DNA of 64,000 bases from Limnohabitans sp. Rim8 (GTDB taxonomy: Bacteria; Pseudomonadota; Gammaproteobacteria; Burkholderiales; Burkholderiaceae_C), in NCBI GenBank assembly GCA_945897465.1, contig CAMDFK010000022.1:1-64000 (forward strand), in the 5' to 3' direction. Made by a program: the position numbers and the translations under genes. Position 1 is the stretch's first letter. Each line of letters begins with the position of its first letter. Of this stretch, positions 1-64,000 are shown piece after piece. Below the pieces are notes generated by a model. The model saw nothing but the letters and a program-made list of their open reading frames with translations. It did not search any database and was not told the origin of the DNA.

Positions 1-34
1 GCTCTACACTTGCCTACAGATTTTGTCGGTGTCT

Positions 35-48
35 GTTTTCGAGAAAAC
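35..48. promoter_or_regulatory. Inverted repeat upstream of the first TRAP operon
   Basis: GTTTTC-GA-GAAAAC is a perfect 6-bp inverted repeat about 100 bases before dctP. It could be an operator for the TRAP operon. No regulator gene lies beside it in the window, and the rest of bases 1-140 shows no gene. Confidence 0.3.
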
Positions 49-143
49 GTCGATTTCATGCGCCTTGCAGACCGATGCTTACACAACCGAACCACCTGAC
101 TGCGCTAAGCAATTGAATTTATTCACTTTTTAACCGGACACTA

Positions 144-1172
144 CTGATAAAACGTTTAAAACAAGGCGCAGCTGTGCTGGCTTTGACGGCTGTTGCGCAA
201 GCGCAAGCCCAAGAGGTGATTCTTAAAGTTCACCACATTTGGCCCACGGTGGCCATGGGACACCAGCGTGTGGTGGTGCCATGGTGCGAAGCCATTGCGA
301 AAGACTCCAACAACCGGATGCGCTGCCAGATTCTGCCTGCGATGACCGGTGGCGGCACGCCCGCTCAATTGGTAGACCGCGTGAAAGACGGTGTTGATGA
401 CATGGTTCTGACACTGCCAGGCTACACCCCGGGTCGATTCCCAATCATGGAAGCCCTGGAGTTACCTTTCATGACCAATACAGCAGAAGCTGCTTCTGCT
501 GCAGCTTGGGATTACTACTCCAAGTACGCGACCAAAGAATTCTCGGGCACCAAAATCTTGGCCACTTGGGTCCATGACGAAGGATTCGTGAGTACTTCCA
601 AGAAGCCCATCCGAACCATGGAAGATTTTCGGGGTTTGAAAATCCGTGCGGCTAGCCGTCAGTCGTCCAAGCTTCTCGCCAAGCTCGGAGCTACCCCGGT
701 CGGCATGCCCATTCCGCCAGTTGCTGATGCCATGACCAAAGGAACAATCGATGGTTTCTTGACGGCTTGGGAAATCATCCCAGCCTTCAAATTGCATGAG
801 GTCAGTAAATTCCACACGGAAATTGAGCCAAGCCGTCCTTCCATGTTCACTGCGGGTTTTGTGATGGCGATGAACCAAGCCAAATACGACAGCTTGCCAG
901 CCGATCTCAAGAGTGTGATCGATAAGCACAGTGGTGCTGGCTTGTCCCGCACCATCGGACGTTATTGGGATGAGGCCACTGCTGCTGGTCGCAATGCGGC
1001 TTTGGCCCGCGGCAACACCTTCAACAAAATCAATGCAGCCGAGACCGATCGTTGGATTCAGGCCTCCGCTCCCTTGTACGAGGAGTGGGTGGCCGACATG
1101 GACAAGCGTGGTTTACCCGGCAAACAGATGCTCCAAGACGCCAAAGACTTGATCAAAAAATACAACAAATGA
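144..1172 (+). CDS. dctP: TRAP transporter solute-binding protein (DctP family)
   Basis: This is a periplasmic solute receptor of a tripartite ATP-independent transporter, which captures an organic acid and hands it to the DctQM permease. The mature part begins near EVILKVHHIWP and has the DctP-type fold of about 320 residues; family motifs include the stretch around DFRGLKIRAA and GTIDGFLTAWE. The start is the odd point. The first ordinary start codon, GTG at 174, would leave a signal peptide without its positive n-region. In-frame codons back to a CTG at 144 read L-I-K-R-L-K-Q-G-A-A, a normal n-region, and match the 343-residue paralogue at 29327-30358 to within one residue. GGA at 136-138 could serve as Shine-Dalgarno. 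An in-frame stop lies at 114-116. A non-standard start (CTG 144 or ATA 147) is my inference. The ligand is unknown. Confidence 0.88.
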   Translation: MIKRLKQGAAVLALTAVAQAQAQEVILKVHHIWPTVAMGHQRVVVPWCEAIAKDSNNRMRCQILPAMTGGGTPAQLVDRVKDGVDDMVLTLPGYTPGRFPIMEALELPFMTNTAEAASAAAWDYYSKYATKEFSGTKILATWVHDEGFVSTSKKPIRTMEDFRGLKIRAASRQSSKLLAKLGATPVGMPIPPVADAMTKGTIDGFLTAWEIIPAFKLHEVSKFHTEIEPSRPSMFTAGFVMAMNQAKYDSLPADLKSVIDKHSGAGLSRTIGRYWDEATAAGRNAALARGNTFNKINAAETDRWIQASAPLYEEWVADMDKRGLPGKQMLQDAKDLIKKYNK

Positions 1173-1183
1173 TTCCGTGACCG

Positions 1184-1201
1184 CCCCACTGAAAAGTGGG
1201 G
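1184..1201 (+). promoter_or_regulatory. Intercistronic GNRA hairpin between dctP and dctQ
   Basis: CCCCACT-GAAA-AGTGGGG is a perfect 7-bp stem closed by a GAAA tetraloop just after the dctP stop codon. It has no U-run. It probably stabilises or separates the dctP part of the message, so that the receptor is made in excess over the permease. Confidence 0.55.
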
Positions 1202-1729
1202 TGGCATCGGTGTATCGGAATTGGACTTTTCATGTTGCTTTCGTCAATGCTGTTGGCACCCTTTTGTCGGGCTTTTGCTCTGGTGGGTGCCTTCATGGCT
1301 CTGGTGACGGGTTTGTTGACCACCGTGAGTGTGATCATGCGGGCCGTTTGGTCTCAGCCCATTCCCGGTGATGTGGAAATGACTCAGATGGGCATTGCTT
1401 TTGCCATCTCCCTGTGCCTGCCCTATTGCCAATTGCAAAGGGCAAACATCATTGTCGATTTCTTCACGCAATCGACCTCTCATCGACGCAGGCAGATGCT
1501 GGATGCGTTGGGAAACTTGTCTCTTGTTATTTTGTATGGTCTTCTGGCCTGGCGGACCAGTGTGGGTGCCATGTCGGTTCGCGAAGCACGTGAGACCACC
1601 ATGATCATCAGCTTGCCCATGTGGTGGGCCTACGCTTGCCTGGCCCCCGGTTTGGCGCTAGCGGGGTGGGTAGCCTTGGTGCAAGGTTTGTCTGGGTTTT
1701 CGACATCGAACGAAGAGGTGGCTTCATGA
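1196..1729 (+). CDS. dctQ: TRAP transporter small permease (DctQ family)
   Basis: This is the small membrane subunit of the TRAP transporter, with four predicted membrane segments in about 177 residues. The sequence shows the DctQ pattern of a first helix ending in VSVIMR, then a loop with GDVEMTQM and a second helix followed by ANIIVDFF. The GTG at 1196 gives 177 residues and overlaps the hairpin after dctP. ATG 1232, preceded by GGAATTGGAC, is an equally good or better start (165 residues). The stop overlaps the dctM start by ATGA at 1726-1729, which indicates translational coupling. It works only with the DctM subunit encoded next. Confidence 0.85.
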   Translation: MGWHRCIGIGLFMLLSSMLLAPFCRAFALVGAFMALVTGLLTTVSVIMRAVWSQPIPGDVEMTQMGIAFAISLCLPYCQLQRANIIVDFFTQSTSHRRRQMLDALGNLSLVILYGLLAWRTSVGAMSVREARETTMIISLPMWWAYACLAPGLALAGWVALVQGLSGFSTSNEEVAS

Positions 1730-3060
1730 TGACATGGGCGCCTCAATTGGGTTTGGCGATGTTTGTCGCCATGGTGGTGCTGATGGTGTTGCGCATGCCC
1801 ATTTCCGCCGCTATGTTTATTCCTGGTTTGATTGGATATTGGCTCATCACCGACAGTGCATCGACCCTCAACTTCCTTAAGGGAAGTGCTGTGGCGCGAT
1901 TGACGGTTTACGAGCTAAGTGTGATTCCTTTATTTTTGCTGATGGGTCAGTTCGCCACTCAGGGCGGGCTCAGCCGGGATCTGTTCAATGCAGCTGCGGC
2001 TTGGGTGGGGCATGTACGAGGTGGATTGGCCATGGCCTCGGTCTTGTCGGCAGGTGCATTTGGAGCCGTTTGCGGCTCTTCGGTGGCGACGTCGGCCACC
2101 ATCACCCAAGTGGCATACCCCGAGATGCGTCGGCACGGCTACAAGGGTCGCTTGTCTACCGCTTCGCTGGCCGCAGGTGGTACTTTGGGCATCTTGATCC
2201 CACCCTCTGTGCCCTTGGTGGTCTATGCGATTTTGACAGAACAGAACATCGCCAAATTGTTTGCGGCTGCGATTGTTCCTGGCATCTTGGCTTTGATGGG
2301 ATACCTTTTGGTCATTGGCCTTTATGCTCGCGCCCGGCCTGACATGGCCCCCCTGACCCCAGCGCTGCCTTGGCCAGAAAAATGGACTGCCTTGATTAAA
2401 ATTTGGCCGATATTGGGTATTTTCTTGGCGGTTTTTGGGGGCATATATGGGGGTCTCTTTTCGCCGACAGAGGGCGCAGGTGTAGGGGCAGTGTTGACCT
2501 TGGTGGTGGGACTGTTCAAGAGGGATCTCAAATTGTCGGGTCTGCAGACGGCCTTGCTCAGCACAGCAGAAACCACGGCCATGGTGTTTTTGATTTTTTT
2601 GGGCGCGGACATGATGAATGCCACATTGGCACTCACCGAAATGCCCAAAATGGTCGCATCATGGGTTTCTGGCTTGCCAGTGGCACCTTTGGCGATAGTG
2701 GCGGCGGTGCTTGTGTTGTACATCGCGCTCGGGTGCGTGATGGATGAGTTGTCCATGCTGCTGCTGACCATCCCTGTGATTTTTCCGGCTGTGATGGCGC
2801 TGGAGCTATGGGGCTTGTCCTATGAACTCAAGGCGTTGTGGTTCGGCATTTTGGTCTTAATGACCGTCAGCTTTGGCTTGATAGCTCCGCCTGTGGGTTT
2901 GAATGTCTACGTGGTCAACAACCTGGCACGGGACGTTCCCATGAGCGAGACCTACAAAGGCTTGGTTCCGTTTTTGGTATGGGACATTGGTCGTTTGCTT
3001 GTCCTGTTGATGGTGCCATCTTTGAGTTTGTGGCTGGTAGGGGTGCTGTTCCAGCTTTGA
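1726..3060 (+). CDS. dctM: TRAP transporter large permease (DctM family)
   Basis: This is the large membrane subunit that carries out sodium-driven transport of the solute delivered by DctP. It has 444 residues and about twelve hydrophobic segments. Typical family stretches are FLLMGQFATQGGLS, the glycine-rich GAFGAVCGSSVATSAT and LGILIPPSVPLV, and a C-terminal FGLIAPPVGLNVYVVNN. The ATG at 1726 is chosen because it overlaps the dctQ stop; the reading frame is open further upstream inside dctQ, but that part does not look like the family. The gene ends the operon and is convergent with argA, with only 27 bases between them. The protein is closely similar in plan to the second large permease at 27398-28720. 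Confidence 0.92.
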   Translation: MMTWAPQLGLAMFVAMVVLMVLRMPISAAMFIPGLIGYWLITDSASTLNFLKGSAVARLTVYELSVIPLFLLMGQFATQGGLSRDLFNAAAAWVGHVRGGLAMASVLSAGAFGAVCGSSVATSATITQVAYPEMRRHGYKGRLSTASLAAGGTLGILIPPSVPLVVYAILTEQNIAKLFAAAIVPGILALMGYLLVIGLYARARPDMAPLTPALPWPEKWTALIKIWPILGIFLAVFGGIYGGLFSPTEGAGVGAVLTLVVGLFKRDLKLSGLQTALLSTAETTAMVFLIFLGADMMNATLALTEMPKMVASWVSGLPVAPLAIVAAVLVLYIALGCVMDELSMLLLTIPVIFPAVMALELWGLSYELKALWFGILVLMTVSFGLIAPPVGLNVYVVNNLARDVPMSETYKGLVPFLVWDIGRLLVLLMVPSLSLWLVGVLFQL

Positions 3061-3087
3061 TCGGCGCCTTGGGTGCTAGATTTGTGA

Positions 3088-4434
3088 TCAGAGTTTTTTG
3101 ACCAGGACCTGGCTCTTGCGGTCCCAGTTGTATTTGCGCTTGCGGGCCTCGGGCAGCCAGTCTGGGTCGACCTGCGCAAAACCGCGCTTGATGAACCAGT
3201 GCATGGTGCGGGTGGTGAGCACAAAAATGCTTTTGAGGCCCATGGCGCGTGCGCGTTGCTCGATGCGCTTGAGCACCTTTTCACCATCGCCCTGTCCCTG
3301 TGACTGCGGTGACACGGTGAGTGCCGCCATCTCGGCTGTCTTGCCTTCGGGGTAGGGGTAAAGGGCCGCGCAGGCAAAGATCACGCCGTCGTGGTCGATG
3401 ATGGTGTAGTGGTCGATGTCGCGCTCGATCTCGGTACGGTCGCGCTTGACCAGGGTACCGTCTTTCTCAAAGGGCTCGATCAGTTGCAAGATGCCGCCCA
3501 CGTCGTCCGCCGTGGCCTCACGCAGTTCTTCGAGTTTTTCATCGACCACCATGGTACCGATGCCGTCGTGCACATAAATCTCCAGCAACAAAGCGCCGTC
3601 TACCGCGAAGGGGAGGATGTGTGAGCGCTCCACGCCTTCCTCGCAGGCTTTGACGCAGTGCTGCAGGTAAAAGCCGATGTCGGTCGGCTCAGTGGGAGTA
3701 GGCAACGATGCAAGCAACTGCTTGGCAGCCGCCAGAGGCAACTCGGTGTCGATCGGGTTGTCTTCGCTGACCGGCTCGCCGGGCTGCATGCGGATGCCTG
3801 GGATCTCGGTCAAAAAAATCAGTTTGTCGGCTTGCAACTCAGCCGCCACGCTGGTGGCCACTTCTTCCATGGTCAGGTTGAAGGCCTCGCCCGTGGGCGA
3901 GAAGCCAAAGGGCGAGAGCAGCACCATCGCGCCCATGTCCAAGGTGCGCATGATGCCGTCGACATCCACCTTGCGCACCAAGCCTGAGTGGATGAAGTCC
4001 ACCCCGTCCACAATGCCCACGGGCCGGGCAGTGATGAAGTTGCCCGAAATCACCCGCACGGTGGAGCCCGCCATGGGGGTGTTGGGCAGCCCCTGGCTGA
4101 AGGCGGCTTCGATCTCGTAACGCAGTTGGCCCGCAGCCTCTTGGGCGCAGTCGAGCGCCACGCTGTCGGTGATGCGGATGCCTTGTGCGTATTGGGGCGT
4201 ATGGCCCTTGGCGGCCAGTTGCTCGTTCACCTGAGGGCGAAAGCCGTGCACCAACACGATCTTCACGCCCATGCTTTGGATCAGCGCTAGGTCTTGCGCC
4301 AGGTTGTGCAGCTTGCCCGCCGCAATGGCTTCGCCCGCGATGCCCACCACAAAAGTCTTGCCCCGGTGCATGTGGATGTAGGGCGCCACAGACCGGAACC
4401 AGGGCACGAAGGTGAAGTTGAAAACTGTGGACAT
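3088..4434 (-). CDS. argA: N-acetylglutamate synthase
   Basis: It makes N-acetyl-L-glutamate from glutamate and acetyl-CoA, the first step of arginine biosynthesis, in the cytoplasm. The 448 residues match the classical bifunctional-looking ArgA layout: an N-terminal amino-acid-kinase-like domain (about residues 20-280, with FVVGIAGEAI and VLVHGFRPQ) that senses arginine, and a C-terminal GNAT domain (about 300-440, with ALTVSPQSQGQGDGEKVL as the acetyl-CoA loop and KRGFAQVD). The C-terminus KRKYNWDRKSQVLVKKL is typical. The start ATG lies at 4434. It faces the TRAP operon and precedes the toxin-antitoxin pair on the same strand with no obvious functional link. Confidence 0.95.
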   Translation of the reverse strand: MSTVFNFTFVPWFRSVAPYIHMHRGKTFVVGIAGEAIAAGKLHNLAQDLALIQSMGVKIVLVHGFRPQVNEQLAAKGHTPQYAQGIRITDSVALDCAQEAAGQLRYEIEAAFSQGLPNTPMAGSTVRVISGNFITARPVGIVDGVDFIHSGLVRKVDVDGIMRTLDMGAMVLLSPFGFSPTGEAFNLTMEEVATSVAAELQADKLIFLTEIPGIRMQPGEPVSEDNPIDTELPLAAAKQLLASLPTPTEPTDIGFYLQHCVKACEEGVERSHILPFAVDGALLLEIYVHDGIGTMVVDEKLEELREATADDVGGILQLIEPFEKDGTLVKRDRTEIERDIDHYTIIDHDGVIFACAALYPYPEGKTAEMAALTVSPQSQGQGDGEKVLKRIEQRARAMGLKSIFVLTTRTMHWFIKRGFAQVDPDWLPEARKRKYNWDRKSQVLVKKL

Positions 4435-4446
4435 GGGCTGGAGGCG

Positions 4447-4884
4447 TCAGGGCTTGAGCAAAAGGAGTTGGTCTGCAGGCAGTAGACGCGAAAAGTCGCG
4501 GTCGAATGTGCAGAGTGTCTCACCGGATTGGATCACAGTTGCGGCAATCCAAGCGTCGGTGATCAAGTTGCCAGTGGCTTGTCGTGCCAGACATACTTGT
4601 CTAAGGTTGGGCCAGGTGGCGCATTGCGGCTGAAATTGCACGCCAGGACAGCTGAGCAGCCTGTCGATGAAGTCGCTCACATCCTGCAAAGGATCGGTTT
4701 CCCGAAAGATTTTGGGGTTGGTGGTGATGCGCAAAAAGCCGTTCACCACGGTGCCCAACAGCATCAGGCTGGCACGTCCGTTGGCAGCTTGAATCACTGC
4801 ATCGTCCAGCCAGGCGCGGGCACTCAAATGGTGGGGGTGGTCTGTCCGAAATGCCGAAACCAACACATTCACATCCGGCGTCAT
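4447..4884 (-). CDS. vapC: PIN-domain toxin, VapC family
   Basis: This is a likely type II toxin, a magnesium-dependent ribonuclease of the PIN fold. The 145 residues begin TPDVNVLVSAFRTDHPHH, with the first acidic residue at D4. They carry ITDAWIAAT with a further acidic residue, and TFDRDFSRL as the C-terminal acidic motif, in the usual PIN order. The gene overlaps the stop of the upstream antitoxin gene by ATGA (4881-4884), the standard arrangement of an antitoxin-toxin pair. The RNA target cannot be read from the sequence. The PIN identification is sure; toxicity is inferred from context. Confidence 0.87.
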   Translation of the reverse strand: MTPDVNVLVSAFRTDHPHHLSARAWLDDAVIQAANGRASLMLLGTVVNGFLRITTNPKIFRETDPLQDVSDFIDRLLSCPGVQFQPQCATWPNLRQVCLARQATGNLITDAWIAATVIQSGETLCTFDRDFSRLLPADQLLLLKP

Positions 4885-5147
4885 GACAGGTTCTTCAGGT
4901 CCATGCCGGCGTCCATCGCGTCGTAAAGGGATCGGTTGCTGCTGGGGTCGATGCCCGGCTTGAGACCACCACGGGCTTTGGAGACAGGCAGTTTGGGAAT
5001 CACCACCGGAGCGGTAGGCATGTCTTGCCGCACATAAGCCGCCAGCATCTCGCGCACCTTGGCGCTCAGCGAAGTGCCTTCTTGGATGGCTTTGATGCGG
5101 GCTTGTTTAACGAGGTTCTCGTCCAAGGAAATGGTCAGGTTGGTCAT
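4881..5147 (-). CDS. vapB: Antitoxin of the VapC-type pair (ribbon-helix-helix-like)
   Basis: This 88-residue protein is the likely cognate antitoxin. Its first 45 residues, MTNLTISLDENLVKQARIKA through the segment ending MLAAYVRQ, have the pattern of a short beta strand followed by two helices, as in ribbon-helix-helix repressors. The rest is proline-rich and probably becomes ordered on toxin binding. The ATG at 5147 is chosen because the protein then starts with the strand; an open frame continues upstream to about 5597 but lies antisense to hrpA and is not credible. Nested inverted repeats directly upstream (5168-5202) are a natural site for autorepression. Confidence 0.82.
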   Translation of the reverse strand: MTNLTISLDENLVKQARIKAIQEGTSLSAKVREMLAAYVRQDMPTAPVVIPKLPVSKARGGLKPGIDPSSNRSLYDAMDAGMDLKNLS

Positions 5148-5167
5148 GGTCAGTATCCGTCCCGAAA

Positions 5168-5202
5168 GTTCACGTAAACCAGTGTAGCACGTGAACACGT
5201 GC
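5168..5202. promoter_or_regulatory. Nested inverted repeats, candidate VapB operator shared with hrpA
   Basis: GCACGTG-AA-CACGTGC (5187-5202) is a perfect 7-bp inverted repeat. Overlapping it, GTTCACGT (5168-5175) pairs with ACGTGAAC (5189-5196). The site sits in the 73-base gap between the divergent antitoxin and hrpA starts, so antitoxin binding may affect both promoters. Only the repeats are seen; binding is inferred. Confidence 0.6.
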
Positions 5203-5220
5203 CGTGGGATAATCCAGCGT

Positions 5221-8200
5221 GTGACTGAGCCCCTAAACCCCGCCCCCCTCCAAATCGACTTTCCCGAGGGTCTGCCCGTCTCGGCCCGCCGTGACGAAAT
5301 CATGGCCGCCATGGACCAGCACCAGGTCATCATCGTGTGCGGCGAAACCGGCTCGGGCAAGACCACGCAGCTGCCCAAAATTGCGCTGATGCTGGGGCGT
5401 GGCAAGCTGAACGCAAAACCGGGCGAGCGGGCGCGGATGATCGGCCACACCCAGCCCCGGCGCATTGCGGCCAGCTCGGTGGCCAAGCGCATTGCCGAAG
5501 AATTGAAGACGCCGCTGGGCGAGGTGGTGGGCTTTAAGGTGCGGTTCCAGGACCGTTTGAGCAAAAACGCGTCCGTCAAGCTGATGACCGACGGCATTTT
5601 GCTGGCTGAAACCCAGACCGATCCGCTGCTGCAGGCCTACGACACCCTCATCATCGACGAGGCGCACGAGCGCAGCCTGAACATCGACTTCTTACTGGGT
5701 TATTTGCGCCAGATCCTGCCGCGCAGGCCGGACCTCAAAATCGTGGTGACATCGGCCACCATCGACGCCGACCGTTTTGCCAAGCACTTTGCGTCCCGCA
5801 ACGGCCTAGCCCCGGTCATTATGGTCTCGGGCCGCACCTTCCCGGTGGAGCAGCGCTACCGCCCGTTTGAAGAGTCGCGTGACTACGGCCTGAACGAGGC
5901 CATGGCCGATGCCGTGGACGAACTCTGGCAAGGCGGGGCAGGGGGCGACATCCTGATCTTTTTGCCCGGCGAGCGCGAGATTCGCGAAGCCGCCGACCAC
6001 TTACGCAAGCACCTGGCGCACCAGCCGCTGACCCGTAACGCCGAAGTTTTGCCCCTGTTTGCCCGCCTGTCGCAGGCCGAGCAAGACCAGATTTTTGAAG
6101 CGTCTAACGGCCGCCGCATCGTGCTGGCCACCAACGTGGCCGAAACGTCCCTCACGGTGCCCGGCATCCGTTATGTGATCGACGCAGGCACGGCGCGGGT
6201 CAAGCGCTACAGCCTGCGCAGCAAGGTTGAACAGCTGCTGGTTGAGCCCATCAGCCAAGCGGCGGCCAACCAGCGTGCAGGCCGATGCGGCCGCGTGGCC
6301 AACGGCATTTGCATCCGGCTTTACGACGACAAAGATTTTGCGGGCCGCCCGCGCTTTACCGATCCGGAAATCTTGCGCTCGTCCTTGGCAGGCGTGATCT
6401 TGCGCATGAAGTCGCTGCACCTGGGTGTGGTCGAAGACTTCCCGTTCATCGAAGCGCCGTCCAAACGGGCCATCACCGACGGCTACCAACTGCTGGCCGA
6501 ACTGGGTGCGGTGGATGACGACAACGAACTCACCCCCATTGGCCAAGAGCTGGCCCGCCTGCCACTCGACCCCCGCGTGGGTCGCATGATTTTGGAGGCG
6601 CGTGGCCGCAACGCCCTGGACGAAGTGCTGGTGATCGCCAGCGCCATGAGCGTGCAAGACGTGCGCGACCGCCCCATGGACGCGCAAGCGCAGGCCGACC
6701 AACAACACGCCAAGTTTGACAACGACAAAAGCGAGTTCACCGGCTACCTCAAGCTCTGGAAATGGATCCACGACGCACGGGGTGGCCCCTCCAAATCAAT
6801 CGGGGTCAGATCCCAATTAAATCCAGCTGGCCAGCCGGGTCAAAACAATCGGGATCTGACCCCCATTAAAGAAGCCTCGCAGCATAAGCTGAGCAACCGC
6901 CAGTACGAGCAGCTGCTGCGCCAGAACTTCATCAATGTGCGCCGCGTGCGCGAGTGGCGTGACACGCACACCCAACTGCTCACGGTGGTGACCGAGCACA
7001 AGTGGCGCATCAACATGCAGCCTGCGAGCTACGAGCAACTGCACCTGTCCATGCTGGCGGGCCTGCTGGGCAACGTGGGCTACAAGCTCGAAGACGAGGA
7101 AGCCTATTTGGGTGCACGCGGTATCAAGTTCCACAAACACCCTGGTGCGCACCTGAGCAAAAAGCCGGGCCGCTGGATCGTGGTGGCCGAATTGGTCGAG
7201 ACCACGCGCCTGTTTGGCCGGGGTATTGCAGCGATTGAGCCGCAGTGGCTGGAGCAGGTCGGCGCGCACCTGCTGCGCAAGCAAGTGCTCGACCCGCATT
7301 GGGAAAAGAAATCCGCCGAAGTCGTGGCGCTGGAGCGAGCCACGCTTTATGGCTTGGTGGTCTACAGCGGGCGGCGAACGTCCTACAGCCGGGTGGACCT
7401 GCACGGCGCCCGCGAGATTTTCATCCGCGAAGCGCTGGTGGGCGATCAGTGGGAGACCAAGCTGCCTTTCCTGGCCGCTAACCACAAGATGATCGCCAAG
7501 GTCGAAGAGCTGGAGCACAAATCGCGCAGGCAAGATGTGCTGGTGGACGACGAGCTGATTTACGCCTTTTACGACCAGCAGATCCCGCCCGAGGTGTGCA
7601 GCGGCCGCCTGCTCGAAGATTGGTACCGCCATGAGAGCACCAAGCAGGCGCGCCTGTTGCTGCTGAGCCGGGAGGAGCTGATGCGCCACGAAGCGGCGGG
7701 CATCACCACGCTGGCTTTCCCTAAGCAAATCCGTTTGGGCGGCACCGATTGCACAGCCACTTATCTGCACCAGCCGGGCGATGCCCGCGACGGTGTCACG
7801 GTGACGGTGCCTTTGTTTGTGCTGAACCAAGTGAGCGAAGACCGTTGCGAATGGCTGGTGCCCGGCTTGCTAAAAGACAAGATCCAGGCCCTGCTCAAAA
7901 GCTTGCCGCAGCGCCCGCGCAGCCGCTTTGTGCCGCTGCCTGAATCGGCCACACGCTTGGCCGCCGAGCTGTCGGTGCCCGAGCTGTTTGGCGCCGGTTC
8001 GCTCACCGATGTGCTGCTCAAAAAAGTGCGCGACGAAACCAGCCTGGACATCAAGCGGACTGACTTCAAACACGAGATGCTCAGCCCGCATTTGTTCATG
8101 AACCTGCTGGTGGTGGACGAGCACGGGCGTCAATTGGGCATGGGCCGCAACCTGGGTGCGCTCAAAGGCGAGCTGGGTGCCAAAGCGCGTGGCGCGTTCC

Positions 8201-9207
8201 AGGCGCTGGCGCAGCTGAAAGTCGCGGCAGCGCCTGCTGTGGCCCCGGCAACGGCCAACGCAGGCCAGTCCTTGGCCAACGCACCAGCCCACACAACAGG
8301 CGCCAACCGCAACAACACCGCCCCGGCCAAAGCCGCCGCAGCCCCCAAGCCCCTGGCCCCCCAGCGCTACACCGCTTGGACGTTTGGCGAACTGCCCGAG
8401 CTGATGGAAATCAGCAAAGGCGGGCAGACCCTGATCGGCTTTCCGGCGCTGGTGGACGTGCAAGACGCCGTGACCATTGAGGTGTTTGACGAGCCCGACG
8501 TGGCCGCCAGCAAAAACCGCGCGGGACTGCGCCGCCTGTTTGCGCTGCAAATCAAAGACGCGCTCAAGTACCTTGAGAAAAACATCCCCGACCTGCAAAA
8601 AATGGCCGTGGCCTACATGCCGCTGGGTACGGCCGACGAGCTGAAAACCCAGATCATCGACGTGGCGCTGGACCGCGCCTTCTTGCAGGGCCCGCTGCCC
8701 AACGACGAGCTCAATTTCAAACGCCGCATCGAAGAAGGCCGAGGCCGCCTCACCTTGATTGCCAACGAAGTGGCCCGGCTGGCGGGCACCATCTTGCTGG
8801 AGTTTGGCGTGGCCACCCGCAAGATCAAAGACACCAAGAACGCGCCGGACGCGACGGCAGACTGCACCCAGCAACTGCAACGCCTGATGCCCAAAAACTT
8901 CATGGCCGCCACCCCGTGGCCGCAGTTGCAGCACTGCGCCCGCTACCTCAAGGCCGTGACCCTGCGCCTCGATAAATACCGCGCCGATCCCACCCGCGAC
9001 GCCCAGCGCCTTGCTGAGCTGAAACCGCAAGAACAACGCTATTGGCGCTTGGTGGCCGAACGCAAAGGCGCCCAAGACGCCCGCATGCTGGAGTTCCGCT
9101 GGCTACTGGAAGAGCTGCGCGTGAGCTTCTTCGCGCAAGAACTGCGCACCCCGCAGCCGGTGAGCATCAAGCGGCTGGAGAAGGCTTGGGGGCAGTTGAA
9201 TCATTGA
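5221..9207 (+). CDS. hrpA: ATP-dependent RNA helicase HrpA (DEAH box)
   Basis: This is a large DEAH-box RNA helicase acting on RNA or stalled ribosomes in the cytoplasm. The 1328 residues are close to the usual 1300. Walker A GETGSGKTT is at about residues 41-49, DEAH at about 146-149 and SATI near 178, followed by the helicase C domain (QRAGRCGR), the HA2 and OB regions and the long HrpA-specific C-terminus. An alanine- and proline-rich linker lies near residues 1003-1045. GTG at 5221 is chosen because the codons upstream fall in the shared promoter and operator. An unusual in-frame palindromic insert lies at residues 526-549 (6798-6867), in a part that varies in the family. The last codon meets the break point of a nuclease pseudogene. 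Confidence 0.95.
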   Translation: MTEPLNPAPLQIDFPEGLPVSARRDEIMAAMDQHQVIIVCGETGSGKTTQLPKIALMLGRGKLNAKPGERARMIGHTQPRRIAASSVAKRIAEELKTPLGEVVGFKVRFQDRLSKNASVKLMTDGILLAETQTDPLLQAYDTLIIDEAHERSLNIDFLLGYLRQILPRRPDLKIVVTSATIDADRFAKHFASRNGLAPVIMVSGRTFPVEQRYRPFEESRDYGLNEAMADAVDELWQGGAGGDILIFLPGEREIREAADHLRKHLAHQPLTRNAEVLPLFARLSQAEQDQIFEASNGRRIVLATNVAETSLTVPGIRYVIDAGTARVKRYSLRSKVEQLLVEPISQAAANQRAGRCGRVANGICIRLYDDKDFAGRPRFTDPEILRSSLAGVILRMKSLHLGVVEDFPFIEAPSKRAITDGYQLLAELGAVDDDNELTPIGQELARLPLDPRVGRMILEARGRNALDEVLVIASAMSVQDVRDRPMDAQAQADQQHAKFDNDKSEFTGYLKLWKWIHDARGGPSKSIGVRSQLNPAGQPGQNNRDLTPIKEASQHKLSNRQYEQLLRQNFINVRRVREWRDTHTQLLTVVTEHKWRINMQPASYEQLHLSMLAGLLGNVGYKLEDEEAYLGARGIKFHKHPGAHLSKKPGRWIVVAELVETTRLFGRGIAAIEPQWLEQVGAHLLRKQVLDPHWEKKSAEVVALERATLYGLVVYSGRRTSYSRVDLHGAREIFIREALVGDQWETKLPFLAANHKMIAKVEELEHKSRRQDVLVDDELIYAFYDQQIPPEVCSGRLLEDWYRHESTKQARLLLLSREELMRHEAAGITTLAFPKQIRLGGTDCTATYLHQPGDARDGVTVTVPLFVLNQVSEDRCEWLVPGLLKDKIQALLKSLPQRPRSRFVPLPESATRLAAELSVPELFGAGSLTDVLLKKVRDETSLDIKRTDFKHEMLSPHLFMNLLVVDEHGRQLGMGRNLGALKGELGAKARGAFQALAQLKVAAAPAVAPATANAGQSLANAPAHTTGANRNNTAPAKAAAAPKPLAPQRYTAWTFGELPELMEISKGGQTLIGFPALVDVQDAVTIEVFDEPDVAASKNRAGLRRLFALQIKDALKYLEKNIPDLQKMAVAYMPLGTADELKTQIIDVALDRAFLQGPLPNDELNFKRRIEEGRGRLTLIANEVARLAGTILLEFGVATRKIKDTKNAPDATADCTQQLQRLMPKNFMAATPWPQLQHCARYLKAVTLRLDKYRADPTRDAQRLAELKPQEQRYWRLVAERKGAQDARMLEFRWLLEELRVSFFAQELRTPQPVSIKRLEKAWGQLNH
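6798..6867. repeat. REP-like inverted repeat inserted in frame in hrpA
   Basis: The left arm is 6798-6818 and the right arm is 6847-6867. Both contain the core GGGGTCAGATCCC or its complement, and they agree at 19 of 21 positions when one is reversed. The loop is 28 bases. Such GGGTCAGATCCC arms resemble REP-type palindromes mobilised by RAYT transposases; that family link is from memory. The insert keeps the hrpA frame open. Confidence 0.75.
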
Positions 9208-9767
9208 TTTTTGGTGGTAAAGGCTTTCGAGGTTGATGGCAGCCAATTCTTCAATGACATCTGAATGGTTCCACCAGCGTTCTGGTTTGTCCCAAATGCG
9301 GTTGCTGTTGAAATCACCCAGCAACAAGGTGTCGCTTCTCTTCAGTTGGTCACGGTGAATTTGCAGGTATTTCCACAGCTGACCGATGTAGCTGAATACC
9401 TCAGCATGGTCAGCTTTTATCCACACTCCCAACACTTGGTATTTGTCGTTCAGGATAAAAGGCAAAAACAGTTTCAGGGCATCCGTGGACCATAAAGATG
9501 ATGGATTGCTGTTGATGACACCGGAATGGGAAAAAGTCCCATGCCATTGGCATGCTTGAACCGTATTGCCCTTCTTTGGAAAAATCCCCAACCCCTTGTG
9601 TTTGGATGTGCCAACCCACAAGTAATCGCTGGCCCACTCTTGGAATTTCGATGTCGACAGGCCTGGGTTCTCACACTCTTGAATGACGTAGACGTCTGCG
9701 TTGAGGGTGTCTAAAGCTTCAGTCTTGTTGCGAAGTGCCCTTTGCAATTTCAAGTGACGATTTTCAT
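9208..9767 (-). pseudogene. Endonuclease/exonuclease/phosphatase-family gene, decayed
   Basis: The remaining open frame encodes most of an EEP-fold protein: LNADVYVIQECENP (metal-binding Glu), a central part with TDALKLFLP, and LLLGDFNSNRIWDKPERWW (catalytic Asp-Asn). Three lesions are visible. The natural start at 9767 reads M-K-I-V-T and then TGA at 9752-9750, where the family expects Trp. A one-base shift follows, so the open part now begins only at TTG 9753. The 3' end stops being family-like at about 9208, exactly beside the hrpA stop codon, so the C-terminal His-containing part (an SDH-type motif) is missing. The antisense tail within hrpA is not part of the gene. It is probably non-functional. 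Confidence 0.75.
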
Positions 9768-9794
9768 GCGGGTTCTATGGGGCACGGGAGAGTG

Positions 9795-11654
9795 TTATTG
9801 ACCCCAAGAATCCTTCAACCCCGTGACCCGGTTGAACACAGGCTTCGCTCCCGCCACATGATCCAAGCGATCCGCCACAAAGTAGCCAAAGCGCTCAAAT
9901 TGAAACTTCTGGTCCGGCTGCGCCCCGGCCAATGACGGCTCCACATAGGCCGTGACGACCTTCAAGCTGTCCGGGTTGAGCGACTGCAAGAAGTCTTTGC
10001 CGCCCGCATCGGGGTGCGCTTCGGCAAACAGGCGGTCGTACAGGCGCACTTCGGCCTTCACGCCGTCGGCCACGCTCACCCAGGTGATGGCGGCTTTGGC
10101 TTTGACGCTGTCGGCGCCGGGCGTGCCGCTCTTGGTGCCGGGGATCACTTTGGCGTGCACCTCGGTCACTTGGCCCGCTGCGTCGCGTGCGCAGCCGGTG
10201 CATTCGATCACGTAGCCGCCTTTGAGGCGCACCACAGCGCCGGGGGACGTGGAGCCGTCAGGGTTCACCTTTGGCGGGCTCAGGCGTTTGTAGCCCTTGG
10301 GAGGCACTTCTTCAAAGTCTTCGCGCTCGATCCACACCTCTTTGCCGATCTGGAACGTGCGGTCGGCAGGTGGCGTTTGGCCTTCGGCAATGGCCGAGTG
10401 GGGCAGGGCGGGTTGGGTGCAGGCCTCGGTGTAGCCGTCGCTGCCAAAGGCTTCGGCCCAGTTGGTCAGCACGAGCTTGACGGGGTCGAGCACGGCCATG
10501 CCGCGGTGGGCTTTGTTTTCCAGGTCTTCGCGCAGGCACCCTTCGAGCGTGCTGTAGTCGATCCAGCTGTCCGATTTGGTCACGCCGATGCGGTCGGCAA
10601 ACAGGCGCAGGCTCTCGGGCGTGTAGCCCCGGCGTCGCAGGCCCACGATGGTCGGCATGCGCGGGTCGTCCCAGCCGCTGACTTTGCCTTCATTGACCAG
10701 TTGCGCCAGCTTGCGTTTGCTGGTGATCACATAGGTCAGGTTCAGGCGGGCAAATTCGTATTGTTTGGGGCTGGGCGCGGCCAGCAGCTTGCACTCACAC
10801 AGGCGCTCCATCAGCCAGTCGTAAAACGGGCGCTGGTCTTCAAACTCGAGCGTGCAGATGCTGTGGGTGATTTGCTCCAGCGCGTCTTCGATGGGGTGGG
10901 CAAAGGTGTACATCGGGTAGATGCACCATTTGTCGCCCGTGTGGTGGTGGGTGGCGCGGCGGATGCGGTAGATGGCCGGGTCGCGCATATTGATGTTGGG
11001 CGAAGCCATGTCGATCTTGGCCCGCAGCACGGCGGCGCCGTCGGCCAACTTGCCGCCCTTCATTTCGCGGAACCGCGCCAGGTTCTCTGCCACGGTACGG
11101 CTGCGGAAGGGGCTGTCCACGCCGGGCTTGCCAAAGTCGCCCCGGTTGGCGCGCATGTCTTCTGCGCTTTGTTCGTCCACGTAGGCGTAGCCGGCTTCAA
11201 TCAGCGCTTCGGCGGCGCGGTACATGAAGTCGAAATAGTCGCTGGCTTGGTAGGGCGCGGCAGAGCCTGCGGCTTGGCCCAATTGCGCCCAGTCAAAGCC
11301 CAGCCACTTCACGGCGTCGATGATGCTGTTGACGTATTCGGTGTCTTCTTTTTCGGGGTTGGTGTCGTCAAAGCGCAGGTGGCACACGCCGCCGTATTCC
11401 TTGGCCAGCCCAAAGTTGATGCAGATGCTTTTGGCGTGGCCCACATGCAGGTAGCCGTTGGGCTCGGGCGGAAAGCGGGTGCGGATCTTGGCCGGGTCGG
11501 GTTGGCCTGCAGCGTGGTGCGCGGCATCGCCCGGGCTGCCCGCCCAGCGGCGACTGGCGTAGGTGCCAAGTTCCAGGTCTTTTTCGATGATTTGGCGCAG
11601 GAAGTTACTGACCTTGTGGTCGGCGTTGTTGTCTGGGGCGGTGGGAGTGGTCAT
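9795..11654 (-). CDS. glnS: Glutaminyl-tRNA synthetase
   Basis: It charges tRNA-Gln with glutamine (class I aminoacyl-tRNA synthetase). The 619 residues include an N-terminal segment, then the HIGH-type signature PPEPNGYLHVGHAKSI near residues 63-80, TNPEKEDTEYV of the Glu/Gln-tRNA synthetase core, VITSKRKLAQLV in place of KMSKS, and the C-terminal beta-barrel anticodon-binding domains ending FNRVTGLKDSWGQ. It is somewhat longer than the E. coli enzyme (about 550) because of an N-terminal extension and loop insertions such as EEVPPKGYKRLSPP. The start at ATG 11654 follows from homology. It is probably transcribed alone. Confidence 0.97.
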   Translation of the reverse strand: MTTPTAPDNNADHKVSNFLRQIIEKDLELGTYASRRWAGSPGDAAHHAAGQPDPAKIRTRFPPEPNGYLHVGHAKSICINFGLAKEYGGVCHLRFDDTNPEKEDTEYVNSIIDAVKWLGFDWAQLGQAAGSAAPYQASDYFDFMYRAAEALIEAGYAYVDEQSAEDMRANRGDFGKPGVDSPFRSRTVAENLARFREMKGGKLADGAAVLRAKIDMASPNINMRDPAIYRIRRATHHHTGDKWCIYPMYTFAHPIEDALEQITHSICTLEFEDQRPFYDWLMERLCECKLLAAPSPKQYEFARLNLTYVITSKRKLAQLVNEGKVSGWDDPRMPTIVGLRRRGYTPESLRLFADRIGVTKSDSWIDYSTLEGCLREDLENKAHRGMAVLDPVKLVLTNWAEAFGSDGYTEACTQPALPHSAIAEGQTPPADRTFQIGKEVWIEREDFEEVPPKGYKRLSPPKVNPDGSTSPGAVVRLKGGYVIECTGCARDAAGQVTEVHAKVIPGTKSGTPGADSVKAKAAITWVSVADGVKAEVRLYDRLFAEAHPDAGGKDFLQSLNPDSLKVVTAYVEPSLAGAQPDQKFQFERFGYFVADRLDHVAGAKPVFNRVTGLKDSWGQ

Positions 11655-11816
11655 AGCGATTGATTTTAGGGGGTGGTGCGGGCCAGTCTTTGCCGGGCCG
11701 GTTACGAATGGACAAGAATCTCAGGTGCAGGCTGTGCACTAAAGCCCTGGCTGACGCGCTAAAGGGGCAGGGAGCATGCTTTCAAGAAAAGCCAACGTCA
11801 TCAGAGGAACTTTGTG

Positions 11817-12227
11817 ATGCTTTTTCCGTTCAAGTCGTCGTTTTCAAGGCCGTTGGCCTTGCTCGGGCTGTTGGGTCTGGCTTTGGTGCAGGTGGGCTGC
11901 GCTCACCCGGTGGTGGTGGAGCCGTCGGTGTCGGTGCATTCGCGCATCGGCCATGCCCCGGTTTATGGCCATGTGGGCGTGCCCGGCCCGGTCTATTACG
12001 CCCCGCCTCGTGTGATCTATGCCACGCCACCGCCGCCGCCGCCGCGTGTGATTTATGTGCCCCGGGTTCATGTTCCTCGTGTTCATGTGCCCCTGGGCCA
12101 TCCGCCAGCGCAAATTTGGGGCCACGGGTACGACCGTGGGCGCCGCGACCAAGAGCAGCGGCACTTCCGCGAGGAGGAACGTGAGCGCGGTGGCTGGCGG
12201 GGGCCGCGCGATCAGTGGCGGCATTGA
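11817..12227 (+). CDS. Small proline/arginine-rich lipoprotein, function unknown
   Basis: A 136-residue exported protein. Residues 1-27 form a lipoprotein signal peptide with lipobox VQVGC. The mature part is low-complexity: a PVYGHVGVPGPVYYAPP segment, a run of six prolines followed by RVIYVPRVHVPRVHVP, and an Arg/Glu-rich tail. ATG 11817 is preceded by GAGGAAC. Proteins like this are common beside outer-membrane or stress genes in Burkholderiales but have no assigned role. A hairpin (12247-12269) follows its stop. Confidence 0.7.
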   Translation: MLFPFKSSFSRPLALLGLLGLALVQVGCAHPVVVEPSVSVHSRIGHAPVYGHVGVPGPVYYAPPRVIYATPPPPPPRVIYVPRVHVPRVHVPLGHPPAQIWGHGYDRGRRDQEQRHFREEERERGGWRGPRDQWRH

Positions 12228-12246
12228 GCGAACGCATGGGGGCAGC

Positions 12247-12269
12247 GCATCGGTGGTGATGGCCGATGC
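12247..12269. terminator. Possible terminator hairpin between convergent genes
   Basis: GCATCGG and CCGATGC form a 7-bp stem with a 9-base loop between the convergent lipoprotein and protease genes. There is no U-run, so termination is only a suggestion. Confidence 0.3.
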
Positions 12270-12295
12270 AGCGCCGAGATGATGCAGCCAACCGA

Positions 12296-12811
12296 TCAGC
12301 GCCGCTGGCGCAGCACCATCTCGTCGCGCCGGATTTCCACATCAAAGTGTTTCAAAAACGCCTGGCCCAGCAGCGCTTGTTCGGGCGGCATGCCGGTCAG
12401 GCCCACGGTGACGCTGGTGTCATTCATCACCAAATGCCCCGCCCGCACAGGCACGCTGCGCACCAGCTGGCCAGGGCGTTGGCCGTTGGCGGTGTGCAAG
12501 GTGATGCTTTGGCCTTCAGGCAGCCCGGCTAGGGTGGCCAGCGCCTGGCTCACGCTCACATGGCTGGCCCCGGTGTCCACCAAAAAACGCACGGGCTGGC
12601 GGTTGACTTCACCCTCCACATGAAAATGCCCGTCGCGTTGGCGCGGAATGACCAAATCGCCCGAGCTGAGCGCATAGGGCTTGAGGCTGGCCTGGCGTTT
12701 TTGCTCAATCTGGTCAAACACCAGGTACAACACCCCAGCCACGGCGAGCCACACAGCTGCGATGGCCAAGGCGCCTAGTCGGGCGGTTTTTCGGAGTTGG
12801 AGTGGTGACAC
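12296..12811 (-). CDS. Retropepsin-like aspartic protease, membrane-anchored
   Basis: This is a clan AA aspartic protease of the bacterial retropepsin-like type. It has one N-terminal membrane segment ([19 protein letters not shown]) followed by a single protease domain with the active-site motif [13 protein letters not shown] and the C-terminal hydrophobic flap partner [19 protein letters not shown]. Being a half-size enzyme, it should act as a homodimer in the periplasm or at the membrane. GTG 12811 ([13 protein letters not shown]) is preferred to TTG 12820. It is divergent from uppP, 84 bases away. Its substrate is unknown. Confidence 0.82.
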
Positions 12812-12895
12812 ATCGAGCAATATAGCTTGCGAGTGATCTTGCAGCGTATTCCCTCAACCAACAACGATAATCCAAGCACTTTTAGGGGAACGTTT

Positions 12896-13726
12896 GTGGA
12901 TCTGATGCTGTTGTTGAAAGCCGCCGTGATGGGCGTGGTGGAGGGCTTGACCGAGTTTTTGCCGGTGTCGTCCACGGGGCATTTGATTTTGGCGGCCTCG
13001 TTGCTGAACATGCCGGGAGAGAAGACCAAGTTGTTTGAGGTGGTGATTCAAACTGGGGCGATTTTGGCCATCGTGTCACTGTATGCGCAGCGTTTATGGC
13101 AAACGGTGGTGGGCTTGCCCACTCAGCCGCAGGCACGGCGCTTCACGGCCAATGTGTTGATCGGGTTTTTCCCGGCGGCGCTGGCCGGTTTTTTGTTCAT
13201 CGATGTGATCAAGAGTGTGTTGTTCTCGCCCATGGTCGTGGCCTTGGGTTTTATTGTGGGCGGCTTCGTGATTTTGTGGGTCGAGCGCTTGCAGCGCTTG
13301 GGCGCGGTCAGCCCCATCCAAGAGGTAGACGATGTGCGCTGGAGCGATGCTTTGAAAGTCGGTTTGATTCAGTGCGCCGCTTTGGTGCCGGGCGTGAGCC
13401 GTTCGGGCGCGACCATCATCGGCGCGATGTGGCTGGGCTTTAACCGCAAGGCGGCCACCGAGTTCAGTTTCTTCTTGGCCATCCCCATGTTGTTTGGCGC
13501 GGCTGCGTACGACCTCTACAAAAACCATGCGCTCTTGACCACAGCCGACATACCGATGTTTGTGGTGGGCTTGGTGGTGTCTTACTTGTCGGCGTGGGTG
13601 TGCGTGCGCTGGCTGCTGCGCTTTGTGGCCGACCACAGTTTTGTGGTGTTTGCCTGGTACCGCATTGTTTTTGGTTTGGTGATTTTGGGTACCAGTTATG
13701 CGGGGGCGGTGAACTGGGTGGCTTGA
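12896..13726 (+). CDS. uppP: Undecaprenyl-diphosphatase (BacA/UppP)
   Basis: This is an integral membrane phosphatase that recycles undecaprenyl pyrophosphate for peptidoglycan and other polymers; excess confers bacitracin resistance. The 276 residues show the family motifs [17 protein letters not shown] near the N-terminus and [18 protein letters not shown] in the middle, with about eight membrane segments. GTG at 12896 is chosen because AGGGGAAC lies 8 bases upstream and the protein then begins like the family; an open frame to 12827 adds unrelated residues. Confidence 0.96.
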
Positions 13727-13737
13727 CCGGGCAGGGG

Positions 13738-14730
13738 TCAGGCGCCCAAGTTGCGCAGCGAGGCCTCAATGGCCGCTGCAGTGGCCAAGGGTTTTTCCAT
13801 CGGCACCAGGTGCGAGCCGTCGAGCATCATGATGCGTCCCTTGACCACTTGATGCGTCAGGTCTGTGCCCGCTTGGCGCATTTCGGCCGAGTGCGTGCCG
13901 CCGATGAAGGCGACGGGGCATTTGAGGGGTTTGCGCTTGAGCAGGCTGTCGAGTTTGTGCGGCAGGCTGTTGTAGATGGCGGTTTCGATGTCGCGGTCAA
14001 AGCTGAGCACACGCTGGCCGCCTTCGTCGTGTGTGCCGTGGTCAATGTAGTCCTGGAGCACTTGCGGGTCCCAGCGGGCAAATGATTTTTTGTGCGCAAA
14101 GCTCTCCATCGCAGCCTGCGCGTCGGGCCAGTGGTGGCGGCGTTTTTGGCTGATGCGCCCGGGCGAAAGCGCGCCAATAAGGGGCGTGCGTTTGGCCAGG
14201 CCCAAGGTGGTGGCCCGCCAGCCGCCGATCACGGGTGAGTCGATCAGAACCACGCCACGCGCCAGCTCGGGGTGGCGGGCGGCGCACATGAGGCTCAAGA
14301 TGCCACCGAGTGAGTGCCCCACCAAGAAGGCGGGTTCGTGGGATTCGTCAAGACACTGTGATGACGGATGCAAGGACTGCCGCGCTGCGCTCGCAGTGAC
14401 GGTTTGACCCTCATCGGGGGTGGTCTGACGCATGGACTGCCGCGCTGCGCTCGCAGTGACGCTTTTTCCGTCATCGCGAGGAACGAAGCGATCCATGGAT
14501 TGCTGCTTTGCATCGAAAAGGGCAGTGCTGCATTGGTTTTGCTTGTCCCGCGCAAAGTCGGCCAATTGCTCAACCAAGTGGGGCCAGTTGTTGGTGACGG
14601 GGTAACGCGGGTCGTGGCCAAATTTTTCGATGGCGTCCACACTAAAGCCGCGCTGGCGCAGGTTGTCGAACATCACCTTGTAGGTGCTGGCCGGAAAGCT
14701 GTTGCCGTGCGAGAAGATGATGCGTGCCAT
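13738..14730 (-). CDS. Alpha/beta hydrolase carrying an in-frame repeat insert
   Basis: A serine hydrolase of about 330 residues. The oxyanion-side start is IIFSHGNSFPASTY, the nucleophile elbow is VGHSLGG, and a likely catalytic His is near the end in DGSHLVPMEKP. Between the first helix region (LADFARDKQNQ) and the elbow there are about 50 extra residues (roughly 74-128). They read as translated copies of a dispersed DNA repeat: TASAARQSM and TASAARQSL occur in tandem, and RFVPRDD is typical of it. Relatives I know pass directly from the helix to the elbow, so the insert is recent. ATG 14730 shares one base with the stop of the Anbu gene. The substrate is unknown. Confidence 0.82.
   Translation of the reverse strand: MARIIFSHGNSFPASTYKVMFDNLRQRGFSVDAIEKFGHDPRYPVTNNWPHLVEQLADFARDKQNQCSTALFDAKQQSMDRFVPRDDGKSVTASAARQSMRQTTPDEGQTVTASAARQSLHPSSQCLDESHEPAFLVGHSLGGILSLMCAARHPELARGVVLIDSPVIGGWRATTLGLAKRTPLIGALSPGRISQKRRHHWPDAQAAMESFAHKKSFARWDPQVLQDYIDHGTHDEGGQRVLSFDRDIETAIYNSLPHKLDSLLKRKPLKCPVAFIGGTHSAEMRQAGTDLTHQVVKGRIMMLDGSHLVPMEKPLATAAAIEASLRNLGA
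14355..14515 (-). repeat. Dispersed repeat cluster inside the hydrolase gene
   Basis: Two identical 28-bp units (14374-14401 and 14434-14461, 60 bases apart) read CGTCACTGCGAGCGCAGCGC and onwards on the minus strand. A partner arm at 14471-14505 contains GATCGCTTCGTTCCTCGCGA. The same two arms occur at 24961-25102. The family is the common proteobacterial CGTCATTGCGAGCG repeat. All of it is translated in frame here. Confidence 0.8.
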
Positions 14731-15557
14731 CAGATCAGTTTCTCTTCGGGCGTGGTGATTTTCTTGAGCAAAGCATTGCGCTGGGATGCCACCATGAGCG
14801 GGATGTCGGTCGCGCCGCCGTTCCACATCGGGTCTTCGATGCTGTCGAACATTTGGCGCAGTTTGTCGCCCCAGCTGGTGCGCAACATTTTGAAGTAGGG
14901 GTTGTGCTCGTCAATGCACATGATGCGGTCGGTCTGCAGGCTGCCCGCTTGGTAGACCACCATGTCCAGCGGCAGGCCCACCGACAGGTTGGACTTGAGG
15001 GTCGAGTCCATCGACACCAAGGCGCATTTGGCGGCTTCGTCCAAGGGCGTGTTGGGGGTGATGACACGGTCGAGCACGGGCTTGCCGTATTTGGATTCGC
15101 CAATCTGGAAGTAGGGCGTTTCGTCGGTTGCTTCGATGAAGTTGCCGGGCGAGTACACCTGAAACAGGCGCATGCCTTCGCCGCCGATTTGGCCACCAAA
15201 AATCATGGACACATTGAACTCCACACCCGAAGCCCGTAGCGCAGCGGCATCGCGCTCGTAAACCCGGCGCACGGCCGCGCCCAGCACGCGGGTGGCGTCG
15301 AACATGCTCTTGGCGTTCCAGATGGTCAGCGGTTCGTCCTGGCCAGGTTCGACCAGTTTTTCGATCTGCAGCACTTCGCGCACCGATTGCGAGATGCTGA
15401 GGTTGCCTGCCGACAACAAGGCCATGAAGCGGTCGCCTGATTTTTCATAGACGATCATTTTGCGGAAGGTGCTGATCTGGTCCAGGCCTGCATTGGTGCG
15501 GGAGTCGGACAAGAACACCAGCCCGGCGCGGGTTTTGACGGCAACACAATAGGTCAT
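14730..15557 (-). CDS. Anbu-type proteasome homologue (peptidase)
   Basis: This is a self-compartmentalising peptidase of the proteasome beta/HslV superfamily, ancestral beta-subunit (Anbu) group. The 275 residues begin MTYCVAVKTRAGLVFLSDSR; removal of the Met would expose Thr2 as the catalytic nucleophile, and the SDSRTNAG and STFRKM segments are Anbu signatures. The length fits Anbu, and HslV is much shorter. In many bacteria Anbu is encoded with a transglutaminase-like protein, an alpha-E protein and an ATP-grasp protein. None of these is here; instead it overlaps an alpha/beta hydrolase gene (TGATG). Substrates are unknown. Confidence 0.85.
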   Translation of the reverse strand: MTYCVAVKTRAGLVFLSDSRTNAGLDQISTFRKMIVYEKSGDRFMALLSAGNLSISQSVREVLQIEKLVEPGQDEPLTIWNAKSMFDATRVLGAAVRRVYERDAAALRASGVEFNVSMIFGGQIGGEGMRLFQVYSPGNFIEATDETPYFQIGESKYGKPVLDRVITPNTPLDEAAKCALVSMDSTLKSNLSVGLPLDMVVYQAGSLQTDRIMCIDEHNPYFKMLRTSWGDKLRQMFDSIEDPMWNGGATDIPLMVASQRNALLKKITTPEEKLI

Positions 15558-15569
15558 GTGGGGGGCTCT

Positions 15570-18230
15570 TTAAGGTTTGGGCAGCAAACGCTGCAGGGCA
15601 TACAGGGCATCGAGCGCTTCGCGGGGGCTCAAAGCGTCAGGGTTGATTTGGGCCAGCGCCACTTCGATGGGGCTGAGACCAGTGGCTTCGGATTCGGGCG
15701 GGGCTGCAAACAGGTCCACCTGCTGGCGGCTTTCGGTGGCGCCAGCTTCGAGTGCGCTGAGCGCGTGCCGTGCGTGGTTGAGCACGGCCGCAGGCATGCC
15801 TGCCAAGCGGGCCACTTGCACGCCGTAGCTCTTGCTGGCGGGGCCGGGCTGCAACTCGTGCAAGAAGACGATGGACGCACCCGATTCGGCGGCGCTCACA
15901 TGCATATTCACAGCGGCGGTGTGTGTGGCTGGGAACTCGGTGAGCTCAAAGTAGTGCGTGGCAAACAGCGCAAAGGCTTGTGTTTTGTTGTGCAGGTGAG
16001 TGGCGATGCCGCTGGCGAGAGCCAGGCCGTCAAAAGTCGAGGTGCCGCGCCCGATCTCGTCCATCAGCACCAGGCTGTGCGGCGTGGCGCTGTGCAAAAT
16101 TTGTGCGGCCTCGGTCATCTCCAGCATGAAGGTCGATTGGGCATTGGCCAAGTCGTCAGCCGCGCCGATGCGGGTGTGGATGGCGTCGATCGGCCCCAAG
16201 CGACAGCGGCTGGCGGGCACATGGCTGCCGATGCTGGCCAGCAGCACGATCAGGGCCACCTGGCGCATGTAGGTCGATTTGCCGCCCATGTTGGGGCCGG
16301 TGATGATTTGCAGGCGCTGCTTGGGGCCCATCAGCGTGTCGTTGGCGATGAAGCTCGCGCCCGACATCTGAGCCAGCCGCGCCTCCACCACCGGGTGGCG
16401 GCCTTGGCGAATTTCGATGCAAGGCTCTTTGGTGAACTCCGGGGCGCACCAATTCAGGGTGAGCGAGCGCTCGGTCAGGGCGCACAAGGCGTCAAGCGAA
16501 GCCATGGCCTGCGCCAGTTCGGTGAGCGCGGGCACAAAGGGCTGCAATTGGTCGATCAGGCCTTCATACAACCATTTCTCGCGGGCCAAGGCACGTTCTT
16601 GCGCCGACAGGGCTTTGTCTTCAAAGGTTTTGAGCTCGGGCGTGATGAAGCGCTCGGCGTTTTTCAGGGTTTGGCGACGGCGGTAGTCGTCGGGCACTTT
16701 GTCCAGTTGACCTTGCGTGACCTCGATGTAAAAGCCGTGCACTTTGTTGAACTGTACGCGCAGGTTGGCGATGCCGGTGCGTTCTTTTTCGCGGGTTTCC
16801 AAGTCGAGCAAAAACGCATCGCAGTGGGTCTGGATGCCGCGCAACTCGTCCAGCTCGGCGTCCAGGCCGTCGGCGATCACGCCACCGTCGCGCACCAGCG
16901 CGGCGGGCTCTTCGAGCAAGGCCATTTGCAGCAGTTCGGCGCAATGGGTGGGCGGTGTGAGCCTGCGGGCCATGCCACCCAGCAAGGTGCCAGGATCAGG
17001 TTTCAAGGCTTGCAGTTGCACCGACAACGCCCCCGCGCGCGCCAGCGCATGGCGCAGGGCCACCAGCTCGCGCGGGCGCACTTGGCGCAGCGCGGTCCGG
17101 GCGGTGATGCGCTCCACATCACTGGCACCTTTGAGCTGTTCGCGCAGACTGCTCCAGGGCCCAGCGCCGCTCTCGCCGCGCAACACCGCTTGGGCTTGCA
17201 GGCGGTCCATCGCAGCTTGGCGCTCGCGCGGTGGGCTGAGCAGCCAGCTTTTGAGCAAGCGGCTGCCCATGCCGGTCATGCAGGTGTCGAGCAGGGCAAA
17301 CAGGGTGGGTGAATCCGAAGCGCTTTCGCCGCGCAACGTCTGCGTCAGCTCCAGGTTGCGACGCGTGCTGGCGGGCAGGTCCATGAGCGCGTCCGAGCGC
17401 TGCACCTGCACACGCTGCACATGCGGCAGGCTGCGGCCTTGGGTGTGTTCGGCGTAAGTGAGCAGCGCAGCGGCGGCGGCGTGCGCGTCGGCCAGTGTGT
17501 CGGCACTCCAGGCGGCAAGTGACGCGGCTTGCAGTTGCTCGAGCAGCTTGCGTTGGCCCAGGCCCGCGTCAAACTGAAAGTCGGGCCGCAAGGCCAAAGC
17601 CCAGCTGCCGCGTCCGCTGGTTTTGAGGCCGCGCAGTTTTTGCTCAAAGGTGGGCGTCATGCCCGCGCTGGCCAGCAGTTCGCTGGGCGCGATGCGGTCG
17701 ATCCAGTCGGCCAGTTCATCTTGGCTGCATTCGGCCAAGTGCACCACCCCTTGGGTGACGCTCAACCAAGACAAGCCGCAGCGGTTTTTGCCCGCTTGGT
17801 GCACGGCCAGCAAAATGGCTTCGCTCTTGTCGGACAGCAGCTCGGTGTCGGTCAGGGTGCCGGGGGTGACCACGCGCACCACTTTGCGCTCGACCGGGCC
17901 TTTGGACGTGGCCACATCGCCCACTTGTTCGCAAATGGCGACCGACTCGCCCAGCTTGATGAGGCGCGCCAAATACGTCTCGACCGAGTGAAAGGGCACG
18001 CCCGCCATCAGCACCGGCTGGCCAGCGGACTGGCCACGGCGGGTGAGGGTGATGTCGAGCAGGCCTGCGGCTTTTTCGGCGTCGCCAAAGAACAACTCGT
18101 AAAAGTCGCCCATGCGGTAGAACACCAACGTGTCTGGAAACGCCGCCTTGATGCCCAGGTACTGGGCCATCATGGGCGTGTGGCCAGCGTGGTCAGCGGG
18201 GCTGGAGGCAGGAGAGGTGTCGTTTGGCAT
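15570..18230 (-). CDS. mutS: DNA mismatch repair protein MutS
   Basis: It recognises base mismatches and small loops and starts methyl-directed or MutL-dependent repair. The 886 residues include the mismatch-binding Phe-x-Glu in [12 protein letters not shown] near the N-terminus, connector and lever domains, Walker [10 protein letters not shown] near residue 645, Walker [17 protein letters not shown] near 720, and the helix-turn-helix dimer region [16 protein letters not shown] 18230 ([11 protein letters not shown]) is preferred; an in-frame start 10 codons earlier is possible. It is followed on the same strand by the Anbu gene after 12 bases, so a shared message is possible. Confidence 0.97.
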
Positions 18231-18351
18231 CAAGGGCTGGGCCGATTCGGCAAGGATCACCGGGGCAAGAGACCATGGTGAGGCACGGCTGATTTTATTC
18301 GGCGCGGGGTACCATGGCGTTCTTGATGTGATGCACGAGGGTTTTAGACGA

Positions 18352-18699
18352 ATGGAATTCCTGAAAAACTACTGGCCCCTGTTGGCCTTGGCCTTGTGGT
18401 TGGGCTACAAATGGTGGAGCGCTCGGCGTGTGGTAGCCCTGTTGCCCGCTTTGAAGCAGCAAGGCGCGACCATGCTGGATGTGCGATCGGTGGCTGAGTT
18501 TGCCAGCGCCAATGCGCCCGGCACTGTCAATATTCCGCTGCAGGAGTTGGGTGCCCGACTGGACGAAATCCCGCGCCATACCCCTGTGGTGGTGGGTTGC
18601 GCCAGCGGCACCCGCAGTGGCATGGCCAAGATGCTGCTCAAAAAGAAGGGTTTTGCACAGGTCTACAACATCGGGTCTTGGCCCAACTTCATGAAGTGA
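18352..18699 (+). CDS. Rhodanese-like protein with membrane anchor
   Basis: A 115-residue single-domain sulfurtransferase-fold protein. One N-terminal membrane helix ([16 protein letters not shown]) is followed by a rhodanese domain with [22 protein letters not shown] and the active loop GCASGTRSG, which carries the catalytic Cys. It probably transfers sulfur or handles persulfide at the membrane. ATG 18352 starts just before the helix; the upstream open frame lies antisense to mutS. It is divergent from mutS with a 121-base gap. Confidence 0.87.
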
Positions 18700-18745
18700 T
18701 GTTGCGCGTGGGCCACCAAGGTCATTGGGGGGCTGAAATGCATTT

Positions 18746-18789
18746 GCTTACAATGTAAGCCTCTCAACTCCCAGGGCTCTGTCGAGCCC
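18746..18789 (+). promoter_or_regulatory. Leader of the CNNM-like gene: palindrome, TACAAT box and hairpin
   Basis: GCTTAC-AAT-GTAAGC (18746-18760) is a perfect 6-bp inverted repeat containing a TACAAT -10-like hexamer. GGGCTC-TGTC-GAGCCC (18774-18789) follows, with TTTGT and then the start codon at 18795. The hairpin lies where the ribosome binds, so it may act as an attenuator or limit translation. No ligand class is recognised. Confidence 0.4.
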
Positions 18790-18794
18790 TTTGT

Positions 18795-20126
18795 ATGGAA
18801 ATAGCGATACTTTTTGCCCTCATCTGCCTGAACGGGGTGTTTGCCATGTCCGAGATTGCCTTGGTCACGGCCCGAAAAGCCAGGCTTCAGAAACTCATCG
18901 ATGAGGGCGACAGCGGCGCGGCAGCGGCTGTCAAATTAGGCGAAGACCCCACACGTTTTTTGTCCACCATCCAGATCGGCATCACCTCCATCGGTGTTTT
19001 GAACGGTATCGTGGGTGAGGCCGCTTTGGCCGCGCCCATGGCCATGTGGTTGGTGTCTTTGGGGATTCCCGCTGCCTCGGCCAGCATTGTTGCGACCGGT
19101 ATTGTGGTGCTGACCATCACCTATTTCTCGATTGTCGTGGGCGAGTTGGTGCCCAAACGCATTGGCCAGTCCTACCCCGAGACCTTTGCCCGTCTGGTGG
19201 CCCGGCCCATCAACTTTTTGGCCTTGGCGACCAAACCTTTTGTGATTTTATTGTCGGCATCGACCCGCACCTTGCTGCGCCTGATGGGGGTGAAGGAGAC
19301 CAAAGGCACACCCGTGACCGAGGAGGAAATTCATGCCATGCTGGTCGAGGGCACCTCAGCGGGCGTGATCGAGTCGCACGAGCACACCATGGTGCGCAAT
19401 GTGTTCAGGCTGGATGACCGGCAAATCGGCTCGCTCATGGTGCCGCGTGCCGACATTGTGTGTCTGGACGTGGACGATGCCTTCGAGGACAACCTGCGCC
19501 ACATCCAAGAGTCAGACCATGCCCGCTTTCCGGTGGTGCAAGGCGGCATCGAAAACATCTTGGGTGTGATCAACGCCCGCCAATGGTTGGCGCGTGCGTT
19601 GAAAGACAAATCACAGTCCTTGCGCGAGCAAGCGCTGCAAGCGCCTTTGTACGTGCCCGAGACCATCACCGGCATGGAGTTGCTGGACAACTTCAGGTTG
19701 TCCGATGTGCACATGGCCTTTGTCATTGACGAGTACGGCGAGGTGCAGGGCATCATCACGCTGCAGGACCTGATCGAGGCGATCACGGGTGAGTTCCAGC
19801 CGCGTGACCCCGAGACCTCTTGGGCAGTGCAGCGCGACGATGGCAGCTGGCTGCTCGACGGCCACATTCCGGTGCCAGAACTCAAGGACCGCCTAGGCCT
19901 GGAAGAGGTGCCCGAAGAAGAGCGTGGCCGCTACCATACCCTGAGCGGCATGATCATGCTGCTGACCGGCACCTTGCCCAAGGTGGCCGATGCGGTGCAG
20001 TGGGAAGGCTGGAAGCTGGAGATTGTGGACATGGATGGCCGCGCCATCGACAAGGTGCTGGCGGTGCGTTTGCCGCCTGAAGAGGTGCGCAGCGAATCAG
20101 GCGAAGAGCCAACATCAGGCCACTGA
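18795..20126 (+). CDS. CNNM/CorC-type membrane protein (hemolysin family)
   Basis: A 443-residue protein. An N-terminal DUF21/CNNM membrane domain (about residues 1-185, four hydrophobic segments, EIALVTARKARL and NGIVGEAAL) is followed by two CBS domains (about 200-340, VPRADIVCLDVDD and DEYGEVQGIITLQDLIEAITGE) and a C-terminal CorC_HlyC domain (about 350-430, WLLDGHIPVPELKDRLG). Proteins of this family are linked to magnesium or cobalt efflux and membrane stress. The name hemolysin is historical. It is convergent with suhB. Confidence 0.88.
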   Translation: MEIAILFALICLNGVFAMSEIALVTARKARLQKLIDEGDSGAAAAVKLGEDPTRFLSTIQIGITSIGVLNGIVGEAALAAPMAMWLVSLGIPAASASIVATGIVVLTITYFSIVVGELVPKRIGQSYPETFARLVARPINFLALATKPFVILLSASTRTLLRLMGVKETKGTPVTEEEIHAMLVEGTSAGVIESHEHTMVRNVFRLDDRQIGSLMVPRADIVCLDVDDAFEDNLRHIQESDHARFPVVQGGIENILGVINARQWLARALKDKSQSLREQALQAPLYVPETITGMELLDNFRLSDVHMAFVIDEYGEVQGIITLQDLIEAITGEFQPRDPETSWAVQRDDGSWLLDGHIPVPELKDRLGLEEVPEEERGRYHTLSGMIMLLTGTLPKVADAVQWEGWKLEIVDMDGRAIDKVLAVRLPPEEVRSESGEEPTSGH

Positions 20127-20161
20127 GCTGCTGATGCTGCTTGGCAGCGTCAGCCTCGAAC

Positions 20162-21124
20162 TTAAAACGGAGTGTCTTTGCGCTCTTCTTGGCTCGTATC
20201 AGCGCTATCGGGTGTGCCAATCTCCGAGGCCACGGATTCTGGGTTCTGCGTGTCGTCCGTGCGCTCGCGGCTCAAAGCGTCCACGGCGGTGCGCACATTG
20301 GCTTTGTCGCCTGCGCTGGCAAATTTGCTGTACTTGCCCAAGATGGTGACCAGCTGGCCGTAGATGCGAGGGGCGCCCGCCAGGCATTCTTTTTGTTCCA
20401 AAAAGTCAGACTCTCCGGTGAAGTTGCCGATCAGGCCACCGGCTTCGGTGACCAACAATGAACCTGCAGCCACGTCCCATGGCGACAAACCTGTTTCAAA
20501 GAAACCATCGGTGAAGCCTGCGGCCACATAGGCCAGGTCGAGTGCGGCAGAACCTGGGCGGCGCAAGCCTGCGGTGCGTTGCATCACGTCGCCCATCATG
20601 CGCAGGTACTGGTTGAAGTTGTCGCCCTTGCGGAAGGGAAAGCCCGTGGAGATGATGCATTCCTGCAAGCGGATGCGCTTGCTCACGCGCAAGCGGCGGT
20701 CGTTCATGAACGCGCCTCGGCCTTTGGTGGCGGTGAACAGGTCGTTGCGGGTGGGGTCGTAAATGACGGCTTGCTCGATCTTGCCGCGCACTTGCAGGGC
20801 GATGCTCACGCAATAAACAGGGAAGCCGTGGATGAAGTTGGTCGTGCCGTCCAGGGGGTCAATGATCCAGATGTGGTCAGCGAGCGGGTTGCCGAATTCG
20901 CGGCCTGACTCTTCGGCCAGGATGCCGTGGTCAGGGTAGGCGGTCAGCAGGGTGTCGATGATGACTTTTTCGCTGGCGTGGTCGACTTCAGTGACGAAGT
21001 CGTTGACCTGCTTTTGCGAGATGCGAATGGCTTCAACGTCGAGCGCGGCGCGGTTGATGATGGCGCCAGCGGCGCGCGCAGCCTTGATGGCCACGTTGAG
21101 CATGGGGTGGAGGTTGGACGACAT
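20162..21124 (-). CDS. suhB: Inositol-1-monophosphatase SuhB
   Basis: A magnesium-dependent phosphatase of the inositol monophosphatase family; in E. coli it also acts in rRNA antitermination. The metal motifs are visible: [23 protein letters not shown] and the C-terminal [17 protein letters not shown]. At 320 residues it is about 50 longer than E. coli SuhB because of a charged, probably disordered tail (from about residue 265). ATG 21124 ([10 protein letters not shown]) is the family start. A second member of the same superfamily is encoded at 56513-57286, in the phosphate region. Confidence 0.95.
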
Positions 21125-21273
21125 GAATTGTGTGAAGAGCGGGTCTACCGCGCGCACGATCGCGGCGGCAGAAATGGGATTTTCTCATGAAAAGCGGGCT
21201 GGTCAGGCATAAGGGCTGCAGGGCGTGCTTTGGCGCTGTTGGGTGAGCGCTGACGAGCGTGGACAATCGGGGC

Positions 21274-22017
21274 ATGCAAACGCGATTTATCTTGATAGAA
21301 ACCAGCCATGCCGGCAACGTGGGCGCGGCTGCCCGGGCCCTGAAAGTCATGGGCTTTGACGATCTGGTGCTGGTCAAACCGCGCTGGCCCAATGTGCTGC
21401 GCAAGGAAGAAACCATCCAACGCGCCAGTGGAGCCAACGACGTGCTGGCCAAAGCCCGTGTGGTCGACACCCTCGAAGAAGCTTTGGAGGGTGTGACCCA
21501 TTTGTGCGCCACGGCGATGACGCCGCGCGACTTTGGCCCGCCTACTCGCTCACCGCGCGAGCATTTTGCCGAGCTGACCCGGCCCGGTGCGCCCGAGCAG
21601 TGCGTGGCCTTCTTGTTTGGCTCCGAGCGTTTTGGCATGAAAAACGAGGACGTTTACCGCTGCCATGTGGCGCTGTCGATCCCGACCCATCCGCAGTTCG
21701 GCTCGCTCAACCTGGGCTCGGCCATTCAGGTGATCGCCTACGACTGGCGGGTGGCTTTGGGTGGCTTTCCGGTGCAGGACGCGGTGCCGCCCACCGACAA
21801 GGCCGACGCACAGCAGGTGGCGGGCATGCTCACGCACTGGGAGCAGGCCTTGACCGACATTGGCTTTCTGGACCCAGCCGCGCCCAAAAAGTTGATGCCG
21901 CGCCTGAACCAGTTGTTCAACCGGGCTGACCTGAGCCCGGAAGAGATCCACATTCTGCGCGGGGTGGCCAAAGCCATGATTCAAAGCGCTCAATCCAAAA
22001 GCCCAGTCAAGCGATAG
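21274..22017 (+). CDS. trmJ: tRNA (cytidine/uridine-32-2'-O)-methyltransferase TrmJ
   Basis: A SPOUT-fold methyltransferase that methylates the ribose of nucleotide 32 in tRNA. The 247 residues start [20 protein letters not shown], with the SpoU signature continuing to [18 protein letters not shown] and the knot motif [21 protein letters not shown]. The C-terminal helical extension is typical of TrmJ. ATG 21274 is chosen by homology. It is divergent from suhB and 11 bases from cysE, so trmJ and cysE may share a message. Confidence 0.93.
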
Positions 22018-22028
22018 ACTCTGGGCCT

Positions 22029-22796
22029 ATGTTTTCTCGCCTTCGCTCCGACATCCAATGCATCCTTGACCGGGACCCCGCAGCGCGCACTGCCTGGGAG
22101 GTGCTGACCTGTTACCCGGGATTGCACGCTTTGGTGCTTCATCGCCGGGCGCACTGGTGCTGGAACCATGGCTTCAAATGGCTGGGGCGCTTTATTTCGC
22201 ATGTGTCGCGATGGCTCACGGGCATTGAGATCCATCCCGGTGCGCAGATTGGCGAGCGGGTGTTTTTTGACCACGGCATGGGCATCGTGATTGGCGAGAC
22301 GGCCCAGATTGGCGAGGGTTGCACCATCTACCACGGCGTCACTTTGGGCGGCACATCGCTGTACAAAGGGGCCAAGCGCCACCCCACGCTGGGCTGCGAT
22401 GTGGTGATCGGCGCGGGGGCCAAGGTGCTGGGTGGTTTTGAAGTGGGTGATGGGGCCAAGGTGGGCTCGAACGCGGTGGTGACCAAGCCAGTGCCGGCCG
22501 GTGCCACGGCAGTGGGCAACCCGGCGCGCATCATCCAGGCCGAGCAAGACGCCAAGCGCGAAGAAGCGGCTTCCAAAATGGGTTTCTCGGCCTATGGCGT
22601 GACGCAAAACGACGACCCGCTGAGTCAGGCCTTGCGCGGTTTGATCGACAACGCGGCCGGACAAGAGCACCAGATCGCCATGATCTGGCAGGCGCTGGCG
22701 CAACTGTGTGCCCAGCAAAAAGTGCCCATGCCCGGTGATGCGGCGACCCGCGAGACCTTCGAGGCGGACAAGTTCAACCAATTGGTGGGTAAGTGA
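22029..22796 (+). CDS. cysE: Serine O-acetyltransferase
   Basis: It makes O-acetylserine from serine and acetyl-CoA, the committed step of cysteine synthesis. The 255 residues have an N-terminal helical domain ([16 protein letters not shown]) and a left-handed beta-helix of hexapeptide repeats ([20 protein letters not shown] and [20 protein letters not shown]), with the catalytic His in the DHG and YHG segments. The tail is longer and more acidic than the short sulfur-pathway forms. A hairpin at 22829-22850 follows. Confidence 0.95.
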
Positions 22797-22828
22797 TCGC
22801 CATTTGACGTTTGCTGTCAGGCTTTTGA

Positions 22829-22850
22829 CCCTGAGATCGAATCTTCAGGG
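22829..22850. terminator. Hairpin after cysE, overlapping the dnaG end
   Basis: CCCTGA and TCAGGG form a 6-bp stem with a 10-base loop, followed on the plus strand by TGTTTCTT. It could terminate cysE; the convergent dnaG stop codon lies inside it. Confidence 0.4.
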
Positions 22851-24908
22851 TGTTTCTTGGAACGCAGCAGCCGCGGCCGTCAGCGTTTTGCGGCGTTCGT
22901 GCAGGCTGCGCCAACGTTGCTGGGCATCGGGGTCTTGCCCGGTGCTGGCCTGGGTCAGGGCTTCGGTTTCGAGCTGCTTGAGGCGGTCGACCATCAGCAG
23001 GGTGAGCAAGCGGCGCAATTCCTGCCGGGCTTCTTGCGGGTCGGGCGGGGTGGCCTCTTCGCTCCCAGCCACGGCATGGAGTTTGTCTTGCGCCATCCAG
23101 CGGGTGGCGTCGTCGGCAAAAGGCTGGCCTTGCATGTGCTCGCGCAGGGTGGACCAGCCCAAAGCCCCTTGCTCGTGGAACTGTGATTCGAGCCATGCAA
23201 ACAGGGGGCCATGCGGCGCGGGCAGGGCGCACAGCATGGCGTTGTCTTCGCCTGCCAGCGTTTCCCACAGCGCCATATTGCCCAGCAGCAGGCGGGCGGC
23301 GTGGTCGGCCCTGCTTGCGGGCACGGTGCGCGGGCCGGTGTAGACCGGGGGCTGCTCGCGTTTGTATTTGCTGTTGCCAAACTTGCTGCCCGGCGTCCAG
23401 TTGGGGTTTTTGTTTTTCCAGGGGCTGTTGCCGTTGGGCTGCGCAAACGTGTTGGCACTCGACCAGACTGTTGGCTCGCCGTAGTGCGGCTCAAACTGGG
23501 GGTAGTCATCATGCCCAGCGCTGGCCGCTTGGCTGAAGGCCGCGTTTGCAGACTGGGGTGCAGCTGTGGCCGCACTGCGTGCCGCGGGCGCAAAGCGTTG
23601 GTCGCTGGCCGCTTGTTGGCCCCACAGTTTTTCGAGGCCTGCCGTTTCCAGCTGGATGAGTTGCGCCAGCTCAGACAGCAATTGCTGCTTGAGTGCACCG
23701 TCGGGCAGCAGCTGCCAAAGTGGACGAGCCTGGCTTGACAGGCGTGCCCGGCCTTCGGCGGTTTGCAGATCGCAGTCGGCGCTGGCCGCTTCGACCAGAA
23801 AGCGTGACAGCGGCATGGCCAACTTGATCTGCACGGCAAACGCCTCTTGGCCAAACTCGCGCACATAGCTGTCGGGGTCGTGTTCGGCAGGCAAAAACAA
23901 AAACTTGATGCTGCGCACATCGGTGGCGTAGGGCAGGGCGCCATCGAGCGCTTTGCGGGCGGCGCGGCGGCCTGCGCTGTCGCCGTCAAAGCTGAAGACC
24001 ACCGAGTCGGTGAATCGGAACAACTTTTGCACATGGTCGGGTGTGCAGGCGGTGCCCAGCGTGGCCACGGCGTTGGAAAAGCCCAGTTGCGCCAGCGCCA
24101 CCACATCCATATAGCCTTCGGTGACCAGCACGTAGCCCGCGCTGTGCAGAGCTTCGCGTGCTTCGTACAGGCCATACAGTTCGCGGCCTTTGTGGAAGAC
24201 CGGGGTTTCGGGCGAGTTCAAATACTTGGGGGTGCCAGCGCCGATCACCCGCCCGCCAAAGCCGATGCACTCGCCCTTGATGTTGCGGATCGGGAACATG
24301 ATGCGATCCCGAAAACGGTCGTAGCGTTTGTCGTCTTCCTCGTTGACGATCACCAGACCCGATTCAGCCAAGAGGGGGTCATCGTATTTGGGGAAGATGC
24401 TGGCCAGACTGCGCCAGCCTTCGGGCGCATAGCCCAGGCCAAAGCGCTTGGCAATCTGGCCCGACAGGCCCCGGCCCTTGAGGTAGTCGATGGCGTGCGG
24501 CGTGATCTTGAGTTGGTCGCGGTAAGCCTCGCCCGCTTTTTCGAGCACATCGCTCAGGCTGTCTTGTTTGGCCTTGGCAGCGGCGGCGCGGGCGCGGTCT
24601 TCGGGCGACTGTTGTTCCTCTGGCACCACCATGCCGGTTTGCTGGGCCAGGTCTTTTACTGCCTCGATGAAGGTCATGCCCGCGTGTTCCATCAAAAAGC
24701 CGATGGCGTTACCGTTCTTGCCGCAGCCAAAGCAGTGGAAAAACTGTTTGGTGGGGCTAACGCTGAAGCTGGGGGATTTTTCGCCATGAAAAGGGCACAG
24801 GCCCATGAAGTTGGCGCCGCCTTTCTTGAGCTGCACGTATTTGCCCACGATGTCGACCACGTCGACGCGGGACAGCAACTCCTGGATGAAAGACTGGGGG
24901 ATGGCCAT
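22845..24908 (-). CDS. dnaG: DNA primase
   Basis: It synthesises RNA primers at the replication fork. The 687 residues show the CHC2 zinc ribbon (C38, H41, C59, C62 in LCPFHGEKSP and HCFGCGKNG), the primase core with GFGGRVIG and the Toprim motif VTEGYMDVVALAQ, then FSFDGDSAGRRAA. A long low-complexity linker (about 430-530) precedes the C-terminal DnaB-binding helices. dnaG often lies between rpsU and rpoD. Here it is convergent with cysE, and the upstream side is a repeat-bearing gap and an acyl-CoA synthetase gene. Confidence 0.97.
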   Translation of the reverse strand: MAIPQSFIQELLSRVDVVDIVGKYVQLKKGGANFMGLCPFHGEKSPSFSVSPTKQFFHCFGCGKNGNAIGFLMEHAGMTFIEAVKDLAQQTGMVVPEEQQSPEDRARAAAAKAKQDSLSDVLEKAGEAYRDQLKITPHAIDYLKGRGLSGQIAKRFGLGYAPEGWRSLASIFPKYDDPLLAESGLVIVNEEDDKRYDRFRDRIMFPIRNIKGECIGFGGRVIGAGTPKYLNSPETPVFHKGRELYGLYEAREALHSAGYVLVTEGYMDVVALAQLGFSNAVATLGTACTPDHVQKLFRFTDSVVFSFDGDSAGRRAARKALDGALPYATDVRSIKFLFLPAEHDPDSYVREFGQEAFAVQIKLAMPLSRFLVEAASADCDLQTAEGRARLSSQARPLWQLLPDGALKQQLLSELAQLIQLETAGLEKLWGQQAASDQRFAPAARSAATAAPQSANAAFSQAASAGHDDYPQFEPHYGEPTVWSSANTFAQPNGNSPWKNKNPNWTPGSKFGNSKYKREQPPVYTGPRTVPASRADHAARLLLGNMALWETLAGEDNAMLCALPAPHGPLFAWLESQFHEQGALGWSTLREHMQGQPFADDATRWMAQDKLHAVAGSEEATPPDPQEARQELRRLLTLLMVDRLKQLETEALTQASTGQDPDAQQRWRSLHERRKTLTAAAAAFQETP

Positions 24909-24949
24909 CTGGGTATTTTCGCCGATGTTCGGGCAGGCCTTGGTCTTGC

Positions 24950-25102
24950 TGTGTCACCACAAGCGCGGCAATCCATGCGTTCTTGGACCCCTGTAGATCG
25001 CTTCGTGCCTCGCGATGACGCCGAATCCGTCATTGCGAGCGAAGCGCGGCAATCCATCCGTTCTTGGACCCCTGTAGATCGCTTCGTGCCTCGCGATGAC
25101 GC
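24950..25102 (+). repeat. Tandem copies of the dispersed repeat upstream of dnaG
   Basis: Two copies begin AAGCGCGGCAATCCAT (at 24961 and 25042, period 81) and share TTCTTGGACCCCTGTAGATC and GCTTCGTGCCTCGCGATGAC. The second copy is preceded by CGTCATTGCGAGCG, while the first has a degenerate form of that arm. The family is the same as the insert in the hydrolase gene at 14.4 kb. The block fills most of the 252-base gap between dnaG and the divergent ligase gene. A TACAAT box (25130-25135) and GGAG of the ligase gene follow. Confidence 0.8.
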
Positions 25103-25160
25103 GGATCACATCATTGGGAGCGCATTGCCTACAATGAAACCAATAAGTTAGGAGACCCCC

Positions 25161-26807
<1,647 letters not shown>

Positions 26808-26827
26808 GCGATTCGCGCTAAGGGTTT

Positions 26828-26848
26828 AACGCTCAACGCTCAACGCTC
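26828..26848. repeat. Three tandem AACGCTC units
   Basis: The 7-bp unit is present three times without mismatch between the convergent ligase and NUDIX genes, reaching the NUDIX stop codon. It is probably a slippage product with no clear role. Confidence 0.6.
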
Positions 26849-27395
26849 AGGCGATGTCAAACGCGTGTGTGGCAAAACAGCCCGCACGCCGGTCGGCAAA
26901 GTAGTGCTCCAGGGTTTCTTTGACGGTGCGAAAGGCCAATTCGTCCCAGGGAATTTCGTTTTCTTTAAACAGCCGCGCTTCCATGGTTTCATGGCCGGGG
27001 TCGAACACATCGCTGGTCAGGCGGGCGCGGTAATACAGGTGCACCTGGCCGACACGCGGCACGCTCATCACGGTGAGCAGGTCTTCCATGATGAATTGGG
27101 CCCCGGCTTCTTCGGAGGTCTCGCGGGCCGCGCCTTGTGATGTGGATTCGCCCAGTTCCATGAAGCCTGCAGGCAAGGTCCATTTGCCCTTGCGTGGCTC
27201 GATGTTGCGCTTGCACAGCAGCACCTGGTCTCCCCAGTGGGGCACGGTGCCCACCACGTTCAGGGGGTTTTCGTAGTGCACCGTGTGGCAGGCGGTGCAA
27301 ATGGCACGCTGCTTGGTGTCGCCGTCGTCGGGCAAACGGTAAGCCACCGATGCGCCGCACTGGCGGCAATGTCGAATGGCTTCTCGTGTGTGCAT
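26847..27395 (-). CDS. NUDIX hydrolase with N-terminal zinc ribbon
   Basis: A 182-residue pyrophosphohydrolase. An N-terminal zinc ribbon (HCRQCGASV and CTACH, four metal ligands) precedes a NUDIX domain whose box reads GFMELGESTSQGAARETSEEAGA. The layout is like NudC-type or ADP-ribose-type enzymes but shorter than NADH pyrophosphatase. ATG 27395 is chosen; TTG 27401 overlaps the stop of the preceding TRAP permease gene. The start lies two bases after that stop, so it could be the last gene of the TRAP operon. Confidence 0.88.
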   Translation of the reverse strand: MHTREAIRHCRQCGASVAYRLPDDGDTKQRAICTACHTVHYENPLNVVGTVPHWGDQVLLCKRNIEPRKGKWTLPAGFMELGESTSQGAARETSEEAGAQFIMEDLLTVMSVPRVGQVHLYYRARLTSDVFDPGHETMEARLFKENEIPWDELAFRTVKETLEHYFADRRAGCFATHAFDIA

Positions 27396-27397
27396 GG

Positions 27398-28720
27398 TCA
27401 AGCAAAAATTTTCAAAGCCACAAGTGTAATGCTTGGGAAGAAAACAACGGCTGTGATGCGCAGAAGGTCTGAAATCAGGAAGGGCACGATGTATTTGAAG
27501 GTTTCTTTCATCGGCACGTCCTTGGCCATGTTGCTGATGATAAAGACGTTCATGCCCACGGGCGGTGTGATCAGGCCAATTTCAACCACCATCAAAGCCA
27601 GAATGCCGAACCAAATGGCTTTGGACTCGTTGTCCAGTCCCCAAATGTCTATGCCCATGATGATGGGGAAAAACATGGGCACGGTGAGCAAAATCATGGA
27701 CAAGCTGTCCATGATGCAGCCCAGCAACAAGTAGATGGCGATGATGGTAAAAACCACCATCAAGGGGTGCAAGTTCAAGCCCACCACCCATTTGGCCAAT
27801 TCGGTGTTGACCTGGGTCAAAGCCAAGAACACGTTCAACACATCGGCCCCAAGCAAGATCAGAAAGATCATGCCCGTGGCACCTGCTGCTCCATACATGC
27901 ACTCCAGAAATCCTTTTCCCTTCAGGCCACCCGACGTCCAGGCCACAAAGCCGGTGGCAATGGTGCCGATGGATGCGGCTTCGGTGGGCGTGAAAAGTCC
28001 GCCGTAAATGCCACCAATCACGACCGCAAAAATCAGCAAAACGGGCCAGGTCTCAGCCAAGGCTTGCAGTCGCTTGGCCCAGGTGAAGCGATCACCGCGG
28101 GGGGCTTCTTGAGGACGCAAGTGGGCAATGATGCCAATGACCACCATGTAACCAATGGCGGCGATGATGCCCGGAATGAAGGCCGCCAAAAACAGCTTGG
28201 CAATATTTTGCTCGGTGATGATGGCGTAAATCACCAAGGGTACAGAAGGTGGAATCAGAATGCCCAAAGTGCCACCCGCTGCAATCACGGCCGTAGAGAG
28301 GCGAGGTGAGTATTTGTGCGCTTTGAGTTCGGGCAGCGCAACTTGGCCCATGGTGGCCGCAGTGGCCAATGAAGATCCACAAATGGCACCGAATCCCGCA
28401 CATGAAGTCACCGCCGCCATCGCCATGCCGCCGCGCCAGTGACCGATCATGGCATTGCCCGCTTTGAACAGCGCTTTGGACAAGCCGCCATGTGTGGCAA
28501 ATTGACCCATCAGTAAAAACAAGGGAACAACGGACAAGTCATAGACTGAAAAGCGGGTGTATGGTGCTGACTTGAAATAATTCAGCAAGGGATCCAATCC
28601 AGACAGCGCCACATAACCTGCAGAGCCTGCCAACAACATGGCAACTCCAATGTGTACCCTCATGGCAAGCAAAACAATCAGCCCCACAAAAACGAGGCTG
28701 CCAAGCTCAATGCCGGTCAT
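27398..28720 (-). CDS. dctM: TRAP transporter large permease (DctM family), second system
   Basis: A 440-residue membrane permease, closely similar in motifs to the first system: FLLMGQFATHGGLSKALF, GFGAICGSSLATAAT, GTLGILIPPSVPLV and LITPPVGMNVFIISN. It forms the channel with DctQ encoded upstream, overlapping it by ATGA (28717-28720). The operon runs dctP, dctQ, dctM on the minus strand, perhaps continuing into the NUDIX gene. Confidence 0.93.
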   Translation of the reverse strand: MTGIELGSLVFVGLIVLLAMRVHIGVAMLLAGSAGYVALSGLDPLLNYFKSAPYTRFSVYDLSVVPLFLLMGQFATHGGLSKALFKAGNAMIGHWRGGMAMAAVTSCAGFGAICGSSLATAATMGQVALPELKAHKYSPRLSTAVIAAGGTLGILIPPSVPLVIYAIITEQNIAKLFLAAFIPGIIAAIGYMVVIGIIAHLRPQEAPRGDRFTWAKRLQALAETWPVLLIFAVVIGGIYGGLFTPTEAASIGTIATGFVAWTSGGLKGKGFLECMYGAAGATGMIFLILLGADVLNVFLALTQVNTELAKWVVGLNLHPLMVVFTIIAIYLLLGCIMDSLSMILLTVPMFFPIIMGIDIWGLDNESKAIWFGILALMVVEIGLITPPVGMNVFIISNMAKDVPMKETFKYIVPFLISDLLRITAVVFFPSITLVALKIFA

Positions 28721-29238
28721 GACTGGATCTTTCTAAAGTTGGCACCGGCGGCGTAGATCGCACTGGCACAAAGCAGAGCAAAAGAGGGAACCATGGGGGC
28801 ATAACTCCACCAGGTTGGGATGTCCAGAAGCATGGAAGCTTCCTTGGAGCTTTTGAGTTCCCAAAGACCTGTCCAGATGCGCCAAGTGATGACCGCGGAG
28901 AATATGGCCAAAGTCAGGTTGGCGAGCAAGTCCAGCCAAGCGTTGAGTTTGGGGCTGGCGTTCGCGGTGAAAAAGTCTACGATCACATGCCCACGTATCC
29001 AGTGGGTGTAGGGCAAGCTCATACTGACTGCCACTGCACAAAGCGCCTGCACCAGCTCGTAATCGCCGACGATGGGGTTGCTGAAAAAGGTTCGACCCAC
29101 AATGCTGGCGATGGACATGGCGGCCATTGCTGTGAGCACCAGTCCAGCGCAGATGGCTAAGAATTTGCAAACCCACTCGATGACCTTGCCAGCAGGTCCT
29201 CTGGCATGTGAGGTGTCTGTGACATGGAGTTCAGCCAC
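28717..29238 (-). CDS. dctQ: TRAP transporter small permease (DctQ family), second system
   Basis: A 173-residue protein with four predicted membrane segments and the family pattern SIVGRTFFSNPIVGDYELVQ and HVIVDFFT. The start is GTG 29238, preceded by AAGGAAC. An intercistronic terminator-like hairpin (29281-29311) separates it from dctP, which should lower its expression relative to the receptor. Confidence 0.88.
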   Translation of the reverse strand: MAELHVTDTSHARGPAGKVIEWVCKFLAICAGLVLTAMAAMSIASIVGRTFFSNPIVGDYELVQALCAVAVSMSLPYTHWIRGHVIVDFFTANASPKLNAWLDLLANLTLAIFSAVITWRIWTGLWELKSSKEASMLLDIPTWWSYAPMVPSFALLCASAIYAAGANFRKIQS

Positions 29239-29280
29239 GGTCGTTCCTTGGAAGATTGAAAGGCAATATATTTATGGGCG

Positions 29281-29311
29281 AAAAAAGGGCGGAGAAACTC
29301 CGCCCCTTTTT
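29281..29311. terminator. Terminator/attenuator between dctP and dctQ of the second TRAP operon
   Basis: GGGCGGAG-AAA-CTCCGCCC is a perfect 8-bp stem flanked by an A-run and a T-run, so it can act on both strands. Inside the operon it probably lets only part of transcription continue to dctQM. The first TRAP operon also has a hairpin at this place. Confidence 0.75.
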
Positions 29312-29326
29312 GATTTTGGTTGATGG

Positions 29327-30358
29327 TTACTTGGTGTATTGCTTGATCAAGGCACTGGCACCATCGAGCATGGCTTTGCCGTCCATGCCCTTAGCGGTCA
29401 TCTCTTTGACCCAAGCATCGTCCAGGGAGTCGGTGGCTTTTTTCCACTTTTCCAGTTCTGCCTTTGGAATCACGGTGATCTTCTGATTTTTGGCATCCAG
29501 AAATACTTGCTTGCTGGGGGTATCTTGGCCCGCTTGGGTTTTACCCAAGAATGCGGAGAATTCGCGACCGGAATTTTTGTCAATGACCGCTTTCAAATCA
29601 GCGGGCAAGGACTCGTACTTAGCCTTGTTCATGGGTACTATAAACACCGTGGTGTAAAGGGCGTTGTAGGAGCGGTCTGTTTCTGCTGTGAAGTTGGTCA
29701 GCTCTTGAACTTTCAAGCCTGGAGCCACTTCGTAAGGGATCACTGCGCCGTCGATCACGCCTTTGGACAAGGCCTCGGTCACTTGCGGTACGGGCATGGC
29801 CACAGGGGTTGCGCCCATCATGGCGACCATTTTGTTGACTTGGCGAGTAGGTGCGCGGACCTTCAGGCCTTTCAGGTCGGCCATGGTGGTTACTGCTTTG
29901 CTCTTGGTGTAAATGTTGCCTGGTCCATGCACGTGAACAGCCAACATCTTGACATCCTTCATGTCCTCGGCAGCAAATTTCTGGGCGTAATCCCAAGCGG
30001 CGCGGCTGGTGGCCTCGGCATTCGTCATCATGAATGGCAATTCGAACACTTCCAGCTTTTGCAGCTTTGCGGTGTAGGCCTGCAAAGTCCAGGCGACATC
30101 GACCACGCCATCGCGGGTTTGGTCAAACAACTGAACCGGGGTGCCGCCCAACTGCATGGCCGGGAATATCTGGCACTGCAGGCGGTTGTTGGAGTCGCGT
30201 GCGATGTTCTTGCACCAGTCGCCCAGCATGGTGGTGTGCTGGATGGACTGTGGTCCTAAAAAGTGGTGCACCTTCAAAGTGATGGTTTGGGCGTGGACGC
30301 CAAAACCAACGGCCATCAGGCCTGCGGCCAAGGCCGTTTGTTGCAGGAATTTTTTCAT
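29327..30358 (-). CDS. dctP: TRAP transporter solute-binding protein (DctP family), second system
   Basis: A periplasmic receptor of 343 residues. The signal peptide MKKFLQQTALAAGLMAVGFG ends at VHAQ, and the mature chain starts TITLKVHHFLGP. Motifs MADLKGLKVRAPTRQ and SKGVIDGAVIPYEVAP mark the ligand pocket region. It is a clear paralogue of the first protein in this window (both share LKVHH, DSNNR and a GGTP segment). ATG 30358 begins the signal peptide; longer frames upstream run through the operator. The ligand is unknown. Confidence 0.92.
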   Translation of the reverse strand: MKKFLQQTALAAGLMAVGFGVHAQTITLKVHHFLGPQSIQHTTMLGDWCKNIARDSNNRLQCQIFPAMQLGGTPVQLFDQTRDGVVDVAWTLQAYTAKLQKLEVFELPFMMTNAEATSRAAWDYAQKFAAEDMKDVKMLAVHVHGPGNIYTKSKAVTTMADLKGLKVRAPTRQVNKMVAMMGATPVAMPVPQVTEALSKGVIDGAVIPYEVAPGLKVQELTNFTAETDRSYNALYTTVFIVPMNKAKYESLPADLKAVIDKNSGREFSAFLGKTQAGQDTPSKQVFLDAKNQKITVIPKAELEKWKKATDSLDDAWVKEMTAKGMDGKAMLDGASALIKQYTK

Positions 30359-30389
30359 CGGTTGGTCTCCAACAGGGTTAAAAGAATTG

Positions 30390-30415
30390 ATCATAAACCA
30401 ACCGCTCGGTCGGTT
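30390..30415 (-). promoter_or_regulatory. TetR-like operator and -10 box of the second TRAP operon
   Basis: AACCAACCG-CT-CGGTCGGTT (30396-30415) is an inverted repeat with 8 of 9 pairs, of the ACCGACCGGTCGGT type often bound by TetR-family repressors. On the minus strand it abuts TATGAT (30395-30390), a good -10 hexamer 32 bases before the dctP start. No TetR gene is present in the window. Confidence 0.6.
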
Positions 30416-30561
30416 AATTAAATTGAACACATCAGATACGCTCAATCAAAAGCGAAGAGGGTGTTTGAGTGCTTGAAATATGAATTATGTTGCATATTTT
30501 CCAGGGATTTATTGGGGTTAACCCTGTTTCTCCATCCTGTTGAGAATTTTTATTCATAGGG

Positions 30562-30576
30562 AAAACGCCTTTGGCG
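30562..30576 (-). terminator. Weak terminator after the FAH-family gene
   Basis: On the minus strand CGCC-AAA-GGCG is followed by TTTT, about 35 bases after the stop codon. The stem is short (4 bp). The rest of 30416-30609 contains a GGGTTAACCC palindrome (30515-30524) and no gene. Confidence 0.35.
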
Positions 30577-30609
30577 CGATTCGGCAATCAGCGCATTTCC
30601 CAGCTTTTT

Positions 30610-31305
30610 TTACACGATTTGGACGTGCAGGCTGCCCAAGCCCGCCACTTGACCCACCATGGTGTCACCGGCCACCACGGCGGCCACGCCTTCGGGCGTG
30701 CCGGTGTAAATCAGGTCGCCGGGCTGCAGTTCCCAGGCGGCGGACAGGTGTTCGATGGTTTCGGCCACGTTCCAGATGAGTTTGGCCACATTGCTGCGCT
30801 GACGGTCTGCACCGTTGACCTGCAGGCTGATCTCGGCGTTGTTCACATCACCGGCTTGCGCGATGGGCGTGATCGGGCCAATCGGCGCTGAATGGTCGAA
30901 GGCTTTGCCGATGCACCAGGGGCGGCCTTGCTTTTTCATCTCGTTTTGCAGGTCTCGGCGTGTCATGTCCAAGCCCACCGCGTAACCATAGATGTGCTTG
31001 GCCGCATCGGCGGCCGAGATGTTGCGCCCGCCTTGGCCTATGGCCACCACGAGTTCGATCTCGTGGTGCAGGTTGTGCGTGAGGCTGGGGTAGGGCATGG
31101 TGCCGGTCTGGCCGGCTTCGACCACCACCAGGCTGTCGGCGGGTTTGAGGAAAAAGAAAGGCGGCTCGCGCCCGGTGAAGCCCATCTCTTTGGCATGCTC
31201 TTCATAATTGCGGCCCACGCAGTAAATGCGGTGCACCGGAAATCGTTCGGGTTGGCCGAGCACAGGCACCGAGACCACGGGCATGGGTGAAAATACAAAA
31301 CTCAT
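30610..31305 (-). CDS. Fumarylacetoacetate hydrolase family protein, fumarylpyruvate-hydrolase-like
   Basis: A metal-dependent C-C bond hydrolase of 231 residues. Motifs are CVGRNYEEHAKEMGF, PPFFFLKPADSLV, the metal-binding HHEIELVVAIG and the C-terminal GDLIYTGTPEGVAAV. The sequence resembles fumarylpyruvate hydrolases of the gentisate pathway (NagK type), which give fumarate and pyruvate; that assignment is by resemblance only, and no gentisate dioxygenase is nearby. ATG 31305 (MSFVFSPMP) is chosen by family fit. It is divergent from a MarR regulator with a palindromic site between them. Confidence 0.88.
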   Translation of the reverse strand: MSFVFSPMPVVSVPVLGQPERFPVHRIYCVGRNYEEHAKEMGFTGREPPFFFLKPADSLVVVEAGQTGTMPYPSLTHNLHHEIELVVAIGQGGRNISAADAAKHIYGYAVGLDMTRRDLQNEMKKQGRPWCIGKAFDHSAPIGPITPIAQAGDVNNAEISLQVNGADRQRSNVAKLIWNVAETIEHLSAAWELQPGDLIYTGTPEGVAAVVAGDTMVGQVAGLGSLHVQIV

Positions 31306-31312
31306 GGGTCGC

Positions 31313-31330
31313 TTTCTCAATAATTGAAAA
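31313..31330. promoter_or_regulatory. Candidate MarR operator between FAH gene and marR
   Basis: TCAAT-A-ATTGA (31317-31327) is a perfect inverted repeat, extendable to TTCTCAAT/ATTGAAAA with one mismatch. It lies 12 bases from the FAH start and 67 bases from the divergent marR start, the usual place for autoregulation. Confidence 0.5.
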
Positions 31331-31393
31331 TCAGATGGTAAACGGAAACTCTGGGCTCGGGCACCTGGGCAATCCCCGCAACACGTCACGCAC

Positions 31394-31831
31394 ATGATCA
31401 AAAGCATCGACCTGCAAACCACACCGGGTCACCTGATACGCCGGGCCCAACAAATTGCGGTGGCCATTTTTGCCGAGCAATTGGCCAGTGCCGACATCAC
31501 GCCCGTTCAATTTGCCATCTTGAATGCCTTGCTGGGCAGCCCCGGCATCGACCAGGTGAGCCTGGCCAAGCGGGTGGCCTTTGACCCGGCGACTTCGGGC
31601 TCGGTGATTGGGCGGCTGGAGGCCAAGGGCTGGGTGGTGCGCGAGGCCGACCCGACCGACCGCAGGCGCAAGCTGCTGGTGGTTACCCCGCAAGCTGTGC
31701 AGGCCTTGGCCGACATCCAGTCCGATGTGGCCCGGGTGCAAGAAAAAATCCTGAGTCCGCTGACGCCGCAAGAGCAAAGCCAGTTTGTGCATTTGCTCTC
31801 GCTTCTGGTCAAAGGCCATCAAAGCAGTTGA
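31394..31831 (+). CDS. MarR-family transcriptional regulator
   Basis: A 145-residue winged-helix repressor. The recognition part reads LLGSPGIDQVSLAKRVAFDP followed by SGSVIGRLEAKGWVVREAD, then the wing DPTDRRRKLLVVT, which is the MarR signature. Terminal helices for dimerisation are at both ends. Being divergent from the fumarylpyruvate-hydrolase-like gene, it probably controls aromatic-acid breakdown and itself. The ligand is unknown. Confidence 0.92.
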   Translation: MIKSIDLQTTPGHLIRRAQQIAVAIFAEQLASADITPVQFAILNALLGSPGIDQVSLAKRVAFDPATSGSVIGRLEAKGWVVREADPTDRRRKLLVVTPQAVQALADIQSDVARVQEKILSPLTPQEQSQFVHLLSLLVKGHQSS

Positions 31832-31861
31832 TGCAGGCCTTCAGATGGCCTCTGGCTTGGC

Positions 31862-32164
31862 TCAGGCCGAGGTGTAGCTCAGCTCAAAGTGCTCCACATG
31901 CGGGGGCGCGGCAAAGAAGGGACCCACAATGGCACGCCATTCGGTAAAAAGCGGTGACTGACGAAAGCCCACTGTGTGGTCCTCCAGGGTGTCCCAGAAT
32001 ATCTGCAACACAAAGCGCTCGGGGGTCTCGATGCAGCGGTTGACCTTGGCTCCCCGAAAGCCCTTGGCCTTGGAGGCCACGGTGTTCAGGCCCAGCTCAA
32101 TGGCTTGTTCAAAAGCGGCTTGTTGGCCAGGTTGGATGCGGATGTCGGCGAGTTCGAGGATCAT
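31862..32164 (-). CDS. Antibiotic-biosynthesis-monooxygenase-fold protein
   Basis: A 100-residue ferredoxin-like-fold (ABM) protein: MILELADIRIQPGQQAAFEQ, then FRGAKVNRCIETPERFVLQI, a segment DTLEDHTVGFRQSPLF and a C-terminal EHFELSY. Such proteins act as dimers in small-molecule oxidation or heme breakdown, and many have unknown substrates. ATG 32164 gives the normal size; the upstream open frame adds unrelated residues. Confidence 0.8.
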   Translation of the reverse strand: MILELADIRIQPGQQAAFEQAIELGLNTVASKAKGFRGAKVNRCIETPERFVLQIFWDTLEDHTVGFRQSPLFTEWRAIVGPFFAAPPHVEHFELSYTSA

Positions 32165-32297
32165 GGCGAGTTCCCAAGGGTCTGATGAAAAAACCAAACG
32201 ATAACCGACTCTGGGTCCATTTCGTATCACCTGGATACCAATCGCGGCGCACGTGATCTGTTTGCGTTGGAGACGGCTCTGTGCGAGAAGGCGTCAC

Positions 32298-33164
32298 TCA
32301 GGACGAGGTCATCAGCCCCATCAGGCTTTGGGCCAGCGAGGCGCAAGCGTCGGCGGTGAAATGCCCCGATTGCATGCGCGATACCACTTCGCCCGGGCTC
32401 AGGCACAAAAATTCCTGCACTTCGCCATCGGCATTGATGGGGGTCTCCTGCTCAGACAGGTGCAGTGTGTACACCAGCAATTGCTCGTCATGCCAGCCTT
32501 GGGGCTCAAGCCTTTGTGTGCGGATCACCCCAGACCCCTGCAAGCGGGCAGGATCGCTCAAGTGCAGGCCGGACTCTTCGGTCAGTTCGCGCACCGCCGT
32601 GGCCAAAGGGGATTCTCCGGCCGTTAAACCTCCCGCAGCCAAGTTGTCCAGCAGCCCCGGGTCGGTGGCTTTGTGGTCAGCACGGCGCCCGCACCACAAG
32701 TCGCCTTGTGGCAAAAAGCCATGTATGTGCACCGCATGGCTCATCAGGCCCAGGTGCCTGAAACCTGCCCGCTCCACACACAAAAAAGGGGGCACGTCCA
32801 AAGCCGGTGGCCAGGCGGGTGTGTCTGCCCACCACGCAAAAAACTCACCACGCCAACCGATCAAGCGACCTTGGGCCGCTTGCTGTTCTAAAAAAACCTG
32901 CAGCGTTCGGCTCCGCTGCAAAGCTTGGTCTGCGGCTGTTTGCCAGAGCAATCGGCCCTGCACGAGGGTGCAGCCCGGCAGCAAAGCCACCATTTCTTGG
33001 GCGCGTTCGGGTGAGACCCAACCCATCTCGACGCCATCACACGACCACCGAAAGCCACCGGATGGCAGCGCTTGTTGGGCTTTCAATTGCTCAGCCAGCC
33101 AAGCTTGTTGCGAAACGTCAAGGCGCGACCAAAACGCTTGACCAAAATTCAGGGCTTGGCGCAT
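32298..33164 (-). CDS. NUDIX hydrolase with DUF4743 domain
   Basis: A 288-residue protein. The N-terminal half (DVSQQAWLAEQLKAQ through PPFLCVERAGFRHLG) matches the DUF4743 region; the C-terminal half is a NUDIX domain with GGLTAGESPLATAVRELTEESG. Relatives are related to the NUDIX part of plant and yeast thiamine-pyrophosphokinase-like proteins (yeast Tnr3/YJR142W type), some of which act on damaged thiamine derivatives. ATG 33164 is preferred; a TTG at 33269 would add 35 residues without family support. Confidence 0.83.
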   Translation of the reverse strand: MRQALNFGQAFWSRLDVSQQAWLAEQLKAQQALPSGGFRWSCDGVEMGWVSPERAQEMVALLPGCTLVQGRLLWQTAADQALQRSRTLQVFLEQQAAQGRLIGWRGEFFAWWADTPAWPPALDVPPFLCVERAGFRHLGLMSHAVHIHGFLPQGDLWCGRRADHKATDPGLLDNLAAGGLTAGESPLATAVRELTEESGLHLSDPARLQGSGVIRTQRLEPQGWHDEQLLVYTLHLSEQETPINADGEVQEFLCLSPGEVVSRMQSGHFTADACASLAQSLMGLMTSS

Positions 33165-33282
33165 TGAGCTCACCACGCTCAGGTCGAAGTCAGCAGACAA
33201 ACCTGTCTGACCGCAGGCATTTTGAAAAGTTGCACACCGCGCATCACTGTGGGCGTTGCAGCTGTGCAAGTCGTTGGTGAAA

Positions 33283-33292
33283 ATGTATACAT
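33283..33292. promoter_or_regulatory. Perfect ATGTATACAT palindrome
   Basis: A 10-bp perfect palindrome about 110 bases before the HD-oxygenase gene, of a shape often bound by GntR-family regulators. No such regulator is nearby, so a role is only possible. Confidence 0.25.
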
Positions 33293-33361
33293 CTATGAAA
33301 TTTTACAAACGGCCTGTGAAGCTTTCATGAAGACCAAAAATCGTTGTGCCAAGGCACCAGT

Positions 33362-33379
33362 TTGTCATCTTTTTGACAC
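33362..33379 (+). promoter_or_regulatory. Candidate Pho box, HD-oxygenase gene
   Basis: TTGTCATCTTTTTGACAC matches the E. coli consensus CTGTCATAWAWCTGTCAY at 13 of 18 positions, 22 bases before the start codon. The -10 is poor (CAAAGT), so activation by PhoB from here implies a very short leader. Confidence 0.55.
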
Positions 33380-33401
33380 GCGCTGAGTCCAAAGTCACAC
33401 C

Positions 33402-33977
33402 ATGCAAAAAATGCTCAACTCCATCTTGGCGCTTTACCAGCAAGGCGGTGACTTGGTCTATGCAGGCGAGCCGGTCACCCAGCTGATGCACGCTTGGCAG
33501 TGCGGAAGGCTGGCTGAAAAATCAGGTGCCTCTGTGGCTTTGCAGCTGGCCAGTTGGTTGCACGATGTGGGTCATTTGTGGGTGAATTTGGAAGGCACCC
33601 CAACGCTTCGTGGACAAAACGATGCGCACGAAAAAATCGGTGCTGAGGTCCTGTTGCCAGTGTTTGGACCAGCCGTCTCTGAGCCTGTGCGTTTGCATGT
33701 GCAAGCCAAGCGCTATTTGGTCAGCACTCGTGAAAGCTATGCCCGCAAGCTCTCCCCTGACTCGGTGCGGAGTCTGCACTTGCAGGGCGGCCCCATGGCC
33801 CAGCAGGAATGCGCAGCATTTGAAGCAGAGCCTTATTTTGCAGATGCTGTGAAACTGCGCGTTTGGGATGATTTGGGCAAAAAGTCAGCTTGGTTTGATG
33901 ACTCACGGCATGACGCGCTGGACCACTTGACGCAGTTGATGTATCTGGTGGCGCGAGAGAAAGTCATTCAAATTTAA
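33402..33977 (+). CDS. HD-domain oxygenase, PhnZ-like
   Basis: A 191-residue HD-superfamily protein with the features of mixed-valent di-iron oxygenases that cleave hydroxylated phosphonates (PhnZ: 2-amino-1-hydroxyethylphosphonate to glycine and phosphate). Visible are Y20 and E23 in YAGEPVTQLMHAWQ, H29, the HD pair in WLHDVGHLW, further His in AHEKIGAEVL and RLHVQAKRYL, and Asp in RVWDDLGK. Tyr and Glu before the first His distinguish this group from HD phosphohydrolases. The usual partner dioxygenase PhnY is absent from the window. It is the first gene of a phosphate cluster, with a Pho box upstream. Confidence 0.78.
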   Translation: MQKMLNSILALYQQGGDLVYAGEPVTQLMHAWQCGRLAEKSGASVALQLASWLHDVGHLWVNLEGTPTLRGQNDAHEKIGAEVLLPVFGPAVSEPVRLHVQAKRYLVSTRESYARKLSPDSVRSLHLQGGPMAQQECAAFEAEPYFADAVKLRVWDDLGKKSAWFDDSRHDALDHLTQLMYLVAREKVIQI

Positions 33978-33983
33978 CAAAAA

Positions 33984-34001
33984 AGTCATGGTGTTGACAT
34001 T
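33984..34001 (+). promoter_or_regulatory. Weak Pho box, OlsB-like gene
   Basis: AAGTCATGGTGTTGACAT has the two half-sites GTCAT and TGACAT at Pho-box spacing but matches only 10 of 18 consensus positions. It lies 45 bases before the start codon. It is supported mainly by the company of the other sites. Confidence 0.35.
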
Positions 34002-34046
34002 CGATGGGTGGACCATTCGGTACATGAAGAATCAGGAGATGAAGTC

Positions 34047-34892
34047 ATGAAAGAGCTACCGAACCCCACCCTTCCGCTGTCCCCTGTTCAGCTGCCCAGG
34101 GGGTCACTTCATCCGGGGTCCGCTCTCACCGGTTTGGATTTTTTGCCGCGGCGTGTGCAAAGCACCATTGAGGTCAGCTGGGCGCAGCATCAAGACGAAG
34201 TTCGGGAAGCGCAGCAACTGAGGCACCAAGTGTTTGCCACCGAGTTGGGGGCACGTTTGCCTAAAACGGTGCCTGGCCACGACATCGATTTGTTTGACGA
34301 TTACTGCGAACACCTTCTGGTGCGTGACAGTGCCTCTGGTCAAGTCATTGGCACCTACCGGGTTCTCACCCCTGCGCAGGCCAAACGGGCGGGCAGCACC
34401 TACAGTGACACCGAATTTGACCTCACACGTTTGCGTGATTTGCGCGGCCGCATGGTGGAGTTGGGCCGCAGCTGCGTGCACGCAGACCATCGCCATGGCG
34501 GTGTCATCATGGCTTTGTGGGGTGCTTTGTTCGAATTCATGGACCGCAACCGCTTGGACACCATGATTGGCTGCGCCAGCATTCCCATGCTGCACAACGG
34601 TCTGGTGACGGGTGATGTGGCCGCCAGCATTTGGCACCAGCTGCGCCAAACCCATCTGGCCGATATCCAGTTCCATGTGCGTCCTCGTTTGCCTTTGCCG
34701 GTGGAAGAATTGGACTCTTCATTACCCATTGAGCCACCTGCGCTCATCAAAGGTTATTTGCGTCTGGGTGCCAAGGTTTTGGGGGCGCCTGCTTGGGATC
34801 CGGATTTCAATACCGCCGATCTGCCCATGATGATGCGCACAGCCGACTTACCACAGCGATACCGCAAGCACTTCTCCATGGGGGCATCATGA
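34047..34892 (+). CDS. olsB: OlsB-like ornithine N-acyltransferase (GNAT)
   Basis: It probably transfers a 3-hydroxyacyl chain from ACP to ornithine, giving lyso-ornithine lipid, the first step of the phosphorus-free ornithine lipids. The 281 residues carry the family motifs VELGRSCVHADHRHGG, MIGCASIPML and, at the C-terminus, PPALIKGYLRLGAKV and DPDFNTADLPMM, RYRKHF. Proteins of this group are often labelled hemolysin. ATG 34047 has AGGAG 8-9 bases upstream. Its stop overlaps the next gene (ATGA), a PlcP-like phospholipase candidate, which supports a role in lipid exchange under phosphate shortage. OlsA, which adds the second chain, is not seen here. Confidence 0.8.
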   Translation: MKELPNPTLPLSPVQLPRGSLHPGSALTGLDFLPRRVQSTIEVSWAQHQDEVREAQQLRHQVFATELGARLPKTVPGHDIDLFDDYCEHLLVRDSASGQVIGTYRVLTPAQAKRAGSTYSDTEFDLTRLRDLRGRMVELGRSCVHADHRHGGVIMALWGALFEFMDRNRLDTMIGCASIPMLHNGLVTGDVAASIWHQLRQTHLADIQFHVRPRLPLPVEELDSSLPIEPPALIKGYLRLGAKVLGAPAWDPDFNTADLPMMMRTADLPQRYRKHFSMGAS

Positions 34893-35818
34893 AGTCAGTC
34901 ATCCATCCTTCTCCTGCAAGCGCGTTCTTTGAATCCTCGTTTGCCGGGTCCCATAACCGTTTGCACCCTGCCTTGCCTGACTTACCCCGTCAGCAGACTC
35001 AAGGCCCTGAGGAGCCAGATGATGACCATTCGCCCGCAGATCGCCCCAGACTGCGGGCTGTTTTCATTTCGGACCTGCACATTGGCACGCCGGGCTTTCA
35101 GGCCGAAGCCCTGCTTGATTTCTTGAAGCATCACCCCAGCGATGTGTTGTATTTGGTCGGTGACATCGTGGATGGGTGGCAATTGCGCAGGCGATGGTTC
35201 TGGCCGCAGAGCCACAACGATGTGGTGCAGAAGTTGTTACGCCGGGCACGTAAAGGCTGTCGGGTCATTTATGTGCCCGGCAATCACGACGAGTTCGCAC
35301 GTCATTTTGTGGGCCATGCGTTTGGGGGTGTCGAGGTGCTGCACGACACGGTCCACACCACAGCCCAAGGCCTCAAGTTGTGGGTGGTGCATGGTGACCA
35401 TTTTGATGGCGTGATTCAATATGCCAAGTGGTTGGCTTATGTCGGCGATTGGCTGTATGAGCTGACTTTGCGGATGAACCGGCACCTCAACAGCTACAGG
35501 GCTCGGCTGGGTTTGGGTTATTGGTCTTTATCAGCGTACCTCAAACTCAAAGTCAAAAAAGCGGTCAACTTCATCAGTGACTTTGAGGTGGCTGTGGCGC
35601 AAGAGGCCAAGCGCCGAGGCTTTGATGGGGTGGTGTGCGGTCACATTCACCATGCCGAAATTCGTGATGTGAACGGTACCTTGTACTGCAACGATGGTGA
35701 TTGGGTCGAGAGCCGAACCGCGTTGGTCGAGCACGCTGATGGTCGTTTGGAAATCATCCACTGGGGTGCTCAGGCGGTGGTCATCAATGCCCTGCCTGCT
35801 CAAGCGGTCACCGCATGA
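34889..35818 (+). CDS. Calcineurin-like metallophosphoesterase, PlcP-like
   Basis: A 309-residue phosphoesterase. Metal motifs are SDLHIGTPG, VGDIVDGWQL, PGNHDEF, VVHGDHFD and GHIHHAEI. The blocks FWPQSHNDVVQKLLRRARKG and GLGYWSLSAYLKLKVKKAVN are typical of the group that includes Sinorhizobium PlcP, the phospholipase C that breaks phosphatidylglycerol and phosphatidylethanolamine during phosphate starvation. Automatic labels usually say UDP-2,3-diacylglucosamine diphosphatase (LpxH2-like). The overlap with the OlsB-like gene makes the PlcP reading more likely. The first 50 residues are poorly conserved and disordered. Confidence 0.8.
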   Translation: MKSVIHPSPASAFFESSFAGSHNRLHPALPDLPRQQTQGPEEPDDDHSPADRPRLRAVFISDLHIGTPGFQAEALLDFLKHHPSDVLYLVGDIVDGWQLRRRWFWPQSHNDVVQKLLRRARKGCRVIYVPGNHDEFARHFVGHAFGGVEVLHDTVHTTAQGLKLWVVHGDHFDGVIQYAKWLAYVGDWLYELTLRMNRHLNSYRARLGLGYWSLSAYLKLKVKKAVNFISDFEVAVAQEAKRRGFDGVVCGHIHHAEIRDVNGTLYCNDGDWVESRTALVEHADGRLEIIHWGAQAVVINALPAQAVTA

Positions 35819-35889
35819 ATGAAAGCTGACTCGTTTTGGGGTGTCGTGGTTTCCAGGTTAAGACAAAATCACCCCGAGCATTCACGAAA

Positions 35890-35923
35890 TTGTCATCGAA
35901 CTGTCGCGTAACTTACCTAAAAT
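35890..35923 (+). promoter_or_regulatory. Pho box and -10 of ppk1
   Basis: TTGTCATCGAACTGTCGC (35890-35907) matches the consensus at 14 of 18 positions. TAAAAT (35918-35923), 10 bases on, is a good -10, the spacing expected for PhoB-activated promoters. The ppk start is at 35950. Confidence 0.75.
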
Positions 35924-35949
35924 CATTGTAAAGAAACCACAGATGTGCA

Positions 35950-38034
35950 ATGACCACCACACTTTCACAAAACAAAACGGCAGGGTCCTCTTCTGAGTTA
36001 TTGGACCGTGACCTGAGTATTTTGGCATTCAATGAGCGGGTGCTCGATTGGGCGCACCGACCCGAAGTCCCCGTTCTCGAGCGCTTGCGCTATCTGTGCA
36101 TCGTGTCGTCCAACTTGGATGAGTTCTTTGAAGTACGGGCTGAGCCGCATGTGATGGGCAGCTTGCAGGAGATCAAGTCCGGTCAATACACGCCTGACAG
36201 TCTGTCGGCCATCGCTGACAAAACCAACGCCATGGTGGCGCGACAATACGCGCTGTACAACGACGATTTACTGCCCACATTGCAGCGCCAAGGCTACCGG
36301 TTGTTGTCGCACGGCGAGCGCAATGCTGAGCAGCGCCGATGGGTGCGCAGTTTTTTCCAACGAGAGGTCCAACCCTTGTTGGTGCCTGTGGGCTTGGACC
36401 CGGCGCACCCTTTCCCCAAAGTGGCCAACAAATCGCTCAACTTCATCGTGCAGTTGTCGGGCAAAGATGCTTTTGGCCGAGCCAATGAAATCGCCATCGT
36501 CAAGGTGCCGCGTGTGTTGCCTCGGGTGATTGCCTTGCCGGATCGGGTTTGTGAAGGCACCAAGGCTTTTGTGCTTTTGTCCAGCGTGATCCGAGCGCAC
36601 TTGGCCGAGTTGTTTCCCGGTCGGGAAGTGGGTCAGTTTTCTCAGTTTCGGGTCACGCGCCATTCGGATCTGGCGGTCGACGAAGACGAGATCGCCAATT
36701 TGCGCATGGCCCTGCGCCAAGGTCTGCAGCACCGCCACTATGGCCAGGCGGTTCGATTGGAGGTGTCTTCCAATTGCGCCCCCCAATTGGCGGAGTTTTT
36801 ACGCAAAGAGTTTCGGCTGCCCGAAGCTTCCGTTTTCCGGGTCAATGGTCCGGTGAACCTGGTGCGCTTGATGCAACTCATTGACCTGGTGCCTGCGCCG
36901 GAGTTGCTCTTTCCGCCCTTCAAAGCCAGCTTCCCGGTGCAACTGCCACAACACGGCTCGGTGTTCAACCGGCTCAAAGAGGGCGACGTGGTGATCCACC
37001 AGCCCTTTGAAACCTTTGATGGCGTATTGGCTTTTTTGCGTGAGGCCGTGATGGACCCGAATGTGCTGGCCATCAAACAAACCATTTACCGCGCGGGCAG
37101 TGACACCACCATGATGGACTTGTTGCGCGAAGCGGTGCGCCGTGGCAAAGAGGTCACGGCTGTGGTTGAGCTCAAGGCCCGTTTTGACGAAGAGGCCAAC
37201 ATCAACTGGGCCGAGCAACTCGAATCGATCGGTGCGCAAGTGGTTTACGGCATTGTGGGCCTGAAAACACACGCCAAAATGCTGCTGGTCACCCGCCGTG
37301 AAGGCCGTGTATTGCGTCGATATGGCCATCTGTCCACGGGCAACTACAACCGCCGCACTGCTGCTTTGTACACCGACATCAGCTACCTCACGGCCGATCC
37401 TGAAATCACCAGTGATATGGACCAGTTGTTTGGGCATTTGGCCAGTCAAAGCCGCTTGCCCAAAATGAAACGTTTGTTGGTCGCACCCTTCCATTTGCAT
37501 GCCCACATGATGACCCTCATTGAGGCTGTGGGCAGCGCCGCCGCGCGAGGTGCTCCCGGTCGCATCGTCATCAAGATGAATGCCTTGACCGACATCCCGT
37601 TGGTGCAAGCCTTGTTGGCGGCAGGGCAAAAAGGCGCCAAGATTGATTTGATCGTTCGTGGGGCTTGCGTACTGCCTGCCGCTGTGGCCGGCGTGAGCGA
37701 CAACATCCGGGTGCGCTCGGTGATCGGGCGCTTTTTGGAACACTCGCGGGTGTTCTATTTTTGCGCTGACCAAGTTGAGTCCTTGTATTTGTCGAGTGCT
37801 GACTGGATGAGCCGCAACATGACGCGCCGCATCGAACTGGCTTGGCCCGTGACCGACCCACTGCTGCGCCAGCGCATCATTGACGAATGCCTGATTGCTT
37901 ACCTCCACGATGGGCGTGATGCTTGGGATCTGGCGCCGGACGGCCAGTACCACCGCGTGGGCCTGACGGCACCCGGGCCTGGTGCTCAGCAAGCGCTGAT
38001 GCAGCGCTACGACGCAACCCCAGGAAGAGGGTAA
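35950..38034 (+). CDS. ppk1: Polyphosphate kinase 1
   Basis: It makes inorganic polyphosphate reversibly from ATP. The 694 residues have the PPK1 domain order: N domain (ELLDRDLSILAFNERVLDWA), the conserved SSNLDEFFEVR, a middle domain (PVGLDPAHPFPKVANKSLNF), and two C domains with VIHQPFETFDGVLAFLREAV, the phosphohistidine motif GLKTHAKMLLVTRREG and STGNYNRRTAALYTD, then SSADWMSRNMTRRIELAWPV. ATG 35950 follows the Pho promoter. sixA follows within 5 bases, and ppx lies two genes on. Confidence 0.97.
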   Translation: MTTTLSQNKTAGSSSELLDRDLSILAFNERVLDWAHRPEVPVLERLRYLCIVSSNLDEFFEVRAEPHVMGSLQEIKSGQYTPDSLSAIADKTNAMVARQYALYNDDLLPTLQRQGYRLLSHGERNAEQRRWVRSFFQREVQPLLVPVGLDPAHPFPKVANKSLNFIVQLSGKDAFGRANEIAIVKVPRVLPRVIALPDRVCEGTKAFVLLSSVIRAHLAELFPGREVGQFSQFRVTRHSDLAVDEDEIANLRMALRQGLQHRHYGQAVRLEVSSNCAPQLAEFLRKEFRLPEASVFRVNGPVNLVRLMQLIDLVPAPELLFPPFKASFPVQLPQHGSVFNRLKEGDVVIHQPFETFDGVLAFLREAVMDPNVLAIKQTIYRAGSDTTMMDLLREAVRRGKEVTAVVELKARFDEEANINWAEQLESIGAQVVYGIVGLKTHAKMLLVTRREGRVLRRYGHLSTGNYNRRTAALYTDISYLTADPEITSDMDQLFGHLASQSRLPKMKRLLVAPFHLHAHMMTLIEAVGSAAARGAPGRIVIKMNALTDIPLVQALLAAGQKGAKIDLIVRGACVLPAAVAGVSDNIRVRSVIGRFLEHSRVFYFCADQVESLYLSSADWMSRNMTRRIELAWPVTDPLLRQRIIDECLIAYLHDGRDAWDLAPDGQYHRVGLTAPGPGAQQALMQRYDATPGRG

Positions 38035-38039
38035 GTGCC

Positions 38040-38501
38040 ATGGACTTGATCTTGTGGCGGCACGCCGAAGCCCATGAGGCTGAGCCCGGAGAAGACGACC
38101 TGCAGCGTGCCTTGACGCCACGAGGTCGCAAACAGGCTGAGCGCATGGCCGCCTGGCTTGACATCCAACTGCCCCAAGGTACCCGGTTGCTCAGCAGTCC
38201 AGCCATTCGGGCAGAGCAAACTGTGCGGGCCTTGAACCGAAAATACAAAGTGCGAGACGCGCTCTCGCCAGGTGCCAGTGTGGAAGATGTACTCGACACT
38301 TCAGGTTGGCCAGAAGCACGTTACCCGGTCTTGCTGGTGGGTCACCAACCGGCATTGGGCGGTTTGGTGGCGAAATTGTTGGGCATGCCTGAGCCCGCAT
38401 GCGCCATCCGCAAAGGCGCGGTGTGGTGGTTGCGCCACCGCATTCGCGAAGCTCAGGCGCAAACCGTGCTGCTGGCTGTGACCTGCCCCGACCGCTTGTG
38501 A
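38040..38501 (+). CDS. sixA: Phosphohistidine phosphatase SixA
   Basis: A small histidine-phosphatase-superfamily protein of 153 residues. The catalytic RH is in MDLILWRHAEAHEAEPGEDD, a second Arg is in LSSPAIRAEQTV and the second His is in LLVGHQPALGGL. SixA removes phosphate from histidine phosphotransfer domains (in E. coli the nitrogen-PTS protein NPr). It follows ppk1 with 5 bases between and is probably in the same message; a function on polyphosphate-related proteins is conceivable but not shown. ATG 38040 gives the normal length. Confidence 0.9.
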   Translation: MDLILWRHAEAHEAEPGEDDLQRALTPRGRKQAERMAAWLDIQLPQGTRLLSSPAIRAEQTVRALNRKYKVRDALSPGASVEDVLDTSGWPEARYPVLLVGHQPALGGLVAKLLGMPEPACAIRKGAVWWLRHRIREAQAQTVLLAVTCPDRL

Positions 38502-38522
38502 GCTGCGCGAACGACAGCACAT

Positions 38523-39050
38523 TCAGTCTTTGGCAGGTCGACCGGTTTTGATGGTGGGAACGTTGGCCATGGCTTTCTTGAACCCGGTGTCGGTCATGCC
38601 AAACAAGGCCTGCAGGCCGGCTCGGATGAGTTCGCTTTTCTTGACGGCAACGCCCAAAGCCATGGCACGTTTTTTCATCTCGGTGATTTGAAGCAACTCG
38701 GTCTTGGGCAGGGTGAAGCTGTCGCGCACAACTTTGACTTTTTTCTCTTTCAAGACCTTGGCAGGAGCCGGCGATTTTTTCTTGTCCAAAGTTTTGGTTT
38801 GGACTGCTTTGGCCGGGGGCGTCTTGGCTTTGGCGGGTGTTACAGGCGCTTTGACTGCCGTTTCAGTGGCTTTCACCGTTTTGTTTTTAGGCGCTGATTT
38901 GGCGCTTGGACTGCGTGCTTTCACGGGAGCCTGGGTGGCGTGCGCTGCCTTTGTGGCTGCCTTGGCCGCAGGTTTGGCTGCAGATGGATCGGTTTTCACT
39001 GGGGCCGAAGCGTCACTGCTGGTCGCTGAAGAGATGGTTGTATCGTTCAT
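38523..39050 (-). CDS. Lys/Ala-rich protein with C-terminal ribbon-helix-helix-like domain
   Basis: A 175-residue protein in two parts. Residues 1-105 are a low-complexity, strongly basic Lys/Ala/Pro/Thr-rich tail resembling histone H1 or AlgP (for example KPAAKAATKAAHATQAPVKA). Residues 108-160 (VRDSFTLPKTELLQITEMKK, then GVAVKKSELIRAGLQAL) look like a strand and two helices of a ribbon-helix-helix DNA-binding protein. It may compact DNA, regulate, or bind polyphosphate, given that it lies between ppk1-sixA and ppx. An inverted repeat (39074-39098) at its own promoter suggests autoregulation. The function is not known. Confidence 0.7.
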   Translation of the reverse strand: MNDTTISSATSSDASAPVKTDPSAAKPAAKAATKAAHATQAPVKARSPSAKSAPKNKTVKATETAVKAPVTPAKAKTPPAKAVQTKTLDKKKSPAPAKVLKEKKVKVVRDSFTLPKTELLQITEMKKRAMALGVAVKKSELIRAGLQALFGMTDTGFKKAMANVPTIKTGRPAKD

Positions 39051-39073
39051 GGAAAATCAACTTTCAAAAAATT

Positions 39074-39098
39074 AACGGTGCATACAGTTTATACCGTT
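39074..39098. promoter_or_regulatory. Inverted repeat upstream of the RHH-like gene
   Basis: AACGGT and ACCGTT are separated by 13 bases, starting 24 bases before the start codon. It is a possible binding site for the encoded protein itself. Confidence 0.4.
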
Positions 39099-39141
39099 GA
39101 TTTTCCAGGGGCAAGATATGACGGCTAAAAATCAGGGAAAT

Positions 39142-40647
39142 TCAGTTCACGGTCACTTGAAAGATCCAATCGGTTTTTTGCCAAGCATTCTTCTCTTCAC
39201 GCAGCAAATGGGCCGATTGCGGCCAGAGTTCCGCCCAATCGCTTTCCATGTTCAGGGTGGCCACACGCCTTTCAGCATCGCATTGGACATGCAGGCCAGA
39301 CAAATCAGGTTCGCGCCGGGCATGGCACAAGATGACCGCCAAACGCAGCGCCATGAGCTGTTGCACAAACCGGGTGTTTTGCAGTTCGGCATCGAGCTTG
39401 CGCAGCTTGCCACGGTGGCCAAGCACCAGTTGGCTCAAGCGGTGTAACTCATCCAGGGTGAAGCCGGGCAGATCGGTGTTGTCGAGGATGTAGGCACCAT
39501 GTTTGTGGTAATCGCTGTGCGAGATGCGCATGCCAGACTCATGCAGTTGGCAGGCCCAATGCAGTTTTTGCAAATGGCGTTGTCGCTCGCTTTGGGACAC
39601 GTCAGATTTTCCCGATGCGATCATGGCTTGCAGCAAGCCTTGGGCTGTTCGGGAAACACGCTCAGCTTGTTGCTCATCCGTGCCAAAGCGCTGCGCCAAC
39701 CAACTGACCATGGACGAGCGCACATCCTGAGGTGACTCGCGGTCGATCAGGTCGAACAGCGCACCGTGCCTTAAGGCCCCCTGGGCGGCATGCATCTCAT
39801 CGATTTGCAGCAGATCAAACAAAGCTTGCAACACGGCCAAGCCGCCCCCGATCACCGGTTTACGTTCTTCTTTGACGCCGTCTAGCCGAAGATTGTCGGG
39901 TTTTTGTGCCTTGAGCAAGCGCTCCTTGAGCCAATTCAAGCCATCCCGCGTGACACGCCCTTCGGGCCATCCGGCTTGGGTCAAAACGTCGGACACCGCG
40001 CCCACCGTGCCCGATGAGCCATAACAGGTGTCCCAGTGTTGGCGATTGAACAGAATGTGGGCTTCGTCGAGCACGGCCAGGGCTCCAATCTCGGCGGCCT
40101 TGAAGGCTTGAGGCGTCCATAAGCCATCAGGGAAATATTTCATGGACCAGCCCACGCTGCCCACGCGGTAGGACTCGAGTGTGTTGGCGGTTTCGTGTTG
40201 TCCCAAAATCATTTCGGTTGACCGCCCGCCGATGTCCACCACCAAACGGCGCTCGTCTGACTGTGGCAGCAGGTGCGAGACCCCCAGATAAATCAAGCGG
40301 GCCTCTTCGCGCCCGGCAATCACCTCGATCGGAAAGCCCAGAATCTCTTTGGCTTTGGCCAAAAACACCTCGCGGTTGCGGGCTTCGCGCAGGGTTTGGG
40401 TGGCCACGGCCCGCACTTGATGGGGCTCGAAACCGGCTATCCGTTCGCCAAATCGGGCCAAGCACTCCCAGCCGCGGGCCATGGCGTCTTCACTCAGGTT
40501 GCGCTCACTGTCTAAGCCATTGCCTTGACGCACGGTCTCTTTGATGTACTCCACGCGCCGCAACTGGCCCGCATCCATTTGTCCGATTTCAAGGCGAAAA
40601 CTGTTAGAGCCCAGATCGACGGCGGCGTAGAGGGAATGGGTCTGCAT
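39142..40647 (-). CDS. ppx: Exopolyphosphatase (Ppx/GppA family)
   Basis: It releases phosphate from the ends of polyphosphate, or hydrolyses pppGpp. The 501 residues have the actin-like ATPase-fold domains with YAAVDLGSNSFRLEIGQM, VRAVATQTLREARN, LVVDIGGRSTEMILG and YGSSGTVGAV, and a C-terminal HD-like helical domain (LHESGMRISHSDYHKHGAY). The size fits full-length Ppx, not the short form. ATG 40647. A Pho box with a -10 lies directly upstream (40683-40716), so it should be induced together with ppk1. Confidence 0.94.
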   Translation of the reverse strand: MQTHSLYAAVDLGSNSFRLEIGQMDAGQLRRVEYIKETVRQGNGLDSERNLSEDAMARGWECLARFGERIAGFEPHQVRAVATQTLREARNREVFLAKAKEILGFPIEVIAGREEARLIYLGVSHLLPQSDERRLVVDIGGRSTEMILGQHETANTLESYRVGSVGWSMKYFPDGLWTPQAFKAAEIGALAVLDEAHILFNRQHWDTCYGSSGTVGAVSDVLTQAGWPEGRVTRDGLNWLKERLLKAQKPDNLRLDGVKEERKPVIGGGLAVLQALFDLLQIDEMHAAQGALRHGALFDLIDRESPQDVRSSMVSWLAQRFGTDEQQAERVSRTAQGLLQAMIASGKSDVSQSERQRHLQKLHWACQLHESGMRISHSDYHKHGAYILDNTDLPGFTLDELHRLSQLVLGHRGKLRKLDAELQNTRFVQQLMALRLAVILCHARREPDLSGLHVQCDAERRVATLNMESDWAELWPQSAHLLREEKNAWQKTDWIFQVTVN

Positions 40648-40682
40648 GGCGTGGGAAGCGGAAGCGAACAGGCAAAGTGATG

Positions 40683-40716
40683 ATTATGTGACCGGATTGT
40701 GAAATTCAAATGACAT
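40683..40716 (-). promoter_or_regulatory. Pho box and -10 of ppx
   Basis: On the minus strand ATGTCATTTGAATTTCAC (40716-40699) matches 13 of 18 consensus positions. CATAAT (40688-40683), 10 bases on, matches TATAAT at 5 of 6. The ppx start is at 40647. Confidence 0.7.
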
Positions 40717-40757
40717 CTGTGCTCGATTTGTTGGGCGGGCTGGGTGGCGTGGAGCGC

Positions 40758-41786
<1,029 letters not shown>

Positions 41787-41844
41787 GTCGTGTGGTCACT
41801 TCAAGCGTTGTGGTTATAGGCTGGCAGATTTTTTTAAGACGGGT

Positions 41845-42333
41845 TCAAGAACGGCCGATCTGATCGAGCTCTTTCTTCAAGGCCAGCCGATCGAGCTTGT
41901 CGATGGGCAGGCTCAGCAAAATCGAGATGCGCCGGTGCAGCTTCATGAAAGCATCCCAAAAAGCTTGGGCTTTTTCGGCGTCGGTGGTGCCGATGTGGCC
42001 AGGGTCTTCCACACCCCAGTGCGCGGTCATGGGCTGACCTGGCCAAACGGGGCAGACCTCGCCCGCCGCGTTGTCGCACACGGTGATCACGAAGTCCATG
42101 GTGGGCGCATCGGGGGCTGCAAATTCGGACCAGCTTTTACTGCGCAAGCCTTCGGTGCTCAGTTGATTGCGCTCAAGGCAGTTCAAAGCATGCGCATTGA
42201 CATGACCGGCCGGACGGCTGCCAGCGCTGTAGGCCATAAAGCGATTCGGACCCAAGTGGTTCATGATGGCCTCGGCCATGATGCTGCGCGAGGAATTGCC
42301 GGTGCAAATGAAGAGGATGTTGTGTGTGGCCAC
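41845..42333 (-). CDS. arsC: Arsenate reductase, thioredoxin-coupled type
   Basis: It reduces arsenate to arsenite, which ACR3 exports. The 162 residues belong to the low-molecular-weight phosphatase-like family: the P-loop FICTGNSSRS (Cys10), ITVCDNAAGEVCPVWPG with two further Cys for the disulfide relay, and PGHIGTTDAEKAQAFW. GTG 42333 is chosen because GGAGAAAC lies just upstream and the P-loop then sits at the usual place; the frame is open further upstream. It lies between arsR and acr3. Confidence 0.93.
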   Translation of the reverse strand: MATHNILFICTGNSSRSIMAEAIMNHLGPNRFMAYSAGSRPAGHVNAHALNCLERNQLSTEGLRSKSWSEFAAPDAPTMDFVITVCDNAAGEVCPVWPGQPMTAHWGVEDPGHIGTTDAEKAQAFWDAFMKLHRRISILLSLPIDKLDRLALKKELDQIGRS

Positions 42334-42361
42334 AGGTGTTTCTCCGTTCAAAAAATGGGAT

Positions 42362-42721
42362 TCAGCATCGGCTGGGTTCGCAAGCCAGATTGAGCGCGTC
42401 GCCGCAGGGCACACCCTGGCAGCAGTGCGCTGTCAAAAAGTCCATCAGGCTTTGCATGGCGCCAAGGTCGGCGCGGTAGCGCAAAAAGCGGCCCTCGCGC
42501 TGCACACTGACCAAGGCGGCGTGGTGCAGTTCTTTGAGGTGAAACGACAGCGTGTTGGCCGGAATGTCGAGCGCTGCAGACAGCTGCCCAGGCTGAATGC
42601 CCTCGGGCCCCGCGCCCACGATGGCGCGAAACACCTTCAGGCGCGAGCTTTGCGCCAAAGCCGCCAAGGCCTTGACGGCAACCCCTTCGTCCATGACATT
42701 GAAAAGTGAGACGGGGTTCAT
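42362..42721 (-). CDS. arsR: ArsR-family arsenic-responsive repressor
   Basis: A 119-residue winged-helix repressor: LKVFRAIVGAGPEGIQPGQL, then ALDIPANTLSFHLKELHHAA (recognition helix) and the wing REGRFLRYRAD. The C-terminus holds a Cys cluster (AHCCQGVPCGDALNLACEPS) suited to bind arsenite. ATG 42721 overlaps the arsJ stop (ATGA). It is in the middle of the operon it presumably controls; the operator candidate is before the GAPDH gene at 45058-45072. Confidence 0.92.
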   Translation of the reverse strand: MNPVSLFNVMDEGVAVKALAALAQSSRLKVFRAIVGAGPEGIQPGQLSAALDIPANTLSFHLKELHHAALVSVQREGRFLRYRADLGAMQSLMDFLTAHCCQGVPCGDALNLACEPSRC

Positions 42722-43998
42722 GGTGTGGCCTTTTCTGCAGGGGTGTGGGTGAGCAAACCCATGGGCAAACGCAGCGTGGCCAGCCAGCACAAGAGCAGCA
42801 TCAGCGCCGAGCCCAAGAGTGCGTACATCAACCCACCCCATTGGTAGAGCAGGCCCGACAGCAGCGTGCCCATGAAGCGGCCCAGCGCATTGGCCGCGTA
42901 ATAAAAGCCCACGTCTTCGGCTGCTTTTTCAGAGCCCGCATAGGCCAGCACCAAATAACTGTGAACCGAGGAATTGATGGCAAAAGCAAAGCCGAACAAA
43001 CTCAGGCCCCCGACCACCCACCACTGCAGCTGCGGCGCTTGCCAATACATGGCCGCGGCAATGCCCAGCGGAATGAGCGTGAGCACCGCCGACCACCACC
43101 GCGCGGCAGGCACTTCTCGGCTCAGGCCGTCGGCGCTGCGGCGCACGATCTGTGGGGCCAGCGCTTGCACCAGGCCATAACCAATGGTCCAAGCCGCCAA
43201 AAAGCCACCCACCATGGTGAAAGTCCAGCCCACCGAGTAAAGGAACACGGGTACGCCCACCACAAACCACACGTCCCGCGCCCCAAACAAGGCCACGCGG
43301 GCTGCGGCCAGCGCGTTGATGCCCGGGTTTTTGGCAAATAGCTCTTTGGCCGTACCGGAAGGCTTGCTCTTGCCCATCATGGGCGGCAAGCTCGTCACCA
43401 CGCCAATGAGCACCAGCGCCAAGAGGCCCGACATGGCCCATAAAGAACCCTGAAACCCCAGCGTCTCCAGCAGCAAACCACCCAGAAAAAAGCCAAAGCC
43501 TTTCATGGCGTTTTTGCTGCCCGTGAACCAGGCCACCCATTTGAAGAGTTGCCCGTTGCCCGTGTCTTTGGCTTGCGCCTGTGTGATCTTGATGGCCGAC
43601 TTGCTGGCGGTCTTGGTCAAGTCTTTGGCCACACCACACACGCCTTGCGCCAGCACCACCCAAGCCACCGACATGGCCGCTGTCCATTCAGGCTGCAGGG
43701 CCGAGAGCAAGCCAAAGCCGATGATTTGTGTGGACAGGCCCACAGTGAGCATGCGGGCAATGCCAAAGCGTGTGGCCAGCCAGCCGCCGATCAGGTTGGC
43801 CAGCACGCCCGCGCCCTCATAGAGCAAGAACAAGAAGGCCAGCGTGAAGGGCGAGTAACCGAGCTTGTAAAAGTGCAGCAGCACCAACATGCGCAAAGCG
43901 CCGTCGGTCAGGGTGAAGCCCCAATAGGCGGCGGTCACGATGCCGTAGTTCCGCTCTGCCGCGGTGACGATGCCGTTGTGGCGTTCAGCGGCATTCAT
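42718..43998 (-). CDS. arsJ: Organoarsenical efflux MFS transporter ArsJ
   Basis: A 426-residue major-facilitator protein with about twelve membrane segments. With the neighbouring GAPDH it exports 1-arseno-3-phosphoglycerate, which then breaks down to arsenate outside. The stretches AAYWGFTLTDGALRMLVLLH, FLLYEGAGVLANLIGGWLA and KDLTKTASKSAIK are ArsJ signatures. The N-terminus has an extra 10-residue duplication (AERHNGIVTA then AERNYGIVTA), coded by a 30-bp tandem repeat at 43931-43990. The start is one base after the GAPDH stop. Confidence 0.93.
   Translation of the reverse strand: MNAAERHNGIVTAAERNYGIVTAAYWGFTLTDGALRMLVLLHFYKLGYSPFTLAFLFLLYEGAGVLANLIGGWLATRFGIARMLTVGLSTQIIGFGLLSALQPEWTAAMSVAWVVLAQGVCGVAKDLTKTASKSAIKITQAQAKDTGNGQLFKWVAWFTGSKNAMKGFGFFLGGLLLETLGFQGSLWAMSGLLALVLIGVVTSLPPMMGKSKPSGTAKELFAKNPGINALAAARVALFGARDVWFVVGVPVFLYSVGWTFTMVGGFLAAWTIGYGLVQALAPQIVRRSADGLSREVPAARWWSAVLTLIPLGIAAAMYWQAPQLQWWVVGGLSLFGFAFAINSSVHSYLVLAYAGSEKAAEDVGFYYAANALGRFMGTLLSGLLYQWGGLMYALLGSALMLLLCWLATLRLPMGLLTHTPAEKATP
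43931..43990 (-). repeat. 30-bp tandem duplication at the arsJ start
   Basis: GCGGTCACGATGCCGT at 43931 recurs as GCGGTGACGATGCCGT at 43961 with the same 30-base period. It adds ten residues to the cytoplasmic N-terminus of ArsJ and has already diverged, so it is not very recent. Confidence 0.7.
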
Positions 43999-43999
43999 C

Positions 44000-45043
44000 T
44001 CAGATGCCGACGTCGTTCATGTGGCAAGCCAAATCGACCATGCGGCAGGCATAGCCCATTTCGTTGTCGTACCAAGCGTAGACCTTGAGCAATGTGCCGT
44101 CGGTCACCAATGTAGACAACGCGTCCACAATGCTGCTGCGCGTGTCGCGAGCGTAGTCGGCACTCACCAGGGGGCGCTCTTCGTACCCCAGGATGCCCGC
44201 CAAAGGGCCTTTTGCAGCTGCTGCAAACAAGGCATTGACTTCATCGGCGCTGGTCTCGCGCTTCATCTCGAACACACAGTCGGTCAGCGACGCATTGAGC
44301 ACCGGGGCACGCACGGCGTGGCCGTTGAGCTTGCCCTTGAGTTCAGGGTAAATCAAGGCAATCGCCGTGGCGCTGCCCGTGGTGGTGGGGGCCAGGCTCA
44401 TCATGGCGCTGCGGGCGCGACGCAGGTCTTTGTGTGGGGCATCGACCACCAAGTTGGTGTTGGTGGGGTCGTGGATGGTGGTGATCTGGCCGTGCCGGAT
44501 GCCAATGGCCTCATGCACCACTTTGACCACCGGAGCCAGACAGTTGGTGGTGCACGATGCGGCGGTGACGATGCGGTCTTTGGCCGGGTTGTACAGGGTG
44601 TGGTTGATGCCCACCACGATGTTCAGCACATCGCCCACCTTGACGGGTGCGGCCACGATCACGCGCTTGGCGCCCCGGTCCAGGTGGCCTTGAATCGTCT
44701 CGGGCGTTAAAAACTTGCCCGTGCATTCGAGCACCAAGTCCACACCCATGTCGCCCCAAGGGATGTCGGCCGGATTGGCGTGTGAGGAAAAGCCTAGGGT
44801 GCGCTCGCCGATGCGAATATGGCTGTCGCCTTCCGCCTCAATGCGCTCACGCCACTTGCCCTGCACGCTGTCAAACGCCAGCAAATGGGCGGTGGCCGCC
44901 GCGCCGCCCTTGAGTTCGTTCAGGTGCACCACCTCCAATCGGTTGCCTGCACGGGGGTCGTCTGATTGGCGCTCGGCAGCGCCCATGGCCGCACGCAGGG
45001 CCAAACGGCCGATGCGGCCCATTCCGTTGATTCCGACTTTCAT
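44000..45043 (-). CDS. ArsJ-associated glyceraldehyde-3-phosphate dehydrogenase
   Basis: A 347-residue GAPDH that can use arsenate in place of phosphate, making the substrate of ArsJ. The NAD-binding start is [18 protein letters not shown], the catalytic Cys is in [14 protein letters not shown], and the phosphate pocket and C-terminus ([18 protein letters not shown]) are standard. Location at the head of an arsenic operon directly before arsJ marks it as the ArsJ partner and not the glycolytic enzyme. ATG 45043 has GAGG upstream. Confidence 0.93.
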
Positions 45044-45057
45044 AGGGAAACCTCTCA

Positions 45058-45072
45058 TTCGATAGTTCGAAC
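45058..45072. promoter_or_regulatory. Candidate ArsR operator
   Basis: TTCGATAGTTCGAAC contains TTCGA-TAGT-TCGAA and the perfect 8-bp palindrome GTTCGAAC, 15 bases before the GAPDH start. This is a fitting site for ArsR control of the whole operon. Confidence 0.55.
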
Positions 45073-45289
45073 ATTATGGAAGTTATTTGTGGCATTTTGA
45101 TGACGATCAGTGGGTGGATTGGGCCAAGCGAAACTGTCAGAAATTGCGTTCTTAAACCTATCGATTTGAGCTGTGAAAGATGGGTCGTACATGGTCAAAA
45201 CACAGTGATGAAAATTTCAAATTAATGACTCGATGATGAATATTTCACTGCTGAAAACCCATGAATTTTCCTTTGAGAATGCGGGTGAT
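45073..45289. other. Intergenic stretch between the arsenic operon and phoX, no gene seen
   Basis: The gap between the GAPDH start (45043) and phoX (45357) is 313 bases. Its ends hold the ArsR operator and a Pho box. The middle is AT-richer than its surroundings and shows no convincing reading frame, hairpin or repeat. Confidence 0.6.
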
Positions 45290-45321
45290 ATGTCACGATT
45301 TTTTCACGGACATTGTCTAAC
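45290..45321 (+). promoter_or_regulatory. Pho box and -10 of the first phoX
   Basis: ATGTCACGATTTTTTCAC (45290-45307) matches 12 of 18 consensus positions. TCTAAC (45316-45321) is a possible -10. AGGAG lies before the start at 45357. Confidence 0.6.
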
Positions 45322-45356
45322 CTGTATTGGCTTTTTAACCCACAGGAGTTTTTAAC

Positions 45357-47420
45357 ATGTCCAATCTCATTCGAGACGATGATGGCGTTTCCAACGCTTC
45401 TACCAACGACCACTTGCACGACCTCATTGAGCGTGAAATCGCTCGCAACCCAAGCCGCCGCAACATGCTCAAATCTGGCGCAGCGTTGGGATTGCTCGGT
45501 ATTTTCGGCAGCGCCTTGACAGCCTGCGGTGGCAGCTCGGCCCCTGCGGCTGGCAGCATCGGCTTCAAAGCCGTGGCCACCAGCAGCGGTGATGCCATTG
45601 TGGTGCCTGAGGGCTACACAGCTGATGTGATGTACCGCTGGGGTGACCCCATCATCGCCAATGCACCGGCCTTCAAGGGTGACGCCAGCGAGACTTGGCG
45701 TGAGCAGGAAGTCCAGTCGGGTGATAACCACGACGGCATCAACTTTTTCCCCTACCCCGGTACCGATGGCAACAGCCGCGGTATCTTGGCCATGAACCAC
45801 GAGTACATCAACCCCGAGTACTTTCTGAATGTGGCCAACTTCTTCAAACCTGAAATTCCTGACAACACCAAAAAAATGCTTGCTGGACACGGTGTGTCCG
45901 TGATTGAAGTTCGCCGTAACGCAGCAGGTAAGTGGGAATATGTCAAGGACTCCCCATACAACCGCCGCATTACCGGCTACACACCCATGACGATCACGGG
46001 CCCTGCTGCGGGCAACGATTTGCTCAAGACCGCCGCCGACGCCACCGGCACCGAAGTGTTGGGCACCCTCAACAACTGCGGCGCTGGCCAGACGCCTTGG
46101 GGCACCTTCATCACCTGTGAAGAAAACTTTAACGGCTACTTTGGCACCGACGCAGCAGGCTGGACACCCAATACGCTGCAAAGCCGTTATGGACTGCGTG
46201 CGACTGGCTTCGGTTATGGCTGGCACAAAGGCGATCCACGTTTCGATCTGGCTGTTAACCCCAATGAACCCAACCGACACGGCTGGGTGGTCGAAATCGA
46301 TCCTTACGCGCCCAACAGCAAGCCCAAGAAGCGCACTGCCCTGGGCCGCTTCAAGCACGAAAACGCAGAATGTGTGCTGTCCAAAACCAACAAAGCAGTT
46401 GTCTATACCGGTTGCGACGAGGTCAACGAGTACCTCTATAAGTTTGTGTCCACCGGCACTTATGACCCGGCGAACAAGGCCAGTGGCGCCAACTTACTCG
46501 ATGCAGGCATCTTGTACGTGGCCCGCTTTGACGCTGGCACCGTGGTGGGTGACAACCAAGGCACGGGCGTCTGGTTACCTTTGGTCCATGGCCAAAACGG
46601 CTTGACCGCCGAAAACGGCTTTGCCAACCAAGCCGAGGTCTTGATCAAGGCCCGTCAGGCCGCAGACCGCGTCGGCGCCACCATGATGGACCGTCCTGAG
46701 TGGGTGGCAGCCAATCGCACCAAGCCAGGTGAAGTGTTTCTGGCCTGTACCAACAACAGCCGTCGTGGTGTTGGTACAGCATCCTCCAACAAGCAAGATG
46801 GAACTTCTGCAGCCAGTTCAGCTAACCCAGCCGTTGATGAAGCCAATCCACGCGCTGATAACCGTTGGGGCCATGTGGTGCGCATCAATGAAATGGGCTC
46901 TGACGCCGCAGCCACCACTTTCAACTGGGACATCTTCGTGATCGCCGGTAATCCAGCCTTGGAAGGCGCCAAGAAAGGCTCGAGCAACATTGACGCCAAC
47001 AACACCTTCAACTCACCAGATGGCATCCAGGTGGACCCCGAAGGCCGTCTCTGGATCCAAACGGATGGCAGCTATGCCAATACAGGTAATTTCGTGAATC
47101 AAGGCAATAACCAGATGTTGGTGGCCGACATCGCGACTAAGAAGATCACCCGCTTCCTGGTCGGCCCTGCAGGTTGTGAAGTGACAGGTGTTTGCTGGAC
47201 CCCAGACGGCCGCACCATGTTCATCAACATCCAGCACCCCGGTGAAGTGGGTAGCCACCCTAACGCGCCTGCCGGATACAAGACTGCGACAGATAAGGAT
47301 GCTTGGACCAATGCCAACCCAACGGCTTTCTCCAAGTGGCCTGACGGCGCGAGCGCTGGTCGTCCGCGCTCAGGCACGGTGGTGATTCGCAAAAACGATG
47401 GTGGCGTGATCGGCACCTGA
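45357..47420 (+). CDS. phoX: PhoX-family alkaline phosphatase, Tat lipoprotein
   Basis: A 687-residue secreted phosphatase of the iron/calcium PhoX family that frees phosphate from organic monoesters. A Tat signal (SRRNMLKSG) is followed by a hydrophobic stretch and a lipobox LTAC at about residue 58, so the mature protein is probably lipid-anchored. The cofactor region is NNCGAGQTPWGTFITCEENF, whose first Cys corresponds to the metal-bridging Cys of Pseudomonas PhoX. Other motifs are MNHEYINPEYF, RFKHENAECVL and FINIQHPGEVGSHPN. A Pho box precedes it, and strong hairpins (47429-47489) follow. A second PhoX is encoded at 50307-52532. Confidence 0.92.
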   Translation: MSNLIRDDDGVSNASTNDHLHDLIEREIARNPSRRNMLKSGAALGLLGIFGSALTACGGSSAPAAGSIGFKAVATSSGDAIVVPEGYTADVMYRWGDPIIANAPAFKGDASETWREQEVQSGDNHDGINFFPYPGTDGNSRGILAMNHEYINPEYFLNVANFFKPEIPDNTKKMLAGHGVSVIEVRRNAAGKWEYVKDSPYNRRITGYTPMTITGPAAGNDLLKTAADATGTEVLGTLNNCGAGQTPWGTFITCEENFNGYFGTDAAGWTPNTLQSRYGLRATGFGYGWHKGDPRFDLAVNPNEPNRHGWVVEIDPYAPNSKPKKRTALGRFKHENAECVLSKTNKAVVYTGCDEVNEYLYKFVSTGTYDPANKASGANLLDAGILYVARFDAGTVVGDNQGTGVWLPLVHGQNGLTAENGFANQAEVLIKARQAADRVGATMMDRPEWVAANRTKPGEVFLACTNNSRRGVGTASSNKQDGTSAASSANPAVDEANPRADNRWGHVVRINEMGSDAAATTFNWDIFVIAGNPALEGAKKGSSNIDANNTFNSPDGIQVDPEGRLWIQTDGSYANTGNFVNQGNNQMLVADIATKKITRFLVGPAGCEVTGVCWTPDGRTMFINIQHPGEVGSHPNAPAGYKTATDKDAWTNANPTAFSKWPDGASAGRPRSGTVVIRKNDGGVIGT

Positions 47421-47428
47421 TACAAGCC

Positions 47429-47489
47429 AATGGCAAACTCGGTTTGCCATTGAGTTTGAACCACCCTGAGGGTGGCCCTATTTATTTTT
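47429..47489 (+). terminator. Double hairpin terminator after the first phoX
   Basis: AATGGCAAAC-TCG-GTTTGCCATT (47429-47451) is a perfect 10-bp stem with a 3-base loop. CCACCC-TGA-GGGTGG (47461-47475) follows, with a T-rich tail ending TTTATTTTT. Together they look like an efficient rho-independent terminator separating phoX from the next genes. Confidence 0.8.
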
Positions 47490-47515
47490 ACCGATCAAAT
47501 GGTGGTGGATGCCGC

Positions 47516-48622
47516 ATGATTGAAATGCTTAGACAACTTCTCCAAGTGACGCATGTCAGAGATCCACATTTGAAGTGCAGGTCGCTGATCGCGCTGTTCT
47601 TGGTTTTTGGCCTCATGGGATGCGGGGGGGGCAGCAATGCTCTTGCTGTTTCCGAAGTTGGCACTTCAGCAGGGACATCGGTTGAATCACCTGTAGCCAA
47701 CCCTTTGATCAGGGTATTGGAAAAACCCGTGCTGTCCTTCACCGACACGGGTCTGAGCGTGACCGATGGTGTGACCCGCATTGGTGCATGGGAGGTCAGC
47801 ACTTTAGAGGGCTGGGAGTATTCTTTTGACCAGGGAGTGAGTTGGATTCAAGGGGTCGGAGACAACTTTGATGTCCAAGGCGATGGTGCCAAAACCATCT
47901 GGGTTCGCGCTCGTGATGAGCTTGGCAACACATCGGACATCGTCATGGTCAGTTGCGTGCTGGATACCATGCCGCCGGCACCATTGCAGACGGAAATCGA
48001 AAACCAGGACCAGACCCGCTTGGTGCGTGTCATGGGCCTAGAGCCGCAAAGCCGCTGGGAATACTCCGTGGACGAGCAGCGGAGCTGGTGGCCGGGCGCA
48101 GGCGATCGTTTGGCGGTCATGGGCAATGCTGTGTCGGTGTTGTCACTTCGCCAGGTGGACCAGGCAGGCAACCTGTCTTCTGTGGGGACGGTCAACCTTC
48201 GGGAGTCGGGCAATCAGACATGGCATGAAGCATCGAACAATCCAATGCAGCCCAGCGTGTTGTCATTGCAGCAGGCTCGGACGGTGTTGTTGCATGGTTC
48301 AGTGGTCCGAGGAGATGCCGACTATGTGCGATGGGAAGTTCCAGCAGGTTTAAGGCTGAGATCGATGCGGCTGGTGCACTATGTGTCTGCTGACCCTGTT
48401 GCTTTTTTTGCCTTGCAACGCTCTGCGGTCTTTGATGCCGGCATCGATGTGAGCCGCATGATGGTCTACGGCCACATGGGTCCACAGGACCTTAAGCGCA
48501 ACGTGGTTGAGAACGTAATGCCAGAACAGTTGCGTGCCGGCTTCATGACTTTGTGGTTCCAACAGACGGGCCCTCAGGCTACTGACTATGCCATTGAACT
48601 CGAATTTGAGCCTGCGTCGTGA
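47516..48622 (+). CDS. Lipoprotein with Ig-like repeats and a PPC-like C-terminus
   Basis: A 368-residue exported protein of unknown role. The signal peptide ends at the lipobox LMGC. Two Ig-like repeats follow: GWEYSFDQGVSWIQGVGDNF (near 102-165), and RWEYSVDEQRSWWPGAGDRL (near 190-250), each ending in D-x-x-GN-S. The last 120 residues (HGSVVRGDADYVRWEVPAGL to TDYAIELEFEP) resemble a bacterial pre-peptidase C-terminal beta-sandwich, a domain usually attached to secreted proteases. The next gene, 4 bases away, encodes such a protease, so the pair may form a two-protein version. ATG 47516 is chosen to start the signal peptide. Confidence 0.72.
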   Translation: MIEMLRQLLQVTHVRDPHLKCRSLIALFLVFGLMGCGGGSNALAVSEVGTSAGTSVESPVANPLIRVLEKPVLSFTDTGLSVTDGVTRIGAWEVSTLEGWEYSFDQGVSWIQGVGDNFDVQGDGAKTIWVRARDELGNTSDIVMVSCVLDTMPPAPLQTEIENQDQTRLVRVMGLEPQSRWEYSVDEQRSWWPGAGDRLAVMGNAVSVLSLRQVDQAGNLSSVGTVNLRESGNQTWHEASNNPMQPSVLSLQQARTVLLHGSVVRGDADYVRWEVPAGLRLRSMRLVHYVSADPVAFFALQRSAVFDAGIDVSRMMVYGHMGPQDLKRNVVENVMPEQLRAGFMTLWFQQTGPQATDYAIELEFEPAS

Positions 48623-48626
48623 CACC

Positions 48627-50213
48627 ATGCGCATGACGATGGCCGGTATGCTGATGGCTTGTTTGCTGTCAGCGTGCGGTGGGGGTGACTCAGGGGCTTT
48701 CATCTCTGCACCGCCTTTGCCGCCGGAGGTGGTGGGTCCGGACCCCTTGTTGTCGAAACAGTGGCACCTGTTCAATAACGGTCAAAGTGGTGGTGTGCCA
48801 GGCATGGACCTGGGGCTTGGGGGTGTCAAAGAGACAGGCCGCGGCGTTTTGATGGCCTTTGTCGATGGGGCTGTGCAAATCAGGCATCCCGATTTGGTGG
48901 CCAATCTGTACACAGTCGGTGGCTATCTGCCCATTGCGGATCCCTCTCCAGAAACGGCACCACCAGATGCACCTTACAAGGACACAGCAGGCGCTTGGGA
49001 TGACGCCCATGGCACGGCGGTCGTGGGCATTGCCCTGGCACGTGCCAACAACAGCAAGGGCGGTCGTGGCGTGGCCCCTGAAGCCCGATTTATGGCCTTC
49101 AATGGCCTGTCGAACGGACGAGTCGGAGACGCCTTGCGAGCGGCCGTTGAACAAGGTGCAGACATTGTCAACAACAGTTGGGGTTTTCTGGATCCACAAA
49201 AGAGCGGCGACCAGCTTTACCAAAGCGCCGATCCAGTTTGGCGCGAAGCCCTCGATCGCGCAGTCACTCAAGGTCGCCAAGGACGCGGTACTGTCGTGGT
49301 GTTTGCTGCGGGCAACGGCGGTGGTGGTGATGACAGTAACCGTGATGGTTATGCCAATCACCCCGGTGTATTGGCAGTAGGTGCTGTTGATCACCAAGGC
49401 CGCCCTCCAGCCTATGCGGAGCCTGGTTCGAATGTGCTTGTCAGCGCACCCTCCGTGGCGCTGGCACAGAACTTTTTTGGGGAGTCTGCTATATGGACCA
49501 CAGACTTGGCTGGTCCAAGAGGGCTTTCAGGCGGTAAGGAATCTGACATAGCCGACTATGCAGCTTTTTCTGGAGGCACATCGGCCTCAGCACCCATGGT
49601 CTCAGGCGTCGTAGCTTTGATGCTCCAAGCCAACCCTTCTTTAAGTTGGCGCGACGTGCGCTGGTTGTTGGCACGCACCGCGAGGCCAGCATCACTTGGG
49701 CCACTGGAAACAGCTGCTTCGGCCATGAACAGCCATGGATTTCATCCTTTGGTGGGTTTTGGTCGCGTTCACGCAGCAGATGCAGTGGATGTTGCCCGTG
49801 TTTTCCGTGGCTTGCCAGTTGAACGCCAATGCAACAGTGGCTGGCTCAGTGCCCCGCAAGCGATTGCAGATGCACCCGACCCGGGACTGATTTTGGAACA
49901 CCGTTTCCCGAGTTGTGACTTGTCGGTTGTGGAGTCAGTCCAATTGACAGTCAAGATCGAGCATGCTTATGGCGCAGATTTACAAATGGTCTTGACTTCG
50001 CCGGCGCAGCGTCAAAGCTTGTTGGCTCGGCCTCATTTGTGCAATGTGGATTTCAAGGGCGTTTGTGGCGACTTCAGTCAAGGTTGGACCTTTCACAGCG
50101 TTCGCCACATGGGGGAAGAGGCTTCAGGTATTTGGCGATTGCATATTCAGGATCTTCAAGAGGAAGATTCTGGTCGATTGGTTCAATGGAGTCTGGTGGT
50201 CACGGGACATTGA
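48627..50213 (+). CDS. Kexin-like S8 serine protease with P-domain, lipoprotein
   Basis: A 528-residue secreted endopeptidase. The signal peptide ends with lipobox LSAC. The subtilisin triad is visible: Asp in LMAFVDGAVQIRHPDL, His in AWDDAHGTAVVGIALA, Ser in FSGGTSASAPMVSGVVALM, with the oxyanion Asn in VNNSWGF and a calcium-type loop GGGGDDSNRDGY. The C-terminal 130 residues (SVQLTVKIEHAYGADLQMVL to LVQWSLVVTGH) are a P or proprotein-convertase domain. A propeptide is short or absent. It lies between a possible accessory lipoprotein and the second phoX. The target is unknown. Confidence 0.87.
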   Translation: MRMTMAGMLMACLLSACGGGDSGAFISAPPLPPEVVGPDPLLSKQWHLFNNGQSGGVPGMDLGLGGVKETGRGVLMAFVDGAVQIRHPDLVANLYTVGGYLPIADPSPETAPPDAPYKDTAGAWDDAHGTAVVGIALARANNSKGGRGVAPEARFMAFNGLSNGRVGDALRAAVEQGADIVNNSWGFLDPQKSGDQLYQSADPVWREALDRAVTQGRQGRGTVVVFAAGNGGGGDDSNRDGYANHPGVLAVGAVDHQGRPPAYAEPGSNVLVSAPSVALAQNFFGESAIWTTDLAGPRGLSGGKESDIADYAAFSGGTSASAPMVSGVVALMLQANPSLSWRDVRWLLARTARPASLGPLETAASAMNSHGFHPLVGFGRVHAADAVDVARVFRGLPVERQCNSGWLSAPQAIADAPDPGLILEHRFPSCDLSVVESVQLTVKIEHAYGADLQMVLTSPAQRQSLLARPHLCNVDFKGVCGDFSQGWTFHSVRHMGEEASGIWRLHIQDLQEEDSGRLVQWSLVVTGH

Positions 50214-50250
50214 ACAGACCCAAAATTTTGAAGTGGCTGTGATTATTTGG

Positions 50251-50285
50251 GTGACATCAAATTTTCATTTCTAAGTGGCCAAAAT
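50251..50285 (+). promoter_or_regulatory. Pho box and -10 of the second phoX
   Basis: GTGACATCAAATTTTCAT (50251-50268) matches 13 of 18 consensus positions. CAAAAT (50280-50285), 11 bases on, fits a -10 at 4 of 6. The leader would be short. Confidence 0.6.
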
Positions 50286-50306
50286 GATGTTTTTGAAATG
50301 CAATTT

Positions 50307-52532
50307 ATGTCACACCACGACCTCGACCCCATTCACAACACCTCCAACAATCCCCACTTTCAGGATGTCCTGAGCCAGTCCCTGCACAACCCGATGCGCC
50401 GCGGTTTGCTGCGTGGCGGCTTGGGCTTGGCTGGCCTGGCCATGCTGCCCGGTTGCGCCACCTTGACTTCGGGCATGGCTGCTGCGCCCAAGGCGCTGGG
50501 TTTTCCTTCTGTTGAAAAGAGCTTGCTCGACAACGTGATGCTGCCGCCCGGCTACCAATACAGTGTGTTGCACGCCACAGGCGACGCGCTGGATTCGGCG
50601 CTTGCTGCGTACTCGAACAAAGGCACAGAAGCGGACGACTGGTCGCGCCGTGTGGGCGATCACCACGATGGCATGGACATCTATTACATCGATGCCAACG
50701 GCCGCTATTCCGAAAAAGAAACCGGTCGCGCTGTGCTGTGTGTGAACCACGAGAGCTCGGCTGACGCCCATTTCATGCACCCCAACGGCCAAACGTCCAA
50801 CGGCATGGCTGGCAAAAAGTTCTCTCAATTCGGCGACTGGGACTTGGGTGCTCGACCCGAACTGGAAGTGCTCAAAGAGATCAACCACCACGGCGTGTCG
50901 GTGGTGGAGATCGTCAAGACGCCCCAAGGCTGGCGTGTCAAGCAGGACTCGCCGCTGAACCGTCGTATCACCGCACAAACGCCCGTGCGCATCAGCGGTC
51001 CCCGTGCTGACATCAATGCGATTCGCAGCTTCATGATCACCCGCTGGGACACTGCAGGCTCCATGGCGCGTGGCACGCTGAACAACTGCGGTCATGGCAA
51101 AACACCTTGGGGCACTTATTTGGGCTGTGAAGAAAACTGGGCTTACTATTTCCAAGCCACGGCCAATGGGGCTGCACTGCCTGCCAAAGAAGTGGCTTCG
51201 CGCAAGCGCTACGGCGTCGCTTCTGCCGCACCTGCAGCGGGAGTCAAGAAAGCTGCCAGTCAAGGCTGGCACACCGTGTCGGCCACTGACGACCGTTTTG
51301 CCCGTTGGAACTTGGCGGCCACTGGCGCCAACGCAGAGAAAGACTTCCGCAACGAAGCCAACACTTTTGGTTTCAACGTCGAAATCGATCCCTTGTCACC
51401 CAATTCCACACCCGCCAAGCGCGTGGCCATGGGCCGCTTCGCACACGAAGCTGCGGTGTGCAGCCTGCCTGTGGCCGGTCAGCCCTTGGCGTTTTACATG
51501 GGCTGTGACGCCCGCAACGAATACATCTACAAGTTCGTGTCCACAGCAGTGTGGGACCCGCGTGATGTGGGTGGCGGCATGGTGGCCGGTGACAAGTACC
51601 TGAGCGAAGGCAAGCTGTACGCTGCAAGTTTCAACGCCACAGGCCAAGGTGAGTGGTTGGAGTTGACCATCGCTGACCCGCGCATTGCCAACCACAGTGC
51701 TTACAAGTTTGCCAACCAAGCCGATGTGTACGTCAATGCCCGTCACGCCGCAGACGCTGTGGGCGCGACCAAGATGGACCGCCCGGAGTGGGGCGCCGTG
51801 AACTACCGCAACGGCGAGGTGTACTTTGCGCTGACCAACAACAGCGCATCCAATCGCACACCCGCCAAGGTCGATGCAGCCAACCCACGTGCCTACATGG
51901 ACTTGGACGGCAAAAAAGGCATGGGCAACCCGCATGGCCACATCATCCGCTTCAAAGAGCCAGGCCACCAAGCCACGGCCAAAACCTTTGCCTGGGACAT
52001 CTTCTTGTTTGGCGCCGAGGAAGACTCGGGCGACGCCAACCTGTCGGGCTTGACCGCCAAGAACTCGTTCTCATCGCCAGACGGCTTGTGGTTCAGCAAA
52101 GCCACCGGCATTTGCTGGATCCAGACCGATGACGGCGCCTTCACCGACGAGACCAACTGCATGATGCTGGCCGCTATTCCGGGCCAAGTGGGTGACGGCG
52201 GCAAAGTGACCGTGAAAAACAAAATGGTGGTGGGTGGTACTGAGCAAAGCGGCACGCAAGAGACTTTCTTGGGTGCAGCTTTAGGCGAGGCCAAGCTGCG
52301 CCGTTTCCTGGTTGCCCCACCTGGTGCGGAAGTGACCGGCATCACCGAGACGCCCGATGGTCGCACCTTGTTTGTCAACATCCAGCACCCGGGTGAGAAA
52401 TCCAAGCCTGTGGCTACAGGCTCGGCGCCCCAAAGCATGTGGCCTGGCAACACAGGTTACGGCCCACAAGGCCGCCCACGTTCTGCCACCATCGTGATCA
52501 CCCGCAAAGACGGTGGTGTGATCGGGCTGTAA
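50307..52532 (+). CDS. phoX: PhoX-family phosphatase, second copy, Tat lipoprotein
   Basis: A 741-residue secreted phosphatase of the PhoX family. A twin-arginine motif MRRGLLRGG near residue 31 is followed by a short hydrophobic stretch and lipobox LPGC, so it is probably a Tat-exported lipoprotein. The cofactor region NNCGHGKTPWGTYLGCEENW matches that of the first PhoX, as do VNHESSADAHF, RFAHEAAVCSL and FVNIQHPGEKSKP. It differs by insertions (for example near residues 290-320 and 600-680), so it is an old paralogue and not a recent copy. ATG 50307 or 50298 could be the start. It has its own Pho box. Confidence 0.9.
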   Translation: MSHHDLDPIHNTSNNPHFQDVLSQSLHNPMRRGLLRGGLGLAGLAMLPGCATLTSGMAAAPKALGFPSVEKSLLDNVMLPPGYQYSVLHATGDALDSALAAYSNKGTEADDWSRRVGDHHDGMDIYYIDANGRYSEKETGRAVLCVNHESSADAHFMHPNGQTSNGMAGKKFSQFGDWDLGARPELEVLKEINHHGVSVVEIVKTPQGWRVKQDSPLNRRITAQTPVRISGPRADINAIRSFMITRWDTAGSMARGTLNNCGHGKTPWGTYLGCEENWAYYFQATANGAALPAKEVASRKRYGVASAAPAAGVKKAASQGWHTVSATDDRFARWNLAATGANAEKDFRNEANTFGFNVEIDPLSPNSTPAKRVAMGRFAHEAAVCSLPVAGQPLAFYMGCDARNEYIYKFVSTAVWDPRDVGGGMVAGDKYLSEGKLYAASFNATGQGEWLELTIADPRIANHSAYKFANQADVYVNARHAADAVGATKMDRPEWGAVNYRNGEVYFALTNNSASNRTPAKVDAANPRAYMDLDGKKGMGNPHGHIIRFKEPGHQATAKTFAWDIFLFGAEEDSGDANLSGLTAKNSFSSPDGLWFSKATGICWIQTDDGAFTDETNCMMLAAIPGQVGDGGKVTVKNKMVVGGTEQSGTQETFLGAALGEAKLRRFLVAPPGAEVTGITETPDGRTLFVNIQHPGEKSKPVATGSAPQSMWPGNTGYGPQGRPRSATIVITRKDGGVIGL

Positions 52533-52550
52533 AGCCCTGGGGCCAAGTGT

Positions 52551-53072
52551 TCAGAGCAAGCGAGGTATGGCCTCGACGTCCTCGGCGAACATTTGGCCCT
52601 TTTCTGCCAACAGCACTTTATGCTGGCTGTTCATCAAGAGCGTGATGGGCAAGCCCTTGGGCTTGGGAAATTGTTTGCGCCACTCGGTGCTGGCCCAAGC
52701 TGCGGGGAAGGTGTAACCCCGTTTTTGCAGATAAGCCTGCGCGTCTTCGGGCTTTTTGTCGATGGACAAGGCCAGCATGCGCAAACCTCGGCTTTTTTGT
52801 GAAAGCCAGAGGGCCTGCATGCTGGGACTTTGCAGGGCGCAAAAAGGGCAGGTGCTGGACCACCAATACAGCAGCAATGGCTGGCGCTCGTGTTGAAAGT
52901 CTTGGCCAGTGAGCAAACGGATGGGCGGTACTTTCAAAACGTCGCCGACTTTGGGCATGGCAGGTGCCATGGCTTCCAGGGCGGCTTCAGAGGGGGCTTG
53001 TGCACGGGCCCACGGCCAAAAGGCACCCAGGCCTAAACCCAGTGTCAGCTGTCTGCGTTTTGCAAAATTCAT
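52551..53072 (-). CDS. TlpA/ResA-like thiol-disulfide protein
   Basis: A 173-residue exported thioredoxin-fold protein. The signal region MNFAKRRQLTLGLGLGAFWP looks Tat- or Sec-type, and the active site is WWSSTCPFCALQSP (C-x-x-C) in TlpA context. The rest (LSIDKKPEDAQAYLQKRGYTF and KGLPITLLMN with the cis-Pro) is normal for the family. It probably reduces disulfides in the periplasm. ATG 53072 is chosen to start the signal peptide. It follows the MBL-fold gene on the minus strand with about 60 bases between. Confidence 0.83.
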   Translation of the reverse strand: MNFAKRRQLTLGLGLGAFWPWARAQAPSEAALEAMAPAMPKVGDVLKVPPIRLLTGQDFQHERQPLLLYWWSSTCPFCALQSPSMQALWLSQKSRGLRMLALSIDKKPEDAQAYLQKRGYTFPAAWASTEWRKQFPKPKGLPITLLMNSQHKVLLAEKGQMFAEDVEAIPRLL

Positions 53073-53132
53073 GGGCAACTCATGCTGCATGCGCAGGACG
53101 TTTTCGGATTTGTTGGGAACTTGGGCCACGGT

Positions 53133-54065
53133 TTACTGCATTTCCATTTCCAGGTAAGTGCGGTTGGCCAGCTGGGGCAGCCAGACATCCACATGCTGCA
53201 GGTGCTTGAAAGGGGCCGCATCGAAGCTTTTGACGGCCGCGCCAATGTCGGTGCCCACATCAACGGCTTTGCCCATGTGTGCCCTCAAAGCGGTAAGCAA
53301 AGCCCCAGTGTCCTTTTGGGCTTGCGCCAAGGTGGTCACGCGGCCATGGCCGGGCACCACCACTTGAGGATTGAGCGCTTGCAGTGCGGCAAAGGACTGA
53401 ACCCAAGTCTTGGTTTTGCTGACCGGGTGCAGGCCCAAAATGCGGTCCACATACACCACATCGCCCGTGAACAACACGCCAGTTTGTGGCAACCAGACCA
53501 TGCTGTCACCCGGTGTGTGACCACCGCCCCGGTGCACCACCTGCACCGTCACGCCGCCCCATTGGAGCGTGGTGTCAGCCTCGGTCAACCAGCGGGTTGG
53601 CATCACCACCTCGGTGCCTGCCAATCTCTCTTTGAGCACGGGCGCATTGCTGCGCAGATGCTCAGGCCCTCGGGCTTTCATGTCGGCTCGACCGTTGGCA
53701 TGGGCCAGGATCTCGGCGCCTTGGTTCTTGAAGAAGCCATTGCCCATCCAGCGGTGGTCTTGCCCACCCGTGTTGATGACCCATCGGATGGGTTGACTGG
53801 TTACTTTTTTCGCGGCTTCGGCGATTTTTTGGGCGCCTTGCATGCTGGCGCCACTGTCGATCAGCAATGCCCCTGCATGGGTCACCAACAGTCCGAAGTT
53901 GGCATTCAAGGCCTCGTTGTCATAGGTGCGGCCCTCGGTGTCGCCCACATACACGTAGATGTTGGGGGCCACGGGGTGGAAAACCACCTCGACAGCCCAT
54001 GTGTTCAGACTCAGTAGCAAGGCCCAAGCAAGCAGAAAGAGCCGGAGAGCAGGGGGGAAATGCAT
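53133..54065 (-). CDS. Exported MBL-fold hydrolase with altered metal motif
   Basis: A 310-residue protein with signal peptide (RLFLLAWALLLSLNTWAV) and a metallo-beta-lactamase fold: LLVTHAGALLIDSGAS, VVHRGGGHTPGDSMVWLPQ, LFTGDVVYVDRILG and VVVPGHGRV. The usual first zinc motif HxHxDH is replaced by NTGGQDHRWMGN, keeping only the last Asp-His. The later His of GGHTPGD, Asp of TGDVV and His of PGHG are retained. One metal site should thus be lost or changed. It is paired with the TlpA-like gene. The substrate is unknown. Confidence 0.83.
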   Translation of the reverse strand: MHFPPALRLFLLAWALLLSLNTWAVEVVFHPVAPNIYVYVGDTEGRTYDNEALNANFGLLVTHAGALLIDSGASMQGAQKIAEAAKKVTSQPIRWVINTGGQDHRWMGNGFFKNQGAEILAHANGRADMKARGPEHLRSNAPVLKERLAGTEVVMPTRWLTEADTTLQWGGVTVQVVHRGGGHTPGDSMVWLPQTGVLFTGDVVYVDRILGLHPVSKTKTWVQSFAALQALNPQVVVPGHGRVTTLAQAQKDTGALLTALRAHMGKAVDVGTDIGAAVKSFDAAPFKHLQHVDVWLPQLANRTYLEMEMQ

Positions 54066-54141
54066 GGTTCATTCCAAAAGGCTTGAAATGACCAATATAA
54101 GCCAACACAAATGCTTACGCAGCAAAACTGCGCAGAAATAA

Positions 54142-54771
54142 TCAGGACATCGCCAAAGTCAGCAGCGCCCGCTCCACATCTTGGGCTGCTTGTTTGAGGT
54201 GCGGGTTGCTCGACTCGCTGCCAGCGCGGCCCACATCCAGGTCGGCTTGAAAGCCGTCACGCTCTGGCCAGACAGCATTGAGCATGTCAAAACCTGCCTC
54301 GGCTATGGTGGCTTCGGCTTGTTCCAGCAGCCGCTCTGAACGGCCGGTTTTGGACAAAACAATGACGATCTTGTTGCCCACGGATCGGGTTTTGGCCAAC
54401 TTGCGGGCCAGCGCCAAGGTGGGCCGAAGATCGTCCATGGAAGTGCCCGTGGGCAAAAACACCACGTCACTTTCGCGGCTGACATCTTCGGTCAGCTCAT
54501 CGGCCAATCCCCGTGTGTCCACCACCACCAGGTCATAGCCCTCGACTGTTTTGCGCAGTTTTTTCAGGCTTTTGAAGGCACGGGCTTCGATCTCGGGCTC
54601 GATGCCGTTGCGCATCCTCAAGGCGCCCCACTCCACGCAGGTGAGTTGCTCCAAATCGAAATCACCGATCAGCACCTTGTGCTGCGCACGGGCAGCCGCC
54701 ACGGCCAAGACACGGGCCAGAGTGCTTTTGCCAACACCACCCTTTTGTCCTACAAATGAAGCAATCCGCAT
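54142..54771 (-). CDS. ParA-family ATPase, orphan
   Basis: A 209-residue deviant-Walker ATPase: ASFVGQKGGVGKSTLARVLA near the N-terminus with the signature Lys, DFDLEQLTCVEWG, and YDLVVVDTRGLADELTE as Walker B region. ParA proteins bind DNA non-specifically and position plasmids, chromosomes or protein clusters. There is no ParB or parS-like site here. The partner seems to be the 91-residue protein encoded just upstream. The tail after about residue 180 is unusual. The role is unknown. Confidence 0.85.
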   Translation of the reverse strand: MRIASFVGQKGGVGKSTLARVLAVAAARAQHKVLIGDFDLEQLTCVEWGALRMRNGIEPEIEARAFKSLKKLRKTVEGYDLVVVDTRGLADELTEDVSRESDVVFLPTGTSMDDLRPTLALARKLAKTRSVGNKIVIVLSKTGRSERLLEQAEATIAEAGFDMLNAVWPERDGFQADLDVGRAGSESSNPHLKQAAQDVERALLTLAMS

Positions 54772-54804
54772 GGGATCTGTTCCTGACTTAAAAATATTCC
54801 ATCG

Positions 54805-55080
54805 TCAAGCCAGTGACTTGTTCGGTTGGGGTTGGTTCAACTGCAGGGCTTGCATGGCCACATCGAATGTTTTGGCTTTGCCCATGTAATAACGGTCCAG
54901 ACGCCATTCTTGCAGAATGTTCATGGCCAGTTCGAAATCTGAGGCGCTGAGCTCATAAAGATCCTTGAGCGAAAAATCCACTTCGTCCACTAAGGAAGAA
55001 ATCAACCGGGCAAAAATCTGAGCCGTGGGATTCAAGGGCTCGTGGGCGATGATGTGACGGACTTTTTTGATGGCACGCAT
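54805..55080 (-). CDS. Small helical protein upstream of parA, unknown
   Basis: A 91-residue, mainly helical protein (MRAIKKVRHIIAHEPLNPTA, then LISSLVDEVDFSLKDLYELS and ILQEWRLDRYYMGKAKTFDV). It has no recognised domain. It lies 33 bases before parA on the same strand and is probably co-transcribed, so it may be the cargo adaptor or activator of that ATPase. ATG 55080 is preferred; the frame is open to 55092 with a TTG. It is divergent from the glycosyltransferase gene. Confidence 0.65.
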   Translation of the reverse strand: MRAIKKVRHIIAHEPLNPTAQIFARLISSLVDEVDFSLKDLYELSASDFELAMNILQEWRLDRYYMGKAKTFDVAMQALQLNQPQPNKSLA

Positions 55081-55204
55081 GTTCAAACTCAAAAAGCTTG
55101 ATTGTGTGCTTGATGGTTTCCTTTAAATGTGAAATTTTTGTTATAGAAATATGGCAATGCACATCAGATTTTGCATTTATTGATGGAGATCAAAAAGTCC
55201 CACA

Positions 55205-55222
55205 CGGTCATATCGCTGTCAT
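55205..55222 (+). promoter_or_regulatory. Pho box of the lipid glycosyltransferase gene
   Basis: CGGTCATATCGCTGTCAT matches the consensus at 15 of 18 positions, the best of the set. It is only 24 bases before the chosen start codon (55246), so the message would be nearly leaderless or the start lies further in. Confidence 0.7.
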
Positions 55223-55245
55223 TCGCATCGGCCAAGCTAAACACC

Positions 55246-56406
55246 ATGGCACACGATGTTCAGCTGATTTATTTCAACGCCGGTGGCGGTCATCGGTCTG
55301 CAGCTTTGGCGCTCCAAGAAGTTATGGCCCAAGCGCATCCTGATTGGACCGTAACATTGGTGAATCTGTTTGAGGTCATTGATTCAGACCGTTTCTACCA
55401 AAAATTAACGGGTTTTGCGCCGGAAGACCTCTACAACATGCGTCTTAAACGGGGCTGGACTCGGGGCTTGGCCGCTGAGCTCAAGCTGTTTCAGGCCATG
55501 ATTCGCCTGACTTTGCCCAAGCTCAAAAAGAAGATGCGTATTTTTTGGCGCAACACCCAGCCTGATCTGGTGGTCTCGCTGGTGCCCAATTTCAACAAGG
55601 TCATGTACGAGGCCTTGCGAGACGAATTGCCGGGTGTGCCCTATGTCACGGTGTTGACCGATATGGCCGACTACCCCCCTAACTTCTGGATCGAGCCGAA
55701 CCAAGGTCAGTACATCATCTGCGGCACAGAGTTTGCGGCCTCACAGGCTGTGGCATCGGGTTACGACGCCGAATCCATCATCCGAACATCCGGGATGATT
55801 TTGCGTCCCAGTTTTTACAGCAAACGCTGCTTGAACAAGGCTGAGCGATTCGCTGAAATTGGACTTGACCCGCAGCGCCCCACGGGTTTGGTGCTGTTTG
55901 GCGGTCACGGCTCCAACGACATGCTCAAGATCGCCAAGGCTTTGCCAGACCAGCAACTGATTTTTGTAGCAGGTCACAACACCGCATTGGCACGGAAAAT
56001 GGCCGTGCAATCGGCCTCACCACGACACCTTGTCTTGGGATTCACCAAGGACATCGACCATTACATGCAATTGAGTGATTACTTTGTCGGCAAGCCTGGC
56101 CCAGGCAGTTTGAGTGAGGCTGTACACATGGGTTTGCCAGTGATCACATTTCGCAATGCATCCACCATGCCTCAAGAGCGGTACAACACAACGTGGGTTG
56201 AAGAGAACCAGTTGGGTAAGGTCATTGCCTCGTTGGCTGATTTGCCACAGGCGGTCGACGAAATTTTGTCCCATCTTCAAGATTACAAAAGCAAGGTCCA
56301 AAAACTGAACAACCAAGCCGTGTTTGAAATAGTGGATGCTTTAGAGGGCCTTTTTTTGAGCTCACACGGTTTGTCCAAGCCATCGGGAAATACCCATTTG
56401 GTTTGA
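55246..56406 (+). CDS. Diacylglycerol glycosyltransferase-like protein (MGD/Agt type, GT28)
   Basis: It probably transfers a sugar from a nucleotide sugar to diacylglycerol, giving glycolipids. The 386 residues have the MGD/UgtP fold: LIYFNAGGGHRSAALALQEV at the N-terminus (acceptor domain), TVLTDMADYPPNFWIEP, LVLFGGHGSNDMLKIAKALP, then LGFTKDIDHYMQLSDYFVGK and PGPGSLSEAVHMGLPVITF (donor site). This group includes Agt, induced with PlcP during phosphate starvation in alphaproteobacteria. ATG 55246 is chosen because the fold begins there; an upstream frame runs through the Pho box. Confidence 0.85.
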   Translation: MAHDVQLIYFNAGGGHRSAALALQEVMAQAHPDWTVTLVNLFEVIDSDRFYQKLTGFAPEDLYNMRLKRGWTRGLAAELKLFQAMIRLTLPKLKKKMRIFWRNTQPDLVVSLVPNFNKVMYEALRDELPGVPYVTVLTDMADYPPNFWIEPNQGQYIICGTEFAASQAVASGYDAESIIRTSGMILRPSFYSKRCLNKAERFAEIGLDPQRPTGLVLFGGHGSNDMLKIAKALPDQQLIFVAGHNTALARKMAVQSASPRHLVLGFTKDIDHYMQLSDYFVGKPGPGSLSEAVHMGLPVITFRNASTMPQERYNTTWVEENQLGKVIASLADLPQAVDEILSHLQDYKSKVQKLNNQAVFEIVDALEGLFLSSHGLSKPSGNTHLV

Positions 56407-56432
56407 TGCTTGCAACTGGGTTGACAACGCCA

Positions 56433-56467
56433 CTGTCATCAAGTCGTCACGTTTTTCCGCCAACAAT
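56433..56467 (+). promoter_or_regulatory. Pho box and -10 of the IMPase-family gene
   Basis: CTGTCATCAAGTCGTCAC (56433-56450) matches the consensus at 14 of 18 positions, including the entire first half-site. AACAAT (56462-56467), 11 bases on, fits a -10 at 4 of 6. Confidence 0.75.
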
Positions 56468-56512
56468 CTTTAATCCCAAGGACATTGGCACTTGGATGAA
56501 CAAAGGTTGTGC

Positions 56513-57286
56513 ATGCAAGAGATGGCTTGGATTGAAAACATGGTGCGCACAGCAGGCGCTCACATGAAGAAGGCGTTTGCCAAGACTACCGAAAGTGGTT
56601 TTAGTCTGAAGGGACAGCAAGACTACTTGACCCAAACCGACGGTGAAGTTGAGGCGATGGTCAAGCAGGCCCTTTGCTTGGCATATCCCAATGACAGTTT
56701 CCTGGGCGAGGAAACTGGAGGCGTGACAGAGTCTGTGCCCCGTTTGTGGATTGTTGACCCAGTTGACGGTACGGCCAATTTTGCTCGCGGCGTGCCCCAT
56801 TTTTGTATCTCTTTGGCTTTGCTTGAGTTCGGCTTGCCCGTTGTGGGCGCCATTTACGACCCGATGCGGGACGAATTGTTTTTGGCGGCCAAAGGCCGAG
56901 GTGCCTTTCTCAACGGTGAACGTATGCGTGTCAGCGATGTACACCGCCTTGATGTGGCCTCTGTGGAGGTGGGCTGGAACAAGCGCGTGCCGACGAGCGA
57001 TTATTTGTCGCAGCTTTCTGCCGTGATCGAAGCGGGTGCTGCGATTCGACGGGCTGGCTCTGGTGCCTTGGGTTTGGCTTATGTGGCGGCAGGTCGGTGT
57101 GATGCCTATGTGGAATTGCACATCAATTCTTGGGACGTCGCCGCTGGCTTGTTGATCGTCACCGAAGCCAGTGGTGTGGTCAATGATTTTTGGACGCCTG
57201 GTGCTTTGAACAGGGGCAACCCAGTTTTGGCCTGTGCTCCAAATTTGGCAACAGAAATGAGTGCTGTTACAGGCATTGCCTTGTGA
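56513..57286 (+). CDS. Inositol-monophosphatase-family phosphatase
   Basis: A 257-residue magnesium-dependent phosphomonoesterase. Motifs are FLGEETGG, RLWIVDPVDGTANFARGVPH and INSWDVAAGLLIVTEASG. It is distinct from SuhB at 20 kb: the loop is VDGTANF in place of LDGTTNF, and the sequence is shorter. The substrate could be inositol phosphate, histidinol phosphate, glycerol phosphate or a nucleotide phosphate. Its own Pho box and place just before an AfuABC/Fbp-type importer suggest it dephosphorylates an imported or lipid-derived phosphoester. ATG 56513 is preferred over TTG 56492. Confidence 0.85.
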   Translation: MQEMAWIENMVRTAGAHMKKAFAKTTESGFSLKGQQDYLTQTDGEVEAMVKQALCLAYPNDSFLGEETGGVTESVPRLWIVDPVDGTANFARGVPHFCISLALLEFGLPVVGAIYDPMRDELFLAAKGRGAFLNGERMRVSDVHRLDVASVEVGWNKRVPTSDYLSQLSAVIEAGAAIRRAGSGALGLAYVAAGRCDAYVELHINSWDVAAGLLIVTEASGVVNDFWTPGALNRGNPVLACAPNLATEMSAVTGIAL

Positions 57287-57294
57287 TTTTTTTG

Positions 57295-57313
57295 GGGCTA
57301 ACGCCCGTTTTTT
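57295..57313 (+). terminator. Weak hairpin with U-run before the ABC importer
   Basis: GGGC-TAAC-GCCC is followed by G and six T's, directly after the IMPase-family stop. A 4-bp stem would allow strong read-through, so the importer may belong to the same message. Confidence 0.4.
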
Positions 57314-57329
57314 AACCGAAGGAACGACC

Positions 57330-58370
57330 ATGATGAAGAAACTGAACCCTGTGGCGCTGGCCTTGGCCGCTTTGGCATCTGCTTCGCCTTTTGCGGCATC
57401 GGCCCAAAGTACAAGCAACGAATTGGTGGTGTATTGCAGTGTGCAAGAGGAATGGTGCCGCGAGATGGCCACCACCTTCACGCGCACCACGGGCATCAAG
57501 GTGGCCATGACCCGCAAGAGCTCGGGTGAAACCTACGCCCAATTGAAAGCTGAAGCAGCCAACCCCAAAGCCGATGTGTGGTGGGGTGGCACGGGTGACC
57601 CACACTTGCAGGCCGCCGAAGAAGGCTTGACCGAGACCTACAAATCTCCCCGTTTGTCCGAACTCCAAGACTGGGCACTTCGTCAAGCCGAGCAGTCCAA
57701 GTACCGCACCGTCGGTATTTATGCGGGCGCTTTGGGCTACAGCTACAACGAGCCCATGCTCAAGCGCAAAGGCATTGCCGCACCCAAATGCTGGGCCGAT
57801 CTGACCAAGCCCGAATACAAAGGCGAGGTTCAAGTGGCCGACCCTAACTCGTCTGGTACCTCTTACACCATGCTGGCCACCATGGTTCAGCTGATGGGAG
57901 AAGAGAAGGGTTTTGCATACATGAAAGCCCTGCACCGCAACATCAACCAGTACACCAAATCGGGCGGAGCGCCTGCCCGTGCTGCAGCGACTGGTGAGTC
58001 CATGGTCGGTATCACCTTCATTCACGATGCTGTGGCACAAGCCGTTGGCGGTGCCCCTGTGGTGTCGGTGGCGCCTTGCGAAGGCACGGGCTATGAGATT
58101 GGCTCCATGAGCATTGTCAAAGGCGCCAAGAACATGGCCAATGCCAAGCGTTGGTACGACTTCGCACTGGAAGCCAGCACCCAAGCCCTCGCCGTGAATG
58201 CCAAGTCATATCAAGTGCCATCCAACAAAAAAGCACCTGTTCCGAAAGAAGCGCCCAAGCTCAGCGACGTGAAGCTGATCAACTACGACTTTGCCAAGTA
58301 CGGATCCAGCGCTGAGCGCACCCGCTTGTTGGCCAAGTGGGACGCTGAAGTCAAAGTGCTGCCCAAATAA
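57330..58370 (+). CDS. ABC importer solute-binding protein (AfuA/FbpA/PhnS2-like)
   Basis: A 346-residue periplasmic binding protein. The signal peptide is MMKKLNPVALALAALASASP ending at ASAQ. The mature chain (ELVVYCSVQEEWCREMATTF, ADVWWGGTGDPHLQAAEEGL, EPMLKRKGIAAPKCWADLTK) is of the iron/2-aminoethylphosphonate/sugar-phosphate type II group. Annotation as an iron carrier would be routine, but AfuA of Actinobacillus binds hexose phosphates, and PhnS2 homologues are tied to phosphonates. The Pho setting favours a phosphorus compound. AAGGA lies 7 bases before the ATG. The permease gene follows in 21 bases. Confidence 0.83.
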   Translation: MMKKLNPVALALAALASASPFAASAQSTSNELVVYCSVQEEWCREMATTFTRTTGIKVAMTRKSSGETYAQLKAEAANPKADVWWGGTGDPHLQAAEEGLTETYKSPRLSELQDWALRQAEQSKYRTVGIYAGALGYSYNEPMLKRKGIAAPKCWADLTKPEYKGEVQVADPNSSGTSYTMLATMVQLMGEEKGFAYMKALHRNINQYTKSGGAPARAAATGESMVGITFIHDAVAQAVGGAPVVSVAPCEGTGYEIGSMSIVKGAKNMANAKRWYDFALEASTQALAVNAKSYQVPSNKKAPVPKEAPKLSDVKLINYDFAKYGSSAERTRLLAKWDAEVKVLPK

Positions 58371-58391
58371 TCTGTTGGATAACTCACGCAC

Positions 58392-60611
58392 ATGAACAAA
58401 CAGGCCGTTCGGGCAACCCCATGGCCTGTGGTGTTTTGGTGGCTCATGGCCTTGGTGTCATGGGCCTTTTTGCCCTGGTATTGGCAAGGTGATGCTGCTG
58501 CTTTTCAGCTGAGTTTGTCCAGCGATCGGTTGTGGTTGTTGCCGCCTGCCAGTGCCTTGGGGGTTGTGGCACTGGGTTTTGCAATGCGCCAAGGCTCGGT
58601 GCTGCGTGCTTGGTGCTGGGCTGTGGGGTCGGGGTGGGGCTTGCTGTGGGTTCTGCTGCAAGGTTTCGCCATCGGCCTCAAAGGTATCAACTGGCCCATC
58701 TGGTCAAGCGTTTTGGGCATGGGCGATGCAGAAGCCTTCGCCTTAATGCAAGACGGTCAAGCGGGTTTGGGCTGGGGCGGTATGTTGTTGTCGCTGTCTT
58801 TGCTGCTACTGCTGTCACAAGGCGTGGCAGCATTGGGCAAGTTTCGGGGAGACGGTTTTTTGGCCGGCACTGTCTGGGGCGTTGGCGGCTTGGTGCTGTT
58901 GTTTGTGTTTTACCCCGTTTTGCGTTCGCTGCTGCGTGCCTTTACCGATGAGTCGGGTGCTTGGGATGCCGGCTTGGCATTGACCCGTTTGGGTGCGCCC
59001 GATATTTGGGGCTTGGGCTGTTTAGGGCAGGGCACCGGCTGTGGCGTGGCTTGGAACTCGCTGTTTTTGGCCACCAGCACCGGCATCATCAGCACCTTGT
59101 TGGGATTGTCGTTTGCTTTGCTGGCATTGCGATCGGGGTTTCGTTTCCAGAAAAGTCTGAAGGTCTTGTCAATTCTGCCCATCATCACGCCGCCCTTTGT
59201 GATTGCGCTGGCTTTGGTGGTGCTGTTTGGACGATCAGGCATGGTCACCGGCTGGCTCGATGTGTGGTTCGGCATTGAACCCAGTCGATGGATTTATGGC
59301 TATTGGGGCGTTTTGATGGCCCAAGTGCTGTCACAAACACCGCTCTCGTTTTTGATTTTGTTGGGCGTGATTCAGGGTATCAGTCCCACCCTCGAAGAAG
59401 CCTCTCAAACGCTGCGGGCCTCGCACTGGCACAGTTTCAAGACCATCACTTGGCCACTTATGCGTCCAGGCATCACCAGCACGTTTTTGCTGGGATTTGT
59501 GGAAAGCTTGTCCGACTTTGGCAACCCACTCGTGCTGGGTGGCAACTTCGAGGTCTTGTCGACCAAAATATTCTTTGCCATTGCCGGCGCACAGAACGAC
59601 CCGGGGCGTGCGGCCATCTTGGCGCTGATTTTGTTGGTCATGACGCTGGGTGCGTTTTGGTTGCAATACCGCTGGTTGGGCAAGACTTCCTTTGTCACCG
59701 TCACCGGCAAAGGCGATGCAGGCCTTCCCACGCCATTGCCCCGTCGGGTTCGATGGCTATGCTATGCCACTGCTTTACCATGGGCTATGTTTACAGCCGT
59801 GCTGTACGGCTTGATCGTGGTCGGTGGTTTTGTGGTGGACATTGGTCGCGCCAATTTCAGCCCGACTCTGGCGCATTTCGGCACCGGCTTTGGTGTGGAA
59901 TGGGGCCAGTTTGGCTTGCAGTGGACTGGCTCGGCTTGGGATAGCTTCTTCATCACCACCATGGTGGCGGCGGTGGCGGCACCCTTGACCACCGTGGTGG
60001 GCATTTTGACGGCCTATGTCTTGGCACGCCAAGACTTTGCTGGGCGGCGCAGCTTCGAGTTTTTGACCATGCTCAGCTTCGCCATTCCTGGCACCGTGAT
60101 TGGCATCGCCTACATCGTGGCCTTCAACGTGCCACCTTTTGAGCTGACGGGCACAGGCTTGATCTTGGTGATTTGTTTTGTTTTTCGCAACATGCCCGTT
60201 GGGGTGAGGGCTGGCCTGGCGGCGCTGAGTCAAATCGACAAAAGTCTGGACGAGGCCTCAAACACTTTGCGTGCCAGCACCGCCTACACCCTGCAGCGGG
60301 TTATCCTGCCCTTAATCAAACCGGCCATCACCGCCACCTTGGTGTTCAGCTTTGTGCAGGCCATGACAGCGGTAAGTGCGGTGATCTTTTTGGTCACAGC
60401 CAAATACAACATGGCCACCGCTTACATTGCCGGCCGGGTCGAGGCGGGTGAATATGCCTTGGCGATCGCATACTGCACTTTTTTGATTGCTTTCATGTTG
60501 TTGGTGATCATTTTGATCCAGGGCCTGGTGGGTGAGCGGCAACTGGGCAGAAGATCTGAACGCCGATCACCATCCATGCTGACCCCCAACGTATTGCCAG
60601 GAGTGCATTGA
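58392..60611 (+). CDS. Fused ABC permease with two transport domains (AfuB/PhnU2-like)
   Basis: A 739-residue membrane protein. Two BPD-type permease domains are in one chain (about 210-440 and 530-725). Each has an EAA-type loop for the ATPase: PTLEEASQTLRASHWHSFKT near residue 335 and KSLDEASNTLRASTAYTLQR near 620. The first 170 residues are additional hydrophobic segments (four or so), longer than in FbpB. It belongs with the binding protein upstream and the ATPase downstream (TGATG overlap). Confidence 0.88.
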   Translation: MNKQAVRATPWPVVFWWLMALVSWAFLPWYWQGDAAAFQLSLSSDRLWLLPPASALGVVALGFAMRQGSVLRAWCWAVGSGWGLLWVLLQGFAIGLKGINWPIWSSVLGMGDAEAFALMQDGQAGLGWGGMLLSLSLLLLLSQGVAALGKFRGDGFLAGTVWGVGGLVLLFVFYPVLRSLLRAFTDESGAWDAGLALTRLGAPDIWGLGCLGQGTGCGVAWNSLFLATSTGIISTLLGLSFALLALRSGFRFQKSLKVLSILPIITPPFVIALALVVLFGRSGMVTGWLDVWFGIEPSRWIYGYWGVLMAQVLSQTPLSFLILLGVIQGISPTLEEASQTLRASHWHSFKTITWPLMRPGITSTFLLGFVESLSDFGNPLVLGGNFEVLSTKIFFAIAGAQNDPGRAAILALILLVMTLGAFWLQYRWLGKTSFVTVTGKGDAGLPTPLPRRVRWLCYATALPWAMFTAVLYGLIVVGGFVVDIGRANFSPTLAHFGTGFGVEWGQFGLQWTGSAWDSFFITTMVAAVAAPLTTVVGILTAYVLARQDFAGRRSFEFLTMLSFAIPGTVIGIAYIVAFNVPPFELTGTGLILVICFVFRNMPVGVRAGLAALSQIDKSLDEASNTLRASTAYTLQRVILPLIKPAITATLVFSFVQAMTAVSAVIFLVTAKYNMATAYIAGRVEAGEYALAIAYCTFLIAFMLLVIILIQGLVGERQLGRRSERRSPSMLTPNVLPGVH

Positions 60612-61687
60612 TGTCGACAGCCGAGCGTGTGGTGTTCAAGAACGTGAGTAAACGCTATGGCGATGTCACGGCGGTGGACCGTGTCAGTTTCACCGTTGAA
60701 AAAGGCACGCTCGTGACCTTGCTCGGCCCCTCGGGTTGCGGCAAAACCACCACGCTGCGCATGATTGCTGGCTTAGACGCCGTCACCGAGGGAGAGATTT
60801 ATATTGGCGACCAAGAGGTGACGCGCTTGTCGGCCTCGCAGCGCGACGTCAGCATGGTCTTCCAGTCGTATGCCTTGTTCCCACACATGAACATCTTGGA
60901 CAACGTGGCCTATGGTTTGTTGGCCAGTCATACGGCCAAGCCCAAAGCGCACGAACAGGCCAGAGAAAAAATGGCTTTGTTGGGCTTACAAGATTTAGCG
61001 CTGCGCTTGCCCTCTGAGTTATCCGGTGGTCAACAGCAACGCGTTGCTGTTGCGCGTGCCTTGGTGCTCGAACCGCAGGTCTTGCTCTTCGATGAGCCTT
61101 TATCGAATTTGGACGCCAAGCTGCGTCGCCAGGTACGTGCCGATATTCGGGCGCTGCAGCAATCTTTGGGCTTGACGGTGGTCTATGTCACCCACGATCA
61201 ATCGGAAGCATTGGCGGTATCTGACCAAGTGATCGTGATGTCGCAAGCCCGCATCGCTCAGGTCGGCACACCGCGTGATTTGTACGAAGCCCCACAGAGC
61301 CATTTCATCGCTGACTTCATTGGCGACGCCAATTTGATTCGAGGTCAATTGAGCACACAACCCTCGGGTCGTCTGTTCTCTGCCAAAGGCTTGGTCTGTG
61401 ATGTGACAGGCCCATGTGCATTGCCCGATGGTGCAGCAGTCTTATCGGTGCGCCCGCAGCACTGGCATATGGCGTCTGTTAACACTCCGCATGTGACCGC
61501 TGCCGTCCAATTGGGTGGCCGGGTCAGCAAAGTGGCTTATCTGGGTCATTGCATGGAGTACTCGGTCGAGACCGCTGTCGGCGATGTGTTGGTGATCTCG
61601 AACAACACAGCCAATAGCCACTCACAAGACGCAGCCGTCACACTGGTGGCCTCGGACGAGCACATCCGCTGGGTTCCAGACGTTTGA
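60611..61687 (+). CDS. ABC importer ATPase (AfuC/PhnT2-like)
   Basis: A 358-residue ATPase. Walker A is GPSGCGKTTTLRMIAGLDAV, the Q-loop is MVFQSYALFPHMNI, the signature is LSGGQQQRVAVARALVLEPQ, Walker B with DEPLSNLDAKLR follows, and the switch His is in VTHDQSEALAV. The C-terminal 110 residues form a TOBE-type regulatory region. The type is that of the iron/polyamine/sugar-phosphate/phosphonate subfamily. ATG 60611 is chosen over TTG 60608; it overlaps the permease stop by one base. It is convergent with the HAD gene. Confidence 0.92.
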   Translation: MSTAERVVFKNVSKRYGDVTAVDRVSFTVEKGTLVTLLGPSGCGKTTTLRMIAGLDAVTEGEIYIGDQEVTRLSASQRDVSMVFQSYALFPHMNILDNVAYGLLASHTAKPKAHEQAREKMALLGLQDLALRLPSELSGGQQQRVAVARALVLEPQVLLFDEPLSNLDAKLRRQVRADIRALQQSLGLTVVYVTHDQSEALAVSDQVIVMSQARIAQVGTPRDLYEAPQSHFIADFIGDANLIRGQLSTQPSGRLFSAKGLVCDVTGPCALPDGAAVLSVRPQHWHMASVNTPHVTAAVQLGGRVSKVAYLGHCMEYSVETAVGDVLVISNNTANSHSQDAAVTLVASDEHIRWVPDV

Positions 61688-61712
61688 CCGTGATCAAGAC
61701 TTGCAGCAGCTT

Positions 61713-62384
61713 TTAAGGACCAAACAAGTCCAAAACAGGCCAGCCCTGGCGAAGGGCACGTTCGCGCAAATCGGGCGAAGGATTGGTGGCCACGGGGTGA
61801 TCAACCAACGCCAATAAAGGCAGGTCATTGGCCGAGTCAGAGTAAAAGTGGAGCACCACATCAGAGCGCTGCAAGCCTAATGTGGCCAGCCATTGGTTCA
61901 ATCGGGTAACTTTGCCCTCTCTGAAAGAGGGTGTGCCTTCGATTTGGCCTGTGAACCAGCCCTTTTCATCTACAGACAAGTCAATCGCCAACAGGTCAAC
62001 AATGCCCAGTGCATCGACCACAGCGCGGCTCACAAACACATTGGTGGCGGTGATGACCAAGAGGTGGTGTCCTTGCTGGCGGTGCATATTGATCAGTTGC
62101 AGCACGCTTGAGTCTAGGCGGGGGCGCACGCATTGCTCAACAAACTCCGCCAAAGCCTGTTGTGCCAAAACTGGGCCGGCTTGGACAGTGGCCGCGATGG
62201 AAAACCTTTGGTATTCATGAATGTCCAATGTGCCTGCGTCGTACTGGGCGAAAAATGCGGTCTGTCGGCTTAAAAAATCATGTTCTGCCAAGCCGCGTGC
62301 ATACAAGAATTGGCCCCAGGCCTCATCGCAGTCAAATGGGATGAGGGTCTTATCAAGGTCAAAAATGGCGATGGTTTTTTTCAT
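61713..62384 (-). CDS. HAD-IB family phosphatase (SerB-like)
   Basis: A 223-residue haloacid-dehalogenase-superfamily phosphatase of subfamily IB: nucleophile motif AIFDLDKTLIPFDCDEAW near the N-terminus, LLVITATNVFV as motif II, GKVTRLNQWL with Lys and YSDSANDLPLLALVDHPVAT as motif III/IV. Similar proteins act on phosphoserine, histidinol phosphate or phosphorylated lipids; the substrate is open. It follows the PhnE genes on the minus strand after a 132-base gap bounded by an 11-bp inverted repeat, whose one arm touches its start codon. Confidence 0.87.
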   Translation of the reverse strand: MKKTIAIFDLDKTLIPFDCDEAWGQFLYARGLAEHDFLSRQTAFFAQYDAGTLDIHEYQRFSIAATVQAGPVLAQQALAEFVEQCVRPRLDSSVLQLINMHRQQGHHLLVITATNVFVSRAVVDALGIVDLLAIDLSVDEKGWFTGQIEGTPSFREGKVTRLNQWLATLGLQRSDVVLHFYSDSANDLPLLALVDHPVATNPSPDLRERALRQGWPVLDLFGP

Positions 62385-62495
62385 GGCTCAAGCATTCAAA
62401 CAGTAAACACCGATCAGTACCAAGCCGTTAATGATGGAATGCCACTGACTTTATTGGAATGGCAAAGAACTGAATGCGTGTATTTGCTTGAGCCA
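62384..62495. repeat. 112-bp segment with perfect 11-bp terminal inverted repeats
   Basis: TGGCTCAAGCA (62384-62394) and TGCTTGAGCCA (62485-62495) are exact complements and enclose 90 bases. The left arm begins at the first base of the HAD start codon. It may be a long-range RNA stem that hides the HAD start, or the remains of a MITE-like element. The interior shows no gene. Confidence 0.55.
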
Positions 62496-62516
62496 GTTTT
62501 CCATGGGGTTGACGCG

Positions 62517-63350
62517 TCAATGCTGAGGTTGACCGATCACCTTGAATCGCAGTTTTGAGCACAACCAGTCAATGGCCGATACAGTCACCAGAATCATCAA
62601 AATGACAAACGACACTTGTTGAAACTCCAGAGTGCGTATTTGTTCTGACAAGATCAAGCCAATGCCACCCGCCCCCACAATGCCAATGATGGTGGCGCTG
62701 CGGGTGTTGGATTCGAAGTAATACAACACCTGGCTCAAAAACACTGGCAAGACTTGCGGCACGATGCCAAAGCGAATTTGCTGAATGCGACTGCCACCAG
62801 TCGAAGCAATGCCTTCTACAGGTTTGCGGTCGGCGGCTTCAATGGCTTCAGAAAATAATTTGCCAAAAGAGCCCAGATCAGAGCAAATGATGGCGAGCAC
62901 ACCGGCAAAGGGTCCCAAACCCACCACATTGATCCAGATCAGAGCCCAAATGAGGGTGTCTACACCGCGCAAAGTGTCAAAAGTGCGACGTGATAAAAAA
63001 TGGACTAAGCGGTTTATGCTGGTGTTCCGGGCCGCCAAAGAGGCCAAAGGGAATGCCAACAGTGCTGCAATCAAGGTGCCTAAAAAGGCAATCGCCACCG
63101 TTTCAACCATGGCGTGCAGGTAACGCAGCAAAGTCGGACCCCATCCAGGGTCAGGGGGAAACATCAGTCGGGTAACGTCCAATAGTTTGCTTAAACCAGT
63201 GAAAATCCGCATGGCACTGAAATCCAGGCGGTAAAAACTAAAAATCAATAAACCCAACAGAAGGGTGATCACCGTGATGGTGATCACTCGATGACGTGTC
63301 ACCGTGCGGAAATGCTGGGGGTATTTGGCGATCTGCGCGTCTGTGGTCAT
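62517..63350 (-). CDS. phnE: Phosphonate ABC transporter permease PhnE
   Basis: A 277-residue inner-membrane permease of the phosphonate (or phosphite) ABC transporter, with about six hydrophobic segments: HRVITITVITLLLGLLIFSF, then TLLRYLHAMVETVAIAFLGT, FPLASLAARNTSIN and the ATPase-contact loop KPVEGIASTGGSRIQQIRFG, ending with the GAGGIGLILSEQIR segment. PhnE motifs are clear. It is the second of two adjacent PhnE genes (ATGA overlap, 63347-63350). PhnC and PhnD would be expected upstream, outside the window. Confidence 0.92.
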   Translation of the reverse strand: MTTDAQIAKYPQHFRTVTRHRVITITVITLLLGLLIFSFYRLDFSAMRIFTGLSKLLDVTRLMFPPDPGWGPTLLRYLHAMVETVAIAFLGTLIAALLAFPLASLAARNTSINRLVHFLSRRTFDTLRGVDTLIWALIWINVVGLGPFAGVLAIICSDLGSFGKLFSEAIEAADRKPVEGIASTGGSRIQQIRFGIVPQVLPVFLSQVLYYFESNTRSATIIGIVGAGGIGLILSEQIRTLEFQQVSFVILMILVTVSAIDWLCSKLRFKVIGQPQH

Positions 63351-64000
63351 GCTTTGCTTTCGGGGCCAGAGCCGATCAAAAGGTGGCGCAGTTTTTCCGT
63401 CAAGGTGTCAATCACCACCACGGTGATGATGATCAAAATCAACAGAGCACTCACGTCAGAGTAATAAAACTTTCGGATGGCAGAGATCAAGGTCTCGCCA
63501 ATGCCGCCAGCACCCACAAAACCCAAAACGGCGGCTCCCCTGACGTTGATCTCGAACCGCAGCAGTGCGTAGCTTGCAAAGTTGGATAAAACTTGGGGGA
63601 GAACCGCGAAACGAATTTTTTGCAACCAGTTGCCCCCAGTGGCGACAACACCATGGATGGGTTTCATGTCGATGTTTTCCACCACTTCAGCGAATAACTT
63701 ACCCAGTGCGCCCATGGTGTGGATGGCGATTGCTAAAACTCCGGCCATTGGACCCAAACCAAAGGCGACAACAAAAATCAAAGCGAAGACGAGTTCAGGA
63801 ACAGTTCTGCAAAATTCCATGAATCGACGAGATACAAAAACCACCGCTGAAGATCGGGTGATGTTTTTGCTGGCCATGAAACAAAAAAGCACGGCGCCTA
63901 AAGCACCTAAGAGCGTGCCCACATAAGCCATCATCAAGGTCTCGCCCAGCAGCTTCAGCCACTTGTCAAGACCCCAAAACCATTCAAAAGGGTCGCGAAT
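63347..64000 (-). CDS. phnE: Phosphonate ABC transporter permease PhnE, first copy (partial)
   Basis: The reading frame is open to the window end, so the N-terminus is missing; the visible part has about 217 residues. It includes WFWGLDKWLKLLGETLMMAY, FMASKNITRSSAVVFVSRRF, GVVATGGNWLQKIRFAVLP and VGAGGIGETLISAIRKFYYS, all of PhnE type. It overlaps the next phnE by ATGA, suggesting that the two form a heterodimeric permease. Confidence 0.9.
   Translation of the reverse strand: MRDPFEWFWGLDKWLKLLGETLMMAYVGTLLGALGAVLFCFMASKNITRSSAVVFVSRRFMEFCRTVPELVFALIFVVAFGLGPMAGVLAIAIHTMGALGKLFAEVVENIDMKPIHGVVATGGNWLQKIRFAVLPQVLSNFASYALLRFEINVRGAAVLGFVGAGGIGETLISAIRKFYYSDVSALLILIIITVVVIDTLTEKLRHLLIGSGPESKA

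Follow-up and report, generated by a model that had tools for sequence, protein, structure and literature searches.

Positions 33362 to 64000 of the window, by which we mean the whole stretch of 64,000 nucleotides analysed here, from a freshwater Burkholderiales genome of the Limnohabitans type, form in all likelihood a phosphate-starvation island, where the operon for arsenic export belongs to the same regulon as its neighbours while receiving a second input from ArsR. At low phosphate, phosphorylated PhoB would bind direct-repeat boxes that replace the -35 element (box, 10 nt, then -10) and recruit RNA polymerase to phoX-1, phoX-2, ppk1 and ppx, and to the genes for phosphonate, lipid exchange and the IMPase/ABC functions. 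The arrangement of box and repeats is the one familiar from PhoB-PhoR in E. coli, with 7-bp direct repeats, a 4-bp spacer and a box in the place of the -35, and the likeness extends to the targets, which comprise pst, phosphatases and phosphonate genes. Unlike the E. coli-type regulon, many targets are here gathered in one chromosomal island, the arsenate-export operon included, so that an operon seemingly unrelated to its surroundings can be a member of the regulon. The repeats of the Pho box are also described in the excerpted account of Halomonas sp. HAL1 (PMC4563254).

The Pho regulator and its boxes

The genome combines PhoB with a Pst/PhoU system: one regulator passes the PhoB cut-off (333.1 bits against 296.2), PhoU is present over its own cut-off, and pstSCAB is named from gene order and homology among relatives. 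Its own pstS box, TTGACACAGTAATGTCAC, is followed 10 nt on by TACATT and is of the same type as the boxes of the island. It is most improbable that another regulator of the OmpR/PhoB type binds these repeats in place of PhoB: the genome does hold several PhoB-like regulators, with 18 receiver-domain matches, and similar repeats can be bound by related regulators, but the matrix used to find the boxes was built from pstS promoters, the classical PhoB targets, the targets are mostly phosphate genes, and no second protein reaches the PhoB cut-off.

The initial annotation had proposed at least eight Pho boxes and a scan of intergenic DNA against shuffles. Scanned with a matrix made only from nine pstS boxes of same-genus relatives, at a threshold of at least 11 bits and with intergenic DNA roughly called, the island's 3,098 intergenic bases gave seven matches, two of them overlapping (33351 and 33362), against a mean of 0.94 after shuffling, none of 200 shuffles reaching seven. 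The first half of the window gave none in 3,801 intergenic bases, and the background intergenic DNA of the genome a single one in 41,595. The box of the arsenic operon is absent from these matches. A second matrix, of 11 pstS boxes with the genome's own among them, also showed enrichment over the genome's background. At 13 or more of 18 letters the consensus first proposed has 21 sites in the window, 16 of them within 33362-64000 (5.2 per 10 kb), against 29 (0.91 per 10 kb) in 320 kb from 16 other contigs of the genome, while CTGTCATNNNNCTGTCAY with at most two mismatches has 21 sites in the whole genome (control pattern, 7), three of which are on this 64-kb contig, none of them outside the island.

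Seven of the eight proposed sites hold as candidate boxes (HD, ppk1, ppx, phoX-1, phoX-2, glycosyltransferase and IMPase), and with that of the arsenic operon, direct-repeat boxes above chance stand at eight promoters. The site before the OlsB-like gene falls away: at 7.9 bits and 30 bp behind the HD gene, it is weak as a separate box. By matrix the ppx, glycosyltransferase and arsenic boxes are weak copies. A plausible -10 at 10-11 bases had been noted for four sites; the signature NANNNT stands 10 nt after the box in 6/8 promoters and 11 nt after it in 2/8. Because it is also found at offset 13 in 4/8, the spacing is not sharp in the window alone. Larger sets make it so: in the HD, ppk1 and ppx promoters of relatives NANNNT follows at 10 nt in 29/43, the next highest offsets reaching 7. 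Same-genus relatives carry boxes of at least 11 bits before HD (8/8), ppk1 (13/15) and gapdh (9/10), and never before their intra-operon genes (PlcP, ArsJ, ArsC, ArsR, ACR3). The presence of a Pho regulon is thus well supported by what can be read in the DNA, that is by the genome's own PhoB, the pstS box, the enrichment, the footprints and the fixed spacing of the -10 in the larger sets. The first reading of the region as a Pho regulon stands to that extent; its view of the arsenic operon as an interruption, and of nearly all of the 30 kb as switched on together, does not.

The arsenic operon and its promoter

The operon gapdh-arsJ-arsR-arsC-acr3 occupies 40758..45058 on the minus strand. Its first two genes, adjacent and both over their family cut-offs, make up a GAPDH-ArsJ export pair: the ArsJ-associated gapdh (44000 to about 45043; NF033735, 544 bits, cut-off 450) and arsJ (42718-43998; NF033734, 520.4 bits, cut-off 400). 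There follow arsR (42362-42841), with an ArsR-type HTH (PF12840 over its cut-off; NF033788 at 50.5 bits, cut-off 55), arsC (about 41845-42414; LMWPc) and acr3 (40758-41786), for an SBF-type transporter. Taken at first to break up the regulon, the operon has at its own promoter a Pho box, TCGTCATCAAAATGCCAC (45089..45106, minus strand), not among the sites previously listed, with CATAAT as -10 at 45073-45078. This copy is weak, with 10/14 half-site letters and 13.9 bits by the 11-box matrix or 9.7 by the 9-box matrix. On its own it would fail the threshold of at least 11.

Could the operon then be merely a neighbour of an ordinary Pho regulon, its box due to chance and its control left to ArsR alone? 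The weakness of the window's copy would fit, as would the stand-alone arsR operons of the family, where a box of at least 11 is found in 0/20 promoters, and the description of ArsR-based ars control in Agrobacterium, in the excerpt of that study, as insensitive to phosphate (PMC7965956). Against this stands the conservation of the box, which makes such a coincidence improbable. Within the genus it lies at -53 to -59 in the nine of ten gapdh promoters already counted. Across Burkholderiales, 36 of 44 close-type gapdh-arsJ promoters have a box of at least 11/14 letters, where the reversed pattern finds 6/44 and 300 permuted patterns a mean of 0.36 and a maximum of 3, and NANNNT follows the box at an offset of precisely 10 nt in 35/36 (every other offset between 4 and 17 gives at most 3/36). 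The 44 are related sequences, so that these are counts of sequences and not of independent events; they include 11 loci of the genus itself, 15 other genera of the family and a single genus (f13 g13) that contributes seven loci, and exclude the window's own copy, L242, whose GAPDH runs off the locus, and the duplicates L301, L303 and L316. Among the eight promoters below 11, L221, L304 and L308 have 10 letters, and L234, L235, L245, L317 and L320 only 7-9. Nor is the box confined to loci with phosphate genes nearby: these occur no further than about 9 kb from arsJ in 6/16 other genera (a raw count, made without control stretches), and a box of at least 11 is present in all six genera that have them and in 6/9 measurable genera that do not. 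Conserved both in relatives and across Burkholderiales, it leads us to discard the idea of a mere interruption.

The feature has its limits. Distant-type gapdh-arsJ promoters have a box in 0/8, and in the wider class, sampled as the best 30 loci of 79 genomes with ArsJ, 5 of the 27 usable promoters reach 11/14 against 2/27 for the reversed pattern (in loci that begin with arsR, the promoter may fall outside the 1500-base flank), so that the Pho box is not a general feature of arsJ.

A second element is superposed on the first. A predicted ArsR operator, TTCCATAATGTTCGAA (45066..45081, minus strand), spans the -10, and another dyad lies at 45058-45071. The window's own dyad has one arm mismatch and an offset of 7 rather than 15. 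Allowing one mismatch, the dyad TTCNA-N6-TNGAA occurs in the 31 nt that follow the box in 34 of 37 promoters (the 36 and the window's own), against a mean of 1.30 and a maximum of 5 in 300 shuffles; it overlaps the -10 in 23, lies further downstream in 11 and is missing in 3, with offsets of 7, 15, 18, 25, 26 and later. Searching for an inverted repeat of any sequence after the box gave 26/39, of which 20 belong to the TTC type, as against 4.8 in shuffles and 8 in the upstream stretch. Since the dyad also precedes stand-alone arsR genes that have no Pho box (8/20; shuffles, 0.06), it is probably the operator of ArsR, whose gene lies in the operon that this promoter serves.

The Pho box would make the whole of gapdh-arsJ-arsR-arsC-acr3 dependent on PhoB, and ArsR, sitting at or just after the -10, would repress it until arsenic is present; we infer from this arrangement binding by both proteins, an AND logic by which arsenate is exported when phosphate is scarce and arsenic present, and the physiology that goes with it. 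Both regulators might instead act in an OR-like or graded fashion, relief from ArsR giving strong expression by itself and PhoB adding a boost. The variable offsets of the operator could tune repression differently, and 7/36 box promoters match four of the six -35 letters; yet a -35 at the usual spacing is not clear in the 36 promoters as a whole, the mean match (2.53/6 letters) being not above that of shuffles (2.33), which suggests that an activator is needed. We hold this version to be rather unlikely, if deserving of some weight.

Returning to the AND reading, we lean slightly towards its extension across Burkholderiales, where gapdh-arsJ would owe its place in the Pho regulon to a composite promoter (Pho box, 10 nt, then a -10 with the ArsR operator on it or just downstream) computing 'phosphate-starved AND arsenic present', with PhoX recovering the phosphate lost. 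Arsenate resembles phosphate and can enter through phosphate transporters, so that there may be a link between starvation for phosphate and the risk from arsenate, high-affinity phosphate uptake carrying a danger of arsenate import. ArsJ exports 1-arseno-3-phosphoglycerate, so that every arsenate leaving the cell takes one organic phosphate with it; secreted PhoX, whose gene is next to gapdh in Limnohabitans, would recover this phosphate, which, if true, would make arsenate export affordable for a starving cell. In freshwater and soil bacteria, a dual-input promoter on an arsenate exporter would embody this link directly, and it would matter for how arsenic cycles in lakes poor in phosphate.

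Arsenic and phosphate control in other bacteria

The comparisons that follow are drawn from excerpts of the papers cited. In Halomonas sp. HAL1, PhoB controls the arsenite oxidase genes aioBA through a Pho box in a low-phosphate dependent manner (PMC4563254), a likeness to the Pho box predicted here at an arsenic gene. The process is different, being oxidation of arsenite and not export of arsenate, as is the bacterial order, and the excerpted account does not mention an ArsR operator (PMC4563254). Arsenic and phosphate control also meet in the network of Agrobacterium tumefaciens 5A, where ArsR1 binds the pstS1-phoB1 region (PMC7965956, PMC7533571); there ArsR acts on pst/pho genes, whereas here both predicted sites are on the gapdh-arsJ promoter. 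The same two proteins make up the GAPDH-ArsJ export of Pseudomonas aeruginosa and Halomonas GFAJ-1, and in the latter pst genes share the island with gapdh-arsJ (PMC5930303). PhoB is not mentioned in the GFAJ-1 paper, and the distant-type promoters had no box. The Pst systems of GFAJ-1 are described as having a high specificity for phosphate, and deleting them left arsenic resistance unchanged (PMC5930303), which weakens the rationale of arsenate import. In Vibrio cholerae grown in rich medium, the arsJ operon is induced by arsenate, and the promoter used lies ahead of arsR (PMC9601151). The observations on V. cholerae, GFAJ-1 and Agrobacterium count against the proposed mechanism.

Within the open PMC literature, arsJ was not found together with 'Pho box', and together with PhoB only in a study of the cyanobacterium Nodularia spumigena, a case of phosphate-responsive gapdh-arsJ (PMC9846622). 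RNA-seq gave there, in three contrasts, log2 values of 1.57, 2.41 and 0.09 for the ArsJ-associated GAPDH and of 0.29, 1.20 and -0.25 for ArsJ; arsR lies beside sphX, and most arsenate-related genes had no clear response according to the authors (PMC9846622). The paper gives no promoter anatomy and does not mention 'Pho box'.

The remaining genes of the island

The plus-strand HD gene (33402..33977) is preceded by TTGTCATCTTTTTGACAC (33362..33379; 16.5 bits), with CAAAGT as -10 exactly 10 nt after it (33390-33395), and in all eight relatives the best box is at the same -40 position (11.8-16.6 bits). Its product is an HD-domain oxygenase of PhnZ/TmpB likeness (structure 4mlm, E 4e-29), called only PhnZ-like because it scores 201.3 bits with TIGR03276, under the cut-off of 214.6. 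The ornithine N-acyltransferase gene behind it (34008..34892, plus strand; PF13444) is likewise called only OlsB-like, with 156.4 bits against the NF052554 cut-off of 350, and is probably cotranscribed with HD. In L230 and L232, without a detected HD gene, the OlsB box reaches 12.1 bits, which fits one promoter per operon; L037 is a counter-case, with an HD gene and an OlsB box of 14.8 bits. The calcineurin-like phosphoesterase gene (34793..35818, plus strand; PF12850/PF00149), which we take from context to be PlcP-like, is found in 21/30 same-genus genomes, its own included; several match only from residue 83-86, and the true start is probably near residue 83.

Overlapping tandem boxes (35879..35907, plus strand; the main one, of 14.8 bits, at 35890-35907 and an overlapping half at 35879) and TAAAAT (35918-35923) precede ppk1, for polyphosphate kinase (35950..38034, plus strand; PF02503, PF13089, PF13090, PF17941; 92-93% to the two best genome records). 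The exopolyphosphatase gene ppx (39142..40647, minus strand; PF02541, PF21447) has ATGTCATTTGAATTTCAC (40699..40716, minus strand; 13/18 consensus matches) and CATAAT (40683-40688). Its box is weaker, 8.4 bits at best by matrix, in a register selected with knowledge of the -10; relatives reach 11 bits in 11/21 and at least 9/14 half-site letters, a threshold near chance, in 21/21, with the -10 at 10 nt in most.

Two plus-strand genes encode PhoX alkaline phosphatases. The box of phoX-1 (45290..45307; 16.4 bits; -10 TAACCT, 45318-45323; gene 45357..47420; PF05787, E 5.2e-170) has a similar counterpart of 10.5 bits at -66 in the sole 89% ortholog, L135. That of phoX-2 (50251..50268; 17.8 bits) is followed 11 nt on by a -10-like CAAAAT (50280-50285); the ORF is listed as 50247..52532 (PF05787, E 8.7e-120), a start which is too early, the true one being downstream. 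Orthologs of at least 85% identity reach 11 bits in 10/11, eight with the box at +1 to +4 as in the window, one at -12 and one at -80; none of four homologs with 48-60% identity reaches that score.

As to extent, the view that nearly all of the 30 kb is switched on together is too strong. The redoxin-MBL-ParA genes (52551-54771) have one box, at 54088 (11.9 bits), which is not seen in L219, the one comparable relative (1.9 bits), and we reject it. No convincing box was found for the HAD and permease genes (61713-64000), whose operon continues to the contig end; a site at 62645 (12.5 bits) falls within a permease gene and is likewise rejected. Several other genes, such as the neighbours of phoX-1 and the ABC transporter, would be included only through a shared upstream promoter.

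The MGDG-synthase-like glycosyltransferase gene (55246..56406, plus strand; PF06925, PF04101), presumably Agt-like from its context, has a box at 55205..55222 (plus strand; 15/18 consensus matches) and a -10-like CAAGCT (55233-55238). At 6.9 bits by matrix, this box draws its support from the consensus and from conservation, which extends over the flanks: a similar element is at the same place in 5/6 distinct relatives (4.7-8.2 bits), its flanks also conserved. Relatives are homologous from residue 21-26 onwards of the ORF as listed. The IMPase-family phosphatase gene (56492-57286, plus strand; PF00459) has a box of 15.9 bits (56433..56450, plus strand) with a -10-like AACAAT 11 nt after it (56462-56467); no orthologous promoter was found among the loci searched. 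This box probably also serves the ABC importer behind it (57261-61687, plus strand; PF00528, PF00005), related to 2-aminoethylphosphonate systems at 220 bits with TIGR03261, under the cut-off of 392.75; the first gene of the importer probably starts later than listed.

Pho box of the arsenic operon

The most interesting part of the island (33362-64000, where the phosphate genes are found) is the operon that the initial annotation took as an interruption of its Pho regulon. According to profile matches, it codes on the minus strand (45058-40758) for an ArsJ-associated GAPDH, ArsJ, ArsR, a low-molecular-weight ArsC and an ACR3-type transporter. The idea of an interruption can hardly be retained, as the operon promoter has a Pho box of its own (45089-45106, minus strand), with CATAAT 10 nt downstream, and this box is conserved in relatives. 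In the family, 17 of 150 genomes have an ArsJ above its cut-off, and in the order 34 of 399 have the ArsJ-associated GAPDH, the window's genome counted in both; 30 loci of the GAPDH set were taken. Examination of 57 gapdh-arsJ loci, with duplicates, the window's own copy, one incomplete locus and 8 distant-type loci left out, yielded 44 close-type promoters, those where GAPDH is at least 80% identical.

Between -120 and -25, 36 of these 44 promoters contain a Pho box with 11 or more of 14 letters matched, while the reversed pattern is found in 6 and 300 column-permuted patterns in 0.36 on average (maximum 3); none of the 8 distant-type promoters has a box at that threshold. The motif NANNNT stands exactly 10 nt past the box in 35 of the 36, and at other offsets from 4 to 17 in at most 3, the -10 having played no part in the search. 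At the usual spacing a -35 element is on average no better matched than in shuffles (mean of 2.53 letters out of 6, against 2.33, with 4 letters reached in 7/36). In 6 of 16 other genera, arsJ has phosphate genes (phoX, ppk1, ppx or the olsB-like gene) no further than about 9 kb away, in a count restricted to the surroundings of arsJ; the gapdh box reaches 11 letters in all six of them, and in 6 of the 9 measurable genera that have no such neighbours.

A probable second input and a possible composite control

The box is followed by a dyad, TTCAA-N6-TTGAA, TTCGA-N6-TCGAA or TTCCA-N6-TGGAA, both arms of which covary between genera. Allowing one mismatch at most, 34 of the 37 promoters (the 36 plus that of the window) have it no more than 31 nt after the box, for a shuffle mean of 1.30 and a maximum of 5. 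It begins at offset 15 in 20 promoters, at offset 7 in three, including that of the window, and later in the rest, overlapping the -10 in 23/37. This dyad, with perfect arms, is also found 15-18 bases upstream of the starts of stand-alone arsR genes (those having neither arsJ nor gapdh within 1500 bases) at 8 of 20 loci, where 0.06 would be expected, and a Pho box of at least 11 letters is found at none of the 20. Because stand-alone arsR thus has the dyad without the Pho box, we read the former as a predicted ArsR operator and the latter as probably confined to the arsenate exporter. At an arsR-acr3 locus of another genus (L343), which has a PhoX-like gene beside it, the ArsR dyad is present and there is no Pho box of at least 11 letters.

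We may then propose that, upon phosphate starvation, active PhoB would substitute for the absent -35 of the gapdh promoter, which ArsR, sitting at the -10 or the start, would block until it binds As(III); the promoter would be switched on by phosphate scarcity in the presence of arsenic. In Halomonas GFAJ-1, Pst systems are described as discriminating well against arsenate, and ArsJ as exporting 1-arseno-3-phosphoglycerate, which gives arsenate and 3-phosphoglycerate outside the cell (PMC5930303). It is a speculation that the neighbouring PhoX might recover phosphate from the latter.

The separate parts of this scheme are known. PhoB is reported to control arsenite oxidase (PMC4563254), crosstalk between ArsR and Pho is documented in Agrobacterium (PMC7965956, PMC7533571, PMC3834237), and a survey of Burkholderiales notes aio genes beside pst (PMC3954881). 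A study of phosphate limitation in Nodularia, where arsJ and PhoB occur together in the text, records gapdh-arsJ transcripts as increased in some contrasts, most arsenate-related genes being without clear response according to its authors (PMC9846622). An association of arsJ with a Pho box was not found in the open PMC literature, and within those bounds the composite promoter proposed for arsJ seems to be an unreported variant.

The predicted Pho regulon of the island

The 18-base consensus of the initial annotation, at 13 matches or more, has 21 sites in the window, 16 of them in the island, that is 5.2 per 10 kb against 0.91 per 10 kb in a background of 16 other contigs. As training on the island itself was to be avoided, a matrix was built from pstS promoters, which in the genus mostly show TTGACA-N5-TTGTCAC followed by a -10. 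With 11 boxes, the genome's own pstS box and one from another genus included, the island contains 6 sites of at least 13 bits, the first half of the window 2 and the 320 kb of background 6. A second matrix, devoid of those two boxes and applied to intergenic DNA alone (at least 11 bits), places 7 sites in the 3,098 intergenic bases of the island, for a shuffle mean of 0.94 (7 reached in 0/200), and a single one in 41,595 intergenic bases of background, below its shuffles (5.2). Contig C26, which carries pst-phoU-phoB, is enriched as well (7 sites against 1.35, 0/200). The finding of the initial annotation is sound as a predicted Pho regulon, and in that respect fairly ordinary, all regulation considered here being predicted from sequence. 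Further Pho-box-like clusters are visible on C26 (L194-L196) at about 11640-11693, 26132-26255 and 28061-28089, and a 14.5-bit box at 397-414, in the first half of the window, falls outside the intergenic hits of the second matrix.

Conservation differs from box to box. Among same-genus relatives, that of the PhnZ/TmpB-like HD-domain oxygenase gene is kept at -40 in 8/8, that of ppk1 reaches 11 bits in 13/15, and those of gapdh and ppx recur in 9/10 and 11/21; upstream of genes inside operons, scores stay below 11 bits. The phoX-2 box is present in 10 of 11 close orthologs, in 8 of them between +1 and +4 relative to the listed start, which is also its position in the window, and four homologs of 48-60% identity are all below 11 bits. 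The glycosyltransferase element (CGGTCAY-N4-ATGTCAT or similar) keeps its position in 5 of 6 distinct relatives, with a low matrix score and flanks that are conserved as well. The phoX-1 promoter could be set against that of a single close ortholog, whose box scores 10.5 bits, and for the IMPase-family gene no comparable ortholog promoter was present among the loci searched. The predicted -10 of the HD-domain and glycosyltransferase genes (33390-33402 and 55233-55246, both ending in ACACCATG) is separated from the start codon by only 6-7 bases, a short distance which suggests leaderless mRNAs; for the HD gene, 8/8 relatives maintain this spacing. Another box, at 54088, adjoins a metallo-hydrolase gene (53133-54065) related, under family cut-offs, to SoxH-type 'quinoprotein relay' enzymes; no counterpart of this box shows up in the sole relative that could be compared.

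Genome setting and layout

Contig C22, whose first 64,000 bases form the window, has 64,204 bases, in a draft genome of 3.02 Mb and 48 contigs; the ppk1 protein shares 92-93% identity with its two best genome-record matches. The order HD gene, olsB-like gene, PlcP-like calcineurin-type phosphoesterase and ppk1 on one strand, ppx and the ars genes on the other, then phoX, is largely kept in same-genus relatives. The phosphoesterase and phoU are 9-39 kb apart on one contig in 9 of the 18 genus genomes searched for both, so that the island probably extends as far as pst-phoB; they are on separate draft contigs in 6, the window's genome included, and 3 lack a phosphoesterase match. Between the two phoX genes (47444-50213) lie a subtilase with a P-domain and a 392-aa ORF without Pfam family, similar ORFs being found near phoX in several relatives. 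Finally, 58392-60611 codes for a single 739-aa permease that contains BPD_transp_1 twice and is apparently the product of an ABC permease fusion.
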